Shown here: positions 1 to 64,000 of the stretch, in pieces | Numbering within the stretch: position 1 is the first letter of the stretch | How the letters are laid out: every line of letters starts with the position of its first letter | DNA from: Heliopora coerulea | Taxonomy: Eukaryota > Cnidaria > Anthozoa > Scleralcyonacea > Helioporidae | Length of the DNA: 64,000 nucleotides | Direction of reading: 5' to 3' | Assembly: GCA_030142905.1 (NCBI GenBank) | Contig: JASJOG010000112.1 | Coordinates: 970,501 to 1,034,500, forward strand | The notes under the pieces: generated by a model | Database searches by the model: none | Told to the model about the DNA's origin: nothing | Seen by the model: only the letters and a program-made list of their open reading frames with translations | Position numbers and translations under genes: made by a program

Positions 1-1888
1 TAATCGGCACGAAAAGCCAGTTTTGCACATAGAAGCATCCGCTGTCTCTCTAAGGTGGAAATCTGGAAAAGTTCTTGATGAAGAAAACGAGAATGAAATA
101 CGCCGGAATTCACTGTTTTGGGTCAAAGTCCTGGAACGAATCCTGTCAATCATCTTGACTTTGGCATCGTTAAGTTTAGCTTTCAGGGGGCACCGAGAAG
201 CCGTGTCTGACGGAATATGTGAAGGTGGCAACTTTCTGGGATAGGTTGCATTATTTGTACAATATAATGAAGTCCTTTCCGAAGTTATTTCGCTTCCCGC
301 TAAAGCTACTAAATATCTCAGTGCCAAAATTCAAAATGAGCTAATTAGTGTTCTTGCAAATGCGGTAACGCCACCACTTGTCAAAAGGATCAACGATGCA
401 CCATTTTGGTCTGTTATTTTGAATTCAGCTAGTGATATCTCACGGGTGGACCAACTGAGCGTTGTCGTTAGGTGGGTACAGGTTGAGGGTGAAGACTGTA
501 GGGTGGTTAAGAGTTTCATGGGTTTTGTTAAATTAAATGATGCAAAGGCAGAGGGTATAGCTTCTACTGCGAAGGAGTTTCTTGAAGGACTTGGTTTGTC
601 TTTTTGTAAGATAAGAGGTCAAGGGTATGATGGAGCTAGTGTAATGAGCGGGATTCACACTGGTGTGCAAAGTTTAATTAGAGAGATAATCCAATCTCCG
701 GTTCCATTCTTACACTGTGGTTATCACAACTTGAATTTAGTAATAAATGATGCGGTTAGCTCAATACAGGAGAATGAAAGTTTCTTTAGGCTATTAGGTG
801 AAGTATTTAATTTCTTTGGGTCATCGTTGAATAGGTGGGATTAACTTAGAATCCATGCTGCTCGCGGATCTCTCACTTTGAAGAAATTATGTGTAACAAG
901 GTAGTCTTCGCGAATAGATGCAGTTCGTGCCGTACGCAAGAGATATCGAGACATTATGAAGATTCTAACACGACTGTCTTTAACATGGACAAATAAAAAA
1001 GAAAGGGACGAGGCTAGATGTCTTAAGGAAAAATTAGACAGTTATGAATTTGTATTATTTATCGTTATTTGGGAACGAATTCTCCACGCAATAACCTCCA
1101 CTTCACGTAAAATGCAGTCTCCTAAAGTTGATCTCAGTTGTTGCAAGGCTCTTAAGCTGCTCTCTTTCAGAACTAATAATTCTACGAGACTCTTGGGACT
1201 GTGGTGCTAACAGCTTTTGCATTGGCCAAATCATGGGATGCTGCCCTCCATTTTAAACAAAAGAGAAAAAGAAAGGTCGAGGTTTTTGGATGAATTGTGT
1301 GATGACGAAAATATAGATAATCCTGAACAAGCGTTTAAAGTGAATGTCTTTTATAAAACAGTAGATACAGCTTTAATGCAACTGCGGCAAAGATTTGACG
1401 GTCAAGACATGCTAACGTCCACGTTTAACATTTTATTTCCCAAAAGTATGGTAAAGGCTACTCAGGAAGACCTTTTAAGAGCTTCGTCGGCAATACTGAG
1501 TGAATATCCAACTGATTTTACCGAAGACTTGGAATCAGAACTCAGATCGTTTGTTAACGAATTTAGAAAAGAAATTAAAGAAAAAGATTGTGTCTTGGAT
1601 GTGATAAAATTGATGCTTGAAAGTCGCGTCACTTCGTCGTTTCCTATGGTGTACAAGCTACTCGTTCTCTTCGTTTCAATCCCGGCAACTGTAGCATCGG
1701 CAGAGCGGTCTTTTTCCAAACTAAAGCTTATTAAGACATACCTTAGATCCACAATGAGCCAAGAGAGAGTATATCTCTTGGCTATTCTATCTATTGAAAA
1801 TGCTGAGGCCAGATCAATTGATAAGAAGGAATTGATTAACAGTTTTGCAAGTCTCAATGCACGTAGGTGCAACCAATTTGGCTTGTAA
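1..1888 (+). pseudogene. Decayed hAT transposase (ZMYM1/DUF4371-like)
   Basis: Reading pieces in several frames together resemble the long hAT-derived transposases annotated as zinc finger MYM-type protein 1-like. The first part (to about 842) holds the DUF4371-like segment, including a GQGYDGASVMSG motif followed by HCGYHNLNLVI, typical of the hAT catalytic region. A second piece lies at about 956-1210. The third (about 1217-1888) ends with the hAT C-terminal dimerisation region, seen as the ATVASAERSFSKLK motif and the following LRSTMSQERV. Stops at about 241 and 842 and frame changes near 900-960 and 1210-1260 separate the pieces, so it cannot make an intact protein. The N-terminus lies outside the window. 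The family call is secure; whether this was an autonomous element or a host-domesticated copy cannot be told. Confidence 0.8.
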
Positions 1889-3300
1889 ATGTAAAGTGTA
1901 AATGTTCGGTTTTATATTGCCCATTTGGACATATTCTCAGACAGTGGACACTGTGTCATGCAGTCTCCGGTTGACATAAATGTAGCTTAAATACTTTGTC
2001 CTGTTTGTTTTAAATGTCATATTTCAAAAGAAATATAATTGTCATTGTATTTTTTCATTGCTAGCTGCCTATTATGTAAAAATAGCATTTATGTTAGTAG
2101 CTCTGTTGTATAGTAATTCATTACTTTGGTTCAACATGACTATCAGAATTATCTCTGTACATTTACTAGATCTTGCACATGCCACGTTAGTGTTAATATC
2201 TACATGTTATTGTTTTCCATTTTCCTTATCTTTCATCAAATAGATGATTTTATGTGTATTGGGAAGGTTCAGTTGCAAATGTAATATCTTTTTATCTGAT
2301 TCAGATTTCAGATTCTATAACCTCTAGCAGTCCATTGAAGTCTTGAAATATATGTCTAAGCTGAGGGGGGTCGGAGGCTCCCGAGCAAAATTCTCCTAAG
2401 GGCCCCCACTAGCTCCATTACGCCACTGGCTCAAAGATTACGCGGAAATGACCTAGGTTTGTTGCAATTGGGCTGACTGTATACCCTTGTAAACCAACAT
2501 TAAAAAGACCTATAAAATACCATTGAAAAAATTTATGTTAAGGGCTACAGGCCCTAAATTAAAAATTGTTCTGTTAGTCAGTTTTATTAGCTGACACCAA
2601 CACACTGCCCACTCTAAATCAATTACCGCACAAATGGACAGTGTTGTTCTTTTATTTTAAACGCTGAAATCCAACAAATCAAGGTTGTTGTAACATTTGG
2701 TAAAAAAAAAAACACATCATCTACTAATCAGACTGGTTTAAAGGTGCTAGATTTCGTCACAGAAGCATTGCACTAAATATACGTCAAGGAATTAACTGAA
2801 ATCTTCCTTGTCAAATGTCAATTGTCTTAATTTTTTGCAGTTAACCGGCAATTACATATAACCCCAATGAGTCTGAATCTTTTGTGATACCTAACAAGGT
2901 GCTCTTCAGTTATCGCTCCTCACCCTAACTTGAAAAAGCCCTCACCACGCTCCCATGGCAACAAACTAACAAAACACAAAACATACACGCAGCTAGTTCC
3001 GTTGATTTCCGACTTTGGTTTCACATCTTTACACAGAACCTTGATTGGACAGTTGATACGATTAAAAGACGTTGCTTGAAACGACAAACTTCTCTGTACT
3101 TGACATTATTTTCTAATTTCAGTTATCGCGCAGGTCATGCTCTTAATTTTAAACATTTGGAAATATCTGCATATTTTATGAATTCGTAACAATTAATACT
3201 ATTTTCTTTGAACTTTTCCTATACTTCAAGGACATCGAATAAACGGGTTTACAATTGTTCAAAATCATTACAAAAAAGAGAACTAATCCATAAGAATCAT
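1889..3300. other. Non-coding flank of hAT remnant
   Basis: No credible reading frame is present; stops are dense in all frames. The first few hundred bases may be the 3' untranslated part of the hAT element. A fragment of a hAT-type MITE lies at about 2345-2434. From about 2900 onward the sequence is less repetitive and could hold the promoter of the gene beginning at 3403; a reverse CCAAT motif (GATTGG) occurs near 3044-3053, but nothing more specific can be claimed. Confidence 0.4.
2345..2434 (-). repeat. Fragment of CAGTGGCGTAA hAT MITE
   Basis: The segment ends in TTACGCCACTGG, and its reverse complement matches the left part of the MITEs at 34559, 45184 and 54656 (CAGTGGCGTAACG, then GGGGCCCTTAGGAGA). 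Only one end is recognisable, so it is a truncated copy. Confidence 0.5.
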
Positions 3301-3402
3301 CACGACGTATACGAGATGATGGCTCTCGGCAAGAGAAACATTTCTTAAAGTAAAGACGCTGATTTCAAAGGATTAATCGATAAATAGATGACAAAATGAA
3401 GA

Positions 3403-3457
3403 ATGACCAGCATACAATCTTCTAAAATGTCGCAAGCGTCCCTAAGCAAGGATGAAG
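3403..3457 (+). CDS. Candidate first coding exon of the kinase/death-domain gene
   Basis: An ATG with A at -3 opens 18 codons (MTSIQSSKMSQASLSKDE) and one extra base before a strong donor, GAAG|GTAAGC. The exon ends in phase 1, which matches the acceptor of the kinase exon at 11223; joining them makes a GAA codon and keeps the kinase frame open. Three short upstream reading frames precede it (starting at about 3315, 3388 and 3396), which could dampen translation or mean that the true start lies elsewhere. The second in-frame ATG (codon 9) also has a good context. The peptide has no recognisable domain and no signal peptide. The assignment rests on phase and splice-site quality only. The intron to the next exon is about 7.8 kb and contains the BEL/Pao element. 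Confidence 0.45.
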
Positions 3458-4166
3458 GTAAGCTATTTAGTAGTTGGAAAACTATCTGGTCGTTTAGATA
3501 AAGCTCACGTTTTTGGAAATAGCAAATATAGCACGATTAAGCATTTTTCTGAAAATTCTTTACATCCTAGCAAGTTTTGAACGTCATTTTTGTAACCAGC
3601 ATGAAAAAAAATTTTTCTTAAGATATACACTGATGCTTTTCTTAAATTTTGCCTTCAAAAGATTATTTTCTTACATGCCTCTTTGTAGAGTAAAGTTCTC
3701 ACAAATGATAAAGTGGTCATGAGGTGTAATCAACGTACACATTCATCTGTAATCATTTCGCTGTGAGCTGAATTTTAATGAGCTGCTACCGACACTTACT
3801 TTGTAGAGGTCTTATATGTACGTACATGCGTTGATGGCCGACGATGGAACGATGATTACTCATCATCATTCCTGCTGGATTGAATGAATTCAGTTTGTTG
3901 GCTACTTGTGTCATATTTTTGTCTTGATCGACAAAATCGGCAAAATGAGAGAAAATGATTTATCTTTTAACAATCTTTGCATGAAGTAAATGGTTTGTTG
4001 AATCCCGGACATTCGCTATATTCGTCCTCACTTCCACAATATTTAAAATCTTTAATCAGCTCTCGGCGATGTTAACTTACCTATCTTGATGATCACGTCG
4101 AAGATCAAACTTCAGATGATGACGACTTACTATTGACGAAATTAATGCTCCTTTCAAGCTCTGAAG
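3458..4166. other. Intronic sequence, nothing recognised
   Basis: AT-rich sequence without a supported gene. A 69-codon frame at 3513-3722 is low-complexity and resembles no family. This stretch is the start of the proposed first intron. Confidence 0.35.
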
Positions 4167-4417
4167 CCTGGTTCCCATATATCGCTGAGATCATTGCGAT
4201 CGCTCAGAGTAAAAAGATATCCACTGCAATCGCAGAGGTCATATGGAAACCATGAACTCAGCAATCCTGGCGATTACAATAGTAGGGACTGCAATCGAGG
4301 AGATAGAAAACTTTCTATCTTTGCGATCACAATCGTTGGGATCACGAGGAGCATGGTTTCCATATGATCGCTGCGATCACTGAGTCAATTTTTTTGAGTC
4401 ACTATATGGAAGCCAGG
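4167..4417. mobile_element. MITE-like foldback repeat with CCTGG ends
   Basis: The ends are CCTGGTTCCCATAT and, in inverse orientation, ATATGGAAGCCAGG. Inside, variants of TGCGATCGCTCAG, ATATGGAAACCATG and TTTCCATATGATCGC recur in both orientations, so the 251-bp unit can fold on itself. There is no coding capacity. The superfamily is not clear and the target duplication could not be fixed. Confidence 0.6.
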
Positions 4418-4725
4418 GTTAAGGTTCCTTTCATTTCACTTGTTTCGCGTTATCTGTAAAGTTTTTTCCCGAAGCAACCACTTCGCACTTTCTTACACTG
4501 TACACCAACCGGAAGAATTACTTCATCACTGATCAGACATATGTTCAGCCCGACAAACGCACATCGTTCACTTCGAGACTTCAACGCCTCAACACAGAAA
4601 ACGTCTTTCTCTTTTCATTTTCTTACAAAAACGGCAATTTTTAGTCGTAACCATACTAAGGAGGAACAGCCAAAATGACAAAGGAAAGAGAACTCGCAAC
4701 TTTTTTCCCGTCTACCATAAGTTGC

Positions 4726-4920
4726 CATGTCGGAGACTGGGACATAATTAATATAGTATAGCGATGACACGCCTTGATTGACAGATCATGGCTCGCTGAG
4801 ATTGTGTTACCGTTGTTATCGTAGTGTGTGGGAAAGTGAATATATATAAGTGACCGTGATTTAATATACGAATAAAACATCGAAAATAAATCGACGCCGT
4901 ATCCGCAGATGAATCCCTCT
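4726..4920 (+). repeat. 5' LTR of BEL/Pao element
   Basis: Matches the 3' LTR over its whole length. It contains a TATA-like run (ATATATATAAG near 4838-4848) and an AATAAA signal near 4871, consistent with promoter and polyadenylation functions. The terminal bases are CA...CT where the 3' copy reads TG...CA, so the canonical ends have mutated here. Confidence 0.88.
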
Positions 4921-4944
4921 TAGTAAAGGGCAATTTACTAAACG

Positions 4945-4964
4945 TGGCACCTCCGACGGGATCG
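4945..4964 (+). promoter_or_regulatory. Candidate primer-binding site
   Basis: TGGCACCTCCGACGGGATCG begins with TGG, and its reverse complement resembles a tRNA 3' end (T-loop-like CGATCC, then CCA). It lies about 24 bases downstream of the LTR, farther than usual. The matching tRNA was not identified. Confidence 0.4.
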
Positions 4965-4980
4965 AGATACTACAACGAGA

Positions 4981-6228
4981 ATGGAAGCGAAAGCGACGAG
5001 CGCTACACTTGAGACAAAATTAACACAACTGCGGATCACGACGGAACGTACGCACGAGATTTTGGAGAAGGTCGAAGAAGAAGCTATTACTTGCCACCAA
5101 ACGGTTCTTCGGACGATCGTCAACGACGTTGAGAACCTGCGCCTTGCCGTTGAAGCCGAGAAAATCGCCGAGAAAGAGGACCTTACCGAATGGAACGCCG
5201 AGATAAACAAGCTAGCCGACGCAGACAGTCACATCCGAGCGACGAAACAGTGGTTAGAAGACAACCGGAGAAAACAGCAAACGGCTGAGCGTGAGGAGAA
5301 ACTACAATTCGAAATGAAGCTTATGGAGACGAAGCTGAAACTCCAAGCCGAGTACGAAACCGGAAAGAAAGGTGAGAGGTCTTCGCAGTCTAATGAAAAT
5401 ATGATTGGTATGCAGGCGAAATTGCCAAAACTAGTAATTTCGAAATTCAACGGCGAATACTTGGATTGGGCACGATTTTGGGGTCAATTCACTGAGAACA
5501 TTGACAAAACCGCAGTCCCTCCTATCACCAAGTTTGCCTACCTTCGCGAATTGCTCAGTGCCAAGGTGAAACACTCAGTCGAAGCGTTGCCCTTCACACC
5601 GGAAGGATATAACTGCGCCAAAACAATCCTTCAAGAAAGGTATGGCAAACAATCGGAGATAGTGAAAGCCTGCACGCGAGAGATTCTGGACCTACACGTG
5701 ATCTATAATGCCGATCCTAAGAAAATTCACGACTTCAGTGAGAAGCTCATGTATTGCGTGCAAGCCTTAGAAACCCTTAAGAAATTTGATCAGGTCAACG
5801 GGGCGGTATCATTGACCCTTGAGAAGTTGCCAGGAATTCGCGGTGATTTACTCCGAACCGACCCTGACTGGGAAAAGTGGGATTTCGCAAGGCTTGCCGA
5901 AGCGCTCAAGCAATGGACCAGAAGAAACCCGGTCGATGCGAAGAGACAGGAACGAGATCGAAACCATCCAAACAACAGACGGAGAGACAATTTGTTTCAC
6001 GCCTTTCATCACGGAGTAAAACCACGTGGGTGTATTTACTGCGATGACAACGCTCACAAAGCTAATCACTGCTCGAAGGTGACGTCGGTGACAGAACGCA
6101 AACAAATACTAGCCAAGAAACGATTGTGTTTCAATTGCGCATCAGGGAACCACAAAACTTCGGAATGCAAGAGTAAAACGTCCTGTCAGAAGTGTGACAG
6201 CAGACATCACACATCCATCAGTGAATGA
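4981..6228 (+). pseudogene. gag: BEL/Pao gag with three zinc knuckles
   Basis: A 415-codon open frame starts with ATG 60 bases after the LTR. Residues about 1-145 are charged and predicted to form coiled coil. Residues about 148-330 match the DUF1759 gag region of BEL/Pao elements (LPKLVISKFNGEYLDWARF motif at its start). The C-terminus has CCHC-type knuckles beginning at Cys351 and Cys383 and a third Cys/His cluster at Cys402, expected to bind genomic RNA. The frame ends at a TGA at 6226; the sequence after it continues in the same frame with family-like residues to about 6300, so the TGA is probably a disabling stop in a once-continuous gag-pol frame. The product would be a structural particle protein. 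Confidence 0.85.
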
Positions 6229-6302
6229 AAAGAGTCCAGACCTACAGAAACTCCCGAGGACAAAAGGGTGCTGTTGACCACATGTGAGAGAGAAGTGAAG
6301 GA

Positions 6303-7553
6303 GTCTTTCCTGTTGTCGTCGTCGATGTCAATGGTCTTCGAGTTCGCGCACTGATCGACTCAGGAGCCGGAAGCTCGTATGTATCAGCGAAGTTAATTGA
6401 GCTGCTCGAAGTGAAACCAACGAAAATCGAAACGAAAAACATCGACATGCTGATGACGTCAAAGGTAGCGAAACTCGGAGTTTATGACTTGGAATTTCAG
6501 TCAATCGACCACCAATTCACTCTACCCGTGCGAGCGACGAAAGTGAACAAGACGGAGTTGTTGTTCATAAACAACCCGAATTATGACGTACTGATCAAGA
6601 GATACCCGCACCTAAAGGGTGTAACTGTGAACGATGATGAGACCAAAGCGTCGCTTTCTATTCACGCAGTACTCGGAAGTGGAGAATACGCGAAGATAAA
6701 AACCAAAACACAGCCGCGCATCGGAGCCGCGAACGCACCCATTGCCGAGCTAACCAAATTCGGATGGTTTTTGATGTCACATGGGGCAGAGTTCCACAAC
6801 AACGTGATGATGTTGACCCAGACGTCCCAAGCCGATTATGAAGAGCTATGCCGACTGGACGTTCTTGGCCTGCGAGACGCGCCAGAACACGACCAATCAG
6901 TTGTCTTCGACGAATTCAAGGAACATCTGACTCGCTCTAGTAAAAGCTGGTACGAAACCACGTTGCCGTGGAAAGCAAACCACGCGGATCTACCAACGAA
7001 TGAGAAAGGCAGTCTGAAACGCGTCCGAAACCTGAACCGAAACCTGAACCGACGGCTTGAACGAGAAGGTATCGCCGACCAGTATGATGGCATCATACGA
7101 GAGCAGTTAGTCGAGGGAGTCATCGAGGACGCACCCCCCGTTCCACAGTCTAAGGAGTTCTACACCCCGCATAAGTGCGTGATACGGAAGTCGGCGGAGA
7201 CGACAAAGATGCGGATCGTCTACGACGCCTCTGCGCGAGCCACACCTGATTCACCGTCGCTGAACGACTGCCTACATGCGGGGCCAACCCTGCAAAACAT
7301 GTTGTGGGACGTGCTGGTCCGGCAGAAAAGTTACCCGGTTGTGATCTCAGGCGACATCAAGAAAGCGTTTCTACAAATTCGGGTCCGGGAATGCGAAAGA
7401 GATGTTCTGCGATTCCATTGGCGGCCACATGCAGATGCAGAGATCGAAACGTATCGGTTCACTCGGGTGTTGTTCGGTCTTGCCCCGTCACCGTTCTTCC
7501 TAGGGGGGAGTCCTCTAGTGTCACTTAGATACGTGGGCGAAAAAGTATCCTGA
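6303..7553 (+). pseudogene. pol: BEL/Pao protease and N-terminal reverse transcriptase
   Basis: This frame is shifted relative to gag; the change lies near 6300. The retropepsin active site LIDSGAGSSYVS is visible with its catalytic Asp codon at 6357-6359. Reverse transcriptase follows: a HKCVIRKSAETTKMRIVYDAS segment and the first catalytic Asp in SGDIKKAFLQI (codon 7353-7355). After FGLAPSPFF near 7500 the frame leaves the family pattern, and the next matching residues occur in another frame from about 7547, so bases have been lost or altered between these points. The first displayed ATG at 6411 is internal and is not a natural start. Confidence 0.85.
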
Positions 7554-8877
7554 GGAAGCTGAGAGACTGAGGCGGTGTCTCTATGTGGACGGTATCTTGA
7601 CTGGTGGCCAAGACGCCGAACAAGCACAGAATCGCAAGGCAACTGCCACGGAAATCATGAGTGACGCCAAGTTCGAGTTACACAAATGGAACTCGAATCT
7701 ACCGGAGCTAGAAGATCGTTCTCGACCGACGCAGAACGAGGAGCAGTCGTTCGCTAAACAGCAGCTCCAAGTCCTTCCCAACGAATCAAAACTGTTGGGG
7801 GTGAAGTGGGACAAGGCCAGAGACACCATGGCAGTAGAATTCCCAACGACTGCAAGTGCCATAACGAAACGCGAACTGCTGAGGAAGTTAGCGAAAATCT
7901 ATGACCCCCTTGGTTTGGTTTCTCGCACGACGCTTCAGGGCAAACTCATCTATCGCAACGTTTGCGATGAAAAGGTAGCCTGGGATGCCGCCCTTCCAGA
8001 GAGACTTCAACTACAATGGGAGAAGTTTGAGCAGTCACTACCACTGCAGATATCAACGCCAAGGTCGATAGTACCTTATCAGCAACCTGGCCACTCCGTT
8101 CAGCTCCACGCATTCGGAGATGCTTCGATTCATGGTGTTGGCGCTGCGGTGTATTCAGTCGTTCACCAGCAAGACGGGGTCACACAAACCCTGGTTACAG
8201 CCAAATCTCGCCTGGCTAAGAGAGGTCTAACCATTCCCCGACTAGAGTTGGTAGCCGCCCACATGGCGTCTAATCTGGTCATCAACGTGCGCAACACACT
8301 GAGTTATCTACCTCCGCCTACAATTTACGGCTGGTTAGACAGTACCGTGGCCCTCCATTGGATTCTGGGGGACGGACAGTATCGACAGTTCGTGGCCAAC
8401 AGAGTGAAGAAAATGCGGGAGCGTCCTGAAATCCAGTGGAGGTACGTACCAACTGGGCAGAATCCTGCAGACGTGGCGAGCCGAGGTGGGGAAGTAACCA
8501 GTTCAACGCTGTGGTGGAGAGGTCCAGAGTGGCTTCAAAACCCCAAACAATGGCCGGAAAGTCCAGTCACAGAGAAGACTCTTGCCTCCGAAACCGAAGC
8601 AAAAGTCACTAAAGAACGATTAAACGTAGCGAGACAGCAACGCCATGAACCAGAAAACAACGACGGGTTTGAGCACCTCCTTAAACGTCATGACCTTCGT
8701 CGAGAACTGCGCGTCCTTTTCTGGGTACGTCGTTTCACTGTGGACCGAAATCGAAAAGGGCCTCTGACGAGTGAAGATCTCCGTGAGACAAGAAGCTGGT
8801 GGATAAAAAGAGTACAGGCTCTCAAGATTCCCAGAAACCACAGTTCGATCAAACTAGGAGAGCACTCAATCTTGTAG
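7547..8877 (+). pseudogene. pol: BEL/Pao reverse transcriptase C-part and RNase H
   Basis: The segment opens with the palm end of reverse transcriptase. The catalytic YVDD box reads YVDG (codons 7582-7593): the second metal-binding Asp is Gly, which should abolish polymerase activity. The RNase H domain follows from about 8095, with HAFGDAS at its start, LELVAAH in the middle and a late WLDSTVAL segment, ending near YVPTGQNPADVASRG. A frame break near 8815-8830 separates it from integrase; the ORF end at 8877 is an artefact of that shift. Confidence 0.85.
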
Positions 8878-9608
8878 CAAACCAAGAAGGCGTTCTCGAG
8901 TGTCACGGCAGAATCCAGGGGAAGTATCCGGTCTATCTTCCTGCAAATGCCTTGTTTACAAGAAAGCTGGTGCAACAAGTCCACGTCGAAACCCTACACG
9001 GGGGAATTTCATTAACCATGGCGGCGGTCCGTGAAACCTACTGGATTCCAACCCTAAGGAAAGTCGTTAAGTCTGTCCGGTCCGCATGTTGGGGCTGCAA
9101 ACGCTTCCGAGCCATACAAGTAGCCAAACCAAGTCCGAGAAAGTTACCTACAGATCGAACTGAGGGAGGAGCTGCCTTTGAAGTTACTGGTACTGATTTT
9201 GCCGGTCCAATTCGATACAAGCTGTCTCGATCGCGTAAAGGGAAGGCCTATCTAGTCATCTTCTCGTGCAGCCTATCCAGGGCTGTACATCTGGAATTAG
9301 TCCCCAACATGGAAGCGACAACCTTCATACCATGCCTCAAGCGACTCATCGCAAGACGAGGAAGACCCAGAGTTATCTATTCCGATAACGGTTCCTCGTT
9401 GGTCAAAACGGCCAAGTGGTTGGAACAGGTCCGGAAAGACGAACGGGTTCAAGGGTTACTGCAGCAGTTTGACATCGGTTGGAAATTCTACCTAAGTCGT
9501 GCCCCTTGGTGTGGTGGGCAGTACGAGCGACTCATCGGTGTAATTAAGTGCGCATTATTTAAGGTGATCGGGGAGGCACGCTTACCTGGTCCGAACTCAG
9601 CGAAGTAA
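8820..9608 (+). pseudogene. pol: BEL/Pao integrase
   Basis: The H2C2 zinc-binding region (HVETLHGG ... CWGCKRF, about 8970-9110) precedes a DDE core. The three acidic residues are present: Asp in TGTDFAGP (9195-9197), Asp in SDNG (9384-9386) and Glu in GGQYERLIG (9525-9527). The integrase frame breaks near 9600, after which the matching sequence continues in a third frame. The role was insertion of element cDNA. Confidence 0.87.
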
Positions 9609-10170
9609 TACTCGACGTAGAAATCCAGATCAACCGACGCCCCTTAAGCTACATAGAGGACGACATACAGTTGCCCACCTAGACGCCGTCCAGTCTCTTG
9701 TTCCAGCGCACGAACCAGCTGCACGAGGAACAACCATGGCGTGTTGAAGACCGAGATCTTAGAAGGCGCGCGAAGTACTTAATAACTTGCAAGGATTACC
9801 TGTGGAAGAGATGGCAAAAAGAGTACCTAGCGGCACTTAGAGAGTGTCACAACCTCGCTCACAAAGCGAGCAACTTCCAGCCAAGTTCTGGTGATGTGGT
9901 TATAGTGAAAGCTGACAACAAAAACCGTGGAACCTGGCCTCTGGCCATTGTGGACCAAGTCTTTCCGGGAAAAGACGGAGTCGCTCATGCAGTGCAACTG
10001 AAAACTGCTAACGGTATTCTTGAACGTCCGGTGCGATGTTGCTGAGAACGCTGAAGAAACACCACTTAATCCTGACGCTCCGGAGTTTCGCCCAAAATGG
10101 GGTGCAGCTACTGCAGCGAAGCTTCGCATACGACAAATTCAAGACACGGAAGAAGAGGGTTGGTGAGACG
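9609..10170 (+). pseudogene. pol: BEL/Pao integrase C-terminal region
   Basis: After the break near 9600 the sequence reads as an INRRPLSYIEDD segment, has a stop near 9679, then an open stretch to 10045 with the motif LWKRWQKEYLAAL and a GDVVIVKADNKNRGTWPLA segment. This is the DUF5641-type region found after BEL/Pao integrase cores. One further frame change near 10040 is suggested, because the downstream sequence to about 10165 still looks coding. Confidence 0.75.
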
Positions 10171-10314
10171 TGAGAAAGAGATCTCATTCTAGAACGATGA
10201 ACTTTTATTAATTACACTTTAAGCCATTAGGGGACTTTCATTGACTTTAATTGTTCGTTTCTATTTTAATTCAGTCTCGACTAAACATATGCCTCCCTGT
10301 AGGGGAGAGCATAT

Positions 10315-10322
10315 GGGGGGAG
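10315..10322 (+). promoter_or_regulatory. Polypurine tract
   Basis: GGGGGGAG directly abuts the 3' LTR start, where plus-strand priming is expected in LTR retrotransposons. Confidence 0.7.
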
Positions 10323-10517
10323 TGTGTGGGAGACTGGGACATAATTAATATAGTTTAGCGATGACACGCCTTGATTGACAGATCATGGCTCACTGAGATT
10401 GTGTTACCGTTGTTATCGTAATGTGTGGGAGAGTGAATATATGTAAGTGATCATGATTTGATATACAAATAAAACATCGAAAATAAATCGACGCAGTATC
10501 GGCAGTTGAATCCCTCA
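10323..10517 (+). repeat. 3' LTR of BEL/Pao element
   Basis: The copy retains canonical TG...CA ends and is followed by target duplication GTTGC at 10518-10522. It is the same length as the 5' LTR. Confidence 0.9.
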
Positions 10518-10522
10518 GTTGC

Positions 10523-11222
10523 TTTTAGTTCCAAATGTCCAGCTCTTCACTGGGATTTTAAGACACGGGAAACTTCTGAAATTGCAAAATTCAAAGTTTC
10601 AAAATTTAAAACAATAGTGAGTGACGTTTAAGCTCATAACAACTCAGTTAGAAGATGCACATACATGAGTGCTCAAGTCTTATAACAGTATTTAAAATAA
10701 ACTAACATTTTCTGATGGCGAATATAACACATACCACCTCCAAAATCTCAATAATTCGTGAGGAACTCAAAGAAAAGTCACAATCATGTCGTGTCTTTAA
10801 ATGTGATAAACACATGTTGACTTTTCTCCTCAAATTTTTGACCTCAGAAAACAATTTTAAAACATTCTTCGTAAATTAGCATGTCAAAGAGCTCGTCATT
10901 GAAGTTATCTAAAAAACTTGCCGCACATATTTTATCGGATTCGAATCATTCGGCTCCTGCCTCGTGTTTTAAATCCGATAAGACACTACTGCTCGTGTTG
11001 ATAAAATATTACATTCCAAAGTGAATACACCGATAAACGTTCATATCACGAAACATCAGCCCACAGTACGATACGGAATACGCAGAAATGAATCTAGGTT
11101 CGATATAGAAAAAATTTCGTCAATAAGGAGTCAAATTTATTTCTGGGTAGACAATTAAAATTGATGTCTACTACTTCTGAATGTTAATCTGTGCGTATTT
11201 TCCCTTTTTCTCACGTTTCAAG
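10523..11222. other. Intronic sequence before the kinase exon
   Basis: No gene is seen. The last 40 bases form a good splice acceptor: a pyrimidine-rich run followed by TTTCAAG at 11216-11222. Confidence 0.4.
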
Positions 11223-12137
11223 AATTACTTCCCGACGCCACATTGCATTGGATTCCGAAGTCCAGAAACCACCGTGATAAATTCGAGAAACTGATAAACG
11301 CTGAATCCAAGAATTTAGAGGGGATCGGGTCAGCAAAAGTGTATTTCCACAACGACTTAATAATCGCCAACGGATCAGGTGGGACGTGTGTTTATATCGG
11401 ATTATGGGAAGATGGAAGTGAAGTTGCTGTGAAAAGAGTACTTACATCTACTTGTGAAAAGACGGCTATGAACGAAAGTAAATTTGTGAACCTTGCAAAG
11501 TTGACTAATTCAAAGCATTTAGTTCGCTGTCGATATTTTAAAGAAATTGGTTATTTCTATTACTTCGTTCTTGATCTTTTTGAGGAAACGTTGGAAGATT
11601 ACGTCAAAAGCCACACCAAAGAATCTTTAGAAGATAACGGTCCAGTCATCATAAAGGAATTATTAACCGGACTCCAGGCCCTTCATTGTGATGAACCAAA
11701 AATTGTGCATATGGATCTGAAACCACGCAACATCCTGGTTGATATAGAAGGACATATGCACCTAACGGACTTTGGTATAAGCAGAATTCTACCTGAAGGA
11801 GAGTCGACAGTTAATACTGAAACTATTGGAACGAAGGGCTGGAGAGCTGTAGAAACTCTGCCCAAAGAACCTAATTGCAGGGTTAAGCACAAGAGAAGAT
11901 CTGACATTCAAGTTATGGGGATGATCTGTTTTTATATTTTAACAAAAGGAAAACATCCTTTCGGCACCACGTCTGATGAACGTACAAAGAATCTGAAAAA
12001 TGGAAGACCAGTAGACTACGGTGAAATTAGTAACCCTTCTGCCCGTGAACTGATATCCTGGATGCTTCAACGTGACATTAAAAAACGCCCCCACGTAGAC
12101 GAGGCATTAAAGCATCCTTATTTGCAGGAACAATCTG
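11223..12137 (+). CDS. IRE1/RNase L-type protein kinase domain (single large exon)
   Basis: A complete kinase domain lies in one exon of about 305 codons. In order: glycine loop NGSGGT, the lysine in VAVKRV (codon 11432-11434), an alpha-C Glu candidate in NESKF, the catalytic loop HMDLKPRN, DFGIS, then a KGWRAVE element matching the GW-APE region of IRE1, an alpha-F Asp in RRSDIQVMG, and KRPHVDEALKHPYL near the end. All residues needed for phosphotransfer are present, but the HRD arginine is Met. The family is IRE1/RNase L-like by overall pattern; the KEN ribonuclease domain and a membrane segment are absent from this exon. The exon is bounded by a pyrimidine-rich acceptor and a donor CTG|GTAAGC, both phase 1. 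Reading past the donor would add only GKQLH before a stop, an alternative ending by intron retention. Likely role: cytosolic signalling kinase; this is inference. Confidence 0.85.
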
Positions 12138-12825
12138 GTAAGCAATTGCATTAAACCTTGACAAGTATATGTATCTTTTCGTGCATATTATACATCGTGG
12201 CATAATATTGTTATGATCTGTGTTACGGTAACTTGTTATTTAATTTTTTGTGGCATTTAACTTGTAAGATGAGAATTATATTTTGTCTAGAAAATTAATA
12301 TGAGCTTCCTCAGACCTACAATTACCGCCGATCAGAGAAACTATTATGGAAGAAGCCTTAATGCTGGATAGAAAACCCTAAAACTACTTTTGCCCAGAGA
12401 GAGATGGGTGTTGTTTAAGGAGACGATTGCTTTTTAACTTCAAACGTCGCTTTTGTTATTATTTTCGTATTCTTTTTTTAGACAAATGTTTGCTTGGGTG
12501 TCAGTGCAGTGTTGAAATTCAACTGAGTAAAAAATATTAACATAACAGAGCCGACGTAAGCTCTTATGAACTCGAGCGGTCATTGCCAATTACAAACGTT
12601 GTAAAATGTATAAGCGGCGGCGAAACCACCAATGTCAATTGGATGAACTGTGAGCGCGTTGACCCTGAAAATTTTGAATTTTTTTGTGCGCCAAAAGTGA
12701 ATTTTCGTCAATTTCAGCGAGAAAATGTTTAAAATTTATCGGTAAAGCAAAAGTGATAGTTGGACTTTTTTTGAAGGTGGGACTCAACCTGTGGATGGTG
12801 TTTGTAAACCTTTATTTGGTGATCA

Positions 12826-12915
12826 TGCATATTTCTGAAGCGAATGTATATATCGGGAAAAAATCTTTCATGTAAGTTCTTTGGCAATGCTTTCAGATGC
12901 ACATGACATAAATGA
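12826..12915. repeat. Segment repeated at 42895-42985 and 52778-52865
   Basis: The shared core includes GAAGCGAATGTATATATCGGG, AAATCTTTCAT and CATGACATAAA in all three places. The copies at 12826 and 52778 belong to a longer duplicated intron segment; the copy near 42895 stands in the intron between the two death exons. No function is evident. Confidence 0.6.
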
Positions 12916-14577
12916 TTTGTAATAAAAAGCAATTGACCAATTGGACTCTTAAGGATAATAGTAACAGAGTGTGTGGGAAAGATGGCTAAGACGGACTAAG
13001 ACGAGAGACATCAGAAATGCGATAGAGAATTATTTCTCTTTTGTCTTTACTTGCTACTGGTTCTCCGACTCCCTGACACACAGAAAATTGCCTACCGAAA
13101 GGGGAGCAACCACAGCTACCTCGGTCACCCCCTCTTCGCCGCCTTTGCACAATTGAGAAAATCCTGTCAACAAACATGTAAAGATCAGCTCACACACTTG
13201 TGGGGTGATACAGTGGTGTAGAAGGAAAGGTGCTTAAGGTTTCTAGCCCTTCCTTTTAAAATTATAGCAGGGTTAGACCCCGTTGTTAAAAAAATTTTTT
13301 ATAAGAAGAAAAATGCTCCAAATCATGTGGTGACCAAGTCGTAGGATAGATACTGCTTCAAATTTCATATAATGCTTTGTCCTTGCAAAGATTCAGAACA
13401 ATGTAGAAACACTAACCACACACTTCTTGAAAGAAACGAGTTTTGAACATTTGATATTTAAAATTACAAGATGAGAGATAAAACTGTCAGGAGCGAATGG
13501 TGGAGGGAAAGCCGCCTGAAAAACCTAACTAACACCTGCCACGAAAAAGTAATTTAGGACCCTTGGTACGAGTCAAACCCAGAATTTTGGGGATGTAGTG
13601 GTCTGCTTTTCCGAGTAATTCGTATGTAGACATGAAATAATGTGTTCTTATTTTTATATTCCGATGTTTGAGACTATGGCGTGGCCAAGGGGGTGTCTGG
13701 GGTGCCTGTGGACCTTCAAATTTCATTGGACTGATAAAATTATTATCTAAAATATTTCACGGAAGATCTTAGATTGCGTCGAATCAGTATCTGGGGACCT
13801 GAAATTCAAAATTCCTCTAATAGCTTTATACTTTCAAAGTATTAGTGTAAAAGTATCAGTATCACCTGATGTATAATTTACTTGACAAGGATTGAAAATT
13901 AAAACTAGGTGAATTGATTGTGAACCCGAAGCAGACACGGACATCAATGTCCCCAATTTTGTGCACATTTTGTCGATGTTAGTCAACGTTACCCATTTCA
14001 AACCATGGGAGTATTTCCTTGATTTCGTACTCTTCTATCCAATTAACGTTTGAGAAAAAATAAGATGAAAAAATATTGCAAGAGTCACTTAATCGGGTAA
14101 ACCTGAAACCAAAGTGAAAGGCCTGAAGACTTTGAAGTCATTGATTATTTTGCTCTTCAAAAGCAGACCACCTGCCGGCACAGAGTTATCCCTTTCCAGG
14201 TATGATCAGTCTTCTCTTATATATTTTACTCTGGCTAGCCCCCTTGCACCGCCACTGGATACATCCTGCCAGAAAAATAGTTATACCTAACTCAATTTAA
14301 AACTGTCTCAATTCATAACCGTCTCAATTAATTCTTTCCCGACAGCATCAGTCTTCTATCATTTCACTCTAGTTAACGCCAGATTATTTTACTTGTCAAA
14401 GGGAGATATCCAGGCGGGAAGGGTACAATTTTTTTCCTGAAGTCGGCACATTGCAATGCTTAGAGCCTATTGATTAGTGGCATCGATTTACGAACGGCAC
14501 GTCTTGGGGTCTGGGCGCATCTTGACATGTCATACTTTTAAATTCATTCTTTTTTAATTTCTTTAGACTTTGTGAGG

Positions 14578-14690
14578 GGATAGGATTAGGGGTTAGGCTT
14601 AGAGTTAGGGTTTGAGTTCGGGTCAGGATTAGGAATTGTATTTGGGTTAAAATAAGGATCACAAGTGTGATTACGGTTAGGAGTGGAGAA
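14578..14690. repeat. Degenerate TTAGGG-like stretch
   Basis: Several near matches to TTAGGG and GGGTTA follow one another, among them TTAGGGGTTAGG, GAGTTAGGG, GGATTAGG and GGTTAGG. It is too diverged to be a working telomere array and could be an interstitial telomeric relic or a chance GT-rich repeat. Confidence 0.5.
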
Positions 14691-15386
14691 GAGATTTGCT
14701 CAAACTTAAAAAGAGCCGGTCATTAACCCTTTAACCGTGGGACCTTTCCCGTTGACGAAAAATCGTCTGGACGACAGCCAGGGTAAAACTGTCGTAGCGT
14801 TATCCCGACGGGAAGGAGTTAAGCGTTTTAGAAACCATGATCCGTAGTCGGTCAAATAACCACATTTGACTAGTTCTAGAAAAAGCTCCGCAAACTTACC
14901 AGTCTGTAGTTTCACCATAAACCTATGTGAAACAGTAAGAGGATTGTGGAGATTTTTTTGTCGTCAAACTGTCAGATTCTCACGCAAGGTTTCTTCTTGA
15001 AACGTTCGTCTGTCTTCATCCTGTTTCATTTTCACATGCTGTATTCTTTTCCCAATTTATATTTGAACTACGCGTAGTTTGGATGTCAATAAATGTTAAT
15101 TTGTTTACGACCTCGAACGAACTTTCTCATTCCCGGCTTATGACAATCATATTGGTGAGTAACTTAGCCAAGTCTTTTGGTTAGCTTTCCCAACATCAAA
15201 TCATGAAACAAACAAGCAGTCATAGCTCACTAGCGTCAAAGAATAATTTTCGGTTTAGTCTTTCCGGATTGAGCTTTCAGCGTTTAGATTTCCTTTCTAC
15301 ACATAGACCCGATTAAAGAACACCAACATATGGTGGCTTACGCTAAGGTCACACATATGTGGAACTTGCATCATAGCTCACCATCT

Positions 15387-15560
15387 GAGTCTTGGTAGCT
15401 TAATGGGCAGAGCGTCTTACCGGTGATCAGAAAGTTGCGTGTTCGATCCCTATCTGTGGCTCAGAAATCATTTTTCTGAGGATAGAGCTTGACGAACGTT
15501 CATCTTTCATTTAAGATATCTCCAAGCTTTCACATTTCAAAAACATATCTCTCATCAATA
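15387..15560 (+). repeat. tRNA-derived SINE
   Basis: The head contains an A-box-like TGGTAGCTTAATGGG and a B-box GTTCGATCC (15441-15449), giving a tRNA-like unit of about 75 bases that lacks a proper acceptor stem. The body begins with CTCAGAAATCATTTTTCTGAGGAT, a small hairpin, and continues to about 15560. A second copy is at 53411-53580, and the same body recurs in the foldback at 60249-60813. It is not a functional tRNA gene. Confidence 0.65.
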
Positions 15561-16137
15561 GCAACAAAAATGCAAAGTTAAATTACAACTTTGAAAACAG
15601 AGTGTCTTTTAACAGTCACTTTAAGTAAACTTCTTTTCACATAAAATTCCACCATAAACAGATAAACGTAAATTGGTATAGCCTCATGTCCTGATGAACG
15701 AACGCTGTCAAAGTGACATTAGATTTCAAAGTGAAGGTAAAGATCCTTTCTACCCTAAAATATGAAATGAAAAACGATCAGTGACGCCTCAAATCTTATC
15801 AATCCGTCATTACCTGAATCGCGAGTGTCACGTTCCCCTCGTCGCCTACTCTGACTTGTAGATCTCAATTGTAGTTGATCAAATACTTCCATAAGCGTAA
15901 TGATTTGGTCGTGGTCACTACTGCCACTCTTGTGGAACACAGTCAGCTACACCTTATCTGTTTTTCTCCTAAAGCAATAAAACAACGCCTTTAACTACGA
16001 AAATCAATATCAATGAAAAACAAAATCAAGGAACAGCAATGAAATGGCGAAAAGGGAAGGGGTAAATGTCATTAAATCGGTCTTGTGAGCAACACCCAGA
16101 ATCTCCTAACCATTTTCTTGCTTTTTACTTTTTCTAG

Positions 16138-16176
16138 GTTTACAGCCTTCAATAACAGACGCAGCATTTATGGCAG
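16138..16176 (+). CDS. Mini-exon 1 (13 codons)
   Basis: Thirty-nine bases lie between a strong acceptor (CTTTTTACTTTTTCTAG) and donor GGCAG|GTATGT. Entering and leaving in phase 1 it reads GLQPSITDAAFMA with no stop. The surrounding 500 bases are homologous to those around the other mini-exons, and the splice sites are conserved although the exon sequence differs. It would add a short flexible linker between the kinase and the death domains. No domain is recognisable in so short a peptide. Confidence 0.55.
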
Positions 16177-16732
16177 GTATGTAAAGTTGAATATAATGGA
16201 CCAACAAGGCTATTACCATAAGTTCTGTGTAAAACTTATTCTAAACTTTGACTGTTGTGGTTAGCCATAGTTCACTAGACAATCTTGGGGTAACATTTAT
16301 TGAGACACGTATCTAATATGGCACGCATAGGAGCATTCAGTGCAAACTACACAGTACTTTGCCAAATAATAAGCAACGGTGGTATAAGCAAACAAAACGA
16401 AATTGTTGCGTGCAGTTGGTGTATTGGATGATATAATGATCGTTTTACTGTTAGTAATTGTTGCCATAGCTAGGACTTTTCTTTCTTGAAAGACAAACAG
16501 TCGTTCACTGATAGTTAACAGAATAATGATGAGCGTATTGAAACAATACATCAAAGCTATTATAGCATTAATATAATATTATAGTCAGCGGTGGCAATAT
16601 AGAAAGTATTGTTGATCTCTAAAGCAATTTCTGAAGATCACCAGGCAACGGGTTACTTGTGGCTCGTTGGAAACAAAACAAAGGGTGTTGAATCTGTAGC
16701 CAGCAAGCAGTGACGTAACGTAAATTACACAT

Positions 16733-18469
16733 ATTAACAATACTAATTATTACAACATATTAATCCCATGAATAAATTTGAAAAAATAATCCAAGCAAGT
16801 AAGTGATAATGGAACAGAAATCTAAAGAACACTTTTAAACAAACCTGCTGACGGCTTAGTTTTAACTACATTTGGCAGGCTATTCCACAGAACTGCAACT
16901 CGATAGCTAAAACTCTTCTTTGGAGCATCAATTTGAAGTCTTTGCATAACAATGTTGTTTGAGCTGCCTTTCAGGTTATATGAATGAATTTGAGAGGTGG
17001 GTTCAACTAAAGATTCCAGCGCCGGAAGAAACAAATTATTTATGGTCTTGTAAACGCAAACCGCCCCTTTCTTAGTGCGTCTTTGATCAAGAGTTTCCCA
17101 TCCAAGGTCATTCAAGATGTCCGAAGATCGATGTTCATAACATAAATAAGTAATTATTCTACCTGCCCTGTTTTGCGGTTTCTGGAGTCCCTCAGAATTG
17201 CATTTTCCCAGACATCCCCACACTTCACTACAATAGTCAAGATACGGTAATATCACGGCTTTAAATATTCTCAATAAAGTTCGGCGGGGTACAAGGTTAC
17301 GAACTCGTTTTAATGCCCAAAGACCTGCGTAAATCTTCTTGAATATTGTACCAACTTAAGTTTGACAACTTGGGGTCTTATCTACATCAATCCCTAAATA
17401 TCAATTGGAGTTTACTCTAAATAGTGGCTGATCTTTGACTTTAATATCAAAATCATGTTCCAATTGATTGAGTCTAAGGTTGCTTGCTATTATTAGGTAC
17501 TTTGTCTTTTGGACATGTAAAGTAAGTTTGTTGCCTTGTAGCCACGTCTACACCATTTTCAAATCGCGATTTAACCTAAGTTGTAATGTTTTAGAATCAC
17601 TTCCGGAAGATGTAAAACATATATCATCTCTATACATCGTAACAGAGGATGAGAAAGGGCAGGCTTTAAGATCATTAATATAGATTAAAAGTAATAATGG
17701 CCCAAGCACAGATTCTTGGGGCACTCCACAGATAATTGAAAGGCGACTAGAAAGGGAACCGTTTACGTACGTACATTGTTTAAGATCCGAAAGATATGAG
17801 GTAAACCAGAGAAAGGCATGAGCGTCTACTCCATAGAGTTTAAGCTTTTCAAGTAAAATCTGATAGTTGACCGTGTCAAAAGCTTTCTTTAGATCCAAAC
17901 TAGTACAACGTTAAGTAGACCATTATCAATATTTAAATACCAATCATTCTTGGCTTCAAGTAAAGCTGTATGGGTTGAATGCATTGGTCTAAAACCACGT
18001 TAAGAATCTGCTAGGAGATCATTTTCAATTAAATAAAAATAAAGTTAGCTGAAAACAATCTTCTCCACTATTTTACTAATGATCAGTAGAACAGATATAG
18101 GCCTGTAGTTATTTGGATGAGACTTAGTATTTTCCTTATACGCTCGAGATACTCGTGCAATTTTAAAAATCATCCGGAAATATACTACTGCTAATTGATA
18201 GATTTATAATAAACGTTAACAATGGTGTTTTAATTGGAGCAGCTTCTTTCAATAGTCTGCAAGAAATTCCATCAAGTGCACCTCCTTTATTTGCTGGTAA
18301 TGACTGTATTAATTTATGAAAAGCTCTGTTATTGGTTTCCTTTATAGAAAAGCTGTATTGAGTAGGATCGATATATTCTCAGAAAGTAGCATCCGTCACG
18401 GGGATGTCATTTGGTAATCGTGGCCCTGTTTGCGTAAAGTGGTGATCTAATACATCATTGATTTGCCGT
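16733..18469 (-). pseudogene. CR1-like reverse transcriptase, block A 3' half
   Basis: Read on the minus strand, the RT core (MDLKKAFDTVN ... GVPQ ... YINDL) is at 17548-17898 and the C-terminal region (ILPYLDYCSEVWGC ... FSYRVAVLWNSLP) at 16822-17274. Between 17900 and 18460 decayed residues match the upstream RT segment (NYRPISVL, FRPMHSTHTALLEA). The catalytic box is MYRDD instead of the usual YADD, and several frame shifts are present. The 3' untranslated end is truncated at 16733, where a deletion joins it to a remnant of a hAT MITE. Confidence 0.8.
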
Positions 18470-20450
18470 GGCGTACCGCACGAGGGGTGTGGGGGTATTA
18501 CACCCTTCTACATTTTGGTTAACCAATCGGTAAAACGCCAGTCTGTCGGTAAAGCACGACTTCCGTCGGTAAAGACCGTAGGTAAGACCACAAAATGGGA
18601 AAACCGTGAAACTTAAACCTGTCGTCGGGTAACTTGTTCGTGTTTTCTGATGATTTTAGAAATTCACAGTTCGGAAATTAGACTTTATTGAAAATCGAAA
18701 GTATTCCGGACATTCCTGGGCTAGAAAAAAAGTTAAATTTCGCCGGCAATTAAGCCATTTGATTTGGTCGAGAGCTGAAACTGGCAAACACCAGAAAAAT
18801 GAGGATAAACGATCTTTCGGGTTTACGCATTGGTTAAATGCGTTAAAACGTTTTCCCACGATAAAATATTTGGTTATCTTATATGTTCTCCGTCACACCT
18901 ACCTCTTTCCCACTGGTGGTTTAAAGATTGTTTAATCAGTTTGGGAAATTTTTCACGATCTGTTAGTCTGATTCCTCTTTTAAACGGAAAGTCATCCAGC
19001 CGGCAAAATCCCTCCAAAATAGCGTACAAACCGCGAGAAGATTCGCTATATTAGTTGTTCTTTAAGAGAAACTCACGACCAGAATATAAATAGAAATTCG
19101 TAAATTGGACATGAATTGTAAATTGGACATTCGTGAATTAGACATTATGCAAGAGAACATTTAACAACAGTATGGAATGTTTAATCATGCTGTATGCATT
19201 ATTATGTTCAAACATTCAATGTAAGTTTTGCAAAACATGTTTATTGCTACTGTAAACTGGTAGTTCGGTTAACTTCCAAAATAGAACTTTTTAAAAATGT
19301 TCGAAGATGAAAAACTGCCATCTTTTTTACGAATTTGTAATAGCAGTTTTGTCTTGATCACTGATCATGAAGTCCAGTGACCCAGTGGAGGGGGTGGGGG
19401 GTGGGTTAGGGGGGCATAAACCTCTCCCTTAGCAGCCACATAAAGATGTCTATTTGCGTCAACGAAACAAAAAAATTAAAAATGTAACGTAAAATCAAAA
19501 GGAAACGGCGTAGGTGGTACGATGCCTTTAACAGAGGACCGTGAAATGTTATAATTTCTCTGTCACCTTACTGTTGTGCTACATATAAAGACTGTCAAGT
19601 CTTAATCAGACAGTCCAGCCATCCCGATATCGTTGGGATTATCCCGATTTTGAATGGAAATCCCAAATCACGACCGATATGCTGTCGTTACTCGAAAAAT
19701 CCCGATTTTAACATCTCCTTCAAGGAACAAGAAGTCTAGGAAGATATTTTCGTCAAATTCTATGACTAGTACAGCAATATATTTTCCGGATACCCAGTTA
19801 AAAATGTCGCTAGCACTAGACAAGTGGCCGAAATGAAAAGGATATAAACTAGGATGGTTGGCTTTTAATAGGTTAGTAATATCCGGTTCTTCGAACTTCG
19901 TCTCGATGAATATATCTGGTCTGAGGAATTGCGATACTTTGTCTTTCAGTACTGAAGTATTTTTTAATTAAAAAACAAATGCAAAATAACTATAAATGTA
20001 CCAAGCATTTTTCACAGAAATTATCGTCTGGGATTGCTAGAAATGGTGTTTCAAGGCATCAAGATTTCAAAATTTTCTTGGAGGAGCAAGCGCCCAGACC
20101 CCTTCTTGTCAAATATAGATTTGTCTCGGTGCTTTGATTGGACAGTCTGCTCAATGCTGCAAGTGGCCTAGTAAAGATATTCAAATCTAAAATATTTCTG
20201 GGAGAGCATGACTCCAAAGTTTCCAAGTGGAAGCTGATCTAACATTACTAGCCCTTCCTAACAAAAATCGTGGATGCGTCGTTGAGTATGTCACTTTTTT
20301 ACGCACTCCTGAATCCTGACCACTGGGAATAAACGGATTGATGATCCCTTTGAATCTGGGATTTAAATTTATTTCTGTTGGTAAAATGAGGACTGGACAG
20401 TACACGCAACCCCCCCCTCCTCCCCTCACTCAAAATGGGCACGGTACGCC
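18470..20450. mobile_element. Unidentified insertion with GGCGTACC ends (block A)
   Basis: About 2 kb interrupts the CR1-like reading frame. The left end reads GGCGTACCGCACGAGGGG and the right end is the inverse, ACGGTACGCC. The same insertion at the same site occurs, complete or partial, in blocks B (27740-28807), C (36680-38623), D (47050-49140) and E (59823-60020). Inside are several small frames but none matches a family I know. The inverse ends suggest a DNA transposon; the target duplication is not resolved. The right junction in this block carries an extra short duplication (ATAGGTACGGTATGCCA). Confidence 0.55.
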
Positions 20451-21056
20451 AAATAGGTACGGTATGCCAATAGGTATGCCTATTTCACTTGAGGAAGCAT
20501 AAGTTACATTCCCAATACTAATATTATCTATCTCTGTGTAATAGGGATTTTTCCTCATAATCATGTTCACCCTTTTCCAAGAATCCCTGGTATTACCTAA
20601 GGTTTCTTTGAAATAATTATTATAATACCCAACCTTTGCACATTTAAATCTATCGTTAACATTGTTTCGAGTAAGTTTATACTTCAGCCAGTTATCACTT
20701 GTCTTATCATTGGTTGCTATTTTCTTAAGATTATCCCTCTCAAACATTAATTTCTTTAGTTCAGGCGTTAACCAAGGAGAATGGTTAATTCGGATTTTCT
20801 TTTTACGGACTGGCGCATGAGCATCTGATATGTTTTGGAAAGTACTTTTGGAAATTTCCCAGACACAATTTGGATTTATTTCGTATTGAATAATATGCCA
20901 TGTAACTAAGCTAAGGTCATAGCTAAAGGCATCTCAATTAAAATTTCAAAAATTTCCGGCTAATAATAATCGTAGCACTCCGTTTAGAGATAGAGAATTT
21001 TCGAATCACATATATGACAGAATAATCGTTTATTCGCACCTGCCAGACTATAGAAT
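20451..21056 (-). pseudogene. CR1-like middle region, block A
   Basis: Minus-strand residues match the linker between endonuclease and RT (MFERDNLKKIATNDKTSDNW ... NTRDSWKRVNMIM) seen in all blocks. The frame stops at the nested insertion on one side and at the Crypton-like insertion at 21057 on the other. Confidence 0.75.
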
Positions 21057-21209
21057 GAGCGTACATATTGGGATTATCCCCTCGCCCACCGCGCGAAGCG
21101 TGATGCGAAGGCCGAAAGCCCGAGCGGGCGAGGGTACTAATCTTGACGTGCGTGGAGTCCTGTTACACGCGTGGTTACGAGGGAGAAAAATTACACTTTG
21201 TGTATATAT

Positions 21210-21267
<58 letters not shown>

Positions 21268-23095
21268 CCATGGATTCCGGTCACTCAAAAATGCCGTGTG
21301 CAAGTTCGGGGACTGGTATGTTGTTGAACAAACCGTACTTAGGTACCGTATTGAAGCAAATCGATTTGGTCTCGTTCTTTTTTCCCTTGTATGGATCTCT
21401 CGCAAGTTGTTTACATTATTTGAACACTGAAGCCAGTAAATGATTTAAGACCGGCAAAGGAAATGGCTTTCTTGGTGCCTGCGGCTGGTTTCACCACCTC
21501 AGTAACTGGACAATTTATGACTTGACAGAGCAGTTCTCAAAGTTAGCTCGTTGGAATATGTATTTGCCAACTGTTCACTTTTTGCAGCAACGTCTTGTCT
21601 TGGTTCTTTCTGATTTATATGAACAAAAGACGTAAGGGAACTCGTTTGCTGTCAGTACATTTGCTAAGCGACTAACTGTATTAAAACGACATTCTTCGCT
21701 GAAGTTGAATAGATGTCGATTAGTATAAATCTTGGGACTTTTCACGTTCTGGTAACCACTTACCTGAGCTGCACAATCGCAGGTAAGTCTGAATCGAATA
21801 GCTTTGAAGTACAAGTTCTGCGAACGGAATTGTTTTGAGCAGCTTTGAAAAGTAGCTTCCCGACTTCATTCTTCCCTAAGGAAGACTTCTTGTACGAAAT
21901 ATTACCGCCTGGATTTTGCTGGTGTTTATTGGTAAAGTGGAATGAAGATTCTGGTTCCTTTATCTCTGTAGGACGTTTATTTTTGAACATTTTGCAGTAT
22001 TTAAGCGAACAGCGTTCATGGTCAATTGTTTGATAAGTGGAATAAAACACTCGTCATCCAGAAGAGTTGTGAAGGCCATAACAGTCTTTGGATGCTTTCT
22101 CCGCTTTCCACCCAAAGATTTCATTGCCTCAATCAAGATTTTTTTTGGCTATGAAATGTCACCCCATTGAAGACATTAGGATGTATTTTTGGCTCGAAAC
22201 AAAAATACAAGGTAAACAGCTATCAGGTAACTCGCTGCAAAGCTACTTGTTTTTGGTCACCGAATTATCCTTCGGCAAAACAGTTGTTCGCTTCAGTTTT
22301 TCTCACTTCAAGAGTGATTTGTGCATGATGACCTTTACCGTATTCGACCCGTAATGCTTTCATCAGGATTTTAAAACTTCTCAAAAAAGTTTAAAGCCGT
22401 CTGTGTGTAAATTTACTGTTGGACCCTTTGTGTTGAGGTGCCACTGACTGCTTAGTTGAAAATACGCAAGAGTTGCAGGTTTATACGCCATTTTTCATTT
22501 TTATTGATGTCTTGCCTTGGAAAAAAGTACGTCTTTGACTTCCCTCTTCTCGTTCTTCTTTCGACAAAATTTGCACAAGGTTTGCTTGTCGTATTTTGTT
22601 GTATGTTTTGTATTTTCCGATATTTGGTCAGCGACAAAACTGCAGAATTCGTTCATGTTTTATTTGTTTACTTCGTCGATTTCGTAATTCGTTTCATCTT
22701 CGTCACCAAAGTCTTGTACTTCCGGATGAATACTTAGCATAAACCCTTATCATAGCAGATTTTAAAGACATTTCTAACCAACTTTGAGGTAATGTATAAT
22801 TTATCAATTTTTTAAGTCAAAAAAAATGTCAGAAAAATATTCAATCATGAGCTGTCCGTAATGCCTGTATCCGTTTAATAATCTAGGAGAATGCTCCACT
22901 TTTAAGACGGAAAGTCTTTTTGGATTGTTGTTTATTTGCGGCCAAATTCTGTGTGGATTTTTTTTGTTGCATGTCGTCTTCCAGTTATGGTCAGGAGGAT
23001 TTGTCTTTTTGAGAATTTTGAAAAATTATCATTGTTACTTGGATTCTCCTGAGATATATTGGAAGGGTGGGCGAGGGGTTGTTGCGTGCACGTAT
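21057..23095 (-). pseudogene. Insertion with Crypton-like (DUF3504) recombinase remnant
   Basis: This stretch is absent from the other blocks, where the CR1-like sequence runs through without it. On the minus strand, 21760-22050 and 21575-21814 read as fragments similar to the C-terminal catalytic part of DUF3504/KIAA1958-like tyrosine recombinases (a NNSVRRTC motif, then AAQVSGYQNVKS in another frame, in place of the usual NHSxRKTx and LSGHKNxxS). The segment 22452-22637 may be the upstream part. The recombinase tyrosine context is damaged by frame shifts. Family call moderate; it might derive from a host gene copy rather than a mobile Crypton. Confidence 0.5.
21213..21266. repeat. (TA)n microsatellite
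   Basis: About 27 uninterrupted TA units inside the block A insertion. Confidence 0.95.
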
Positions 23096-23760
23096 TTCTA
23101 GTTAGTTATAAATAAATCTATTGTAGTTGCAGTATTTTTAGTTACACGAGTGGGTTCAACAATAGTCTGATGATATTGATATAGATTACAGATTTCAATT
23201 GAACGTTTATTATGCGGTTCAAGGGATAGAGGCACCTACATCACACTTTAAAATCCCCAATAATGTTTGTTTCAAGACCAAGCAATTCTAATCTTTCAAT
23301 AAGAGATTCAAAAGCTGTAATAGTAACTGAGGTGGAGGCTGGAGGCCTATAGCAGGTACCAACAATAAAAGCCTTGGTCTTGGGCTTTGTTACCTTGATA
23401 CAAAGCCATTCTAGTTGGTCAACAACAAGCTAACAAATAACTCATAATTTATGATAGTTCTAATGTAAAGTGCCACACTTCCACCGTGCCTATTACGATC
23501 TTTTCTGTCTAGGGTGTAAGCAGGAATAGAAATTTCCCAATCAAAAATGGTTTCATCTAAGCGAATTTCATTTATCGCAAAAATATCGATACTTTTCGTA
23601 TTCATGTAAACGCGTAATTCGTCGCTATGTACAGGCAGGCTGCTAATATTTAAGGCTGCAATTTTAAATCGTCTAGAGTTGGGAATTTCTTGAAATAATG
23701 TTCTGTTCACAGTATCATTGATCAAAAAAAATTTTTAAAATTTTGTAAGTTGCTTTCATT
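23096..23760 (-). pseudogene. CR1-like endonuclease (EEP) region, block A
   Basis: Minus strand: residues FKIAALNISSLPVHSDELRVY and IDIFAINEIRLDE are the start of an apurinic-type endonuclease domain of non-LTR retrotransposons. Frames break near 23410 and 23330. The conserved Glu in NEIRLDE is present. Confidence 0.8.
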
Positions 23761-24013
23761 GTCCGAATGAGTATTTAAATAACATGAGCTAGAATGAGAA
23801 TCATCAATCGTGCAAGATCAAAAATTTTTACTAAGATCACGGTTTACCACATTACTTTGGCCTGTAAATTGAAAGTCATCAAAGGCCTCAGAAGATGGTG
23901 AATTAAAGAGGAAATGAGAGCTTTCTTCGTTGGAAATTTTTGAGATCTAGGTCTATTAGATCTCTTGTTACTGGTATTCCTGTTTGGCTTTAATGCCTTC
24001 AAGATGTTCATTG

Positions 24014-24604
24014 CAGTGTTGTTTTCCTGGGGGAACGCGGGGAAACACCGTTCCCCCACTTTTTTAACGGGGGGAACGCCGTTCCCCCTGGCCAAAACCA
24101 ACCGTGGGGGAACGCCGTTCCCCCGCCGCACAGAGTTTAGCTTTGAATTTTTAATTTAATATTCTGTTGGTATTTTATTGTCATATCTCCCTCAAAAGAT
24201 TCCCGACAAAGGACGTACTTTATTGCGTTGAAATTTTAGTGCCGCTCGATCCCTGTTCTTTTTCACATGATACGCAAGATTGGTCATGAAAGGAAGAATG
24301 AGGAAAAACAGGCAAAGCGAAGATTGTGGCAATTACTTTAGTTTAGAATCATACTTATCTTAGGTACTTAATTATGTAAGTTTTAAGCAAGGTTTGTTAT
24401 TTTTACAAATGAAGAGCTTAGTTTGTTTACTTCTTTGACAAAGAACAATGCCCTGAAAATTTTATTTGAATAGATTGGAATAAAAGGCAATTGTGTGTAT
24501 GTAGGACACACTCCTTTATTTCTATATTACTATTTATAAAATGACCACACCCATTCGACTTTCATATGCGTTCCCCCACTTCAATTTTTCGCGAAACAAC
24601 ACTG
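24014..24604. mobile_element. 591-bp hAT-type MITE
   Basis: The terminal inverted repeats are CAGTGTTGTTT and AAACAACACTG, flanked by a perfect 8-bp duplication GTTCATTG (24006-24013 and 24605-24612). Blocks B (near 30220) and D (near 50495) retain the uninterrupted site, and block C carries a truncated copy. Inside are palindromes of GGGGGAACGCCGTTCCCCC. No coding frame is credible. Confidence 0.85.
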
Positions 24605-24612
24605 GTTCATTG

Positions 24613-26690
24613 CGAGATATGCATTAACTTTCCTATTTAGGTGCAGTTTACTACCATTTAGGCAGGAATCATGCAGCCTAAAATTGAGAAACTATCACCC
24701 CATACTGCAGTGCTATGATCCATGTCATTAGTTTCCATGAGCTACTCATGATCATGAAACTAGGTTTTAGCCGTTGTGGAGCGTATCCTGAGCTGGCCAT
24801 AAAATTCAATGATACAGTATTTTAAACCTCTATCCACACTTAAGCCCAACAGCGCTGCTCATGAGTAAGGCTACCTTTACTCGTGAGTTGTAAAAACGAA
24901 AGCTTGTTCTGACTCGCTAATTACGAGTGCTCGCAAGTCTAGTAAATTTAATTATTATATAATTATATACGTACTGTGATATTCTCGTTAGCAAGCGCAA
25001 AGATAAAAGTCGTCTCTTACAGGTGAAGTTCGATCGCGAATAGTCAAACGATTTTTCCTACTGGTGACTACAATATTCTGACCAATCAGAGTTCCCAGAC
25101 GATTGTTCGCCACTAGTGAGAAAAACGTATCGACTTGTCCCGCCACAGTTCATACGAACCTTAACAGCTCGAAATTTTTGTTTACTCTGAATTATTATTT
25201 TTATTAAGTTGTGTTCATACTTATCTTGCTGTTAAACACGTGAACTCTAAAAAATCATTGTTAAAAATAATTACATTTTCTAACTTTTATGTTGTCTACA
25301 TACGACTTCGTCGAGTTGTCACGGAGAGGAACTCGAAGGAACGTTCGCTCCATCACTTGTCATAAAAGAATTGTTCATCACAGTAGGCATGTAATAAACA
25401 AATGACCTCATGGTTGGCTCGCCTGTACGAGTTTTATTCACGTGTGAATAAAACTCGTACTCGCTCATCAACCATGAAGTAATCTATATATATTCGCAGT
25501 GCTCGCGTATTCATTTATCCCGAGTATTATAAGAGTGAAAAGATTTGATGTATGGGTGTCGGAAAACGTTGCCCCTGCGAGTCAGCAGTTACACAGTTGC
25601 AGCATAATGTATGTTTTAATACTTTTACTCACAATCACTTTCGGTACACTTCGGAACATAAGATAGTATTTCATTATCTGAAATACAATCTTATGTTCCT
25701 TATATTTAGTTACGCTGTTGGTACTAAATCAATTTTCCACCTGTTCATGTTATATGAACCCCTCTTTTTTTCCACATATAATAACACGATAAACACGATA
25801 GTCTCCGACGCAGGTAAATGAATAACAGAAAAGCACTTGACGGCATGCATTGTTTTAATACAAGATAACGACGTTAACTGCGTACAAAGGATTGTAATTC
25901 GATGAAGTAGTTGCTATCATATTGGTTGTTGTCTATCAACATTACGCAAGGTCCGCGCAAGAGAAGGGGCTTTGGGCTTTAGCCCTTTAGCTTCCTCCCT
26001 ACCAATTTTCGGTGGAGTTAAAAGACAAGAAAGTTTGGAAAAATAGTTCTCACTGGCACACCTTTTCTGAGCTAGAGGAATCTTCAGAGTACTCAGGATA
26101 TCGTATTCAATTTTAATATTCGCTCCATAGGAACGTCGCCAGGAGCAAGCTATATTAAGCTAGTACCTCATCTTTACTAGGATATTACATAATAACCTGT
26201 CTTACTGAATACCTTTCCGGCATGTGATGACAGTTTACAGTAGGTTTCAACTGCAAGACTCGTTTTGCGCACTGACATTCTCCAGTTAGATAAATTCTCG
26301 TTGGCAAACCTGTCAGTCTAGTGTTCTACAATGTTTTTAAATTGTTGAACTCAGGCTTGGTTCACTTTGGCAGTGTAAGAAATTCGTGAAGTTTTCTCTT
26401 TTGGATAGAAAACCAGGATGGCCAACTATTGCACATGTATAAAATATAAATTTTTCCCATTGATCGTTCGATCGTGGCTAACAGTCACAAAAACGGTTGT
26501 AAGACCTTTTTGAATTGTTATGCATAAAATTGAGACGGAGTAAAAATCATGATTTGACCCTGCTTATGATCTTCATGGTTTTTATTAAAATGGCCTCGAA
26601 ATCCAGGATATAGAATTTCGTAAGTTTGAAAAATAAAAGATTTATCTGGAAAGTGCCTGGGACACCGCCCCTTGAAGTTTCAATTTTCTT
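24613..26690. other. Block tail without genes; contains perfect palindrome
   Basis: This 2-kb tail is repeated in blocks B (about 30230-33470), C (about 40430-41570) and partly D. It holds no supported gene. A palindrome at 25425-25460 has 17-base arms (GTACGAGTTTTATTCAC and its inverse) around GT and a CACGTG core, enclosed by an outer inverse pair CATGGTTG/CAACCATG. The tail may be an old DNA transposon, but no terminal repeats were fixed. Confidence 0.5.
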
Positions 26691-27191
26691 TCACATAAAA
26701 TTGCACGATAAACAGATAAACGTAAATTAGTATAGCCTCATGTCCTAATGAACGAACCTTGTCAAAACGACATTATATTTGAAAGTGAAGGTAAAGATCC
26801 TTCCTGTCCTCAAATTTCGAATGAAAAAACGTCATTGACACCTCAAATCACATCAATCCGTCATTACCTGAATCGCGAGTATCACGCTTTCGTGATAGCC
26901 TACTGTAACTTGTAGACCTGAATTGTAGTTGGTCAAATAGTTCTATAAACGTAATGATTTAGCCGTGATCACTGGCTGCCACTCTTGTGGAACACAGTCA
27001 GCTACACCTTATGTTTTTCTCCTAAAGCAATAAAACAACACCTTGAAACTATGAAAATGAATATAAATAAACAACAAAATCAAGGAACAGCATTGAAATA
27101 GCGGACATGTAAGGGGTAAATGTCATTAAATCGGTATTGTGACCAACACCCGGAATCTCTTTACCATTTTGTTGCTTTTTACCTTTTCTAG

Positions 27192-27239
27192 ATGAACAGA
27201 CTTACAGACCAGAACAATCAGCCATGATGCGTGAGGAAG
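27192..27239 (+). CDS. Mini-exon 2 (16 codons)
   Basis: Forty-eight bases lie between acceptor TTTTTACCTTTTCTAG and donor GGAAG|GTATGT. Phase 1 in and out, reading DEQTYRPEQSAMMREE. Nearly identical to mini-exon 3 in block C (one residue differs), which shows a recent duplication or constraint. It would add an acidic, polar linker after the kinase domain. Confidence 0.6.
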
Positions 27240-27264
27240 GTATGTTACGTTGACTATAATGACC

Positions 27265-27509
27265 AAAATAAAATAAAACATATTCCGAAGAACAATGTCA
27301 TCTTGAAAACTCAAGATATGAGTTAATACAAGATAAAACTATTGATGAAACTGTGATATTTCGACTTTATTTCAAAGTCATCTTCAGACAGAATAATATT
27401 ATCTTGTATTGACTCATATCTTGAGTTTTCAAGATGACATTATTCTTCGGGATATGTTTTATTCTATACTTTTTGAAGTTGTCGGCTGGTCATGGTTTTT
27501 GGTCGAATC
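27265..27509. mobile_element. 245-bp MITE with 10-bp target duplication
   Basis: The flanks are TATAATGACC on both sides (27255-27264, 27510-27519); blocks A and C have the single site. The arms are long inverse repeats around ATCTTGAAAACTCAAGATATGAGT. A related copy is at about 44345-44560. On the minus strand the loop contains CTGAAGATGACTTT ... AAAGTCGAAA, a shape often seen in Penelope-like elements. There is no coding capacity. Confidence 0.75.
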
Positions 27510-27739
27510 TATAATGACCGACAAGACTATTACCGTATGTTCTGTGTAAAACTTATTCTAAACTACGACTGTGGCGGTCAGCCATGATTCAGTAGACAAT
27601 CCTGGAATAGTAACTCATTTATTGAGAAATTTCCCGAGCATGGCATGCATAGGAACATTCAGTGCAAGCTCACAGTACTTTGTCAAATAATAAACAACGG
27701 TGGTATAAGCAAATAAAACAAAATCGGTTGGTCTTGACC

Positions 27740-28807
27740 GCCGATCAGTATGTCAAGTGACCCACCCAAGGATAGGGGTTGGGCTTAAAGGGCTTAAGCC
27801 CCTCCCTTAGCAGCCACGTAAAGATGTCTATTTGCGTCAACGAAACAAAAAAATTAAAAATGTAACGTAAAATCAAAAAGAAACAGCGTAGGTGGTACGA
27901 TGGCTCTAACACAGGACCGTGAAATGTTATAATTTCTCTGTCACCTTACTGTTGTGTTGTGTATAAAGACTGTCAAGTCTTAATCAGACAGTCCAGCCAT
28001 CCCAATCTCTTTGGGATTATCGCGATTTTGAATGAAAATCCCGAATCCCGATCGATATGCTCCCGTTATTGGAAAAATCCTGATTTTGACATCTGCTTCA
28101 AGGAACAACAAATCTAGAAAGATATTTTCGTTAAATTCTCTAGCTAATAAAGCAAATATCCTTTAAAGACCCACTTAAAATTGGCGCTAGCAGTGGACAA
28201 GTAGACGAAATGATGAGGATATAAACTAGACTGGTTGGGTTTTAATAAGTTAGTAATATCCTGTTCCTGGAACTTCGTCTCGATGAATATATCTCGGTCT
28301 GAGGAATTACGATACTTTGTCTTTAATTACAGTAGCATTTTTTAATTGAAAAACAAGTACAAAATAATTTATCAATTATTTTTTTCAGAAATTATCGTCT
28401 AGGATTTCTAGAAATGGTGTTTCAAGACATCAAGATATCAAAATTTTCTTGGGGAGCATGCCCCCAGACCTCCCTTGTCAAATACCGATGTGGCTAGGTC
28501 CTTAGATTGGACAGTCTGCTTAATGCCGGAATTGGTCTCGTGAAGACTTTGAAATGTAAAATATTCCTGGGGCAGCATACTACCAAAGCTTCCAAGTGGG
28601 AGCTAATTTAACGTTCTAGCCCTTCCTAACAAAAATCCTGGGTGCTCCGTTGAGTATGTCACTTTTTTACGCACTCCTGAATCCTGACCACTAGGAATAA
28701 ACCGATCGATGATCTCTTTGACTCTGCGATTTGAGTTTATGTCTGTTGGTAAAATAAGGACTGGACAGTACACCCCCATTCCCACTCAAAATGGTCACGG
28801 TACGCCA
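27740..28807. mobile_element. Partial GGCGTACC-type insertion, block B
   Basis: Matches the right half of the insertion in block A (from about 19370 to 20450) and ends at GGTACGCC. The left half was lost together with the CR1-like RT region. Confidence 0.6.
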
Positions 28808-29960
28808 CTGCCTATTTCACTTGAGGAAGCATAAGTTACATCCCCAATACTAATATTATCTATCTCTGTGTAATAGGGATTTTTCCCCATAATCATGTTC
28901 ACCCTTTTCCAAGAATCCCTGGTATTACCTAAGGTTTCTTTGAAATAATTAATATAATCCCCAACCTTTGCACATTTAATACTATTGTTAACTTTATTTC
29001 GAGTAAGTTTATACTTCAGCCAATTATCACTTGTCTTATTATTGGTTGCTATTTTCCTAAGATTATCCCAGTCAAACATTAATTTCTTTAGTTCAGGCGT
29101 TAATCAACGAGAATAGTTAATTCGGATTTTCCTTTTACGGACTGGCGCATGAGCATCTGCGATCTCTTGGAAAGTACTTTTCCAAATATCCCAGGCACAA
29201 TTCCGATTACTTTCGTATTGAATAATGTGGCATGGAGCTAAGCTAACGTCATAGCTAAAGCCATCTCCATTAAAATTTCTAAATTTCCTGCTCATAATAA
29301 TCCTAGCACTCTTTTTAGGGATTTTTCGAATGGCATATATGAGAGAATGATCGTTTATTCCCAGCTGACAAGACTCGAGAATGAGCGTACATATTGGGAT
29401 TATTAGTTATAAATAAATCTATTATAGTTGCAGTCTTTTTATTTACAAGAGTAGGTTCAACAATAGTCTGGTGATATTGATATAAATTACATATTTCCAT
29501 TAAAGGTTTATTGTGTGGTTCAAGGGGAGAGGTACCTACACCACAATTTAAAATCCCCAATAATATTTGTTTCAAGACCAAGCAATTCTAATCTTTGAGT
29601 AAGAGGTTCAAAAGTTGTCATAGTATTTGAGGTGCAGGGAGGAGGCCCATGTTTGGTACCAACAATAAAAGGCTTGGTCTTGGACTTTGTAAGCTTGGTA
29701 CAAAGCTATTCTAGTTCGTCAACAACAAGTTCACAAATAAGCTCATAATTTATGGTAGTTCTGAAGTAAAATGCCACACCTCCACCGTGGCTATTACAAT
29801 CTTTTGGCTATTACAATCATGTAAACGCGTAATTCGTCGCTATATACAGGCAGAATATTAATATTTAAGGCTGTAATTTTAAATCTTCTAGAGTTGGAAA
29901 TTTCTTGCAATAATGTTTTGTTCAAAGTTTCATTGATCACTTATAATTTGTTAAAACTTA
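28808..29960 (-). pseudogene. CR1-like 5' half, block B
   Basis: Minus-strand pieces in several frames: linker (28795-29079), a VRKRKIRINYSR region (29104-29295) and endonuclease C-terminal part (29315-29581, with ATIIDLFITNNP). The endonuclease start (to about 29960) is further decayed and has lost a segment near 29805-29815. No intact product. Confidence 0.75.
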
Positions 29961-30491
29961 GTAAATTACTTTCATTGTCAGAATAGGTATTTAAAAAACA
30001 TAAACTAGAATGAGAATCATCAATCGTAAAAGATAAAATATTTTCCACTAAGCTTACGGTTTATCGCATTACTTGGGCTTGTAAATTCAAAGTCATCTAA
30101 GCCCACAGAAGATTGTGAATTAAAGAGGAAATGAGAGGTTTCTTCCTTGGAAAATTTTGAGATCTAGGTCTATTAGATCTATTGTTACTGGTACTGCTGT
30201 TTGGCTTTAATGCTTTAAAGATATTCCTTGCGAGATATGCACTACCTTTCCCATTTAGGTGCAGTTTGCTACCATTTAGACAGGAATCATGCAGCCTAAA
30301 ATTGAGAAATTATCATCCCATACCGGAATGCTATGATCCATGTCATTAATTTTCATGAGCTACTCATAACCATGCATGTAATCTTTTTAGACTAGGTTTT
30401 AGCCATTGTGGAGCATATCGTGACCTGGCCATAAAATTTAATAATACAGTATATTAAACCTCTATGCGCAGTTAAGCCCAACAGTACTACT

Positions 30492-31652
30492 CTCTTGTGC
30501 CAAATAAAAGTGCCATCCAAATTATACGTGCCGTCAGGAAATTATTAGCGAAAAAATAAGCTTTCCGATTTTAATAAACGTGCCGGGGTTTATTTGGACA
30601 TACAGGAATGCTTCATTGACAAATAATCAACTGCATGTGGTTTCAATTTTGTGAAGAAGCAAAGAAACGATTCAAACTGAGAAGAAACTTCAATTTTGTC
30701 CGATGAATGAACAATGCACTGAGCAAGAATAATATGGTGACACCACAATAAAATAAAGGAAAACAAAAAGATAATGTTTTCATCGGTATTGTTTTTTGAA
30801 GTTTTGCCTCGCTTTTGAATTCAGTTGCTTGAATCGAAGCATATCCAGTCGAAAACGAATCCATGTCGTCCCTTCATATTTATCTAAAAGCTTCTGAAAA
30901 TCATCTAAGAATCGAGCATCATTTAAAAACTCGGGGTCATCCGTCAACTGACTCAGAATGGAAAGCGAAGGACTTTCACTTTGATCAGGATCGGTGTTCT
31001 CCGCAAGATTCATGTCAATGGTTTCTGAGGTGTTACCCATTTCAGTTTCGACGGCGGTATCTATATCCATAACTTCATCCTCGTCCGTTTCAAGATCTGC
31101 TATATCATCAGGAGGAAGCTCATCCTCTTCACAATCAAGTAACTCTGTCCCTTCGTCCTCGGGGATTTCGCCTTTCTTTGCCGCGTTTTTCCCTTTCACT
31201 CCTTTCGGTGGTGTTATTTTTCGCAGCAAGTCCTTCAATGACCTTGGTGATTCGGTGGCCAATAATTTCTCACGAAATGCGCACATTTTCGGGCCAACAA
31301 GTCGGAAAATTGAGTCCGAGACAAAACCATCCTGTGAACCATCACGCGCCTCATTCATTCTGTTGCGCTACCCACAAGGAAGGAAATCGTCAATAGAAGG
31401 AAGTTAATCCCTGGCGTGATGTTGGTTAAGTCAATTAGTCAATTAGACTTTTGTCTGAGATTATTTACAAGAGTTCCTCGTCGATTGTCTCAGAATTGCA
31501 TTATTTACGGAGTCAAATCAAAGGATTTCATGTGCGTGTTTGTCGAAATATCGATCAGAAAAATAAGCGTGCCGTCCTTAATAAGGTTCATGGCGGGGGG
31601 AACACAGCTGATTTTCAAATAATCATGGCGGCACTTTTATCTAGCACAAGAG
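30492..31652 (-). mobile_element. 1161-bp DNA transposon unique to block B
   Basis: The ends are CTCTTGTGCCAAATAAAAGTGCC and, inverted, GGCACTTTTATCTAGCACAAGAG. Subterminal copies of AAACGTGCCG and AAGCGTGCCG recur near both ends. Blocks A, C and D lack it at the corresponding point (AACAGYGCTGCTCATGAG). A short duplication (TACTC or similar) is likely but not exactly placed. It contains one long minus-strand ORF. I could not assign a superfamily. Confidence 0.65.
30780..31358 (-). CDS. Acidic 192-residue protein of unknown family
   Basis: An uninterrupted ATG-to-TGA frame occupies half of the 1161-bp transposon. The N-terminal 55 residues are mixed (SIFRLVGPKMCAFREKLL); a Lys/Gly-rich stretch follows, then a strongly acidic middle (residues about 70-130, rich in Asp and Glu) and a basic C-terminus (WIRFRLDMLRF ... 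KARQNFKKQYR). No catalytic motif of a known transposase is visible. The intact frame inside an otherwise decayed neighbourhood suggests a recent insertion or past selection. It could be a truncated transposase, an accessory protein or a captured host exon. Confidence 0.45.
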   Translation of the reverse strand: MNEARDGSQDGFVSDSIFRLVGPKMCAFREKLLATESPRSLKDLLRKITPPKGVKGKNAAKKGEIPEDEGTELLDCEEDELPPDDIADLETDEDEVMDIDTAVETEMGNTSETIDMNLAENTDPDQSESPSLSILSQLTDDPEFLNDARFLDDFQKLLDKYEGTTWIRFRLDMLRFKQLNSKARQNFKKQYR

Positions 31653-33470
31653 GGTACTCATGAGTAAGGCTTCCTTTACTCGCAACTAGTGAGAACGAAA
31701 GTTTGTTCTGACTCGCTAATTGCGAGTACTCGCAAGTGTAGTAAATTTAATTATTATATACGTACTGTGATTTACTCCTCAGCAAGCGCAAAGATAAAAG
31801 TCATCTCTTACAGGTGAAGTTCGATCCCGATTGGTCAGACGATTTTTCCTACTGGTGACTACAATATTCTGACCAATCAAAGGCCCCAGGCAAATGTTTG
31901 CCACTAGTGAGAAAAACTTATCGACTTTTCCCGCCACAGCTCATGCGAACCTTTACAGCTCTAACTTTTTGTTAACTCTCAGTTATTATTTTTATTACGT
32001 TGTGTTCATACTTATCTTGCTGTTAGACATGTGAACTCTAAGAAAAGATCGTTAAAAATAATTACATTTTCTAACTTTTATATTGTCTATATACGACTTT
32101 GTCGACTTGTGACGGAGGAACTTGAAGGAGCGTTTGTTCCATCACTTGTCATAAAAGAAGTGTTCATCACAGTAGGCATATAATAAACAAATGACCTCAT
32201 GGTTGGCTCGCTTGTCCGTTTTTTATTCACGTGTGAATAAAACTCGTACTCGCTCATCAACCATGAAGTAATCTATTTATATTTGTAGTGCTCGCGTATT
32301 CATACATCCCGAGTATTATAAGAGTGAAAAGATTTGAGGTATGGATGTCGGAAAACGTTGCCCCTGCGAATCAGCAATTACACAGTTGTAGCCTAATATA
32401 TGTTTTAATACTTTTTCTCACCATCACTTTAAGTACACTTCAGAACATAAGATAGAATTTCATTATCTGAAATACAATCTTATGTTCCTTATCTTTAATT
32501 AAGCTTTTGGTAATAAGTTGATTCTCCTCGTGTTCATGTTATATGAACTCCTCTTTTTTCCACATTTAATAACACGATAAACACGCTAGTCTCCGACGCA
32601 GGTAAATGAATCACAGAAAAGCGCTTGACAGCATGTATTGTTTTAATGCAAGATAACGACGTTAACTGCGTACAAAGGATTGTAATTCGATAAAGTAGTT
32701 CCAATAATTTTGGTTGCTGTCTATCAACATTACGCAAGGTCAGCGCAGGAGAAGGGGCTGGGGTTTTAGCCCTTAGCCACCACTTTTCAGTGAAGTTAAA
32801 AGACAAGAAAGTTTGGAAAAGTAGCTCTCACTGTTACACCTTTTCTGAGCTAGAAGAATCTTCAGAGTACTCGGGATATCGTATTCAATTTTAATATTCG
32901 CTCAATTTGAACATCGCCAGTAGCAAGCTATATTAAGCTAGCACCTCATCTGTACTAGGATATTACATAATAACCTGTTTTACTGAATATATTTCCGGAA
33001 TGTGATGATAGTTTACGGTAGGTTTCAACTGAAAGATTCGTTTTCCGCGCTGAGATTGTCCAGATAGATAAATTCTCATTGGGAAACCTGTCAGTCTAGG
33101 TTCTACAATGTTTTTAAAGTGTTGAACTCAGGCTTGGTTTACTTTGGCAGTGTAAGAAATTTGTGAAATTTTCTCAGTTGGATAGATAGTCAGGACGGCC
33201 AATTATTGCACATGTATAAAACATAAATTTTTGCAGTTCATCGTTCGACCGTGGTTAACAATCACAAAAACGGTTAAAAGACCTTTTTGAATTGTTATGC
33301 ATAAAATTGAGACGGAGTAAAAATCAAAATTTGACCCTGCTTATGATCTTCATGGTTTTTATTAAAATGTGTCTCAAAATCCAGGATATAGAATTTCGTA
33401 AGTTTGAAAAATAAAAGATTTATCTGGAAAGTGCCTGGGACACCGCCCCTTAAAGTTTCAATTTTTTTAC
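31653..33470. other. Block B tail, no gene seen
   Basis: Homologous to the block A tail (24840-26690) including the TTTTATTCACGTGTGAATAAAA palindrome near 32221-32242. Short frames here are not conserved between blocks. Confidence 0.5.
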
Positions 33471-33966
33471 AAAAAATTGCAGGATAAACAGATAAACGTA
33501 AATTAGTATAGCCTCATGTCCTTATGAACTAACCTTGTCAAAACGACATTAAATTTCAAAGTTAAAGTAAAGATCTTTCCTATCTTCAAATTTGAAATGA
33601 AAAAAGATCAGCGACACCTCAAATCTCATCAATCCGTCATTACCTGAATCGCGAGTATCACGCTTTCGTGATAGCCTTCTGTGACTTGTAGACCTGAATT
33701 GTAGTTGGTCAAATAGTTCCATAAACGTAATGATTTGGCCGTTATCACTGCTGCCACTCTTGTGGAACACAGTCAGCTACACCTTATGTTTTTCTCCTAA
33801 AGCAATAAAACAATACCTTGAAACTATGAAAATCAATATAAATAAAAAACAAAATCAAGGAACAGCATTGAAATGGCGGAAATGTAAGGGATAAATGTCA
33901 TTAAATCGTTATTGTGACCAACACCCCGAATCTCCTAACCATTTTGTTGCTTTTTACCTTTTCTAG

Positions 33967-34014
33967 ATGAACAGACTTACAGACCAGAACAACCAGCCAT
34001 GATGCGTGAGGAAG
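33967..34014 (+). CDS. Mini-exon 3 (16 codons)
   Basis: Bounded by TTTTTACCTTTTCTAG and GGAAG|GTATGT, phase 1 on both sides, reading DEQTYRPEQPAMMREE. It is one residue different from mini-exon 2. Inclusion of both would give a tandem linker repeat. Confidence 0.6.
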
Positions 34015-34558
34015 GTATGTTACGTTGACTATAATGACCAACAAGACTGTTATCGTGTGTTCTGTGTAAAACGTATTCTAAACTGCGACTGTGGTGGTCA
34101 GCCATGGTTTACTAGACAATCTGGGAGTAACAACTCATTTATTGAGACATTTACCGAAGATGGAATGTATAGGAACATTCAGTGGAAGCTACACAGTACT
34201 TTGCCAAATAATAAGCAACGGTGGTATAAGCAAATAAAACGAAATCGGTTGGAGTGGTTGGTGTGGTTGGTATGCTGGTTGATATAATGATAGTTTTATT
34301 GTTAGTAGTTGTTGCCAAAATTAGGACTTTTCTTTCTTGAAAGACAAGCAGTCGTCCATTGATGGTTAACAAAATAATAATGAGCGTATTAAAGTAATAA
34401 ATAAAATCTATTATTACATTAATACAATATTATACTCAACGGTAGTAATATAGAAAGTATCGTTGATCTCTAAAGCAGCCTCTGAAGATCACCAGGCCAC
34501 GGGTTACTTGTGGCTCGTTGGAAACAAAACAAAGGGTGTTGAATCTGTTGCGAACTAC

Positions 34559-34747
34559 CAGTGGCGTAACGAAACTACTAGGGGCCCTTAGGAGATTTTC
34601 GTTCGGGGGCCTCTCCACCCCACTTAGTATAAACATGTATTTCAAAACTTTAACCTCAATTGTCTTTCCAGAGTGATCAGTGGCCAGTTAGAGGTTGGGG
34701 GCTCTTTGGAGTTGCTCTAAACCTGACCATAGTCCGTTACGCCACTG
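34559..34747. mobile_element. hAT-type MITE, block C
   Basis: Ends CAGTGGCGTAACG and CGTTACGCCACTG. The right flank CCAGCAAG equals the left flank preserved in block A (CCAGCAAG before CAGTGACGTAACG), giving the 8-bp target duplication expected for hAT. Confidence 0.75.
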
Positions 34748-34819
34748 CCAGCAAGTGTCCAGTTTTTTTGTACCTGAATTCTTCCTGGGAATCTTATCAT
34801 AATTGGCCATATTACTTTT

Positions 34820-36679
34820 CATCATCATCAAGCTTTATTTCCCCACGGTATCCCATCATTACAAGGCAATGCTCTTCCACAGAGCCGTACAATAACTAAA
34901 ATTTTACAATACGATCATGAATACCCTATTTTATATAAATTACACATATTAACAATACTAATTATTACAACATATTAATTCTATGAGTAAATTTCAAAGA
35001 ATAACCCAAGCAATTAAGTGATAATGGAACAGAAATCTAAAGAGTACTTTTAAACAAAGCAACTGACGGCTTAGTTTTAAATTCATTTGACATGCCACTC
35101 CACAGAACTGCACCTCGATAGCTAAAACTCTTTTTTAGAGCATCATTTTGAGGTCTTTGCATAAAAATGTTCTTTGAGCTTCCTCTCAAGTTATATGAAT
35201 GAATTTGAGAAATGGGTTCAAATGAAGATTTCAGGCCAGTAGGCACAAATTGTTTATAGTCTTGTAAACGCAAAACGGCAGTTGCTTAGTGCGTCTTTGA
35301 TAAAGAGTTTCCCAACCACGGTCATTTAAGATGTCAGAAGATCGATGTTCATAACCTGAATAAGTGATTATTCTATCTGCCCCGTTTTGAAGTTTCTGGA
35401 GTCCGTCAGATAGGCATTTTCCCAAACATCCCCACACTTTACTACAATAGTCAAGATACGGTATAATCAGTGCTTTATATATTCTCAATAAAGATAGGTG
35501 GGGTACAAGGTTACCAACTCGTTTTAATGCCCCAAGAGCTGCAGAAATCTTCTTGAATGTTGTACCAACTTAAGTTTACTAACTTAAGGTTTCATCTACA
35601 TCAATTCTTAAAAATGTATAGGAGTTTACTCTAAGTAGTGGTTGATCTTTGACTTTAATATCAAGATCATGTTGCAATTGATCGAGTCTATGGTTGCTTG
35701 CTTGCTATTATAAGGTACTTCGTCTTTTTGACATGTAAAGTAAGTTTGTTGGCTTCTAGCCACGTCTGGACCATTTTTAAATCGCTATTTAACTAAGTTG
35801 TAAGGTTTCAGGCTCGGAGGCTGTAAAACATGTATCATCTGGATACATCATAACAGAGGATGAGAATGGGTAGGCTTGAAAATCATTAATATAGATTAAA
35901 AGTAATAAGGGCTCAAGCACAGGTAATTGGGGTACTCCACAGATAATTGGAAGGCAACTAGAAAAAGAAACGTTTACGTACCTACACTGTTTACGATCCG
36001 AAAGATATGAGGTAAACCAGAGAAAGGCATGAGCGTCTACTCCATAGAGTTTAAGCTTTTCAAATAAAATCTGATGGTTGACCGTATCAAAAGCTTTCTT
36101 TAGATCCAAACTAGTACAACGTTAAGTAGACCATTATCGATATTTAAATATCAATCATTCGTGGCCTCAAGTAAAGCTGTATGGGTTGAATGCATTGGTC
36201 TAAAAGGATGTTGAGAATCTCCTAGGAGATTATTTTCAATTAAATAAATATAAAGCTGGTGGAAAACAATCTTCTCCAGTATTTTACTAATGATCGGTAG
36301 AACAGATATAGGCCTGTAGTTATTTGGGTCAAACTTAGTATTTTCCTCATACGTTGGAGATACTCGTGCAATTTTAATAGTCATCAGGAAATATAACCCT
36401 ACTAATTGACAGATCTATAATAAAAGTTAACAATGGTGTTTTAATTGGAGCAGCTTCTTTCAATAGTCTGCAAGAAATTCCATCAAGGCCACCTCGTTTA
36501 TTTAGTGGTAATGACAGTCTTAATTTATGAGCAGCGCTGTTATTGGTTTTTTTAATAGAAAAGCTGTGTTGAGTAGGATTGATATATTCTCAAAATGTAG
36601 CATCCTTCGCGGGGATTTCATTTGCTAATGGTGGCCCTATTTGCGTAAAGTGGTGATCTAATACATCACTGATTTCCAG
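34820..36679 (-). pseudogene. CR1-like 3' half, block C
   Basis: Minus strand. The 3' end near 34820-34850 carries an AATAAA-like tail followed by a TGATGATGA run, the short tandem ending typical of CR1/L2 elements. RT core at 35789-36109, C-terminal region at 35037-35488 in two overlapping frames, upstream RT at 36151-36384 (NYRPISVLPIISKILEKIVF). The catalytic box reads MYPDD. Confidence 0.8.
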
Positions 36680-38623
36680 AGGCATACCGTGCGGGGGGTG
36701 TGGGGGCTATTACAACCTTCTACATTTTGGTGAACTGGTCGGTAAAACGCCAGACTGTTGGTAAAGCACGACTTCCGTCGGTAAAGACCGTATGTATAAC
36801 CAGAAATTGGGAAAACCGTGAAACTTAAACCTGTCGTCGGGTAACTTGTTCGTGTTTTGTGATGATTTTAAAAATTCACAGTTCGGAAATTAGACTTTAT
36901 TTAAAATCGAAAGTATTCTAGACATTCGTGGGCTGGAAAAAAAGTTAAATTTAGCCGGCAATTAAGCCATTTGATTGGGTCGAGAGCTGAAACTGGAAAA
37001 CACCAGGAAAATGAGGATAAACGATCTTTCCTTCCAATTTACACATTGGTTAAATGCGCAAAACCGTTATCACATGTCTTATATGTTCTTCGTCACACAT
37101 GCATCTTTCCCACGGATTGTTTAAAGTTCGTAATATCAGTTTCCAAAATTTTTCACGATCTGATAGTCTGATACTGCATTTAAACGGAAAGTCATTCGGC
37201 CAGCAAAATGCCTCCAAAAGAGCGTACAAACCACTACAAGATTCGCTATATTTGTTGTTGTTTAAGAGAAACTCATGACCAGAATATAAATAGAAATTCG
37301 TAAATTGGACATAATGACTGTTTTATGCAAGTAAACATTCAACAACAGTATGAAATGTTTAAACATGTTGTATGCATGATTATGTTCCAAAATGCAATGT
37401 AAGTTTTACAAAATATCTTTATTGCTACTGTAAACTGGTAGTTCGGTTAACATCCAAAATAGAACTTTTTAAAAACGTTCGAAAATGAAAAATTGCCATC
37501 TTTTTTACAAATTTGTAACAGCAGTTTTGTCTTGACCACTGATCATTATGTCCAGTGACCCACCCAAGGTGGGTGGGCTTAATGGGCTTAAGCCCGCCCT
37601 TAGCAGCCACATAAACATCTCTATTTGCGTCAACGAAACAAATAAACTAAAAATGTAACGTAAAATCAAAAGGAAACAGCGTAGGTGGTACGATGCCTCT
37701 AAAAGAGGACAGTGAAATGTTATAATTTCTCTGTCACCTTACTGTTGTGTTGTGTATAAAGACTGTCAAGTCTTAATCAGACAGCGCCACCATCACAATT
37801 GCGTAGGGATTATCCCGATTTTGAATGGAAATCCCAAATCCTGACCGATATCCTGTCGTTATTTGGAAAATGCCGATTTTGACATCTGCTTCAAGGAACA
37901 ACAAGGGTAGGAAGATATTTTCGTCAAATTCTATGGCTAGTAGAGCAATATATTTTTCGGATACCCAGTTAAAAATGTCGCTAGCAGTAGACAAATGGCC
38001 GAAACGAATAGGATATAAACTAGAGTGGTTGGCTTTTAATAAATTAGTAATATCCGGTTCTTCGAACTTCGTCTTGATGATTATATCTCGGTGTGAGGAA
38101 TTACGATACTTTGTCTTTCAGTACTGTAGTATTTTTTAATTAAAAAGCAAGTGCAAAATAACGATAAATTTACCAAGCATTTTTCACAGAAATTATCGTC
38201 TGGGATTGCTAGAAATGGAGTTTCAAGGCATCAAGATTTCAAAATTTTCTTGGAGGAGCAAGCGCCCAGACCCCCCTTGTCAAATATAGATTTGTCTCGG
38301 TCCTTTGATTGGACAGTCTGCTCAATGCCGCAATTAGCCTCGTAAAGACTTTGAAATGTAAAATATTTGTGGAAGAGCATGATGCCAAAGCTTCCAAGTG
38401 GAAGCTGATTTAACGTTTCTAGCCCTTCTTAAAAAAATCGGGGGTGGGCCGTTGAGTATGTCACTTTTTTACGCACTCCTGAATCCTGACCACTTGGAAT
38501 AAACGGATCGATGACCCCTTTGACTCTGGGATTTTAATTTATTTCTGTTGGTAAAATTAGGACTAGACTGTACACTCACCCCACCCCCCACCCCCTCCTC
38601 ACTCAAAATGGGCACGGTACGCC
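36680..38623. mobile_element. GGCGTACC-type insertion, block C
   Basis: Left end GGCATACCGTGCGG, right end GCACGGTACGCC, at the same site in the CR1-like frame as in block A. A 73-codon minus frame (37773-37994) and a 104-codon plus frame (37825-38139) overlap here and neither is recognised. Confidence 0.55.
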
Positions 38624-39860
38624 ACTGCCTATTTCACTTGAGGAAGCATAAGTTACATCCCCAATACTAATATTATCTATCTCTGTGTAATAGGGATTTT
38701 TCCCCATAATCATGTTCACCTTTTTCCAAGAGTCCCTGGTATTACCTACGGTTTCTTTGAAATAATTATTATAATACGCAACCTTTGCACATTTAAAACT
38801 ATCGGTAACTTTGTTTCGAGTAAGTTTATACTTCAGTCAATTATCACTTGTCTTATCATTGGTTGCTGTTTTTTTAAGATTATCTCTCTTAAACATTAAT
38901 TTCTTTAGTTCAGGCGTTAAACAAGGAGAATGGTTTATTCGGATTTTCCTTTTACGGACTGGCGCATGAGCATCTGATATGTTTTGGAAAGTACTTTTCC
39001 AAATTTGCCAGGCACAATTTGGATTACTTTTGTATTGAATAATGTGCCATGGAGCTAAGTTCTTAGCTAAAGGCATCTCCATTAAAATTTCTAAATTTTC
39101 TGCTAATAATAATCCTAGCTCTCCTTTTAGAGATAGAAAATTTTCGAATTGCATATATGAGAGAATGATCGTTTATTCCTAGCTGACAGACTCGAGAATG
39201 AGCGTACATATTGGGATTATTAGTTATAAATAAATCTATTGTAGTTGCAGTATTTTTAGTTACACGAGTAGGTTCAACAATAGTCTGATGATGTTGATAT
39301 AAATTACATATTTCCATTTAACGTTTATTGTGCGGCTCAAGGGATAGAGACAGCAACATCACAATTTAAAATCCCCAATAATGTTTGTTTTAAGACCAAG
39401 TAATTCTAATCTTTCAATAAGAGATTCAAAAGCTGTAATAGTAACTGAGGTGGAACCAGGAGGCCTATAGGAGGTACCAGGAATAAAAGGCTTGTTTTGG
39501 ACCTTGTTACTTTGGTACAAAGCCATTCTAGTTGGTCAACAACAAGCTCACAAATAAACTTATAATTTATGATAGTTCTGATGTAAAGTACCACATCTCC
39601 ACCGTGCCTATTACGATGTTTTCTGTCTAGGGTGTAAGCAGGAATAGAAATTTCCAAGTCAAAATGGTTTCATCTAAGCGAATTTCATTTATCGCAAGAA
39701 TATCGATACTTTTCGTATTCATATAAACGAGTAATCCGTCGCTATGTACAGGCTGACTACTAATATTTATGGCTGCAATTTTAAATCCTCTAGAGTCGGG
39801 AATTTTGTGCGATAATGTTCGGTTCGCAGTTTCATTGATCATAGAAAATTGTTAAAGTTT
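38624..39860 (-). pseudogene. CR1-like 5' half, block C
   Basis: Minus-strand pieces: linker (38650-39154), endonuclease C-terminal part (39063-39317) and endonuclease start (39406-39842, including DILAINEIRLDE). Several frame shifts. Confidence 0.75.
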
Positions 39861-39869
39861 TGTAATTTT

Positions 39870-40422
39870 GTTTGGCCACTTTTTTAACGGGGGAATGCCG
39901 TTCCCCCTGGCCAAAACCAACCATGGGGAAACGCTGTTCCCCCACCGCATAGAGCTTGGCTTTGAATTTTTTTATTATAATTCTGTTCATATTTTATTGT
40001 CGTATCCCCCTCAAAAGATTCCCGACAAAGGACGTACTTTATTGCGTTAAAATTTCAGTGCCCCTCGATCCCTCTTCTTTTTCACGTGATACGCAAGATT
40101 GATCATGGAAAGGAGAACGAGGAACAAGTAGCAAAGCAAAGATTGTGGCAATTACTTTAGTTTAAAATCATACTTATTTTAGGTACTTAATTATGTAAGT
40201 TTTAAGCAAGGTTGTTATTTTTACAAATCAAGAGCTTAGTTTGTTTACTTCTTTGACAAAGAACAATGCCCTTAAAATTTTATTTGAATAGATTGGAATA
40301 AAAATCAATTGTGTTTATGTAGGACACACTTGTTTATTTCTATATTACTATTCATAAAATGACCACACCAATTCGACTTTCATATGCGTTCCCCCACTTC
40401 AATTTTTTGCAAAACAACGCTG
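39870..40422. mobile_element. Truncated copy of the 591-bp hAT MITE
   Basis: The right end is AAACAACGCTG followed by GTTCATTG. The left terminal repeat is missing; the left part joins directly to the CR1-like 5' region. Confidence 0.7.
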
Positions 40423-41593
40423 GTTCATTGCGAGATATGCATTACCTTTCCTATTTAGGTGGCGTTTACTACCATTAAGGCAGGAATCGTGCAGCCTAAA
40501 ATTGAGAAACTATCACCCCATACAGCAATGCTATGATCCATTTCATTAATTTACATAAGCTATCCATGATCATGAAACAAGGTTTTAGCCATTGTGTATC
40601 CTGAGCTGGCCAAAAAATTTAATAATACAGTATTTTAAACCTCTATCCACACTTCAACCCAACAGTGCTGCTCATGAGTAAGGCTATCTTTACTCGCGAG
40701 TAGTAAGAACGCAAGCTTGTTCTGACTCGCTAATTACGAGTGCTAGCATGTCTAGTAAATTTAATTATTATATACGTACTGTGATATACTCCTTAGTAAG
40801 CGCAAAGATAAAAGTCGTCTCTTACAGGTGAAGTTCTATCGCGATTGGTCAGACGATTTTTCTTTCTGGTGAATACAATCTTCTGACCAATCAGAGGCCC
40901 CTGGCAAATGTTCGCCACTAATGAGAAAAGGGTATCGTTTTTTTCCCGCCGCAGCTCAAGCAAACCTTAACAGCTCGAACTTTTTGTTTGCTCTCAGATA
41001 TCATCTTTATTACGTTGTGTTCATACTTATCTTGCTGTTAAACATGTGAACTTTTGCGAGTATCGTTAAAAACAAATACATTTTCTAACTTTTATGTTGT
41101 CTTTATACGACTTCGTCGACTTGTCGTGGAGGGGAATTCTAAAGAGCGTTTGTTCCTTCACTTGTCATAAAAGAAATTTTAATCACAGTAGGCATGTAAT
41201 AAACAAATGACCTCATGGTTGGCTCGCTTGTCCGATTTTTATTCACGTGTGAATAAAACTCGTACTCGCTCACCAACCATGAAGTAATCTATATATATTT
41301 GCAGTGCTCGCGTATTCATACATCCCGAGTATTATAAGAGTGAAAAGATTTGAGGTATGGGTGTCGGAAAACGTTGCCCCTGCGAATTAGTAATTACACA
41401 GTTGTAGCCTAATGTATGTTTTAATACTCTTACTCACAATCAATTTCGGTACACTTCGGTGTATCATTATTTGAAAATTGAAGTACTATCTTATGTTCCT
41501 TATCTTTAATTAAGCTGTTGGTACTAAATCAATTTTCCACGTGTTAATGTTATTTGAAACTTTATTTTTTTCCACGTATAACACGATAAACAA

Positions 41594-42030
41594 TATGTTC
41601 AAACTATCAAACAACAAAAATTACAACCTAAGAAATAACAACCTTACGCTGACTCTGTCACAACCAAAAACAAATGCAATGAAAAGAGCTTTTAGTTATG
41701 AAGGTGCCAAAGTCTGGAATAACCAACCAGCTGAGTAGAAAAGTGCAGTTTTAAATAATAGATTAAATAATAGTATTTTTAATAATTTTAAAAAGTAATA
41801 TCTTAGTTATTTTATAATGCGTGCAAATTCATATTGCAACTGTAAATAGTTTTACTAGTATTCAATATGTGGGTTTCTGATCTACAATTTTATGGATTTT
41901 TAACTTTTTATAACAGTTACACATGGCCTTGTGAGAAACAACCATTGTTAGTTTATTACATTCTTATATATTGAGGTTGAAAAATCTACCGTTTTAAAAG
42001 GTGATTAAATAAAATAAATAAAAGATGATT
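41594..42030 (+). pseudogene. 3' end of a non-LTR retrotransposon
   Basis: About 50 codons read NYNLRNNNLTLTLSQP ... KRAFSYEGAKVWNNQPAE and then stop. This is the conserved C-terminus of CR1/L2-type ORF2 proteins, followed by an AT-rich 3' tail ending in AAATAAAATAAATAAAAG. The orientation is opposite to the block elements. Confidence 0.65.
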
Positions 42031-42408
42031 AAATATTGGTAGCACTTACGTTCAAAACTAACGGATAATCTATAAGATGATTGATCAGCATTTCGAAATG
42101 TTTTTCCAGAAGCCTCTGTTAACTGATTTCTTCTGTAGACCCAGGATAAAAGTTTTTTTCCTGTTATTAATTGTTAGCAAAGTTAGAAGTTCAATAAGCA
42201 TAAAAAGTGATTAATTGACTTGTTGTGATAAACTTGAACATAACGGTTTCCGAATATAAGTTATTTGCATCAGGTTACCAAGGAAGATAATTCCATATCT
42301 TGTATATTAATGAACAGAGTCATAATTCCAGCACGTTGTTGTCCAACATTTTTACTTTTTTATATATACTTATCGTTACTCTTCTAAGCACTTCTTATCT
42401 CAATTCAG

Positions 42409-42693
42409 ACGCCAGTTCGAAGTCAGAAAAGATTGGCGCACTTAATGCGGAATCTTATCAGGAGATTTGTCGGATATTGAATCAGGATCTTCCAGGGAAG
42501 GACTGGAAAACTATGGCCGGGAAAATGGGATACAACATTCACGAGATGAAGTCATTTTCCGTGAATGACAACCCTGCAGGTGTTGCGCTTGAAGACTGGG
42601 GAACAGTCGATGGAAATGATTTACATGAATTGATCAAAATTCTCACAGACATGGAGAGAGATGACGTGGTAGAAATTGTAAGAGATGCCGGTT
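42409..42693 (+). CDS. Death-domain exon 1
   Basis: A 95-codon exon lies between acceptor TATCTCAATTCAG and donor GGTT|GTAAGT, phase 1 on both sides. It encodes a six-helix death-fold domain similar to the MyD88/IRAK/UNC5-type: LNQDLPGKDWKTMAGKMGY, then VNDNPAGVALEDWG and LIKILTDMERDDVVEIV, which fit helices 2-3, 4 and 5-6. Such domains mediate homotypic assembly of receptor-proximal signalling complexes. A second copy is at 63347-63633. Reading upstream of the acceptor gives a hydrophobic stretch that looks like a signal peptide, but it lies in the intron by this model. Confidence 0.75.
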
Positions 42694-43752
42694 GTAAGTA
42701 CATTATCCATTAACTAACTCTGGGTAAAAGCCATCACGTTTTGCACTTAATTTGAAAACTTTACTTACCTAGGACCCCCGGGTTCTAAATCGCACGGGAA
42801 ATACAGTTTCCTCGGAAGATACTTACCTGACGGGAAGATGTAGTTGTCAGAGCTTCTTTGTAGACTGATATGAGCAATACTGTTCCCCATCCATTCGCAC
42901 ATTTATGAAGCGAATGTATATATCGGGTAGAAATCTTTCATCCAATCTCTTTTGTAATGTTTTTGGATGTACATGACATAAAAAATTCTAGATTCAATGG
43001 GAGTATCATTACGAGGTCGAGTGTCCACCCTCTTCGTAGACTGGGTCGACCTTGCACTCGCTCTTGTAAGTTGCAATAGTTGGTAAATCTGAAGGAAGTG
43101 TGCATGCGACCACAAGCAAAACAAACACGTATGGTGAATAATAGGAGTTACTTCGGCGTGTTGCGATTGTTTTCGAAGATTTCAGACTCGAACCTGAATT
43201 CAATCAAGAAAGCGGGGAGAAAGCGCATAGGCAAAAGAATTTTCAACCTAGTTTTTGCTGTCTTCAAACACGAGCAAATATCTTTGTCAGAAAACATGTT
43301 ACAGAATGTTCGCAGTTGTCGACTGGGCTTTAGAAGTCTTTCTCTCCTGCTTTTCTTCTTATGTAAAAGGAAACAGAACTGACTATTTAACACTAGCGGA
43401 AAGTTGTTTTCGTCACACATTTTCTCTCCCAGTGCTCATATTTCTCGTGGGTTAATGTATTGACCTCATGAAGTCAATTTCATTCTTTTTCAGTTATTTA
43501 ACTTCAGCTTACCGACATCTGTAGGGCGCACTTCTTGCGTATGAGAACATTTTCTTCTTTTCTACCTTTCCTTGCACTCTCAGAAAGTACGTCAACGGAT
43601 CCCTTTCTGCCTTGGCATTGAACTGTATTTTTGTGCTTATAGGGTAGTTTTGATCGTTTTCAAAACTCACAGCCAAAACAGAAAACAAATTTTAAATCGC
43701 CTTCACTGTAAAACTGGCTATCGTTAAATTCTATTAATATCCCTTTTTATAG
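42694..43752. other. Intron between the two death exons
   Basis: Holds the short repeat at 42895-42985. The minus-strand frame 43009-43203 contains a hydrophobic run (YVFVLLVVACTLPSDLP) resembling a signal peptide but has no further support. Nothing else is recognised. Confidence 0.4.
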
Positions 43753-44040
43753 TAGAAGCACCACCGTACCGTTTACGAATGGAGGAGATTGTTGAAATAT
43801 CGAGAGGAATTCAAAGGGTATGGAGGGAAGTAGCCTACCTGACAACACTATTTGAAACGCACGAAATTGAAGACCTAAGTAATTCAAAAGTTAATGAAGG
43901 CAGAATGGGCAAGGCTCATACGATGCTTACACGTTACATGGAGCGTGGAGGGACGAGACAAAGGCTAGCTGGAGCGCTTGAGAAGCTTCGGTTAAACTCT
44001 CTATCTCAGGAAGTCCGATCTGGATATTTTATCAATACTG
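43753..44040 (+). CDS. Death-domain exon 2
   Basis: A 96-codon exon between acceptor CCCTTTTTATAG and donor ATACTG|GTGAGG, phase 1 on both sides. The reading VWREVAYLTTLFETHEIEDL ... AHTMLTRYMERGG ... LAGALEKLRLNSLSQEV matches the classical death-domain pattern (tryptophan in helix 2, then a helix 5 ML--Y/W and ALEKL-L near helix 6). It differs from exon 1, so the protein would have two unlike death folds. If the donor is not used, reading continues as GEEE and stops at 44054, with AATAAA at 44205-44210: a plausible alternative last exon. Confidence 0.75.
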
Positions 44041-44162
44041 GTGAGGAAGAGTAATCCATGGATTTTTAAGTTTTCAAATTTTTTTAGGGAACAGTGATTA
44101 AGGCAACAAGGCAAAGAGGGGCTCGGGACTTGGAAGGTTGTTTACATATAGATGGGCCTATG

Positions 44163-44193
44163 AGTGTGTGTGTGTGTGTGTGGGGGGGGGGGG
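44163..44193. repeat. (GT)n followed by poly-G
   Basis: GTGTGTGTGTGTGTG followed by about twelve G. Confidence 0.9.
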
Positions 44194-44344
44194 CTTATAA
44201 CCGGAATAAATTTTTTGTTTACAAATAGATGGACCTATTAATCGGGTGAGCTTATTACTGATGGGGCTTATAACCAGGATTTTACGGTGTGCGTTCACTT
44301 GGGCCAGCGATTGCTGGGCGTGCAACACGGTCACGAACGCTAAT

Positions 44345-44560
44345 TTGTCAAGTATAAAATAAAATATTTCCCGAAAAATAGAGACATCTTCGAAAACTCA
44401 AGATATGAGTCAAAACAAGACGATGATGACTTTGTAATAAAGTCGAAATATTACAGTCTCATATACTCGTCTTGTTCACTCATATCTTGGGTTTTCCAAG
44501 ATGTCTCTATTTTTTGGAATATGTTTTATCTTATACTTTTTGAAGTTGTCGGCTAGTCAT
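44345..44560. mobile_element. MITE related to 27265-27509
   Basis: Inverse arms around AAACTCAAGATATGAGT and ACTCATATCTTGGGTTTT, with GATGACTTTGTAATAAAGTCGAAAT in the loop. Ends in TATACTTTTTGAAGTTGTCGG as in the other copy. Confidence 0.6.
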
Positions 44561-44709
44561 GGTTTCTAATTTGGCAAACCACGTAAATTTTTGAAGAACT
44601 GTGCTTCCCGTGAGTAACTTCTTATATAAGTAACATTTCTTTTTTTTGAGATTACATTTGATTTAAGAGAAGTAAGTATTTTTTGTTTCCCATTTCTATT
44701 GGTTCACAG

Positions 44710-44820
44710 CTTCCAGAACGACAATAACACTGATCAACATGAAACCAAATGCCCTTTTGCTTGTTATTCGTCAAAAACACTTAGTTGACGTTGTGGCAAT
44801 CGAAGCACCAGACGGGAAAC
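44710..44820 (+). CDS. Candidate additional exon (37 codons)
   Basis: After a strong acceptor (TTTCCCATTTCTATTGGTTCACAG) the sequence stays open for 111 bases to GGGAAAC|GTAAAT. Length is a multiple of three and both edges are phase 1, like the other exons. The peptide contains MKPNALLLVIRQKHLVDVV and is not recognised. It may be a further exon of the kinase/death gene or a chance open stretch; the donor is only moderate. Confidence 0.35.
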
Positions 44821-45183
44821 GTAAATTTGTTATAAAAATTAATACCCATCAAAATATTTTAAATAAACCCCTAATAACTCACCATTGATACACAGGACAT
44901 TTAATTATCTAACGTTTCGTTGCTATTCCTGCAAAGGCATCAGGGAAAATTGACTTCCTTATGGTTTTCGTAATCTTACTTATCAACTAGATGACAAGTT
45001 TATTTAAAGAGCCATTATTTAAGTAGCTAGAGACTTGTGCTACATTTTCATTGTCTGATGATGTTGCAAGAATAGCTACGAAATGTTAAATCAACAAATA
45101 TTTTGTATCTCATTCAACATTGTTGCATACGACAGTGTCTCGTTGGAAACAAAACAAAGGGTGTTGAATCTTTTGCGAACAAA
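44821..45183. other. Short spacer before block D
   Basis: AT-rich; nothing recognised. Block D homology begins near 45130 with CTCGTTGGAAACAAAACAAAGGG. Confidence 0.35.
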
Positions 45184-45361
45184 CAGTGGCGTAACGGAAC
45201 TACTAGGAGCCCTTAGGAGATTTTCGTTAGGGAGCCCCCGCCATCCCCACTGAGTATAAACATATATTTCAAAACTATAATCTCAATTGTCTTTACAGAG
45301 TCATCAGGGCGGGGGCCTTTTGGAGTAGCTCTAACCCTGACCATAGTCCGTTACGCCATTG
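45184..45361. mobile_element. hAT-type MITE, block D
   Basis: Ends CAGTGGCGTAACGG and CCGTTACGCCATTG, followed by CCAGCAAG as in block C. Confidence 0.7.
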
Positions 45362-45436
45362 CCAGCAAGTGTCCAAGTCTGGGCCTTTTTTGTTCCTGAA
45401 TTCTTCCTGGGAATCTAATCATAATCGGCCATACTA

Positions 45437-47049
45437 CTTTTCATCATTATCAAGTTTTATTTACCCATGCTATCTCATCGTTACAAAACAATGCTCTTCC
45501 AGAGAGCCGTACAATAATTAAGTTTTTACAATACAATCATGAATACCCTACTATATATAAATTACACATATTAACAATACTAACTATTACAACATATTAA
45601 TACTATGAATAAATTTCAAAAAATAACCCAAGCAATAAGTGACAATGGAACAGAAATCTAAAGAACACTTTTAAGCAAAGCAACTGACGGCTTAGTTTTA
45701 AATTCATTTGGTAGGCTATTCCACAGAACTCCACCTCGATAGCTAAAACTCTTCTTTGGAGCATCAGTTTGAGGTGTTTAGATCAAAATGTTGTTTGATC
45801 TGCCTCTCAGGTTATATGAAGGAATTTGAGAGGTGGGTTCAAATAAAGATTTCAGGCCTGTAGGAAACAAATTATTGATAGTCTTGTAAACGGAAAAAGC
45901 CAGTTGCTTAGTGCGTCTTTGATAAAGAGTTTCCCAACCAAGGTCATTCAAGATGTCCGATGGTCGATGCTCATAACCTGAATAAGTAACTATTCTACCT
46001 ACCCTGTTTTGCAGTTTCTGGAGTCCGTCAGAATTGCATTTTCCCAAACATCCCTACTCTTCAATAAAATAGTCAAGATACGGTATTATCAGAGCTTTAT
46101 ATATTCTCAATAAGGTTTGGCGGGGTACAAGGTTACGAACTCGTTTTAATGCCCCAAGACCTGCGGAAATCTTCTTGAATATTGTACCAACTTAAGTTTG
46201 CCAACTTAGGGTCTCATCTACATCAACTCCTAAATATCCATAGGAGTTTAGCCTTAATAGTGGCTGGTCTTTGACTTTGATATGAAAATTATGTTCCAAT
46301 TGATTGAGTCTATGGTTTCTTGCTATTATAAATACTTCGTCCTTTTGACGTACACCGTTTACGATCCGAAAGATATAAGGTAAACCAGAGAAGGGCATGA
46401 GCGTCTACTGCATAGAGTTTAAGCTTTTCAAGTAAAATCTGATGGTTGACCGTATCAAAAGCTTTCCTTAGATCCAAACTAGTACAACGTTAAGTAGATC
46501 ATTTTCGATATTTAAATACCAATCATTCGTGGCTTCAAGTAAAGCTGTATGGGTTGAATGCATTGGTCTAAAACCATGTTGAGAATCTCCTAGGAGATCA
46601 TTTTGAATTAAATAAATATAAAGCTGGCTGAAAACAATCTTCTCCACTATTTTACTAATGATCGGTAAAACAGATATAGGCCTGTAGTTATTTGGATCAG
46701 ACTTAGTATTTTCCTTATACCCTCGAGATACTCGTGCGATTTTAATAGTCTTCCGGAAATATACCACTGCTAATTGACAGATTTAAAATAAACGTTAACA
46801 ATGGTGTTATGATTGGTGCAGCTTCTTTCAATAGTCTACAAGAAATTCCATCAAGGCCACCTCGTTTATTTAGTGGTAATGACAGTCTTAATTTATGAAC
46901 AGCGCTGTTATTAGTTTCTTTAATAGAAAAGCTGTGTTGAGTAGGATTGGTATATTCGCAAAAAAAAAGCATCCGTCGTGGGGATGTCATTTGCTAATCG
47001 TGGCCCTATTTGCGTAAAGTGGTGATCTAATACATCACTGATTTCGAGA
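45437..47049 (-). pseudogene. CR1-like 3' half, block D
   Basis: Minus strand: C-terminal region (45778-46047), a later segment LRLNSYGYLGVDVDETLSW (46192-46398) and upstream RT (46468-46990, ending RPISVLPIISKIVEKIVFSQ). The RT core with the catalytic box is largely deleted between about 46350 and 46480. Confidence 0.78.
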
Positions 47050-49145
47050 GGCGTACCGTGTGAGGGGTGTAGGGGATATTACACCCTTCTACATTTTGGT
47101 GAACTGGTCGGCAAAACGCCAGTCTCCAGGTAAAGCACGACTTCCGTCGGTAAAGACCGTACGTATAACCAGAAATTGGGAAAACCGTAAAACTTAAACC
47201 TGTCGTCAGGTAACTAGTTCGTGTTTTCTGATGATTTTAAAAATTCACAGTTCAGAAATTAGACTTTATTGAAAATCGAAATTTTTCTACACATTCCTGG
47301 GCTGGAAAAAAAAAAGTTAAATTTCGCCGGCAATTAAGGCATTTGATTGGGTCGAGAGCTGAAACCTGAAAACACCAGGAAAATGAGGATAAACGATCTT
47401 TCTTTCGGGTTTACGCATTGGTTAAATGCGTAAAAAGTTTTCCTACGACAAAATATTTTGTTGTCTTATATGTTCTCCGTCACACCTACACCTTTCCCAC
47501 GGATGGTTTAAAGTTTGTGATATCTTAAAAACATTGACTGTATTGAAAGTCGAAAGTATTTTAAACATTACTGGGCTTGAAAAATTTAAATTTAGCTGGC
47601 AATTAAGCCATTTGATTGGGACGAGAGCTGGAACTGGAAAACAGCATTCGTAAAAAAGTTTTCCCACGATAAATTATTTTTTAACCTTATATCTTCTCCG
47701 TCACACTTACATCTTTCCCACGGATGGTTTGAAGTTCGTAATATCAGTTTCAGTAGTTTTTCGCGATCTGATAGTCTGATTCCGCATTTAAACTGAAAGT
47801 CATCTAGTCGGCAAAATGCCTGGAAAAGAGCGTACAAACATCTACAAGATTCGCTGTATTAATTGTTGTTCAAGAGAAACTCACGACCAGAATATAAATA
47901 GAAATTCGTAAATAGGACAAATTGACTGTTTTATGCTAGAGAACATTTAACAACAGCATGGAATGTTTAAACATGCTTTATGCAGATTATGTTCAAACAT
48001 GCAATGAAAGTTTTGCAAAATATCTTTGAAGCTGCTGTTAACTGGTAGTTCGGTTAAGTTCCAAAATAGTACTTTTTAAAAATGTTCGGAAATTAAAAAC
48101 TGCCATTTATTTTACAAATTTGTAACAGTAATTTTGTCTTGATCCCTGATCAGTATGTCCAGTGACCCACTTAAGGTGGTGGGCGCCTAGGGGGCTTAAG
48201 CCTTCCCTTTGCAGCCACATAAAGATGTCTATTTGCGTCAACGAAAAAAAATTTAAAATGTAACATAAAATCAAAAGGAAACAGCGTAGATGGTACGATG
48301 CTTCTAACAGAGTACCATGAAATGCTATAATTTCTCTTTCCCTTACTGTTATGTTGTGTATAAAGACTGTCAAGTGTTAATCAGACAGTCCAACCATCCC
48401 AATTTCATTGGGATTATCCCGATTTTGAATGAATGTCCCGAATCCCGACCAATATGCTGTCTGTATTTGAAAAATCCCGATTTTGACATCTGCTTCAAGG
48501 AAAAACAAGTCTACGAAGATATTTTCGTGAAATTCTATGGCTAATGGAGCAATTATACTTCGGAGACCCAGTTAAAAATGTCGCTACCAGTAGACAAATG
48601 GACAAAATGAAGATCATATGAACTAGACTGGTTGCCTTTTAATAAGTTTGTAGTATCCCGTTCTTCGAACTTCGTCTCGATGAATATATCTCGATCTGAG
48701 GAAATACGATAATTTGTCTTTCAGTACAGTAGCATTTTTTTATTAAAAAACAAGTGCAAAATAACGATAAATGTACCAAGCATTTTTCACAGATATTATC
48801 GTCTGGGATTGCCAGAAATAGTGTTTCAAGACATCAAGATTTCAAGTTTTTTAAGGGAGCAAGCCCCCAGACCCCTTTTGTCGAGTAGCGATTTGGCTGG
48901 GTCCTTTGATTGGACAGTCTACTTAATGCCAGAATTGGCCTCGTAAAGACTTTGAAATGTAAAATATTCCTGGGGAAGCATGCTACCAAAGCTTCCAAGT
49001 GGAAGCTGATTTAACGTTTCTAGCCCTTCTTAAAAAAAATCCTGGGTGCGCCGTCGAGGATGTTACTTTTTTACGCACTCCCGAATCCTGACCACTGGGA
49101 ATAAGCGGATCGATGATCCCTTTGACTGTGCGACTTGAATTTATT
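47050..49145. mobile_element. GGCGTACC-type insertion, block D
   Basis: Left end GGCGTACCGTGTGAGGGG. The right end and part of the adjoining CR1-like linker are deleted near 49145. An internal 140-base part is repeated within it (about 47460-47510 and 47690-47730 resemble each other), not seen in block A. Confidence 0.55.
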
Positions 49146-50225
49146 TCTGTCAGCACATTTAATACTATCGTTAACTTTGTTTCGAGTAAGTTTATACTTC
49201 AGCCAATTATCACTTGTCTTATTACTGGTTGCTATTTTCTTAAGATTATCCCTCTCAAACATTAATTTCTTTAGTTCAGGCGTTAACCAAAGAGAACGAT
49301 TAATTCGGATTTTCCTTTTACGAGCTAGCGCATGAAAATGTCAGATCATTTGGAAAGTACTTTTCCAAATTTGCCAGGCACAATTTTTGATTACTTTCGT
49401 ATTGAATAATATGCCATGGAGCTAAGTTAAGGTCATAGCTAAAGGCATCTTCATGAAAACTTCTAAACTGCCTGCTCATAATAATCCTAGCACTACTTTT
49501 TGGGATATAGAATTTTCGAATCGCATATATGAGAGAATGATCGTTTATTCCCACCTGACAGACTCCAGGATGAGCGTACATATTGGGATTATTAGTTATA
49601 AGTAAATCTATTGTAGTTGCAGTATTTTTAGTTACACGAGTAAGATCAACAATAGTCTGATGACATTGATATAAATTACATATTTCCATTAAACGTTTAG
49701 TGTGGAGTTCAAGGGGACAGGCACCTACATCACTATTTAAAATCTCCATTAATGTTTGTTTCAAGATCAAGCAATTCTAATCTTTCAATAAGAGATTCAA
49801 AAGCCGTCATAGTATCTGAGGTGGAGGTAGGAGGCCTATACCAGGTACCAACAATAAAAGGCTTGGTCTTGGACTTTGTTACCTTGATACAAAGCCATTC
49901 AAGTTGGTCAACATGAAGCTCACAAATAAGGTCATAATTTATGGTAGTTCTGATGTGAAGTGCCACACTACCACCGTGCCTATTACGATCCTTTCTTGCT
50001 TGGGTGTAACCAGGAATAGAAATTTGCCTTTAAAAACTGGTTTCATCCAAGCGAATTTTATTTATCGAAAGAAGATCGATACTTTTCGAACTCATGTAAA
50101 CGCGTAATTCGTCGCTATGTACAGGCAGACTACTAATATTTAAGGCTGCAATTTTAAATCCTCTAGAGTTGGGAATTTCTTGCAATAATGTTCTGTTCAG
50201 AGTTTCATTGATCACTTATAATTTG
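49146..50225 (-). pseudogene. CR1-like 5' half, block D
   Basis: Minus strand: linker (49071-49262), a 150-codon endonuclease piece (49318-49770, with TATTIDLLITNNP and NDHSLIYAIRKF), and endonuclease start (49733-49966, 50030-50215, with LNISSLPVHSDELRVYM). The GTWYRPP motif is present. Best-preserved endonuclease among the blocks, still frame-shifted. Confidence 0.8.
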
Positions 50226-50831
50226 TTAAAATTTTGTAAATTACTTTCATTGTCAGAATGAGTATTTAAAAAACATGAAATACAATTAGTCATCAATCGT
50301 AAAATAAAAAGTTTTCACTAAGATTACGATTTATCGCATTACTTGGGCTTGTAAATTGAAAGTCATCTAAAGCCTCAAAAGATCGTGAATTAAAGAGGAA
50401 ATGAGAGTTTTTTTCCTAGGAAAATTTTCAGATCTAGGTCTATTTGATCTATTCTTACTGAAACTGCTGTTTGGCTTTAATGCCTTCAAGATATTCATTG
50501 CGAGATATGCATTACGTTTCCTATTTAGGTGCAGATTATTACCATTTAGGCAGGAATCATGGAGCCTAAAATTGAGAAATTATCAGCCCATACTGGAATG
50601 TTATGATCCATGTCATTAATTTGCATGGGCTACTCAAAACCATGCATGTAAACCTTTGAGACTAGGTTTTAGCCATTGTGGAGCATATCCTGACCTGACA
50701 ATAAAATTTAATAATACATTATTTTAAACCTCTATCCACAATTAAGCCCAACAGTGCTGCTCATGAGTAAGACTACCTCTACTAGCGAGTAGTAAGAACA
50801 AGAGCTTGTTCTGAGTCGATAATTGCGAGTA

Positions 50832-51863
50832 CAGTGGAACCCCGTTAATACGACCACCGTTGGGCCGAAAAAATTTGGTCGTATTAACGGGGTGGTCGTA
50901 TTAACGGGGGTGGATCAGATACGTAACAAATGTTTTTTTAAATGACGTCATGGCAAACGGAGTCAGATTTCAATTAGCATAACACTAAAACCACAAAATA
51001 ATCCACAAATAAATTTTATTAACTGAACACAACTCAAAATTAACCAAATGAGATGAATAACCTTGATAATAAACCCCTATATTAGTTATTTAAATTTATT
51101 TAGGTTTAAAAATATCTGTAAGCTTCCGTTGGTTTTTCCGACACTCAAGCCAATCGGTTTGAGCTTGGCAGATTACTCTGGCGAGTTCATTTGCCATTTT
51201 TGAATTTCCTTTCTGTTCGAAAAGTAAAGCAGAGGTTAAAGTTATTGGAACAGGTGTCTATCGGGGCGGGGGATATAGAATGGAGATTCCATGCATTTAC
51301 AAATTTATGGGACAGGAAAAGAACATTGACTTGCTAAGCAAATTGCTGAACATCCCCGAATAACCTATCCGCTAGAGTCGAAATGGAATGTAGCGAAAAG
51401 AGAACAGCAGAGGAAAGTGGCAGAAAAAAGAAGGCAAGAAAAAGATAAAACGACCCAAAAACATATTTAATCACGTTCTGTCTGTCTAATAAAAATTAAA
51501 ATGAATATTGAAAAACGTTTAAGTGTTAATTATTTGCCGTATGTGTAATTGATTAAGATAATTATACACAGTATATCAGAATTTGATATCAAAAAGGCAT
51601 TACTCAACACGTTGAGTGGTCAAATTAAACAGTAGGGGACATCAAAATATGGTCGTTGGTCGTATTAACGAGGTGGTCGTATTAACGAGGTTTTCAGATA
51701 AGAAAAAAAGTTAGCTCTTATTCGGGGAAAAAAAAAGTGGTCGTATTAACGGGGTGGTCGTATTAACGGGGTGGTCGTATTAACGGGGTGGTCGTATTAA
51801 CGGGGTGGTCGTATTAACGGTGTGGTCGTATTAAGGGGGTGGTCGTAAGGCGGGGTTCCACTG
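50832..51863. mobile_element. Non-autonomous pogo/Tigger-like element with tandem TIR motif
   Basis: The element begins CAGTGGAACCCCGTTAATAC, ends GGCGGGGTTCCACTG and is flanked by TA on both sides, as expected for Tc1/mariner-pogo transposons. The empty site is seen in block B (CGAGTACTCGCAAG near 31725). Next to the right end, the 18-base unit GTGGTCGTATTAACGGGG is repeated about seven times (51737-51857); two more diverged units lie near 51650-51690, and inverse or direct copies are at the left end. No transposase frame is intact. Confidence 0.8.
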
Positions 51864-52035
51864 TACTCTCAAGTCTAGTAAATCTAAATACTTGCAGTAA
51901 ATCTAAATACTCTCTTTTTTTCCACATAGAATAACACGATAAACTCGCTAGTCTCCGACGTAGGTAAATGATTAATAAAAAAGTACTTGACGGCATTCAT
52001 TGTTTTAATGTAAGATAACGACGTTAACCGCCTAC

Positions 52036-52329
52036 AAGCTCGGGGTGAACAGGTAAAGCGTGGTTGCATGTAACATGAGATGAAGGTGTGACCTGTTAAA
52101 ACCTCAAAATTACCAGTTCTTATGTTACACTTAAATCCTTTGGAATTTGCGATATTGACTGGTAGTTTGCAATAAAAAATAGTTGAACCAATACTGTAGG
52201 TAGTCATTTGCCAAAAAAACCAGTTACCTTCTGCAGACCCCGTCCCGTTTTCAGGGACCCCCGGCGGACCCCTTAGTCTCGGTGGAGCACCAAAAATTGT
52301 TTGCGGACCCCAGGTTGGGAACCACTGGT
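52036..52329. mobile_element. Insertion ending in a hAT-like terminal repeat
   Basis: The right edge reads GCGGACCCCAGGTTGGGAAC followed by CACTG, the inverse of CAGTGGTTCCCAACCTGGGG, a common terminal repeat of hAT/Charlie-type elements. The left end was not found, so this may be a truncated copy. It stands exactly where the duplicated intron segment (12420 onward) begins in the second copy. Confidence 0.5.
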
Positions 52330-53340
52330 TTAAGGAGACGATTGCTTTTTAAATTCACACATCGCTTTTCCTTTTATTTTCGTATTCTTTTTTTACACGA
52401 ATGTTTGCTTGTGTGTCAGTGCAAGGTTGAAATTAAACTGTGTGAAAAATATTAGCATAAAAGGTGCGACGTAAGCTCTTATGAACTCGAGCGGTCATTG
52501 CCAATTAAAAACGTTGTATGATATGTTCGCGGCGGCGAAGCCACCAACGTCAATTGGATGGACTGTGAGCACGTTGACCCTTTATATTTTGAACTTTTTT
52601 GTGCGCCAAAAGTGAATTTTCTACAATTTCAGGGAGAAAATGTTTAAAATTTATCGGTAAAGCGAAAGTGAAAGTTGGACTTTTTTTCGATAGTGAGACT
52701 GAAGATGATATCAGTCTTAAGAAAACTTGTCAACCTGTGGATGGTGCTTGTAACCCTTTATTTAATGATCATGCATATTTATGAAGTGAATGTATATATC
52801 GGGTAAAAATCTTTCATGTAATATCTTCGGCGACGCTTTCAGATGCACATGACATAAATAGTTTATAACAAAAAGTCATTGACCAATTGGACTCTTACAG
52901 ATAATGATAACGGAGTGTGTGGGAAAGGGGACTGAGACGGACTAAGAAGAGAGACATCAAAAATGCGATAGAGAAATATTTCTCTTCTGTCTTTACTCGC
53001 TACGGGTTCCCAGACTCTCTGACACACAGAAAATTGGCGATGTCGGCGACCGAAAGGGGAGCAACCACAGCAGCTTCTGCCGCCACTTTCCCGCCGCCTT
53101 TCCCCATACACTAGTAGGGTAATACAGTGATGTACACGAAATAGTGCTTCAGGTTTCTAGCCCTTCTTTTTAAAATTGTAGCAGAGTTAGACCCCGTTGT
53201 TAAAATTATATTTTATAAGAAGAAAAATCTTCCATATCATGCAGTGACCAAGTCGTAGGACAGATACTGCTTCAAATTTCATATAATGCTTTGTCCTTGC
53301 AAAGGCTCAGAGCAATGTAGAAATACTAACCACTCACTTC
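52330..53340. repeat. Duplicate of intron segment 12420-13430
   Basis: Starts with TTTAAGGAGACGATTGCTTTTTAA in both places and runs in parallel to about TACTAACCACTCACTTC. The kinase exon, which lies 280 bases upstream in the first copy, is absent here. Confidence 0.75.
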
Positions 53341-53410
53341 TTCAGAGAAGCACATATGTTGTTCCCTCAAGGTTGCACATATGTTGAACTTGTACCAGAG
53401 CTCACCATCT

Positions 53411-53580
53411 GAGTCTAGGTAACTTAATGGTTAGAGGGTCTCACCGGTCATCAGAAGGGTGCGTGTTCAACCCCGGTCTGGGGCTCAGAAATCGTTTTTC
53501 TGAGGATAAAGCTGGACGAACGTTCATCTATCATCCAAGATATCTCCAAGCTCTCACATTTCCAAAATATATACCTCATC
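53411..53580 (+). repeat. tRNA-derived SINE, second copy
   Basis: Homologous to 15387-15560 with B-box-like GTTCAACCC (53464-53472) and the GGCTCAGAAATCGTTTTTCTGAGG hairpin. Confidence 0.6.
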
Positions 53581-54040
53581 AATACCAACAAAATTGAAAT
53601 TTATTACAAATTTGAAAACAGAGTGTCTTTTAACATTCACTTTAAATAAATTTCCTTTCACATAAAATTGCACGATAAACAGATAAACGTAAATTAGTAT
53701 AGCCTCATGTCCTGATGAACAAACGTTGTCAAAGCGAAATTAAATTTCAAAGTGAAGGTAAAGATCTTTCCTACTCTCAAATTTGAAATGAAAAACATCA
53801 GTGACACCTCAAATCTCATCAATCCGCCATTACCTGAATCTCGAGTATCACGCTTTCGTTATGGCCTACTGTGACTTGTAGACCTGAATTGTAGTTGATC
53901 AAAAGTTCTATAAGTGTAATGATTTGGCGGAAAGGCGGAAATTGAAATGGCGGAAAGGGAAGGAGTAAATGTCATAAAATCGGTATTGTGACGAACACAC
54001 AGAATCTCCTAACCATTTTGTTACTTTTTAGTTTCTCTAG

Positions 54041-54076
54041 ATTCCCTGTCTTCCACATCAGAAGAATCAATGGGAG
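54041..54076 (+). CDS. Mini-exon 4 (12 codons)
   Basis: Thirty-six bases lie between acceptor TTTTTAGTTTCTCTAG and donor TGGGAG|GTATGT, phase 1 on both sides, reading DSLSSTSEESMG. The surrounding intron is homologous to that of mini-exons 1-3. The peptide is Ser/Glu-rich. It may belong to the partial second gene copy, or be spliced downstream of the first. Confidence 0.5.
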
Positions 54077-54387
54077 GTATGTAAAGTTGAATATAATGAC
54101 CAACAAGACTATTACCGTATGTTCTATGCAAAACTTATTCTAAACTGTGACTGTCGCAGTTAGCCATGGTTCACTGGACAATCTGGGAGTAACAACTCAA
54201 TTATTGAGAAATTTATCGAACATGGCATGCATAGGAACATTCAGTGCAAGCTACACAGTACTTTGCCAGATAATAAGCAACGGTGATATAAGGAAATAAA
54301 ACGAAATTGTTGCTTGTGGTTGGTGTGGTTGGTGTGGTTGGAGTGGTTGGTTGATATAACGATTGTTTTACTGTTATAGTAATTGTC

Positions 54388-54442
54388 TTTTAAGAAAGAA
54401 AATTCCTAATTATCAAATTAGGAATTTTCTTTCTTGAAAGAC
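54388..54442. repeat. Near-perfect short palindrome
   Basis: GAAAGAAAATTCCTAATT, then ATCA, then AATTAGGAATTTTCTTTC. Blocks A and C carry only the right arm at this position (CTTTTCTTTCTTGAAAGAC), so the left arm was newly created here. Confidence 0.75.
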
Positions 54443-54655
54443 AAGCAGTCGTTCACTGATAGTTAACAGAATAATGATGAGCGTATTGAAGCAATACATC
54501 AAAGCTATTATAGCATTAATATAATATTATAGTCAGCGGTAGTAATATAGAAATTATCGTTGATCTCTAAAGCAGCTTCTGAAGATCACCAGGCCACGGG
54601 TTACTTGTGGCTCGTTGGAAACAAAACAAAGGGGGTTGAATCTGTAGTCAGCAGG

Positions 54656-54857
54656 CAGTGGCGTAACCGAACTACTAGGGGCCCTTAGGAGATTTTCGTT
54701 CGGTGGGCCCTCGTCCCCCCCCCCCCCCCCCACTTAGTATAAACATATATTTCAAAACCTTAATCTCAATTGTTTTTACATAGTCATCAGGGGCCAATTA
54801 GAAGTCGAGGACCCTTTGGAGTTGCTCGAACCCTGACCATAGTCCGTTGCGGCACTG
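54656..54857. mobile_element. hAT-type MITE, block E
   Basis: Ends CAGTGGCGTAACC and GTTGCGGCACTG; flanks TCAGCAGG and CCAGGAAG are diverged forms of the CCAGCAAG duplication. A poly-C run of about 16 lies at 54715-54731. Confidence 0.7.
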
Positions 54858-54929
54858 CCAGGAAGTGTCCAAGTTGGGGTCTTTTTTTGTTCCTGAATTC
54901 TTCCTGGGAATCTTATCGTAATCGGTCAT

Positions 54930-55697
54930 ATTACTTTTCATCATCATCAAGCTTTATTTACCCACAGTATCTCATCATTACAAAACAATTTTCTTTCAGA
55001 GAGCTGTGCAATGAATGAAATTTTAACAATCATGAATACCCTATTATATATAAATTACACATATTAACAATATTAATTATTACCACATATTAATCCTATG
55101 AATAAATTTCAAAAATAATCCAAGCAAGTAAGTGACAATGGAACAGAAATCTAAAGAGCACTTTTAAGCAAAGCAACTGAGTGCTTACTTTAAACTTCAT
55201 TGGGCAGGCTATTCCACAGAACTGCACCTCGATAGCTAAAACTCTTCTTTGGAGCATCAGTTTAAAGTAATTGGATAAAGATGTTGTTTGATCTGCCTCT
55301 CAGGTTATATGAATGAATTGGAGAGGTGGATTCAAATAAAGATTTCAGGCCTGTAGGAAACAAATTATTAATAGTCTTGTAAACGCAAACCGCCAGTTGT
55401 TTAGTGAGTCTTTGATCAAAAGTTTCCCAACAAAGATTATTCAAGATGTCCTAAGATCGATGTTCATAACATAAATAAGTAATTATTCTAGCTGCCCTGT
55501 TTTGCAGTTTCTGGAGGTTGTCAAAATTACATTTTCCCAAACATCCCCACACTTCACTACAATAGTAAAGATACGGTTGTATCAGGGCTTCATATATTCT
55601 CAATAAAGTTTGGCGGAGTACAAGGTTACGAACTCGTTTTAATGTCCCAAGACCGGCGGAATTCTTCTTGAATATTGTACCAACTTGAGTTTGCCAA
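54930..55697 (-). pseudogene. CR1-like C-terminal part, block E
   Basis: Minus strand, TGATGATGA-type 3' tail near 54940-54955, C-terminal residues in 55262-55444 and decayed frames beyond. Interrupted at 55697 by the plus-strand element. Confidence 0.72.
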
Positions 55698-56584
55698 GTA
55701 AAACTACCTATAGTGCTCCTTCTATTAATAATTGCAATAACTCCAGTGACTCTAATGTTAATGAATTTTTATCTTTTTTGCCAAATAAACGTGGTTTTAA
55801 ATTAGCGAGTTTGAATATTACTAGTCTACTTAAGCATGTTGATGAATTGAGAGTTCTACTTGTAGACAAGCCGATTGATGTTTTGTCAATTAATGAGACT
55901 AGGCTTGATAGTTTAACGGCAGATAATGATGTTTATATTCCTGGATACGAAATTGTTCGCAGAGATAGACTAACGAACGGAAGATTTGGTGGTGGTGTTT
56001 GTTTTTACATTCGCACTAATATCAATTATTCTCTGCGTACTGATTTAAGTATTGATCAGCTGGAAAATCTAAGTATAGAGATTCGCAAGCCGAATTCCAA
56101 GCCTATTCTCATCACTACTTGGTATAGACCTCCCAACTCTGCTGTGGAAATCTTCACATATTTTGAGACATTTGTTAGCCAGTTAGATTCTGAAAATCTA
56201 GAGTATTATATCATGGGTGATATGAATTGCAATTTGTCATGCTCGCAATTAGACAACAATGCAAATTTACTTAGTTCCGTTGCTGATGTTTATGGTATAC
56301 ACCAGCTTATTACCGAACCAACTCGTTGTACTAGTTCTTCTTCCACGCTAATTGATCTTATTTATACTAATAGTCCCGAGAAGATTGTTTGTGCTGGAAT
56401 ATCCCATATTAGCATAAGTGATCATTTTCTTGTGTATGCTTTTCGTAAATTATCTATTGAATATTCATCCAGGGGACACAACACTGTAACTTATAGGAAA
56501 TTCAAGAATTTCAACTTAGCAAATTTTCGAAATGATGTTTGTCAACAACATTGGGACGACATTTATTGTTATGATAACCCCTGA
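55698..56584 (+). pseudogene. CR1-like endonuclease domain (EEP)
   Basis: The frame encodes the apurinic-type endonuclease of non-LTR elements: LNITSLLKHVDELRVLL, the catalytic Glu in INETRLD, GGGVCFYIR, ITTWYRPPN, GDMNC with its Asp/Asn pair, and SDHFLVY with the catalytic histidine. All hallmark residues are kept. The stop at 56582 is caused by a frame change; coding continues from about 56560 in another frame. Confidence 0.85.
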
Positions 56585-57615
56585 TTATATGTGGGATGCT
56601 TGGAAAATGTTATTTTTTGTCTGTGTTGACAAACATGCTCCTTTGCGAACAAAGCGTGTGCATTCATGGAATTCGCTCTGGATCACTCCGTATTTGAAGA
56701 AGCGTATGCATGAGAGAGATAAACTTAAATTTAAAGCGAGCAGGTCTAAAGATGCTAAAGATTGGCGTATCTTCACAACTTTACGAAATGAAGTAAATAA
56801 TGAAATTAAACAAAGTAAAGAATTCTATTACAAAAATGCATTGAATACGAACAAATGCAACTCGCGTGAGACTTGGCGAATTATAAATGAACTCCGTTTA
56901 AAGAGACATAAGAGTACATCAGTAAAGGAAATCATACTGAATGGTACATCTATTATTAATTCAGACGAGTTGTCTGATGTATTTAACGATCACTTTTCAA
57001 ATATTGGACCCAGACTTGCTAACGAAATACCTAATAATGTAAATTCCCCATCGTATTTACATTATTTAAGTGATACGAATAGACAGTTTGTGTTGAACAC
57101 AGCTACTGTCTCTAAGGTTTATGCCTTGTTATCGGAATTAAGCAAATCCAAATCAACAAGTTTGGATAAAATTTCAGCAAGACTTCTTTGTGAATCTGCT
57201 GATTTAATAGCTGATCATCTATGCTCAATTTTTAACAAATCTTTAGTAACAGGTATTTTTCCTGCTGAATGGAAATTATCTAAAATAATTCCATTGTTTA
57301 AACAAGGTAACCGTTCAAATCTAAATAACTATCGTCCTATCTCTATAATTCCAGTTGTTGCTAAAGTGTTTGAGAGAATTGTTTACGACCAGCTATATGT
57401 CTATCTCACAGAAAATGATTTGATATCCATACATCAATCAGGCTTTAGATCTCTGCATTCTACTGTTACGGCATTGCTTGAAGCCACTGATAATTGGGCT
57501 TACAATATCGACCAAGGTAATGTAAATGCAGTAGTTTTCTTGGATCTTAAAAAGGCCTTTGACACAGTCGATCATAACATTTTATTGTCTAAATTAAAAA
57601 AAATATGGGGTGTCT
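56560..57615 (+). pseudogene. CR1-like linker and N-terminal reverse transcriptase
   Basis: Contains the VNNEIKQSKEFYYKNAL linker, a SKSTSLDKISARLL segment, the RT motifs NYRPISIIPVVAKVFERIVY, QSGFRSLHSTVTALLEATDNW and VVFLDLKKAFDTVDHN, whose Asp is the first catalytic residue. The frame slips in the A-rich run near 57592-57603. Confidence 0.85.
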
Positions 57616-58146
57616 GGTACGGCATATGACTGGTTTCAATCTTATTTACTCACTCGTGAACAATGCTGTTTCGTAAATGGTTCTCTCTCGAATAACCGTC
57701 TATTAACCTGTGGCATCCCTCAGGGAACAATTTTGGGTCCCCTTCTCTTTATAATTTATATAAATGACCTGCCTAATTGTCTCCAGTATTCGCAGTCAAG
57801 GATGTATGCAGACGACACTAGCTTATCTTTTGCTAGCAATACCGTTGGAAATATCGAAGTCAATTTAAATGACGATCTCGTTAGAGTTAATGAATGGTTT
57901 AATGCTAACAAACTAACTTTAAATTCATCCAAAACGGAATTCATGTTAATTGGGTCGAGACAAAGGTTAAGTACGTTTCAGAATGCACCTTTTCTTAGCA
58001 TTGGTGAAAAACCTATAAAACAGGTGAATTATTCTAAATCACTAGGTGTCTATATTGATCATAACCTTTCGTGGAATGTTCATATAGATAAATTATGCAG
58101 GAAAGTTGCAAGTTGCAAGTGGCATCGGAGCACTGAAGCGAATTAG
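57604..58146 (+). pseudogene. CR1-like reverse transcriptase core
   Basis: Begins with YDWFQSYLLTREQCCFVNGS, then GIPQGTILGPLLFIIYINDL and the catalytic box MYADDTSLSF with both Asp codons at 57811-57816. The thumb region follows to SLGVYIDHNLSWNVHIDKL. A frame change near 58110-58140 ends the open frame. Confidence 0.85.
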
Positions 58147-58149
58147 ATC

Positions 58150-58642
58150 TTTTTTTTCCCACCACACTCTACTATCTATTTTTAATTCTTTATTGTAGGC
58201 ACATTTTGATTATTGTTGTGCTGTTTGGAGAAACTGTAGCAAAACTCTGTCCAACAAGCTTCAGAGGCTTCAAAATCTTGCGGCTCGTATTTTGACTTCC
58301 TCTAGCTTTGATACAAATGCCGATGTACTTATTGAAAAAATCGGATGGAAAAAACCTAATTCTCAACGTCAAATTCATAAGGCTATTATGGTATATAAAT
58401 CTCTTAATGGTCTTGCTCCTCAGTATCTTAGAGATAAATTTGTTGATCGTAATAATATTACTGGCTATTCTCTTCGAGACACGGCGAATAAACTTGCTAT
58501 TCCTTTGCCCCATACAAATTTTATGAAAAACAGTTTTAGTTACTCGGGAGCTGTTCTATGGAACAGCCTACCCGTTGAAATGCGGCAGGCCGACTCTCTT
58601 AGAACTTTTCGGCTTGACTGTAAGAATTACCCTCACTGGTAG
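58150..58642 (+). pseudogene. CR1-like C-terminal region
   Basis: After a stop near 58197 the frame AHFDYCCAVWRN ... LQRLQNLAARIL precedes the open stretch from 58292, which ends with NSFSYSGAVLWNSLP. This is the typical end of CR1/L2-type ORF2; TAG at 58640-58642 is the natural stop. Confidence 0.8.
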
Positions 58643-58863
58643 TAGCTATATGTTATTGTTACTAATTCTTTTTCACATGGCACTCATGAAAAGCAGATTT
58701 GTCTTACTATGTTAATGTTATTGTAATAGTTTTATATTTTAATAGATATATATTGTTAATAATTAACGTTGTAATTGTATTTATAGTATTGTATTAGTAT
58801 TTGATACGTATATGTAATTTATTCTCTGATGAGTTTTACCGTGTTAAAATAAAGTTATTATTA

Positions 58864-59822
58864 AAGTAAGTTTGTTGGCTTGTAGGTACGTCTGTATCAT
58901 TTTTAAATCGCTATTTAACCTAAGTTGTAATGTTTCAAGATCACTTCCAAAAGCTGTAAAACATGTATCATGTGGATACATCGTAACACAGGATGAGAAA
59001 GGGCAGGCTTTAAGATCGTTAATATAGAATATAGATTAAAAGTAATAAGGGCCCAAGCACAGATCCTTGGGGCACTCCACAGATAATTGGAAGGTAACTA
59101 GAAAGAGAACCGTTTACGTACGTACACTATTTACGATCCGAAAAATATGAGGTGAACCAGAGAGGGGCATGAGCGTCTACTCCATAGAGTTTAAGCTTTT
59201 AAAGTAAAATCTGATGGTTGACCGTATCAAAAGCTTTCTTTAGATCTAAACTAGTACAACGTTAAGTAGACCATTATCGATATTTAAATACCAATCACTC
59301 GTGACTTCAAGTAAAGCTGTATGGGTTGAATGCATTGGTCTAAGACCATGTTGAGAATCTCCTAGGAGATAATTTTCAATTAAATAAATATAAAGATGGC
59401 TGAAAACAATCTTCTCCACTATTTTACTTATGATCGGTAAAACAGATATAGGCCTGTAGTTATTTGGATCAGACTTTTTATTTTCCTTATATGCTCGGGA
59501 TACTCGTGCAATTTTAATAGTCAGTAGGAAATATACCACTGCTAATTGACAGATTTATAATGAACGTTAACAATGGTGTTTTAATCGGTGCAGCTTCTTT
59601 CAATAGTCTACAAGAAATTCCATAAAGGCCACCTCGTTTATTTAATGGTAATGACAGTCTTAATTTATGAACAACGCTGTTATCGGTTTCTTTTATAGAA
59701 AAGCTGTGTTGAGTGGGATTGATATATTCTCAAAAAGAAGCATCTATCGCGGGGATGTCATTTGCTAATCGTGGCCCTATTTGCTTATAGTGGTGATCTA
59801 ATACATTACTTGTTTCCAGGGG
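58864..59822 (-). pseudogene. CR1-like reverse transcriptase, block E continued
   Basis: Minus-strand continuation on the far side of the insertion. The upstream RT motifs are in 59246-59539 (NYRPISVLPIISKIVEKIVF, HSTHTALLE); the RT core spans about 58900-59245 in broken frames; residues IGPRLANDIPAID close to 59740-59790 precede the truncated insertion. Confidence 0.75.
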
Positions 59823-60020
59823 CTTACCGTGTGGGTGTGGGTGTGTGTGGGAAGGGTATGACACATTCCTACATTTTGGTGAACTGGTCGGTAAAACGTC
59901 AGTCTGTCGGTGAAGCACGACTTCCGTCGGTATAGACCGTAGGTATAACCAGAAATTGGGAAAACCGTGAAACTTGAACCTGTCGTCGGGTAACTTGTTC
60001 GTGTTTTCTGAAGAAAACTT
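59823..60020. mobile_element. Left fragment of GGCGTACC-type insertion, block E
   Basis: Begins GGCTTACCGTGTGGG at the shared site and continues with the GTCGGTAAAAC and GACTTCCGTCGGTA phrases seen in blocks A, C and D, then breaks off at about 60015, in GTGTTTTCTGA. Confidence 0.55.
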
Positions 60021-60237
60021 AGCCAATCTTTTGGTTAGTTTTCCCAACAAGAAATCTTAAAACAAACAAGCAGCCATAGCTGAGTGGCGTCAAAGAACAA
60101 TTTTAGGTTAAGTCTTTCCGGATTGAGCTTTCTACATTTCGATTTTCCTTCCACACATAGACCATTTTGAAGAATACCAACATACAGTGGCTTCCGCTAA
60201 GGTCGCACATATGTGGAACTTCCACCAGAGCTCACCA
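60021..60237. repeat. Duplicate of 15160-15390
   Basis: CTTAGCCAA, TCTTTTGGTTAG and AAACAAACAAGCAG through CAGAGCTCACCATCT match the stretch that precedes the SINE at 15387, suggesting that it is part of a longer repeat unit or was transferred with it. Confidence 0.6.
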
Positions 60238-60248
60238 TCTTTTTTTCC

Positions 60249-60813
60249 GTGATAATCTGACACTGCCAAAATCAACTAAAAAATGTTTACTCAAGCGTGA
60301 TTTGAACTTGCACTTTCAGAATATCGGTCTGCCACTGTACCTGTTGAGCTACTGAGTTCACATGGATTAGAGGCAAGTTTTTATCTGACAAGTGCACGAG
60401 ATATTCTCGATATTATCACGAAAAATTTCTGTTCATGTATGTCTCTGTGGATGATTCTGAAATGGAATTAAAACACTGCACATCCTCTCACGTACAAGCA
60501 TTAAGTAGTCACAAGAATATCTCGTGCAGGTAGATGAACGATCTTCAAGTTCGATACTCGGACTGGGGCTAAGAAATCATTTTCTGAGTATCGAGCTTGA
60601 AGATCGTTCATCTACCTTAACATATCCAAGTTCTCACGTTTCTCAAACAATATCTCCGACTCGTGCACTAATGTTCGATAAAAACTTGCCTCCAATCCCT
60701 GTGGACTCGACAGCTCAACAGGTAAAGCAGTGGATTGCTATCACGAAAGTGTGAGTTCAATTCCACTCGGGTCACCATTTTTCAGTTGACTTCAGCAGTG
60801 TCAGATTATCATG
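60249..60813. mobile_element. Foldback built from two inverted tRNA-derived SINEs
   Basis: The outer arms are GTGATAATCTGACACTG (60249 on) and its inverse CAGTGTCAGATTATCATG (ending 60813). A tRNA-like unit lies on each arm: minus strand at about 60281-60357 (TAGCTCAACAGGTACAG, GTTCAAATC) and plus strand at about 60705-60776 (CAGCTCAACAGGTAAAG, GTTCAATTCC). The centre is a 32-bp hairpin (60528-60559 with 60596-60627, one mismatch) with a 36-base loop carrying the GGGGCTAAGAAATCATTTTC body motif. Confidence 0.7.
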
Positions 60814-62760
60814 AAAAATTTTGTTCACATACACTGGTGGAATATATAGAAATATTAAATAAAAGCTTTCAGTTCATATCAACACTTAACACTGCATCAG
60901 ACATGGTGAACCAGACATTCATGTTTGTGGCTTTAAAATCACTTTCCTGGTTTTAGAATCACTTTCCAGTTTTTCAGTCAATCTGAATCCAAACTTTTTT
61001 CTGTCAAATTTTTTTTGTGGGAGTAACTGGCCCACATACAGTAGTCACGAGAAGGTTTGATTCTGTGCTGAAACAAAGTCATTTTCTGGTCACAGAGTTC
61101 CTTTTCAGTAATGGACTTCCTTGGGAGGTTTCGTTGCTCACTGTGGCTAGACAAGCCTCGTATTAACTATTGCTAGTTGTGCTGATCCTGGCAAAGCAAT
61201 GTCAAGTGGCTAACCAGACCTTCAATCCAGCACCTTATTCTACCAGATTTTCCCCTGAGATCTATTTTTAGAATAGATAGATAGGTTCATATGGATATCT
61301 TTCTTTAATGTGGTAAATACACTTAGCTAAACAGCTAGTTTACAGGTACTCCACAAACAATTAAAAAAAAAGGAAAAACTATAAGAAAACATATTTTAAT
61401 ATATAAATCAAAAGTTATCTAGTTAATCAATCATTAAAACACATTATTAATGAATAATAAATTTATATTCTAAAAATTTTTTGAATTGCGCTCACATTCT
61501 TGAATTAAATTAAGAAACTGTTTTGTTCCAGCTAGCACACATATATAGTTGCGTAAACTGTTTTACTGTTTTGGTGCAAAATAGCACCACCAGGTTTCAA
61601 AAGGAGTAGAGATTATGTGATGTGTCAAACCTTTTCTAGCAAGGTGTTCGCTATTGGTATTATGAAACTGTTTTGCCGTGTCGTGCTTTGACTACTGTTC
61701 TGCTGTTTGGGGAAATCATTTTACGTCCTCACAAAAGAAATGTACAGCGAGGGTAGTAAAAAATGATAATTGAGATGTTCGGCCTAGTGATGTCTGATAA
61801 ACTAAATTGGTAGTCTTCAGGACAACAGAGGGGTAAGCAACTTATCGCCCTTGTTCAGAAGTTGTTTATTAGAGACATGCCAAATTTTCATGCTAGTAAA
61901 TAGAAATTATTAAACAATTCTAGATATCAATTGGGCAATGTTTAAAACACGAACAGCATCAGTTTAAATTTGCTACATGGTCGTAAAGAAAACAACACGT
62001 CTGTACAAGCTTTTTGAAAGTGTATAAATGATTTGGGATTGAATTAGTATCAGGGATGTTGATGGTAATTATTTGTAATTAGATGGTACTGCATTCGTTA
62101 CATACTGTAGATTTTACATAGTGTTTACTGGTATTTTAGATTTTGCATATTTAAAAATTATTCGCCGAAGTGAAGGTAAATATTTACACTATTCATCGAC
62201 ACTGAGGTGAACAATTGTTTTAGCACATACCTTGCATAATGATTTTGTCTTTAAAATTGTTTTAAAACAATGTTACCGAACTCAGTCGGCTTCTCGCCCG
62301 TTCATGCATCATTTGTAAACAAAACATTTTGAACTCATCCTGATCGCATTTATCGCTAAAAGGTAAAAGATATACAGCATACTTTCTTGCCAAATTTCAT
62401 TGCTTTTTTGGTATTTTCTGGCACGGCGACTTCGTTTATTAAAAAAGTAGTTCTTCTTCCGTAACTTAAACAAAACTGAACGCTATCTTATTTTGCTTGT
62501 AGGTGAATAGCGCAAGATATCTCTACATTGAGGAACCAATCAGATTGCACGAAAAACACTATTCACTTGCGAGTTACATGATAAAATATTTTATCCATGA
62601 AATAGGTGTTAAATTTGTTTACCTAGTTAGCTTTACAAGTAATGTTAGGCATTACACCTACCAACAGCATAACCCTAGTAAAAAAAACGCCCACACGTGA
62701 CGTGACGAACCAATTACTTAAATTGGGGAACATTGGGGAACCTGACTGTCACTTCTTACT
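60814..62760. other. Non-coding stretch with retroelement scrap
   Basis: No gene is supported. A degraded plus-strand non-LTR C-terminus lies at about 61670-62060. The 65-codon frame at 62503-62700 has no recognisable domain. Confidence 0.4.
61670..62060 (+). pseudogene. Decayed non-LTR ORF2 C-terminus
   Basis: Residues FDYCSAVWGNHF (near 61690-61725), CTARVV, and later NNSRYQLGN and NLLHGRKENN in shifting frames follow the pattern of CR1/RTE C-terminal regions. Many stops. Confidence 0.45.
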
Positions 62761-62763
62761 CGA

Positions 62764-62812
62764 CTCTGAAGATGATAACCGGTGAGACTGTTGAAACGTT
62801 AGTCCCACGAAC
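62764..62812 (+). repeat. Penelope-like 3' motif (possible decayed hammerhead core)
   Basis: GACTCTGAAGATGATAACC followed by GTGAGACTGTTGAAACGTTAGTC resembles the CTGAAGATGA ... GAAACGT motif frequent in Penelope-like elements and their relatives. GACT and AGTC at the edges can pair. The canonical CTGATGA core has extra bases, so activity is doubtful. Confidence 0.35.
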
Positions 62813-63346
62813 TCCAGAAGCAGTCTTCCTCAAAACTGTTTAGCTCAGGGTGATCCACTTTTCGCCAACACGTATTTTATTGTATAATTTAGCAGGATGA
62901 ATAGCACCGCGATCTATCTATAATTTTCAGAAATTTTACTTGAAAAAATCAAGTTGTTTCTGAACAATTTATTATCTTCGTATTTGCTCTTTAACATTTG
63001 TAATAATGGATTCTGATTGCCTAAGAGCAGTGCAAGTTCAAGGTAACACAGTGCAGAAAAAAGGTAATACAGTAATTTTGTACTGAATTACCTTTTTTGA
63101 CTCTATTACTTTTTTCATGTACATGTATAATATTAATTGGTAATAACATGACTTCTCGTACAATTTGAAAAAACACGCCCTTGTGAGATTTTCAAAGACT
63201 TCAGATATCACTCATCCTTTGAATTCGTGATATTTTGATAGTTCTTGAAAAACTCGCTAGTGCGTGTTTTTTCTAAATTGCACTCGAAATCATGGTATTA
63301 CATATACTTATTTTTACTCTACTGAGCACTTCTTATCTCAATTCAG

Positions 63347-63633
63347 ACACCTCTTCGAAGTCGGCAAAGATTGGCGCCCTTAATGCGGAAACTTATCAGA
63401 AGGTTTGCAGGAAATTGAACCAGGATCTTCCAGGGAAGGATTGGAAAACTATGACCGAGAAAATGGGATACAACATTGACGATGTGAAGTCATTTTCCAG
63501 GAATGACAACCCTGCAGATGCTGTGCTTGTAGACTGGGGAACAGGAGATGGAAATGATTTACATAAACTGATCGAAATTCTCACGGACGTGGGTAGAGGT
63601 GAAGTGGTAGGAATTATAAAAGAGGCAGTGGGT
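63347..63633 (+). CDS. Second copy of death-domain exon 1
   Basis: The acceptor TATCTCAATTCAG and the intron flanks on both sides match those of 42409-42693. The encoded domain is clearly homologous (LNQDLPGKDWKTM, KMGYNID, SRNDNPADAVLVDWG, LIEILTDVGRGEVVGII). Two extra bases near the end change the phase at the GTAAGT donor: from phase 1 to phase 0. Using GTG|GGTGTAAGT one base pair group earlier (end 63631) would restore the 285-base length but with a poor donor. Without splicing the frame runs to a stop at 63655. It may be a decaying copy or the end of a shorter transcript. Confidence 0.6.
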
Positions 63634-64000
63634 GTAAGTACATTGCCCAATAACTAACTCTGGGTAAAAGGCATCACGTTTTGCAAGTAATTTGAAAACT
63701 TTGGTTACCCAGTACCGCCAAGTTCCGTATTTTGCGGCAATCTGACATGAAAGGCAGTAAAAAAACCAAATAAACAAGAAAAAAACAAAAAACAAACAAA
63801 CAAACAAAAAAAAAAACAAACGGGGGCGCACATGGTATTGGTCACGTGCCACCAAATACTTTGCACCAAGTTTTCTAATTATCCATCTAGTTATCCAGAT
63901 TAAAAAATTTTCCGCCCCTGAGCAACGTGTTGATGGCGTCAATAAGACCTTGGCAGTTGCCGGTGGTATCATTAGAAGGAAAGCCAAGGGGACTTCGATG
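63634..64000. other. Intron or 3' flank; A-rich simple repeat
   Basis: The first 90 bases are homologous to 42694-42775. A low-complexity (AAAC)n run occupies about 63770-63820. The remainder to the window end is not recognised; a long minus-strand frame here is low-complexity in its middle and unconvincing. Confidence 0.4.

Follow-up and report, generated by a model that had tools for sequence, protein, structure and literature searches.

Does this 64-kb stretch of Heliopora coerulea DNA (the window) hold a single gene in which an IRE1-type kinase is spliced to Death domains, or do the kinase and the Death exons belong to separate genes? To answer this we considered the exons themselves, the identity of their domains, and the arrangement of their relatives in the genome.

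The exon chain and its mini-exons

We spliced the exon chain in silico from the plus strand of the window. The first coding exon (E1, 3403..3457, 55 nt) ends in phase 1 at the donor GATGAAG/GTAAGC. It is followed by the kinase exon (11223..12137, 915 nt), which is IRE1-like with an HMD catalytic loop, by the mini-exons m1 (16138..16176, 39 nt), m2 (27192..27239, 48 nt) and m3 (33967..34014, 48 nt), and by the Death exon D1 (42409..42693, 285 nt), all of them in phase 1 at both ends. The terminal Death-like exon D2 (43753..44054) carries a stop at 44052-44054, with AATAAA at 44205. Joined, these exons form a single open frame of 563 residues across GT/AG introns, confirming in silico the exon positions of a preliminary description of this DNA and its claim that every exon can be joined in phase 1. 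Two plus-strand exons had been missed there, a fourth mini-exon (m4, 54041..54076, 36 nt, phase 1 at both ends) and a second copy of D1 (63347..63631). The latter is in phase 1 with a GTGTAAG donor only and would be 287 nt long with a GTAAGT donor; the rule that all junctions are phase 1 thus holds for the spliced chain and fails for this copy if the GTAAGT donor is used.

The second D1 copy shares about 71-72% protein identity and 85% DNA identity with that at 42409. It may be placed before DT, a stop-carrying Death exon of a different type, which lies 22.7 kb past the window at C16:1057173 (window-equivalent 86,673), C16 being the window's contig. In view of this exon, 44054 is not necessarily the end of the unit. 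The reading frames of the exons are compatible, two different tails end in a stop, and we infer that D2 and DT are alternative tails of one gene.

An in-frame ATG at 3427 (MSQASLSKDE) was present in all four paralogs of the same type whose E1 was read, and the ATG at 3403 was missing from all four. Judging from these sequences, 3427 is the more likely start. An intact short E1 frame with a phase-1 donor was found at 14 of the 18 family loci (the window and 13 of the 17 others). Before the kinase we saw neither a lumenal sensor nor a membrane span nor ankyrin repeats, and E1 codes for only 10-18 residues; an additional, undetected coding exon may lie upstream of it. Intron 1 holds a plus-strand LTR retroelement (4728..10516; LTRs 4728-4919 and 10325-10516, 93% identical) with a DUF1759 match, which we take from that domain to be of the BEL/Pao type. 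The intron between the kinase and the Death exons is long, measuring 30 kb if the mini-exons are skipped, which counts against their being spliced together. No tRNA was found in the window.

A tandemly duplicated unit rich in LINE fragments (15161..60014), of which there are several partial copies, contains the mini-exons, and they might be chance AG...GT stretches within this repeat. BLAST found no further mini-exons in the 50 kb upstream or the 26 kb downstream of the window, which, like the repetitive setting, would fit such an origin. We nevertheless consider it rather doubtful, as all four have lengths divisible by three, open phase-1 frames and canonical splice sites, even if the near identity of m2 and m3 leaves only three independent cases. 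Moreover, they differ in length by 3, 9 and 12 nt, and they change faster than their flanking introns (Fisher p 6.5e-6, 0.0013 and 0.0005), as expected of a selected linker.

Identity of the kinase and Death domains

The 16 best solved-structure matches to the kinase were all IRE1 (E 1.5e-27 to 3.3e-25), more than 20 bits ahead of the next structure, and no RIPK structure was among the best 60 of 2025 matches. In a tree whose rows were picked from such matches, the kinase grouped with relatives of the IRE1/RNase L type. Profile searches detected no KEN nuclease in the kinase frame or in 10 further plus-strand frames of the window, whereas L027, a relative from this genome that does carry KEN and served as positive control, scored 69 bits and shows what the missing part looks like. 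Those results agree with the preliminary description, which had proposed an IRE1/RNase L-type kinase without KEN. Among the best 120 of 562 kinase-search matches there was no PF00531, and the named ones came from octocorals and fishes; none was from a stony coral or a sea anemone.

The motifs VAVK and DFG are retained in all 18 copies of the kinase family and HMD in 16, the variant catalytic loops being HMN in L025 and LMD in L023. The window kinase is the sole copy in which the first glycine of the ATP loop is replaced (ANGSGG). Among 106 matched catalytic loops of database proteins, HMD occurred in 4 and HRD in 94. We considered this non-RD loop as a mark of the death-tailed copies, an idea weakened by its presence in P0012, a KEN-annotated relative.

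A search with Pfam profiles, which the preliminary description had proposed, gave 124 bits for the kinase, 51 bits for D1 and 21.4-21.8 bits for D2. The best solved relatives of D1 were the death domains of NRADD and p75NTR, followed by that of MyD88 (E 3e-5). D2 scored just below the curated Death cut-off (21.8 against 22.6 bits), and at a threshold of E <= 0.1 Death was matched by all 10 aligned members of its family, of which the window copy is one, with 3.3e-6 as the best value. The profile of that family was nearest to TRADD (E 0.0018) and RIPK1 (E 0.003-0.05), and matches to certain non-Death chains began at E 0.04. A single-sequence structure model of D2 was poor (pLDDT 55). The D2 profile search returned 49 matches, all unnamed 'ena' frames, and the death-fold part had no homolog at E <= 0.01 among 1119 candidates of the protein collection. 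A few sequence comparisons suggested rapid change in one half of D2.

One gene or two

The window kinase is one of 18 young paralogs that form a single clade (support 100/99), 15 of them on C16 and all of those on the plus strand. Together with the duplicated mini-exon unit and the duplicated Death exon in the window, these paralogs strongly support remodelling by duplication, as had been proposed from the window alone.

A neighbouring gene has the same order of E1, kinase, Death and terminal Death exons. On C16, 11 of the 14 intervals between kinases contain a listed Death exon, and in 8 of 9 cases no other listed exon separates DT from the next kinase (permutation p 0.000115). Among the genome-wide matches listed, kinase and D2 share their orientation on 13 of 15 contigs, or 51 of 53 elements (exceptions C212 and C201), and kinase and D1 on 12 of 13, or 45 of 46 elements (C159 is mixed). 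Co-orientation is, however, also typical of any tandem array, and D2 by itself keeps to one strand on 32 of the 33 contigs that hold several copies. The same-strand interleaving and the position of DT before the next kinase support repeated genes made of a kinase and a Death tail, with interchangeable and perhaps alternatively spliced tails. With the conserved E1, donor and acceptors and the recurring order of kinase, Death, terminal Death and next kinase, this comparison favours the earlier proposal that kinase and death folds are one gene. The window gene is thus probably a member of a young tandem family with the structure E1, kinase, optional mini-exons, optional D1, then D2 or DT, joined in phase 1, in which an IRE1-type kinase lost KEN and was spliced to C-terminal death folds. 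Transcripts joining the kinase to the Death exons are what we would predict from these genomic data.

It might instead be that two tandem families are interleaved, one of kinase-only genes (E1 and a kinase exon that reads as GKQLH into an intronic stop) and one of independent death adaptors, the two having been duplicated side by side on a single strand. In each of the 18 copies an in-frame stop occurs at most five codons beyond the kinase donor (at 12152-12154 in the window, overlapped by ATTAAA), making a kinase-only product possible; yet the sequence after the donor was no better conserved than the remaining flanking intron, revealing no special constraint on a read-through tail, and the donor itself, GTAAG(C/T), is retained in 16 of 18 copies. 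Relatives of D1 and D2 are found by the hundred elsewhere in the genome, many on contigs without a listed kinase, such as C165, indicating that D2 can belong to other genes. Inspection by eye of 10 kb around the C165 D2 revealed no kinase or further Death exon, only retroelement-like and unrecognised frames. Three of the 14 kinase intervals on C16 lack a listed Death exon, and same-strand order would be equally expected of co-duplicated neighbours. Against these points stand, among the matches and exons listed, the co-orientation of kinase and Death exons across many separate contigs and the recurrence of DT immediately before the next kinase; in passing, no separate first exon for the Death exons caught the eye. 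We regard two interleaved families as unlikely.

An array mainly in decay, in which few genes work and most copies are pseudogenes or assembly duplicates of these, is more improbable still: L013 is a pseudogene with a stop and a broken donor, L017 and L018 are identical in sequence, L014 and L016 are almost so, and the catalytic loop and glycine variants described above could be read in the same way, but 17 of the 18 kinase frames are open, the core motifs are retained as stated, and the median kinase dN/dS of 0.66 (134 pairs, range 0.41-1.20) is mildly below 1.

Proposed working and comparison with known kinases

In the favoured one-gene reading, death folds would have been spliced on at the C terminus in place of the lost nuclease. 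By analogy with IRE1 and RIPK1, an upstream oligomer (MyD88, TRADD or TNF-receptor-like) would draw in the death-fold tail, cluster the kinase for trans-activation and lead to an immune or cell-death output.

The putative protein differs from IRE1 and RNase L, with which it shares the kinase domain, by its short E1, its HMD loop and the presence of Death folds where KEN would be. It would resemble RIPK1 in the succession of kinase and C-terminal Death fold, with which exon order and phase agree, and its D2 has the profile affinity given above. The catalytic loop of RIPK1 likewise lacks the RD arginine. In contrast, the kinase is not RIPK-like, there are two Death folds, and no RHIM tetrad ([IV]Q[IVLC]G) was found in the composite protein. 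IRAK/Pelle also combine a kinase with a Death fold, and D1 resembles the MyD88 death domain. In IRAK the Death domain precedes the kinase, whereas the Death exons lie downstream here, and E1, with its 55 nt, encodes no N-terminal Death domain.

Our best reading of these sequences is a young, convergent family of RIPK1-like kinases built by tandem duplication. According to the part of one report that we consulted, homologs of RIPK1 (kinase, RHIM and Death) were not found in cnidarians (PMC12119088). A kinase derived from IRE1 that carried death folds like those of TRADD/RIPK1 and MyD88 would be a convergent solution. More tentatively, a cnidarian lineage may have independently invented RIPK1-like immune kinases by exchanging the nuclease of an IRE1 kinase for death folds, in a modular, fast-evolving array where one kinase is spliced to different diversifying tails and hypervariable linkers and input specificity changes by exon duplication and choice. 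No gene combining an IRE1-like kinase with Death was named in the literature titles or abstract openings searched.

Duplication of same-phase exons in candidate immune genes, with diversifying selection and exon choice by splicing, is described for brown-algal ROCO genes in the part of the source consulted (PMC11378527). Those modules are phase-2 LRR repeats, whereas the window gene would use phase-1 exons encoding whole signalling domains and linkers, with putative splicing. With an arrangement wholly in phase 1, long-read RNA can put exon choice and shuffling to a direct test, and the family offers about 18 natural variants for comparison. One such variation concerns E1, which in 7 of the 13 sister genes where it was read encodes MGN(T/K/I)xTKNQDE, a motif that the window copy lacks. 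It resembles the N-myristoylation consensus, suggesting that some sister copies may be at membranes.

Predicted gene structure and domains

The exons proposed in the preliminary description were all located, with canonical splice sites, and in silico splicing joined them into a single open frame of 563 residues on the + strand: the first coding exon E1 (3403-3457), the kinase exon (11223-12137), three mini-exons (m1, 16138-16176; m2, 27192-27239; m3, 33967-34014), the Death exon D1 (42409-42693) and, as terminal exon, the Death exon D2 (43753-44054). All joints fell in phase 1, as that description had claimed. We add to this set a fourth mini-exon, m4 (54041-54076, + strand), and a second D1 copy (63347-63631, + strand), which keeps phase 1 solely with a GTGTAAG donor, the GTAAGT donor yielding 287 nt. 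Intron 1 contains a BEL/Pao-type LTR element (4728-10516; LTRs 93% identical), and minus this element it measures ~2 kb, near the ~1.6 kb of the neighbour gene's intron 1. Immediately 5′ of the gene lies a frame-broken transposase-like remnant (245-1888; DUF4371 match at 245-841), presumably of hAT type.

Pfam profile searches of the predicted protein gave 124 bits for the kinase and 51 bits for D1. The second D1 copy scored 41.5 bits, and D2 21.4-21.8 bits against a cut-off of 22.6. A profile built from ten D2 family members was closest to the death domains of TRADD (E 0.0018) and RIPK1 (E 0.003), unrelated chains appearing from E 0.04. D1 was closest to the NRADD and p75NTR death domains, with those of MyD88 next. 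All 16 top solved-structure matches of the window kinase were IRE1. A KEN domain was seen neither in the kinase frame nor in ten other frames on the window's + strand; L027, a more distant paralog in the same genome, codes for a kinase plus KEN (69 bits).

The kinase family and its first exons

Seventeen close paralogs of the kinase exon (75-89% identity) occur in this 430-Mb genome and form one clade (support 100/99). C16, the contig of which the window is part, carries 15 copies including the window's own, all on the + strand; C521, C621 and C282 carry one each. VAVK and DFG are intact in all 18 copies and HMD in 16 (LMD in L023, HMN in L025). The L013 kinase contains a stop, and the window copy alone among the 18 lacks the first glycine of the ATP loop. 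The median dN/dS was 0.66 (range 0.41-1.20) over 134 of the 136 pairs among 17 copies, those with dS > 0.02; L013 was excluded, as were L027 and L028, the outgroup rows. L014 and L016 may be haplotype duplicates, and L017/L018 may stem from a tandem duplication that is either very recent or an artefact.

First exons were sought in the 2.1 kb preceding each of 16 other kinases and in the upstream neighbour's region. Of these 16 kinase regions, 13 gave a first-exon-like BLAST match (only partial at L060, that of the pseudogene), and none was seen in upstream regions L057, L062 and L063. An intact short frame that terminates in DE and has a phase-1 donor was present in 14 of 18 cases (12 of the 16 regions, the neighbour and the window); the first exons of L061 and L067 were read by eye. 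Besides that of the window, 13 first exons were read, from regions L058-L072 and C16:923.4k: seven code for MGN(T/K/I)xTKNQDE, four for M(S/L)QPSL(S/T)KDE, and one each for MGNKIRKNRDE and MDDKMKNNQDE. E1 belongs to the M(S/L)QPSL(S/T)KDE kind; the ATG at 3403 is missing in all four sisters of this type, and the ATG at 3427 is present in all four. The start of the seven MGN(T/K/I)xTKNQDE genes resembles a signal for N-myristoylation; genes of the window type begin with MSQ or MTS.

Association of kinase and Death exons

We merged the C16 positions of the kinase, D1-type and D2-type exons, Death positions being the best 150 matches of each list. Among the matches listed, all 48 elements lie on the + strand, and a Death exon occurs in 11 of the 14 kinase-to-kinase intervals. 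Seven of these 14 intervals end, among the matches listed, in DT, a 103-104-residue Death exon class set by frame length and identity, of which two sequences were read, both with a stop. DT leads directly to a kinase in 8 of 9 cases among the matches listed (p 0.000115, shuffles). Behind the window kinase gene come first D1 and D2, the latter with a stop; m4 and the second D1 copy follow, then DT, which also has a stop, and after it the next kinase. Three whole-genome Death-domain searches each gave at least 150 scored matches, with 240-503 candidates.

Genome-wide, among the matches listed, kinase strand agreed with that of D2 on 13 of 15 contigs and with that of D1 on 12 of 13 (exceptions C212, C201 and C159), using the 77 of 116 kinase matches left once hits weaker than about 1e-30, plus a single adjoining fragment, had been set aside. 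These data support an association of kinase and Death exons. Because the members of a tandem array share one strand in any case (among the matches listed, D2 alone is single-stranded on 32 of 33 multi-copy contigs and D1 on 28 of 30), strand agreement speaks for association rather than splicing.

Spliced to the kinase, a death-fold tail would bring it to an upstream oligomer, where proximity would then activate it. By analogy with IRE1 and RIPK1, such recruitment and proximity activation would be the most likely mode of action. The HMD catalytic loop carries little weight here, because a relative with a KEN annotation has it too.

Divergence of Death exons and mini-exons

In the first half of D2, 39 of 117 nonsynonymous sites and about 5 of 36 synonymous ones separate the window copy from its relative L037 (p 0.034); their second halves show zero differences. 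The comparison with L039 pointed in the same direction but was not significant (p 0.16), and between L039 and L040 nonsynonymous and synonymous changes were about even. Between some of the D2 relatives L034-L043, a strongly diverged first half goes with an identical second half. This may reflect gene conversion, or else diversifying selection acting on one half of the death fold. For D1, dN/dS was 0.3-1.4 in 27 of 28 pairs, the single outlier (6.8) having a dS of 0.017.

The unit that carries the mini-exons is rich in LINE sequence and recurs in tandem several times, its copies mostly sharing 80-91% identity. Compared pairwise, m1, m3 and m4 are 0.56-0.67 identical in the exon, against 0.82-0.90 for the 110 intron bases closest to it (Fisher p 6.5e-6, 0.0013 and 0.0005), suggesting fast mini-exon divergence. 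Two flanks argue against it: the 150-base upstream flanks of m1 and m4 are only 0.69 identical, which is why the nearer 110 bases were used for that pair, and the 30-base downstream flanks of m1 and m2 are 0.73 identical. m2 and m3 are near-identical in both exon and flank. These patterns of divergence are consistent with unequal exchange between transposons as the source of the duplications, as has been put forward for gene arrays in corals (PMC12314368); tandem duplication is also described for innate-immune families of corals (PMC10236652).

Related palindromic repeats of ~200 bp occur at 27268-27498 and 44350-44565, the first ~30 bases past the m2 donor. A broken non-LTR retroelement (55643-58642) shows an endonuclease match and, by eye, reverse-transcriptase-like frames. 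A 17-base minisatellite (6.5 copies) spans 51737-51847, with two-copy stretches also at 50876 and 51657.
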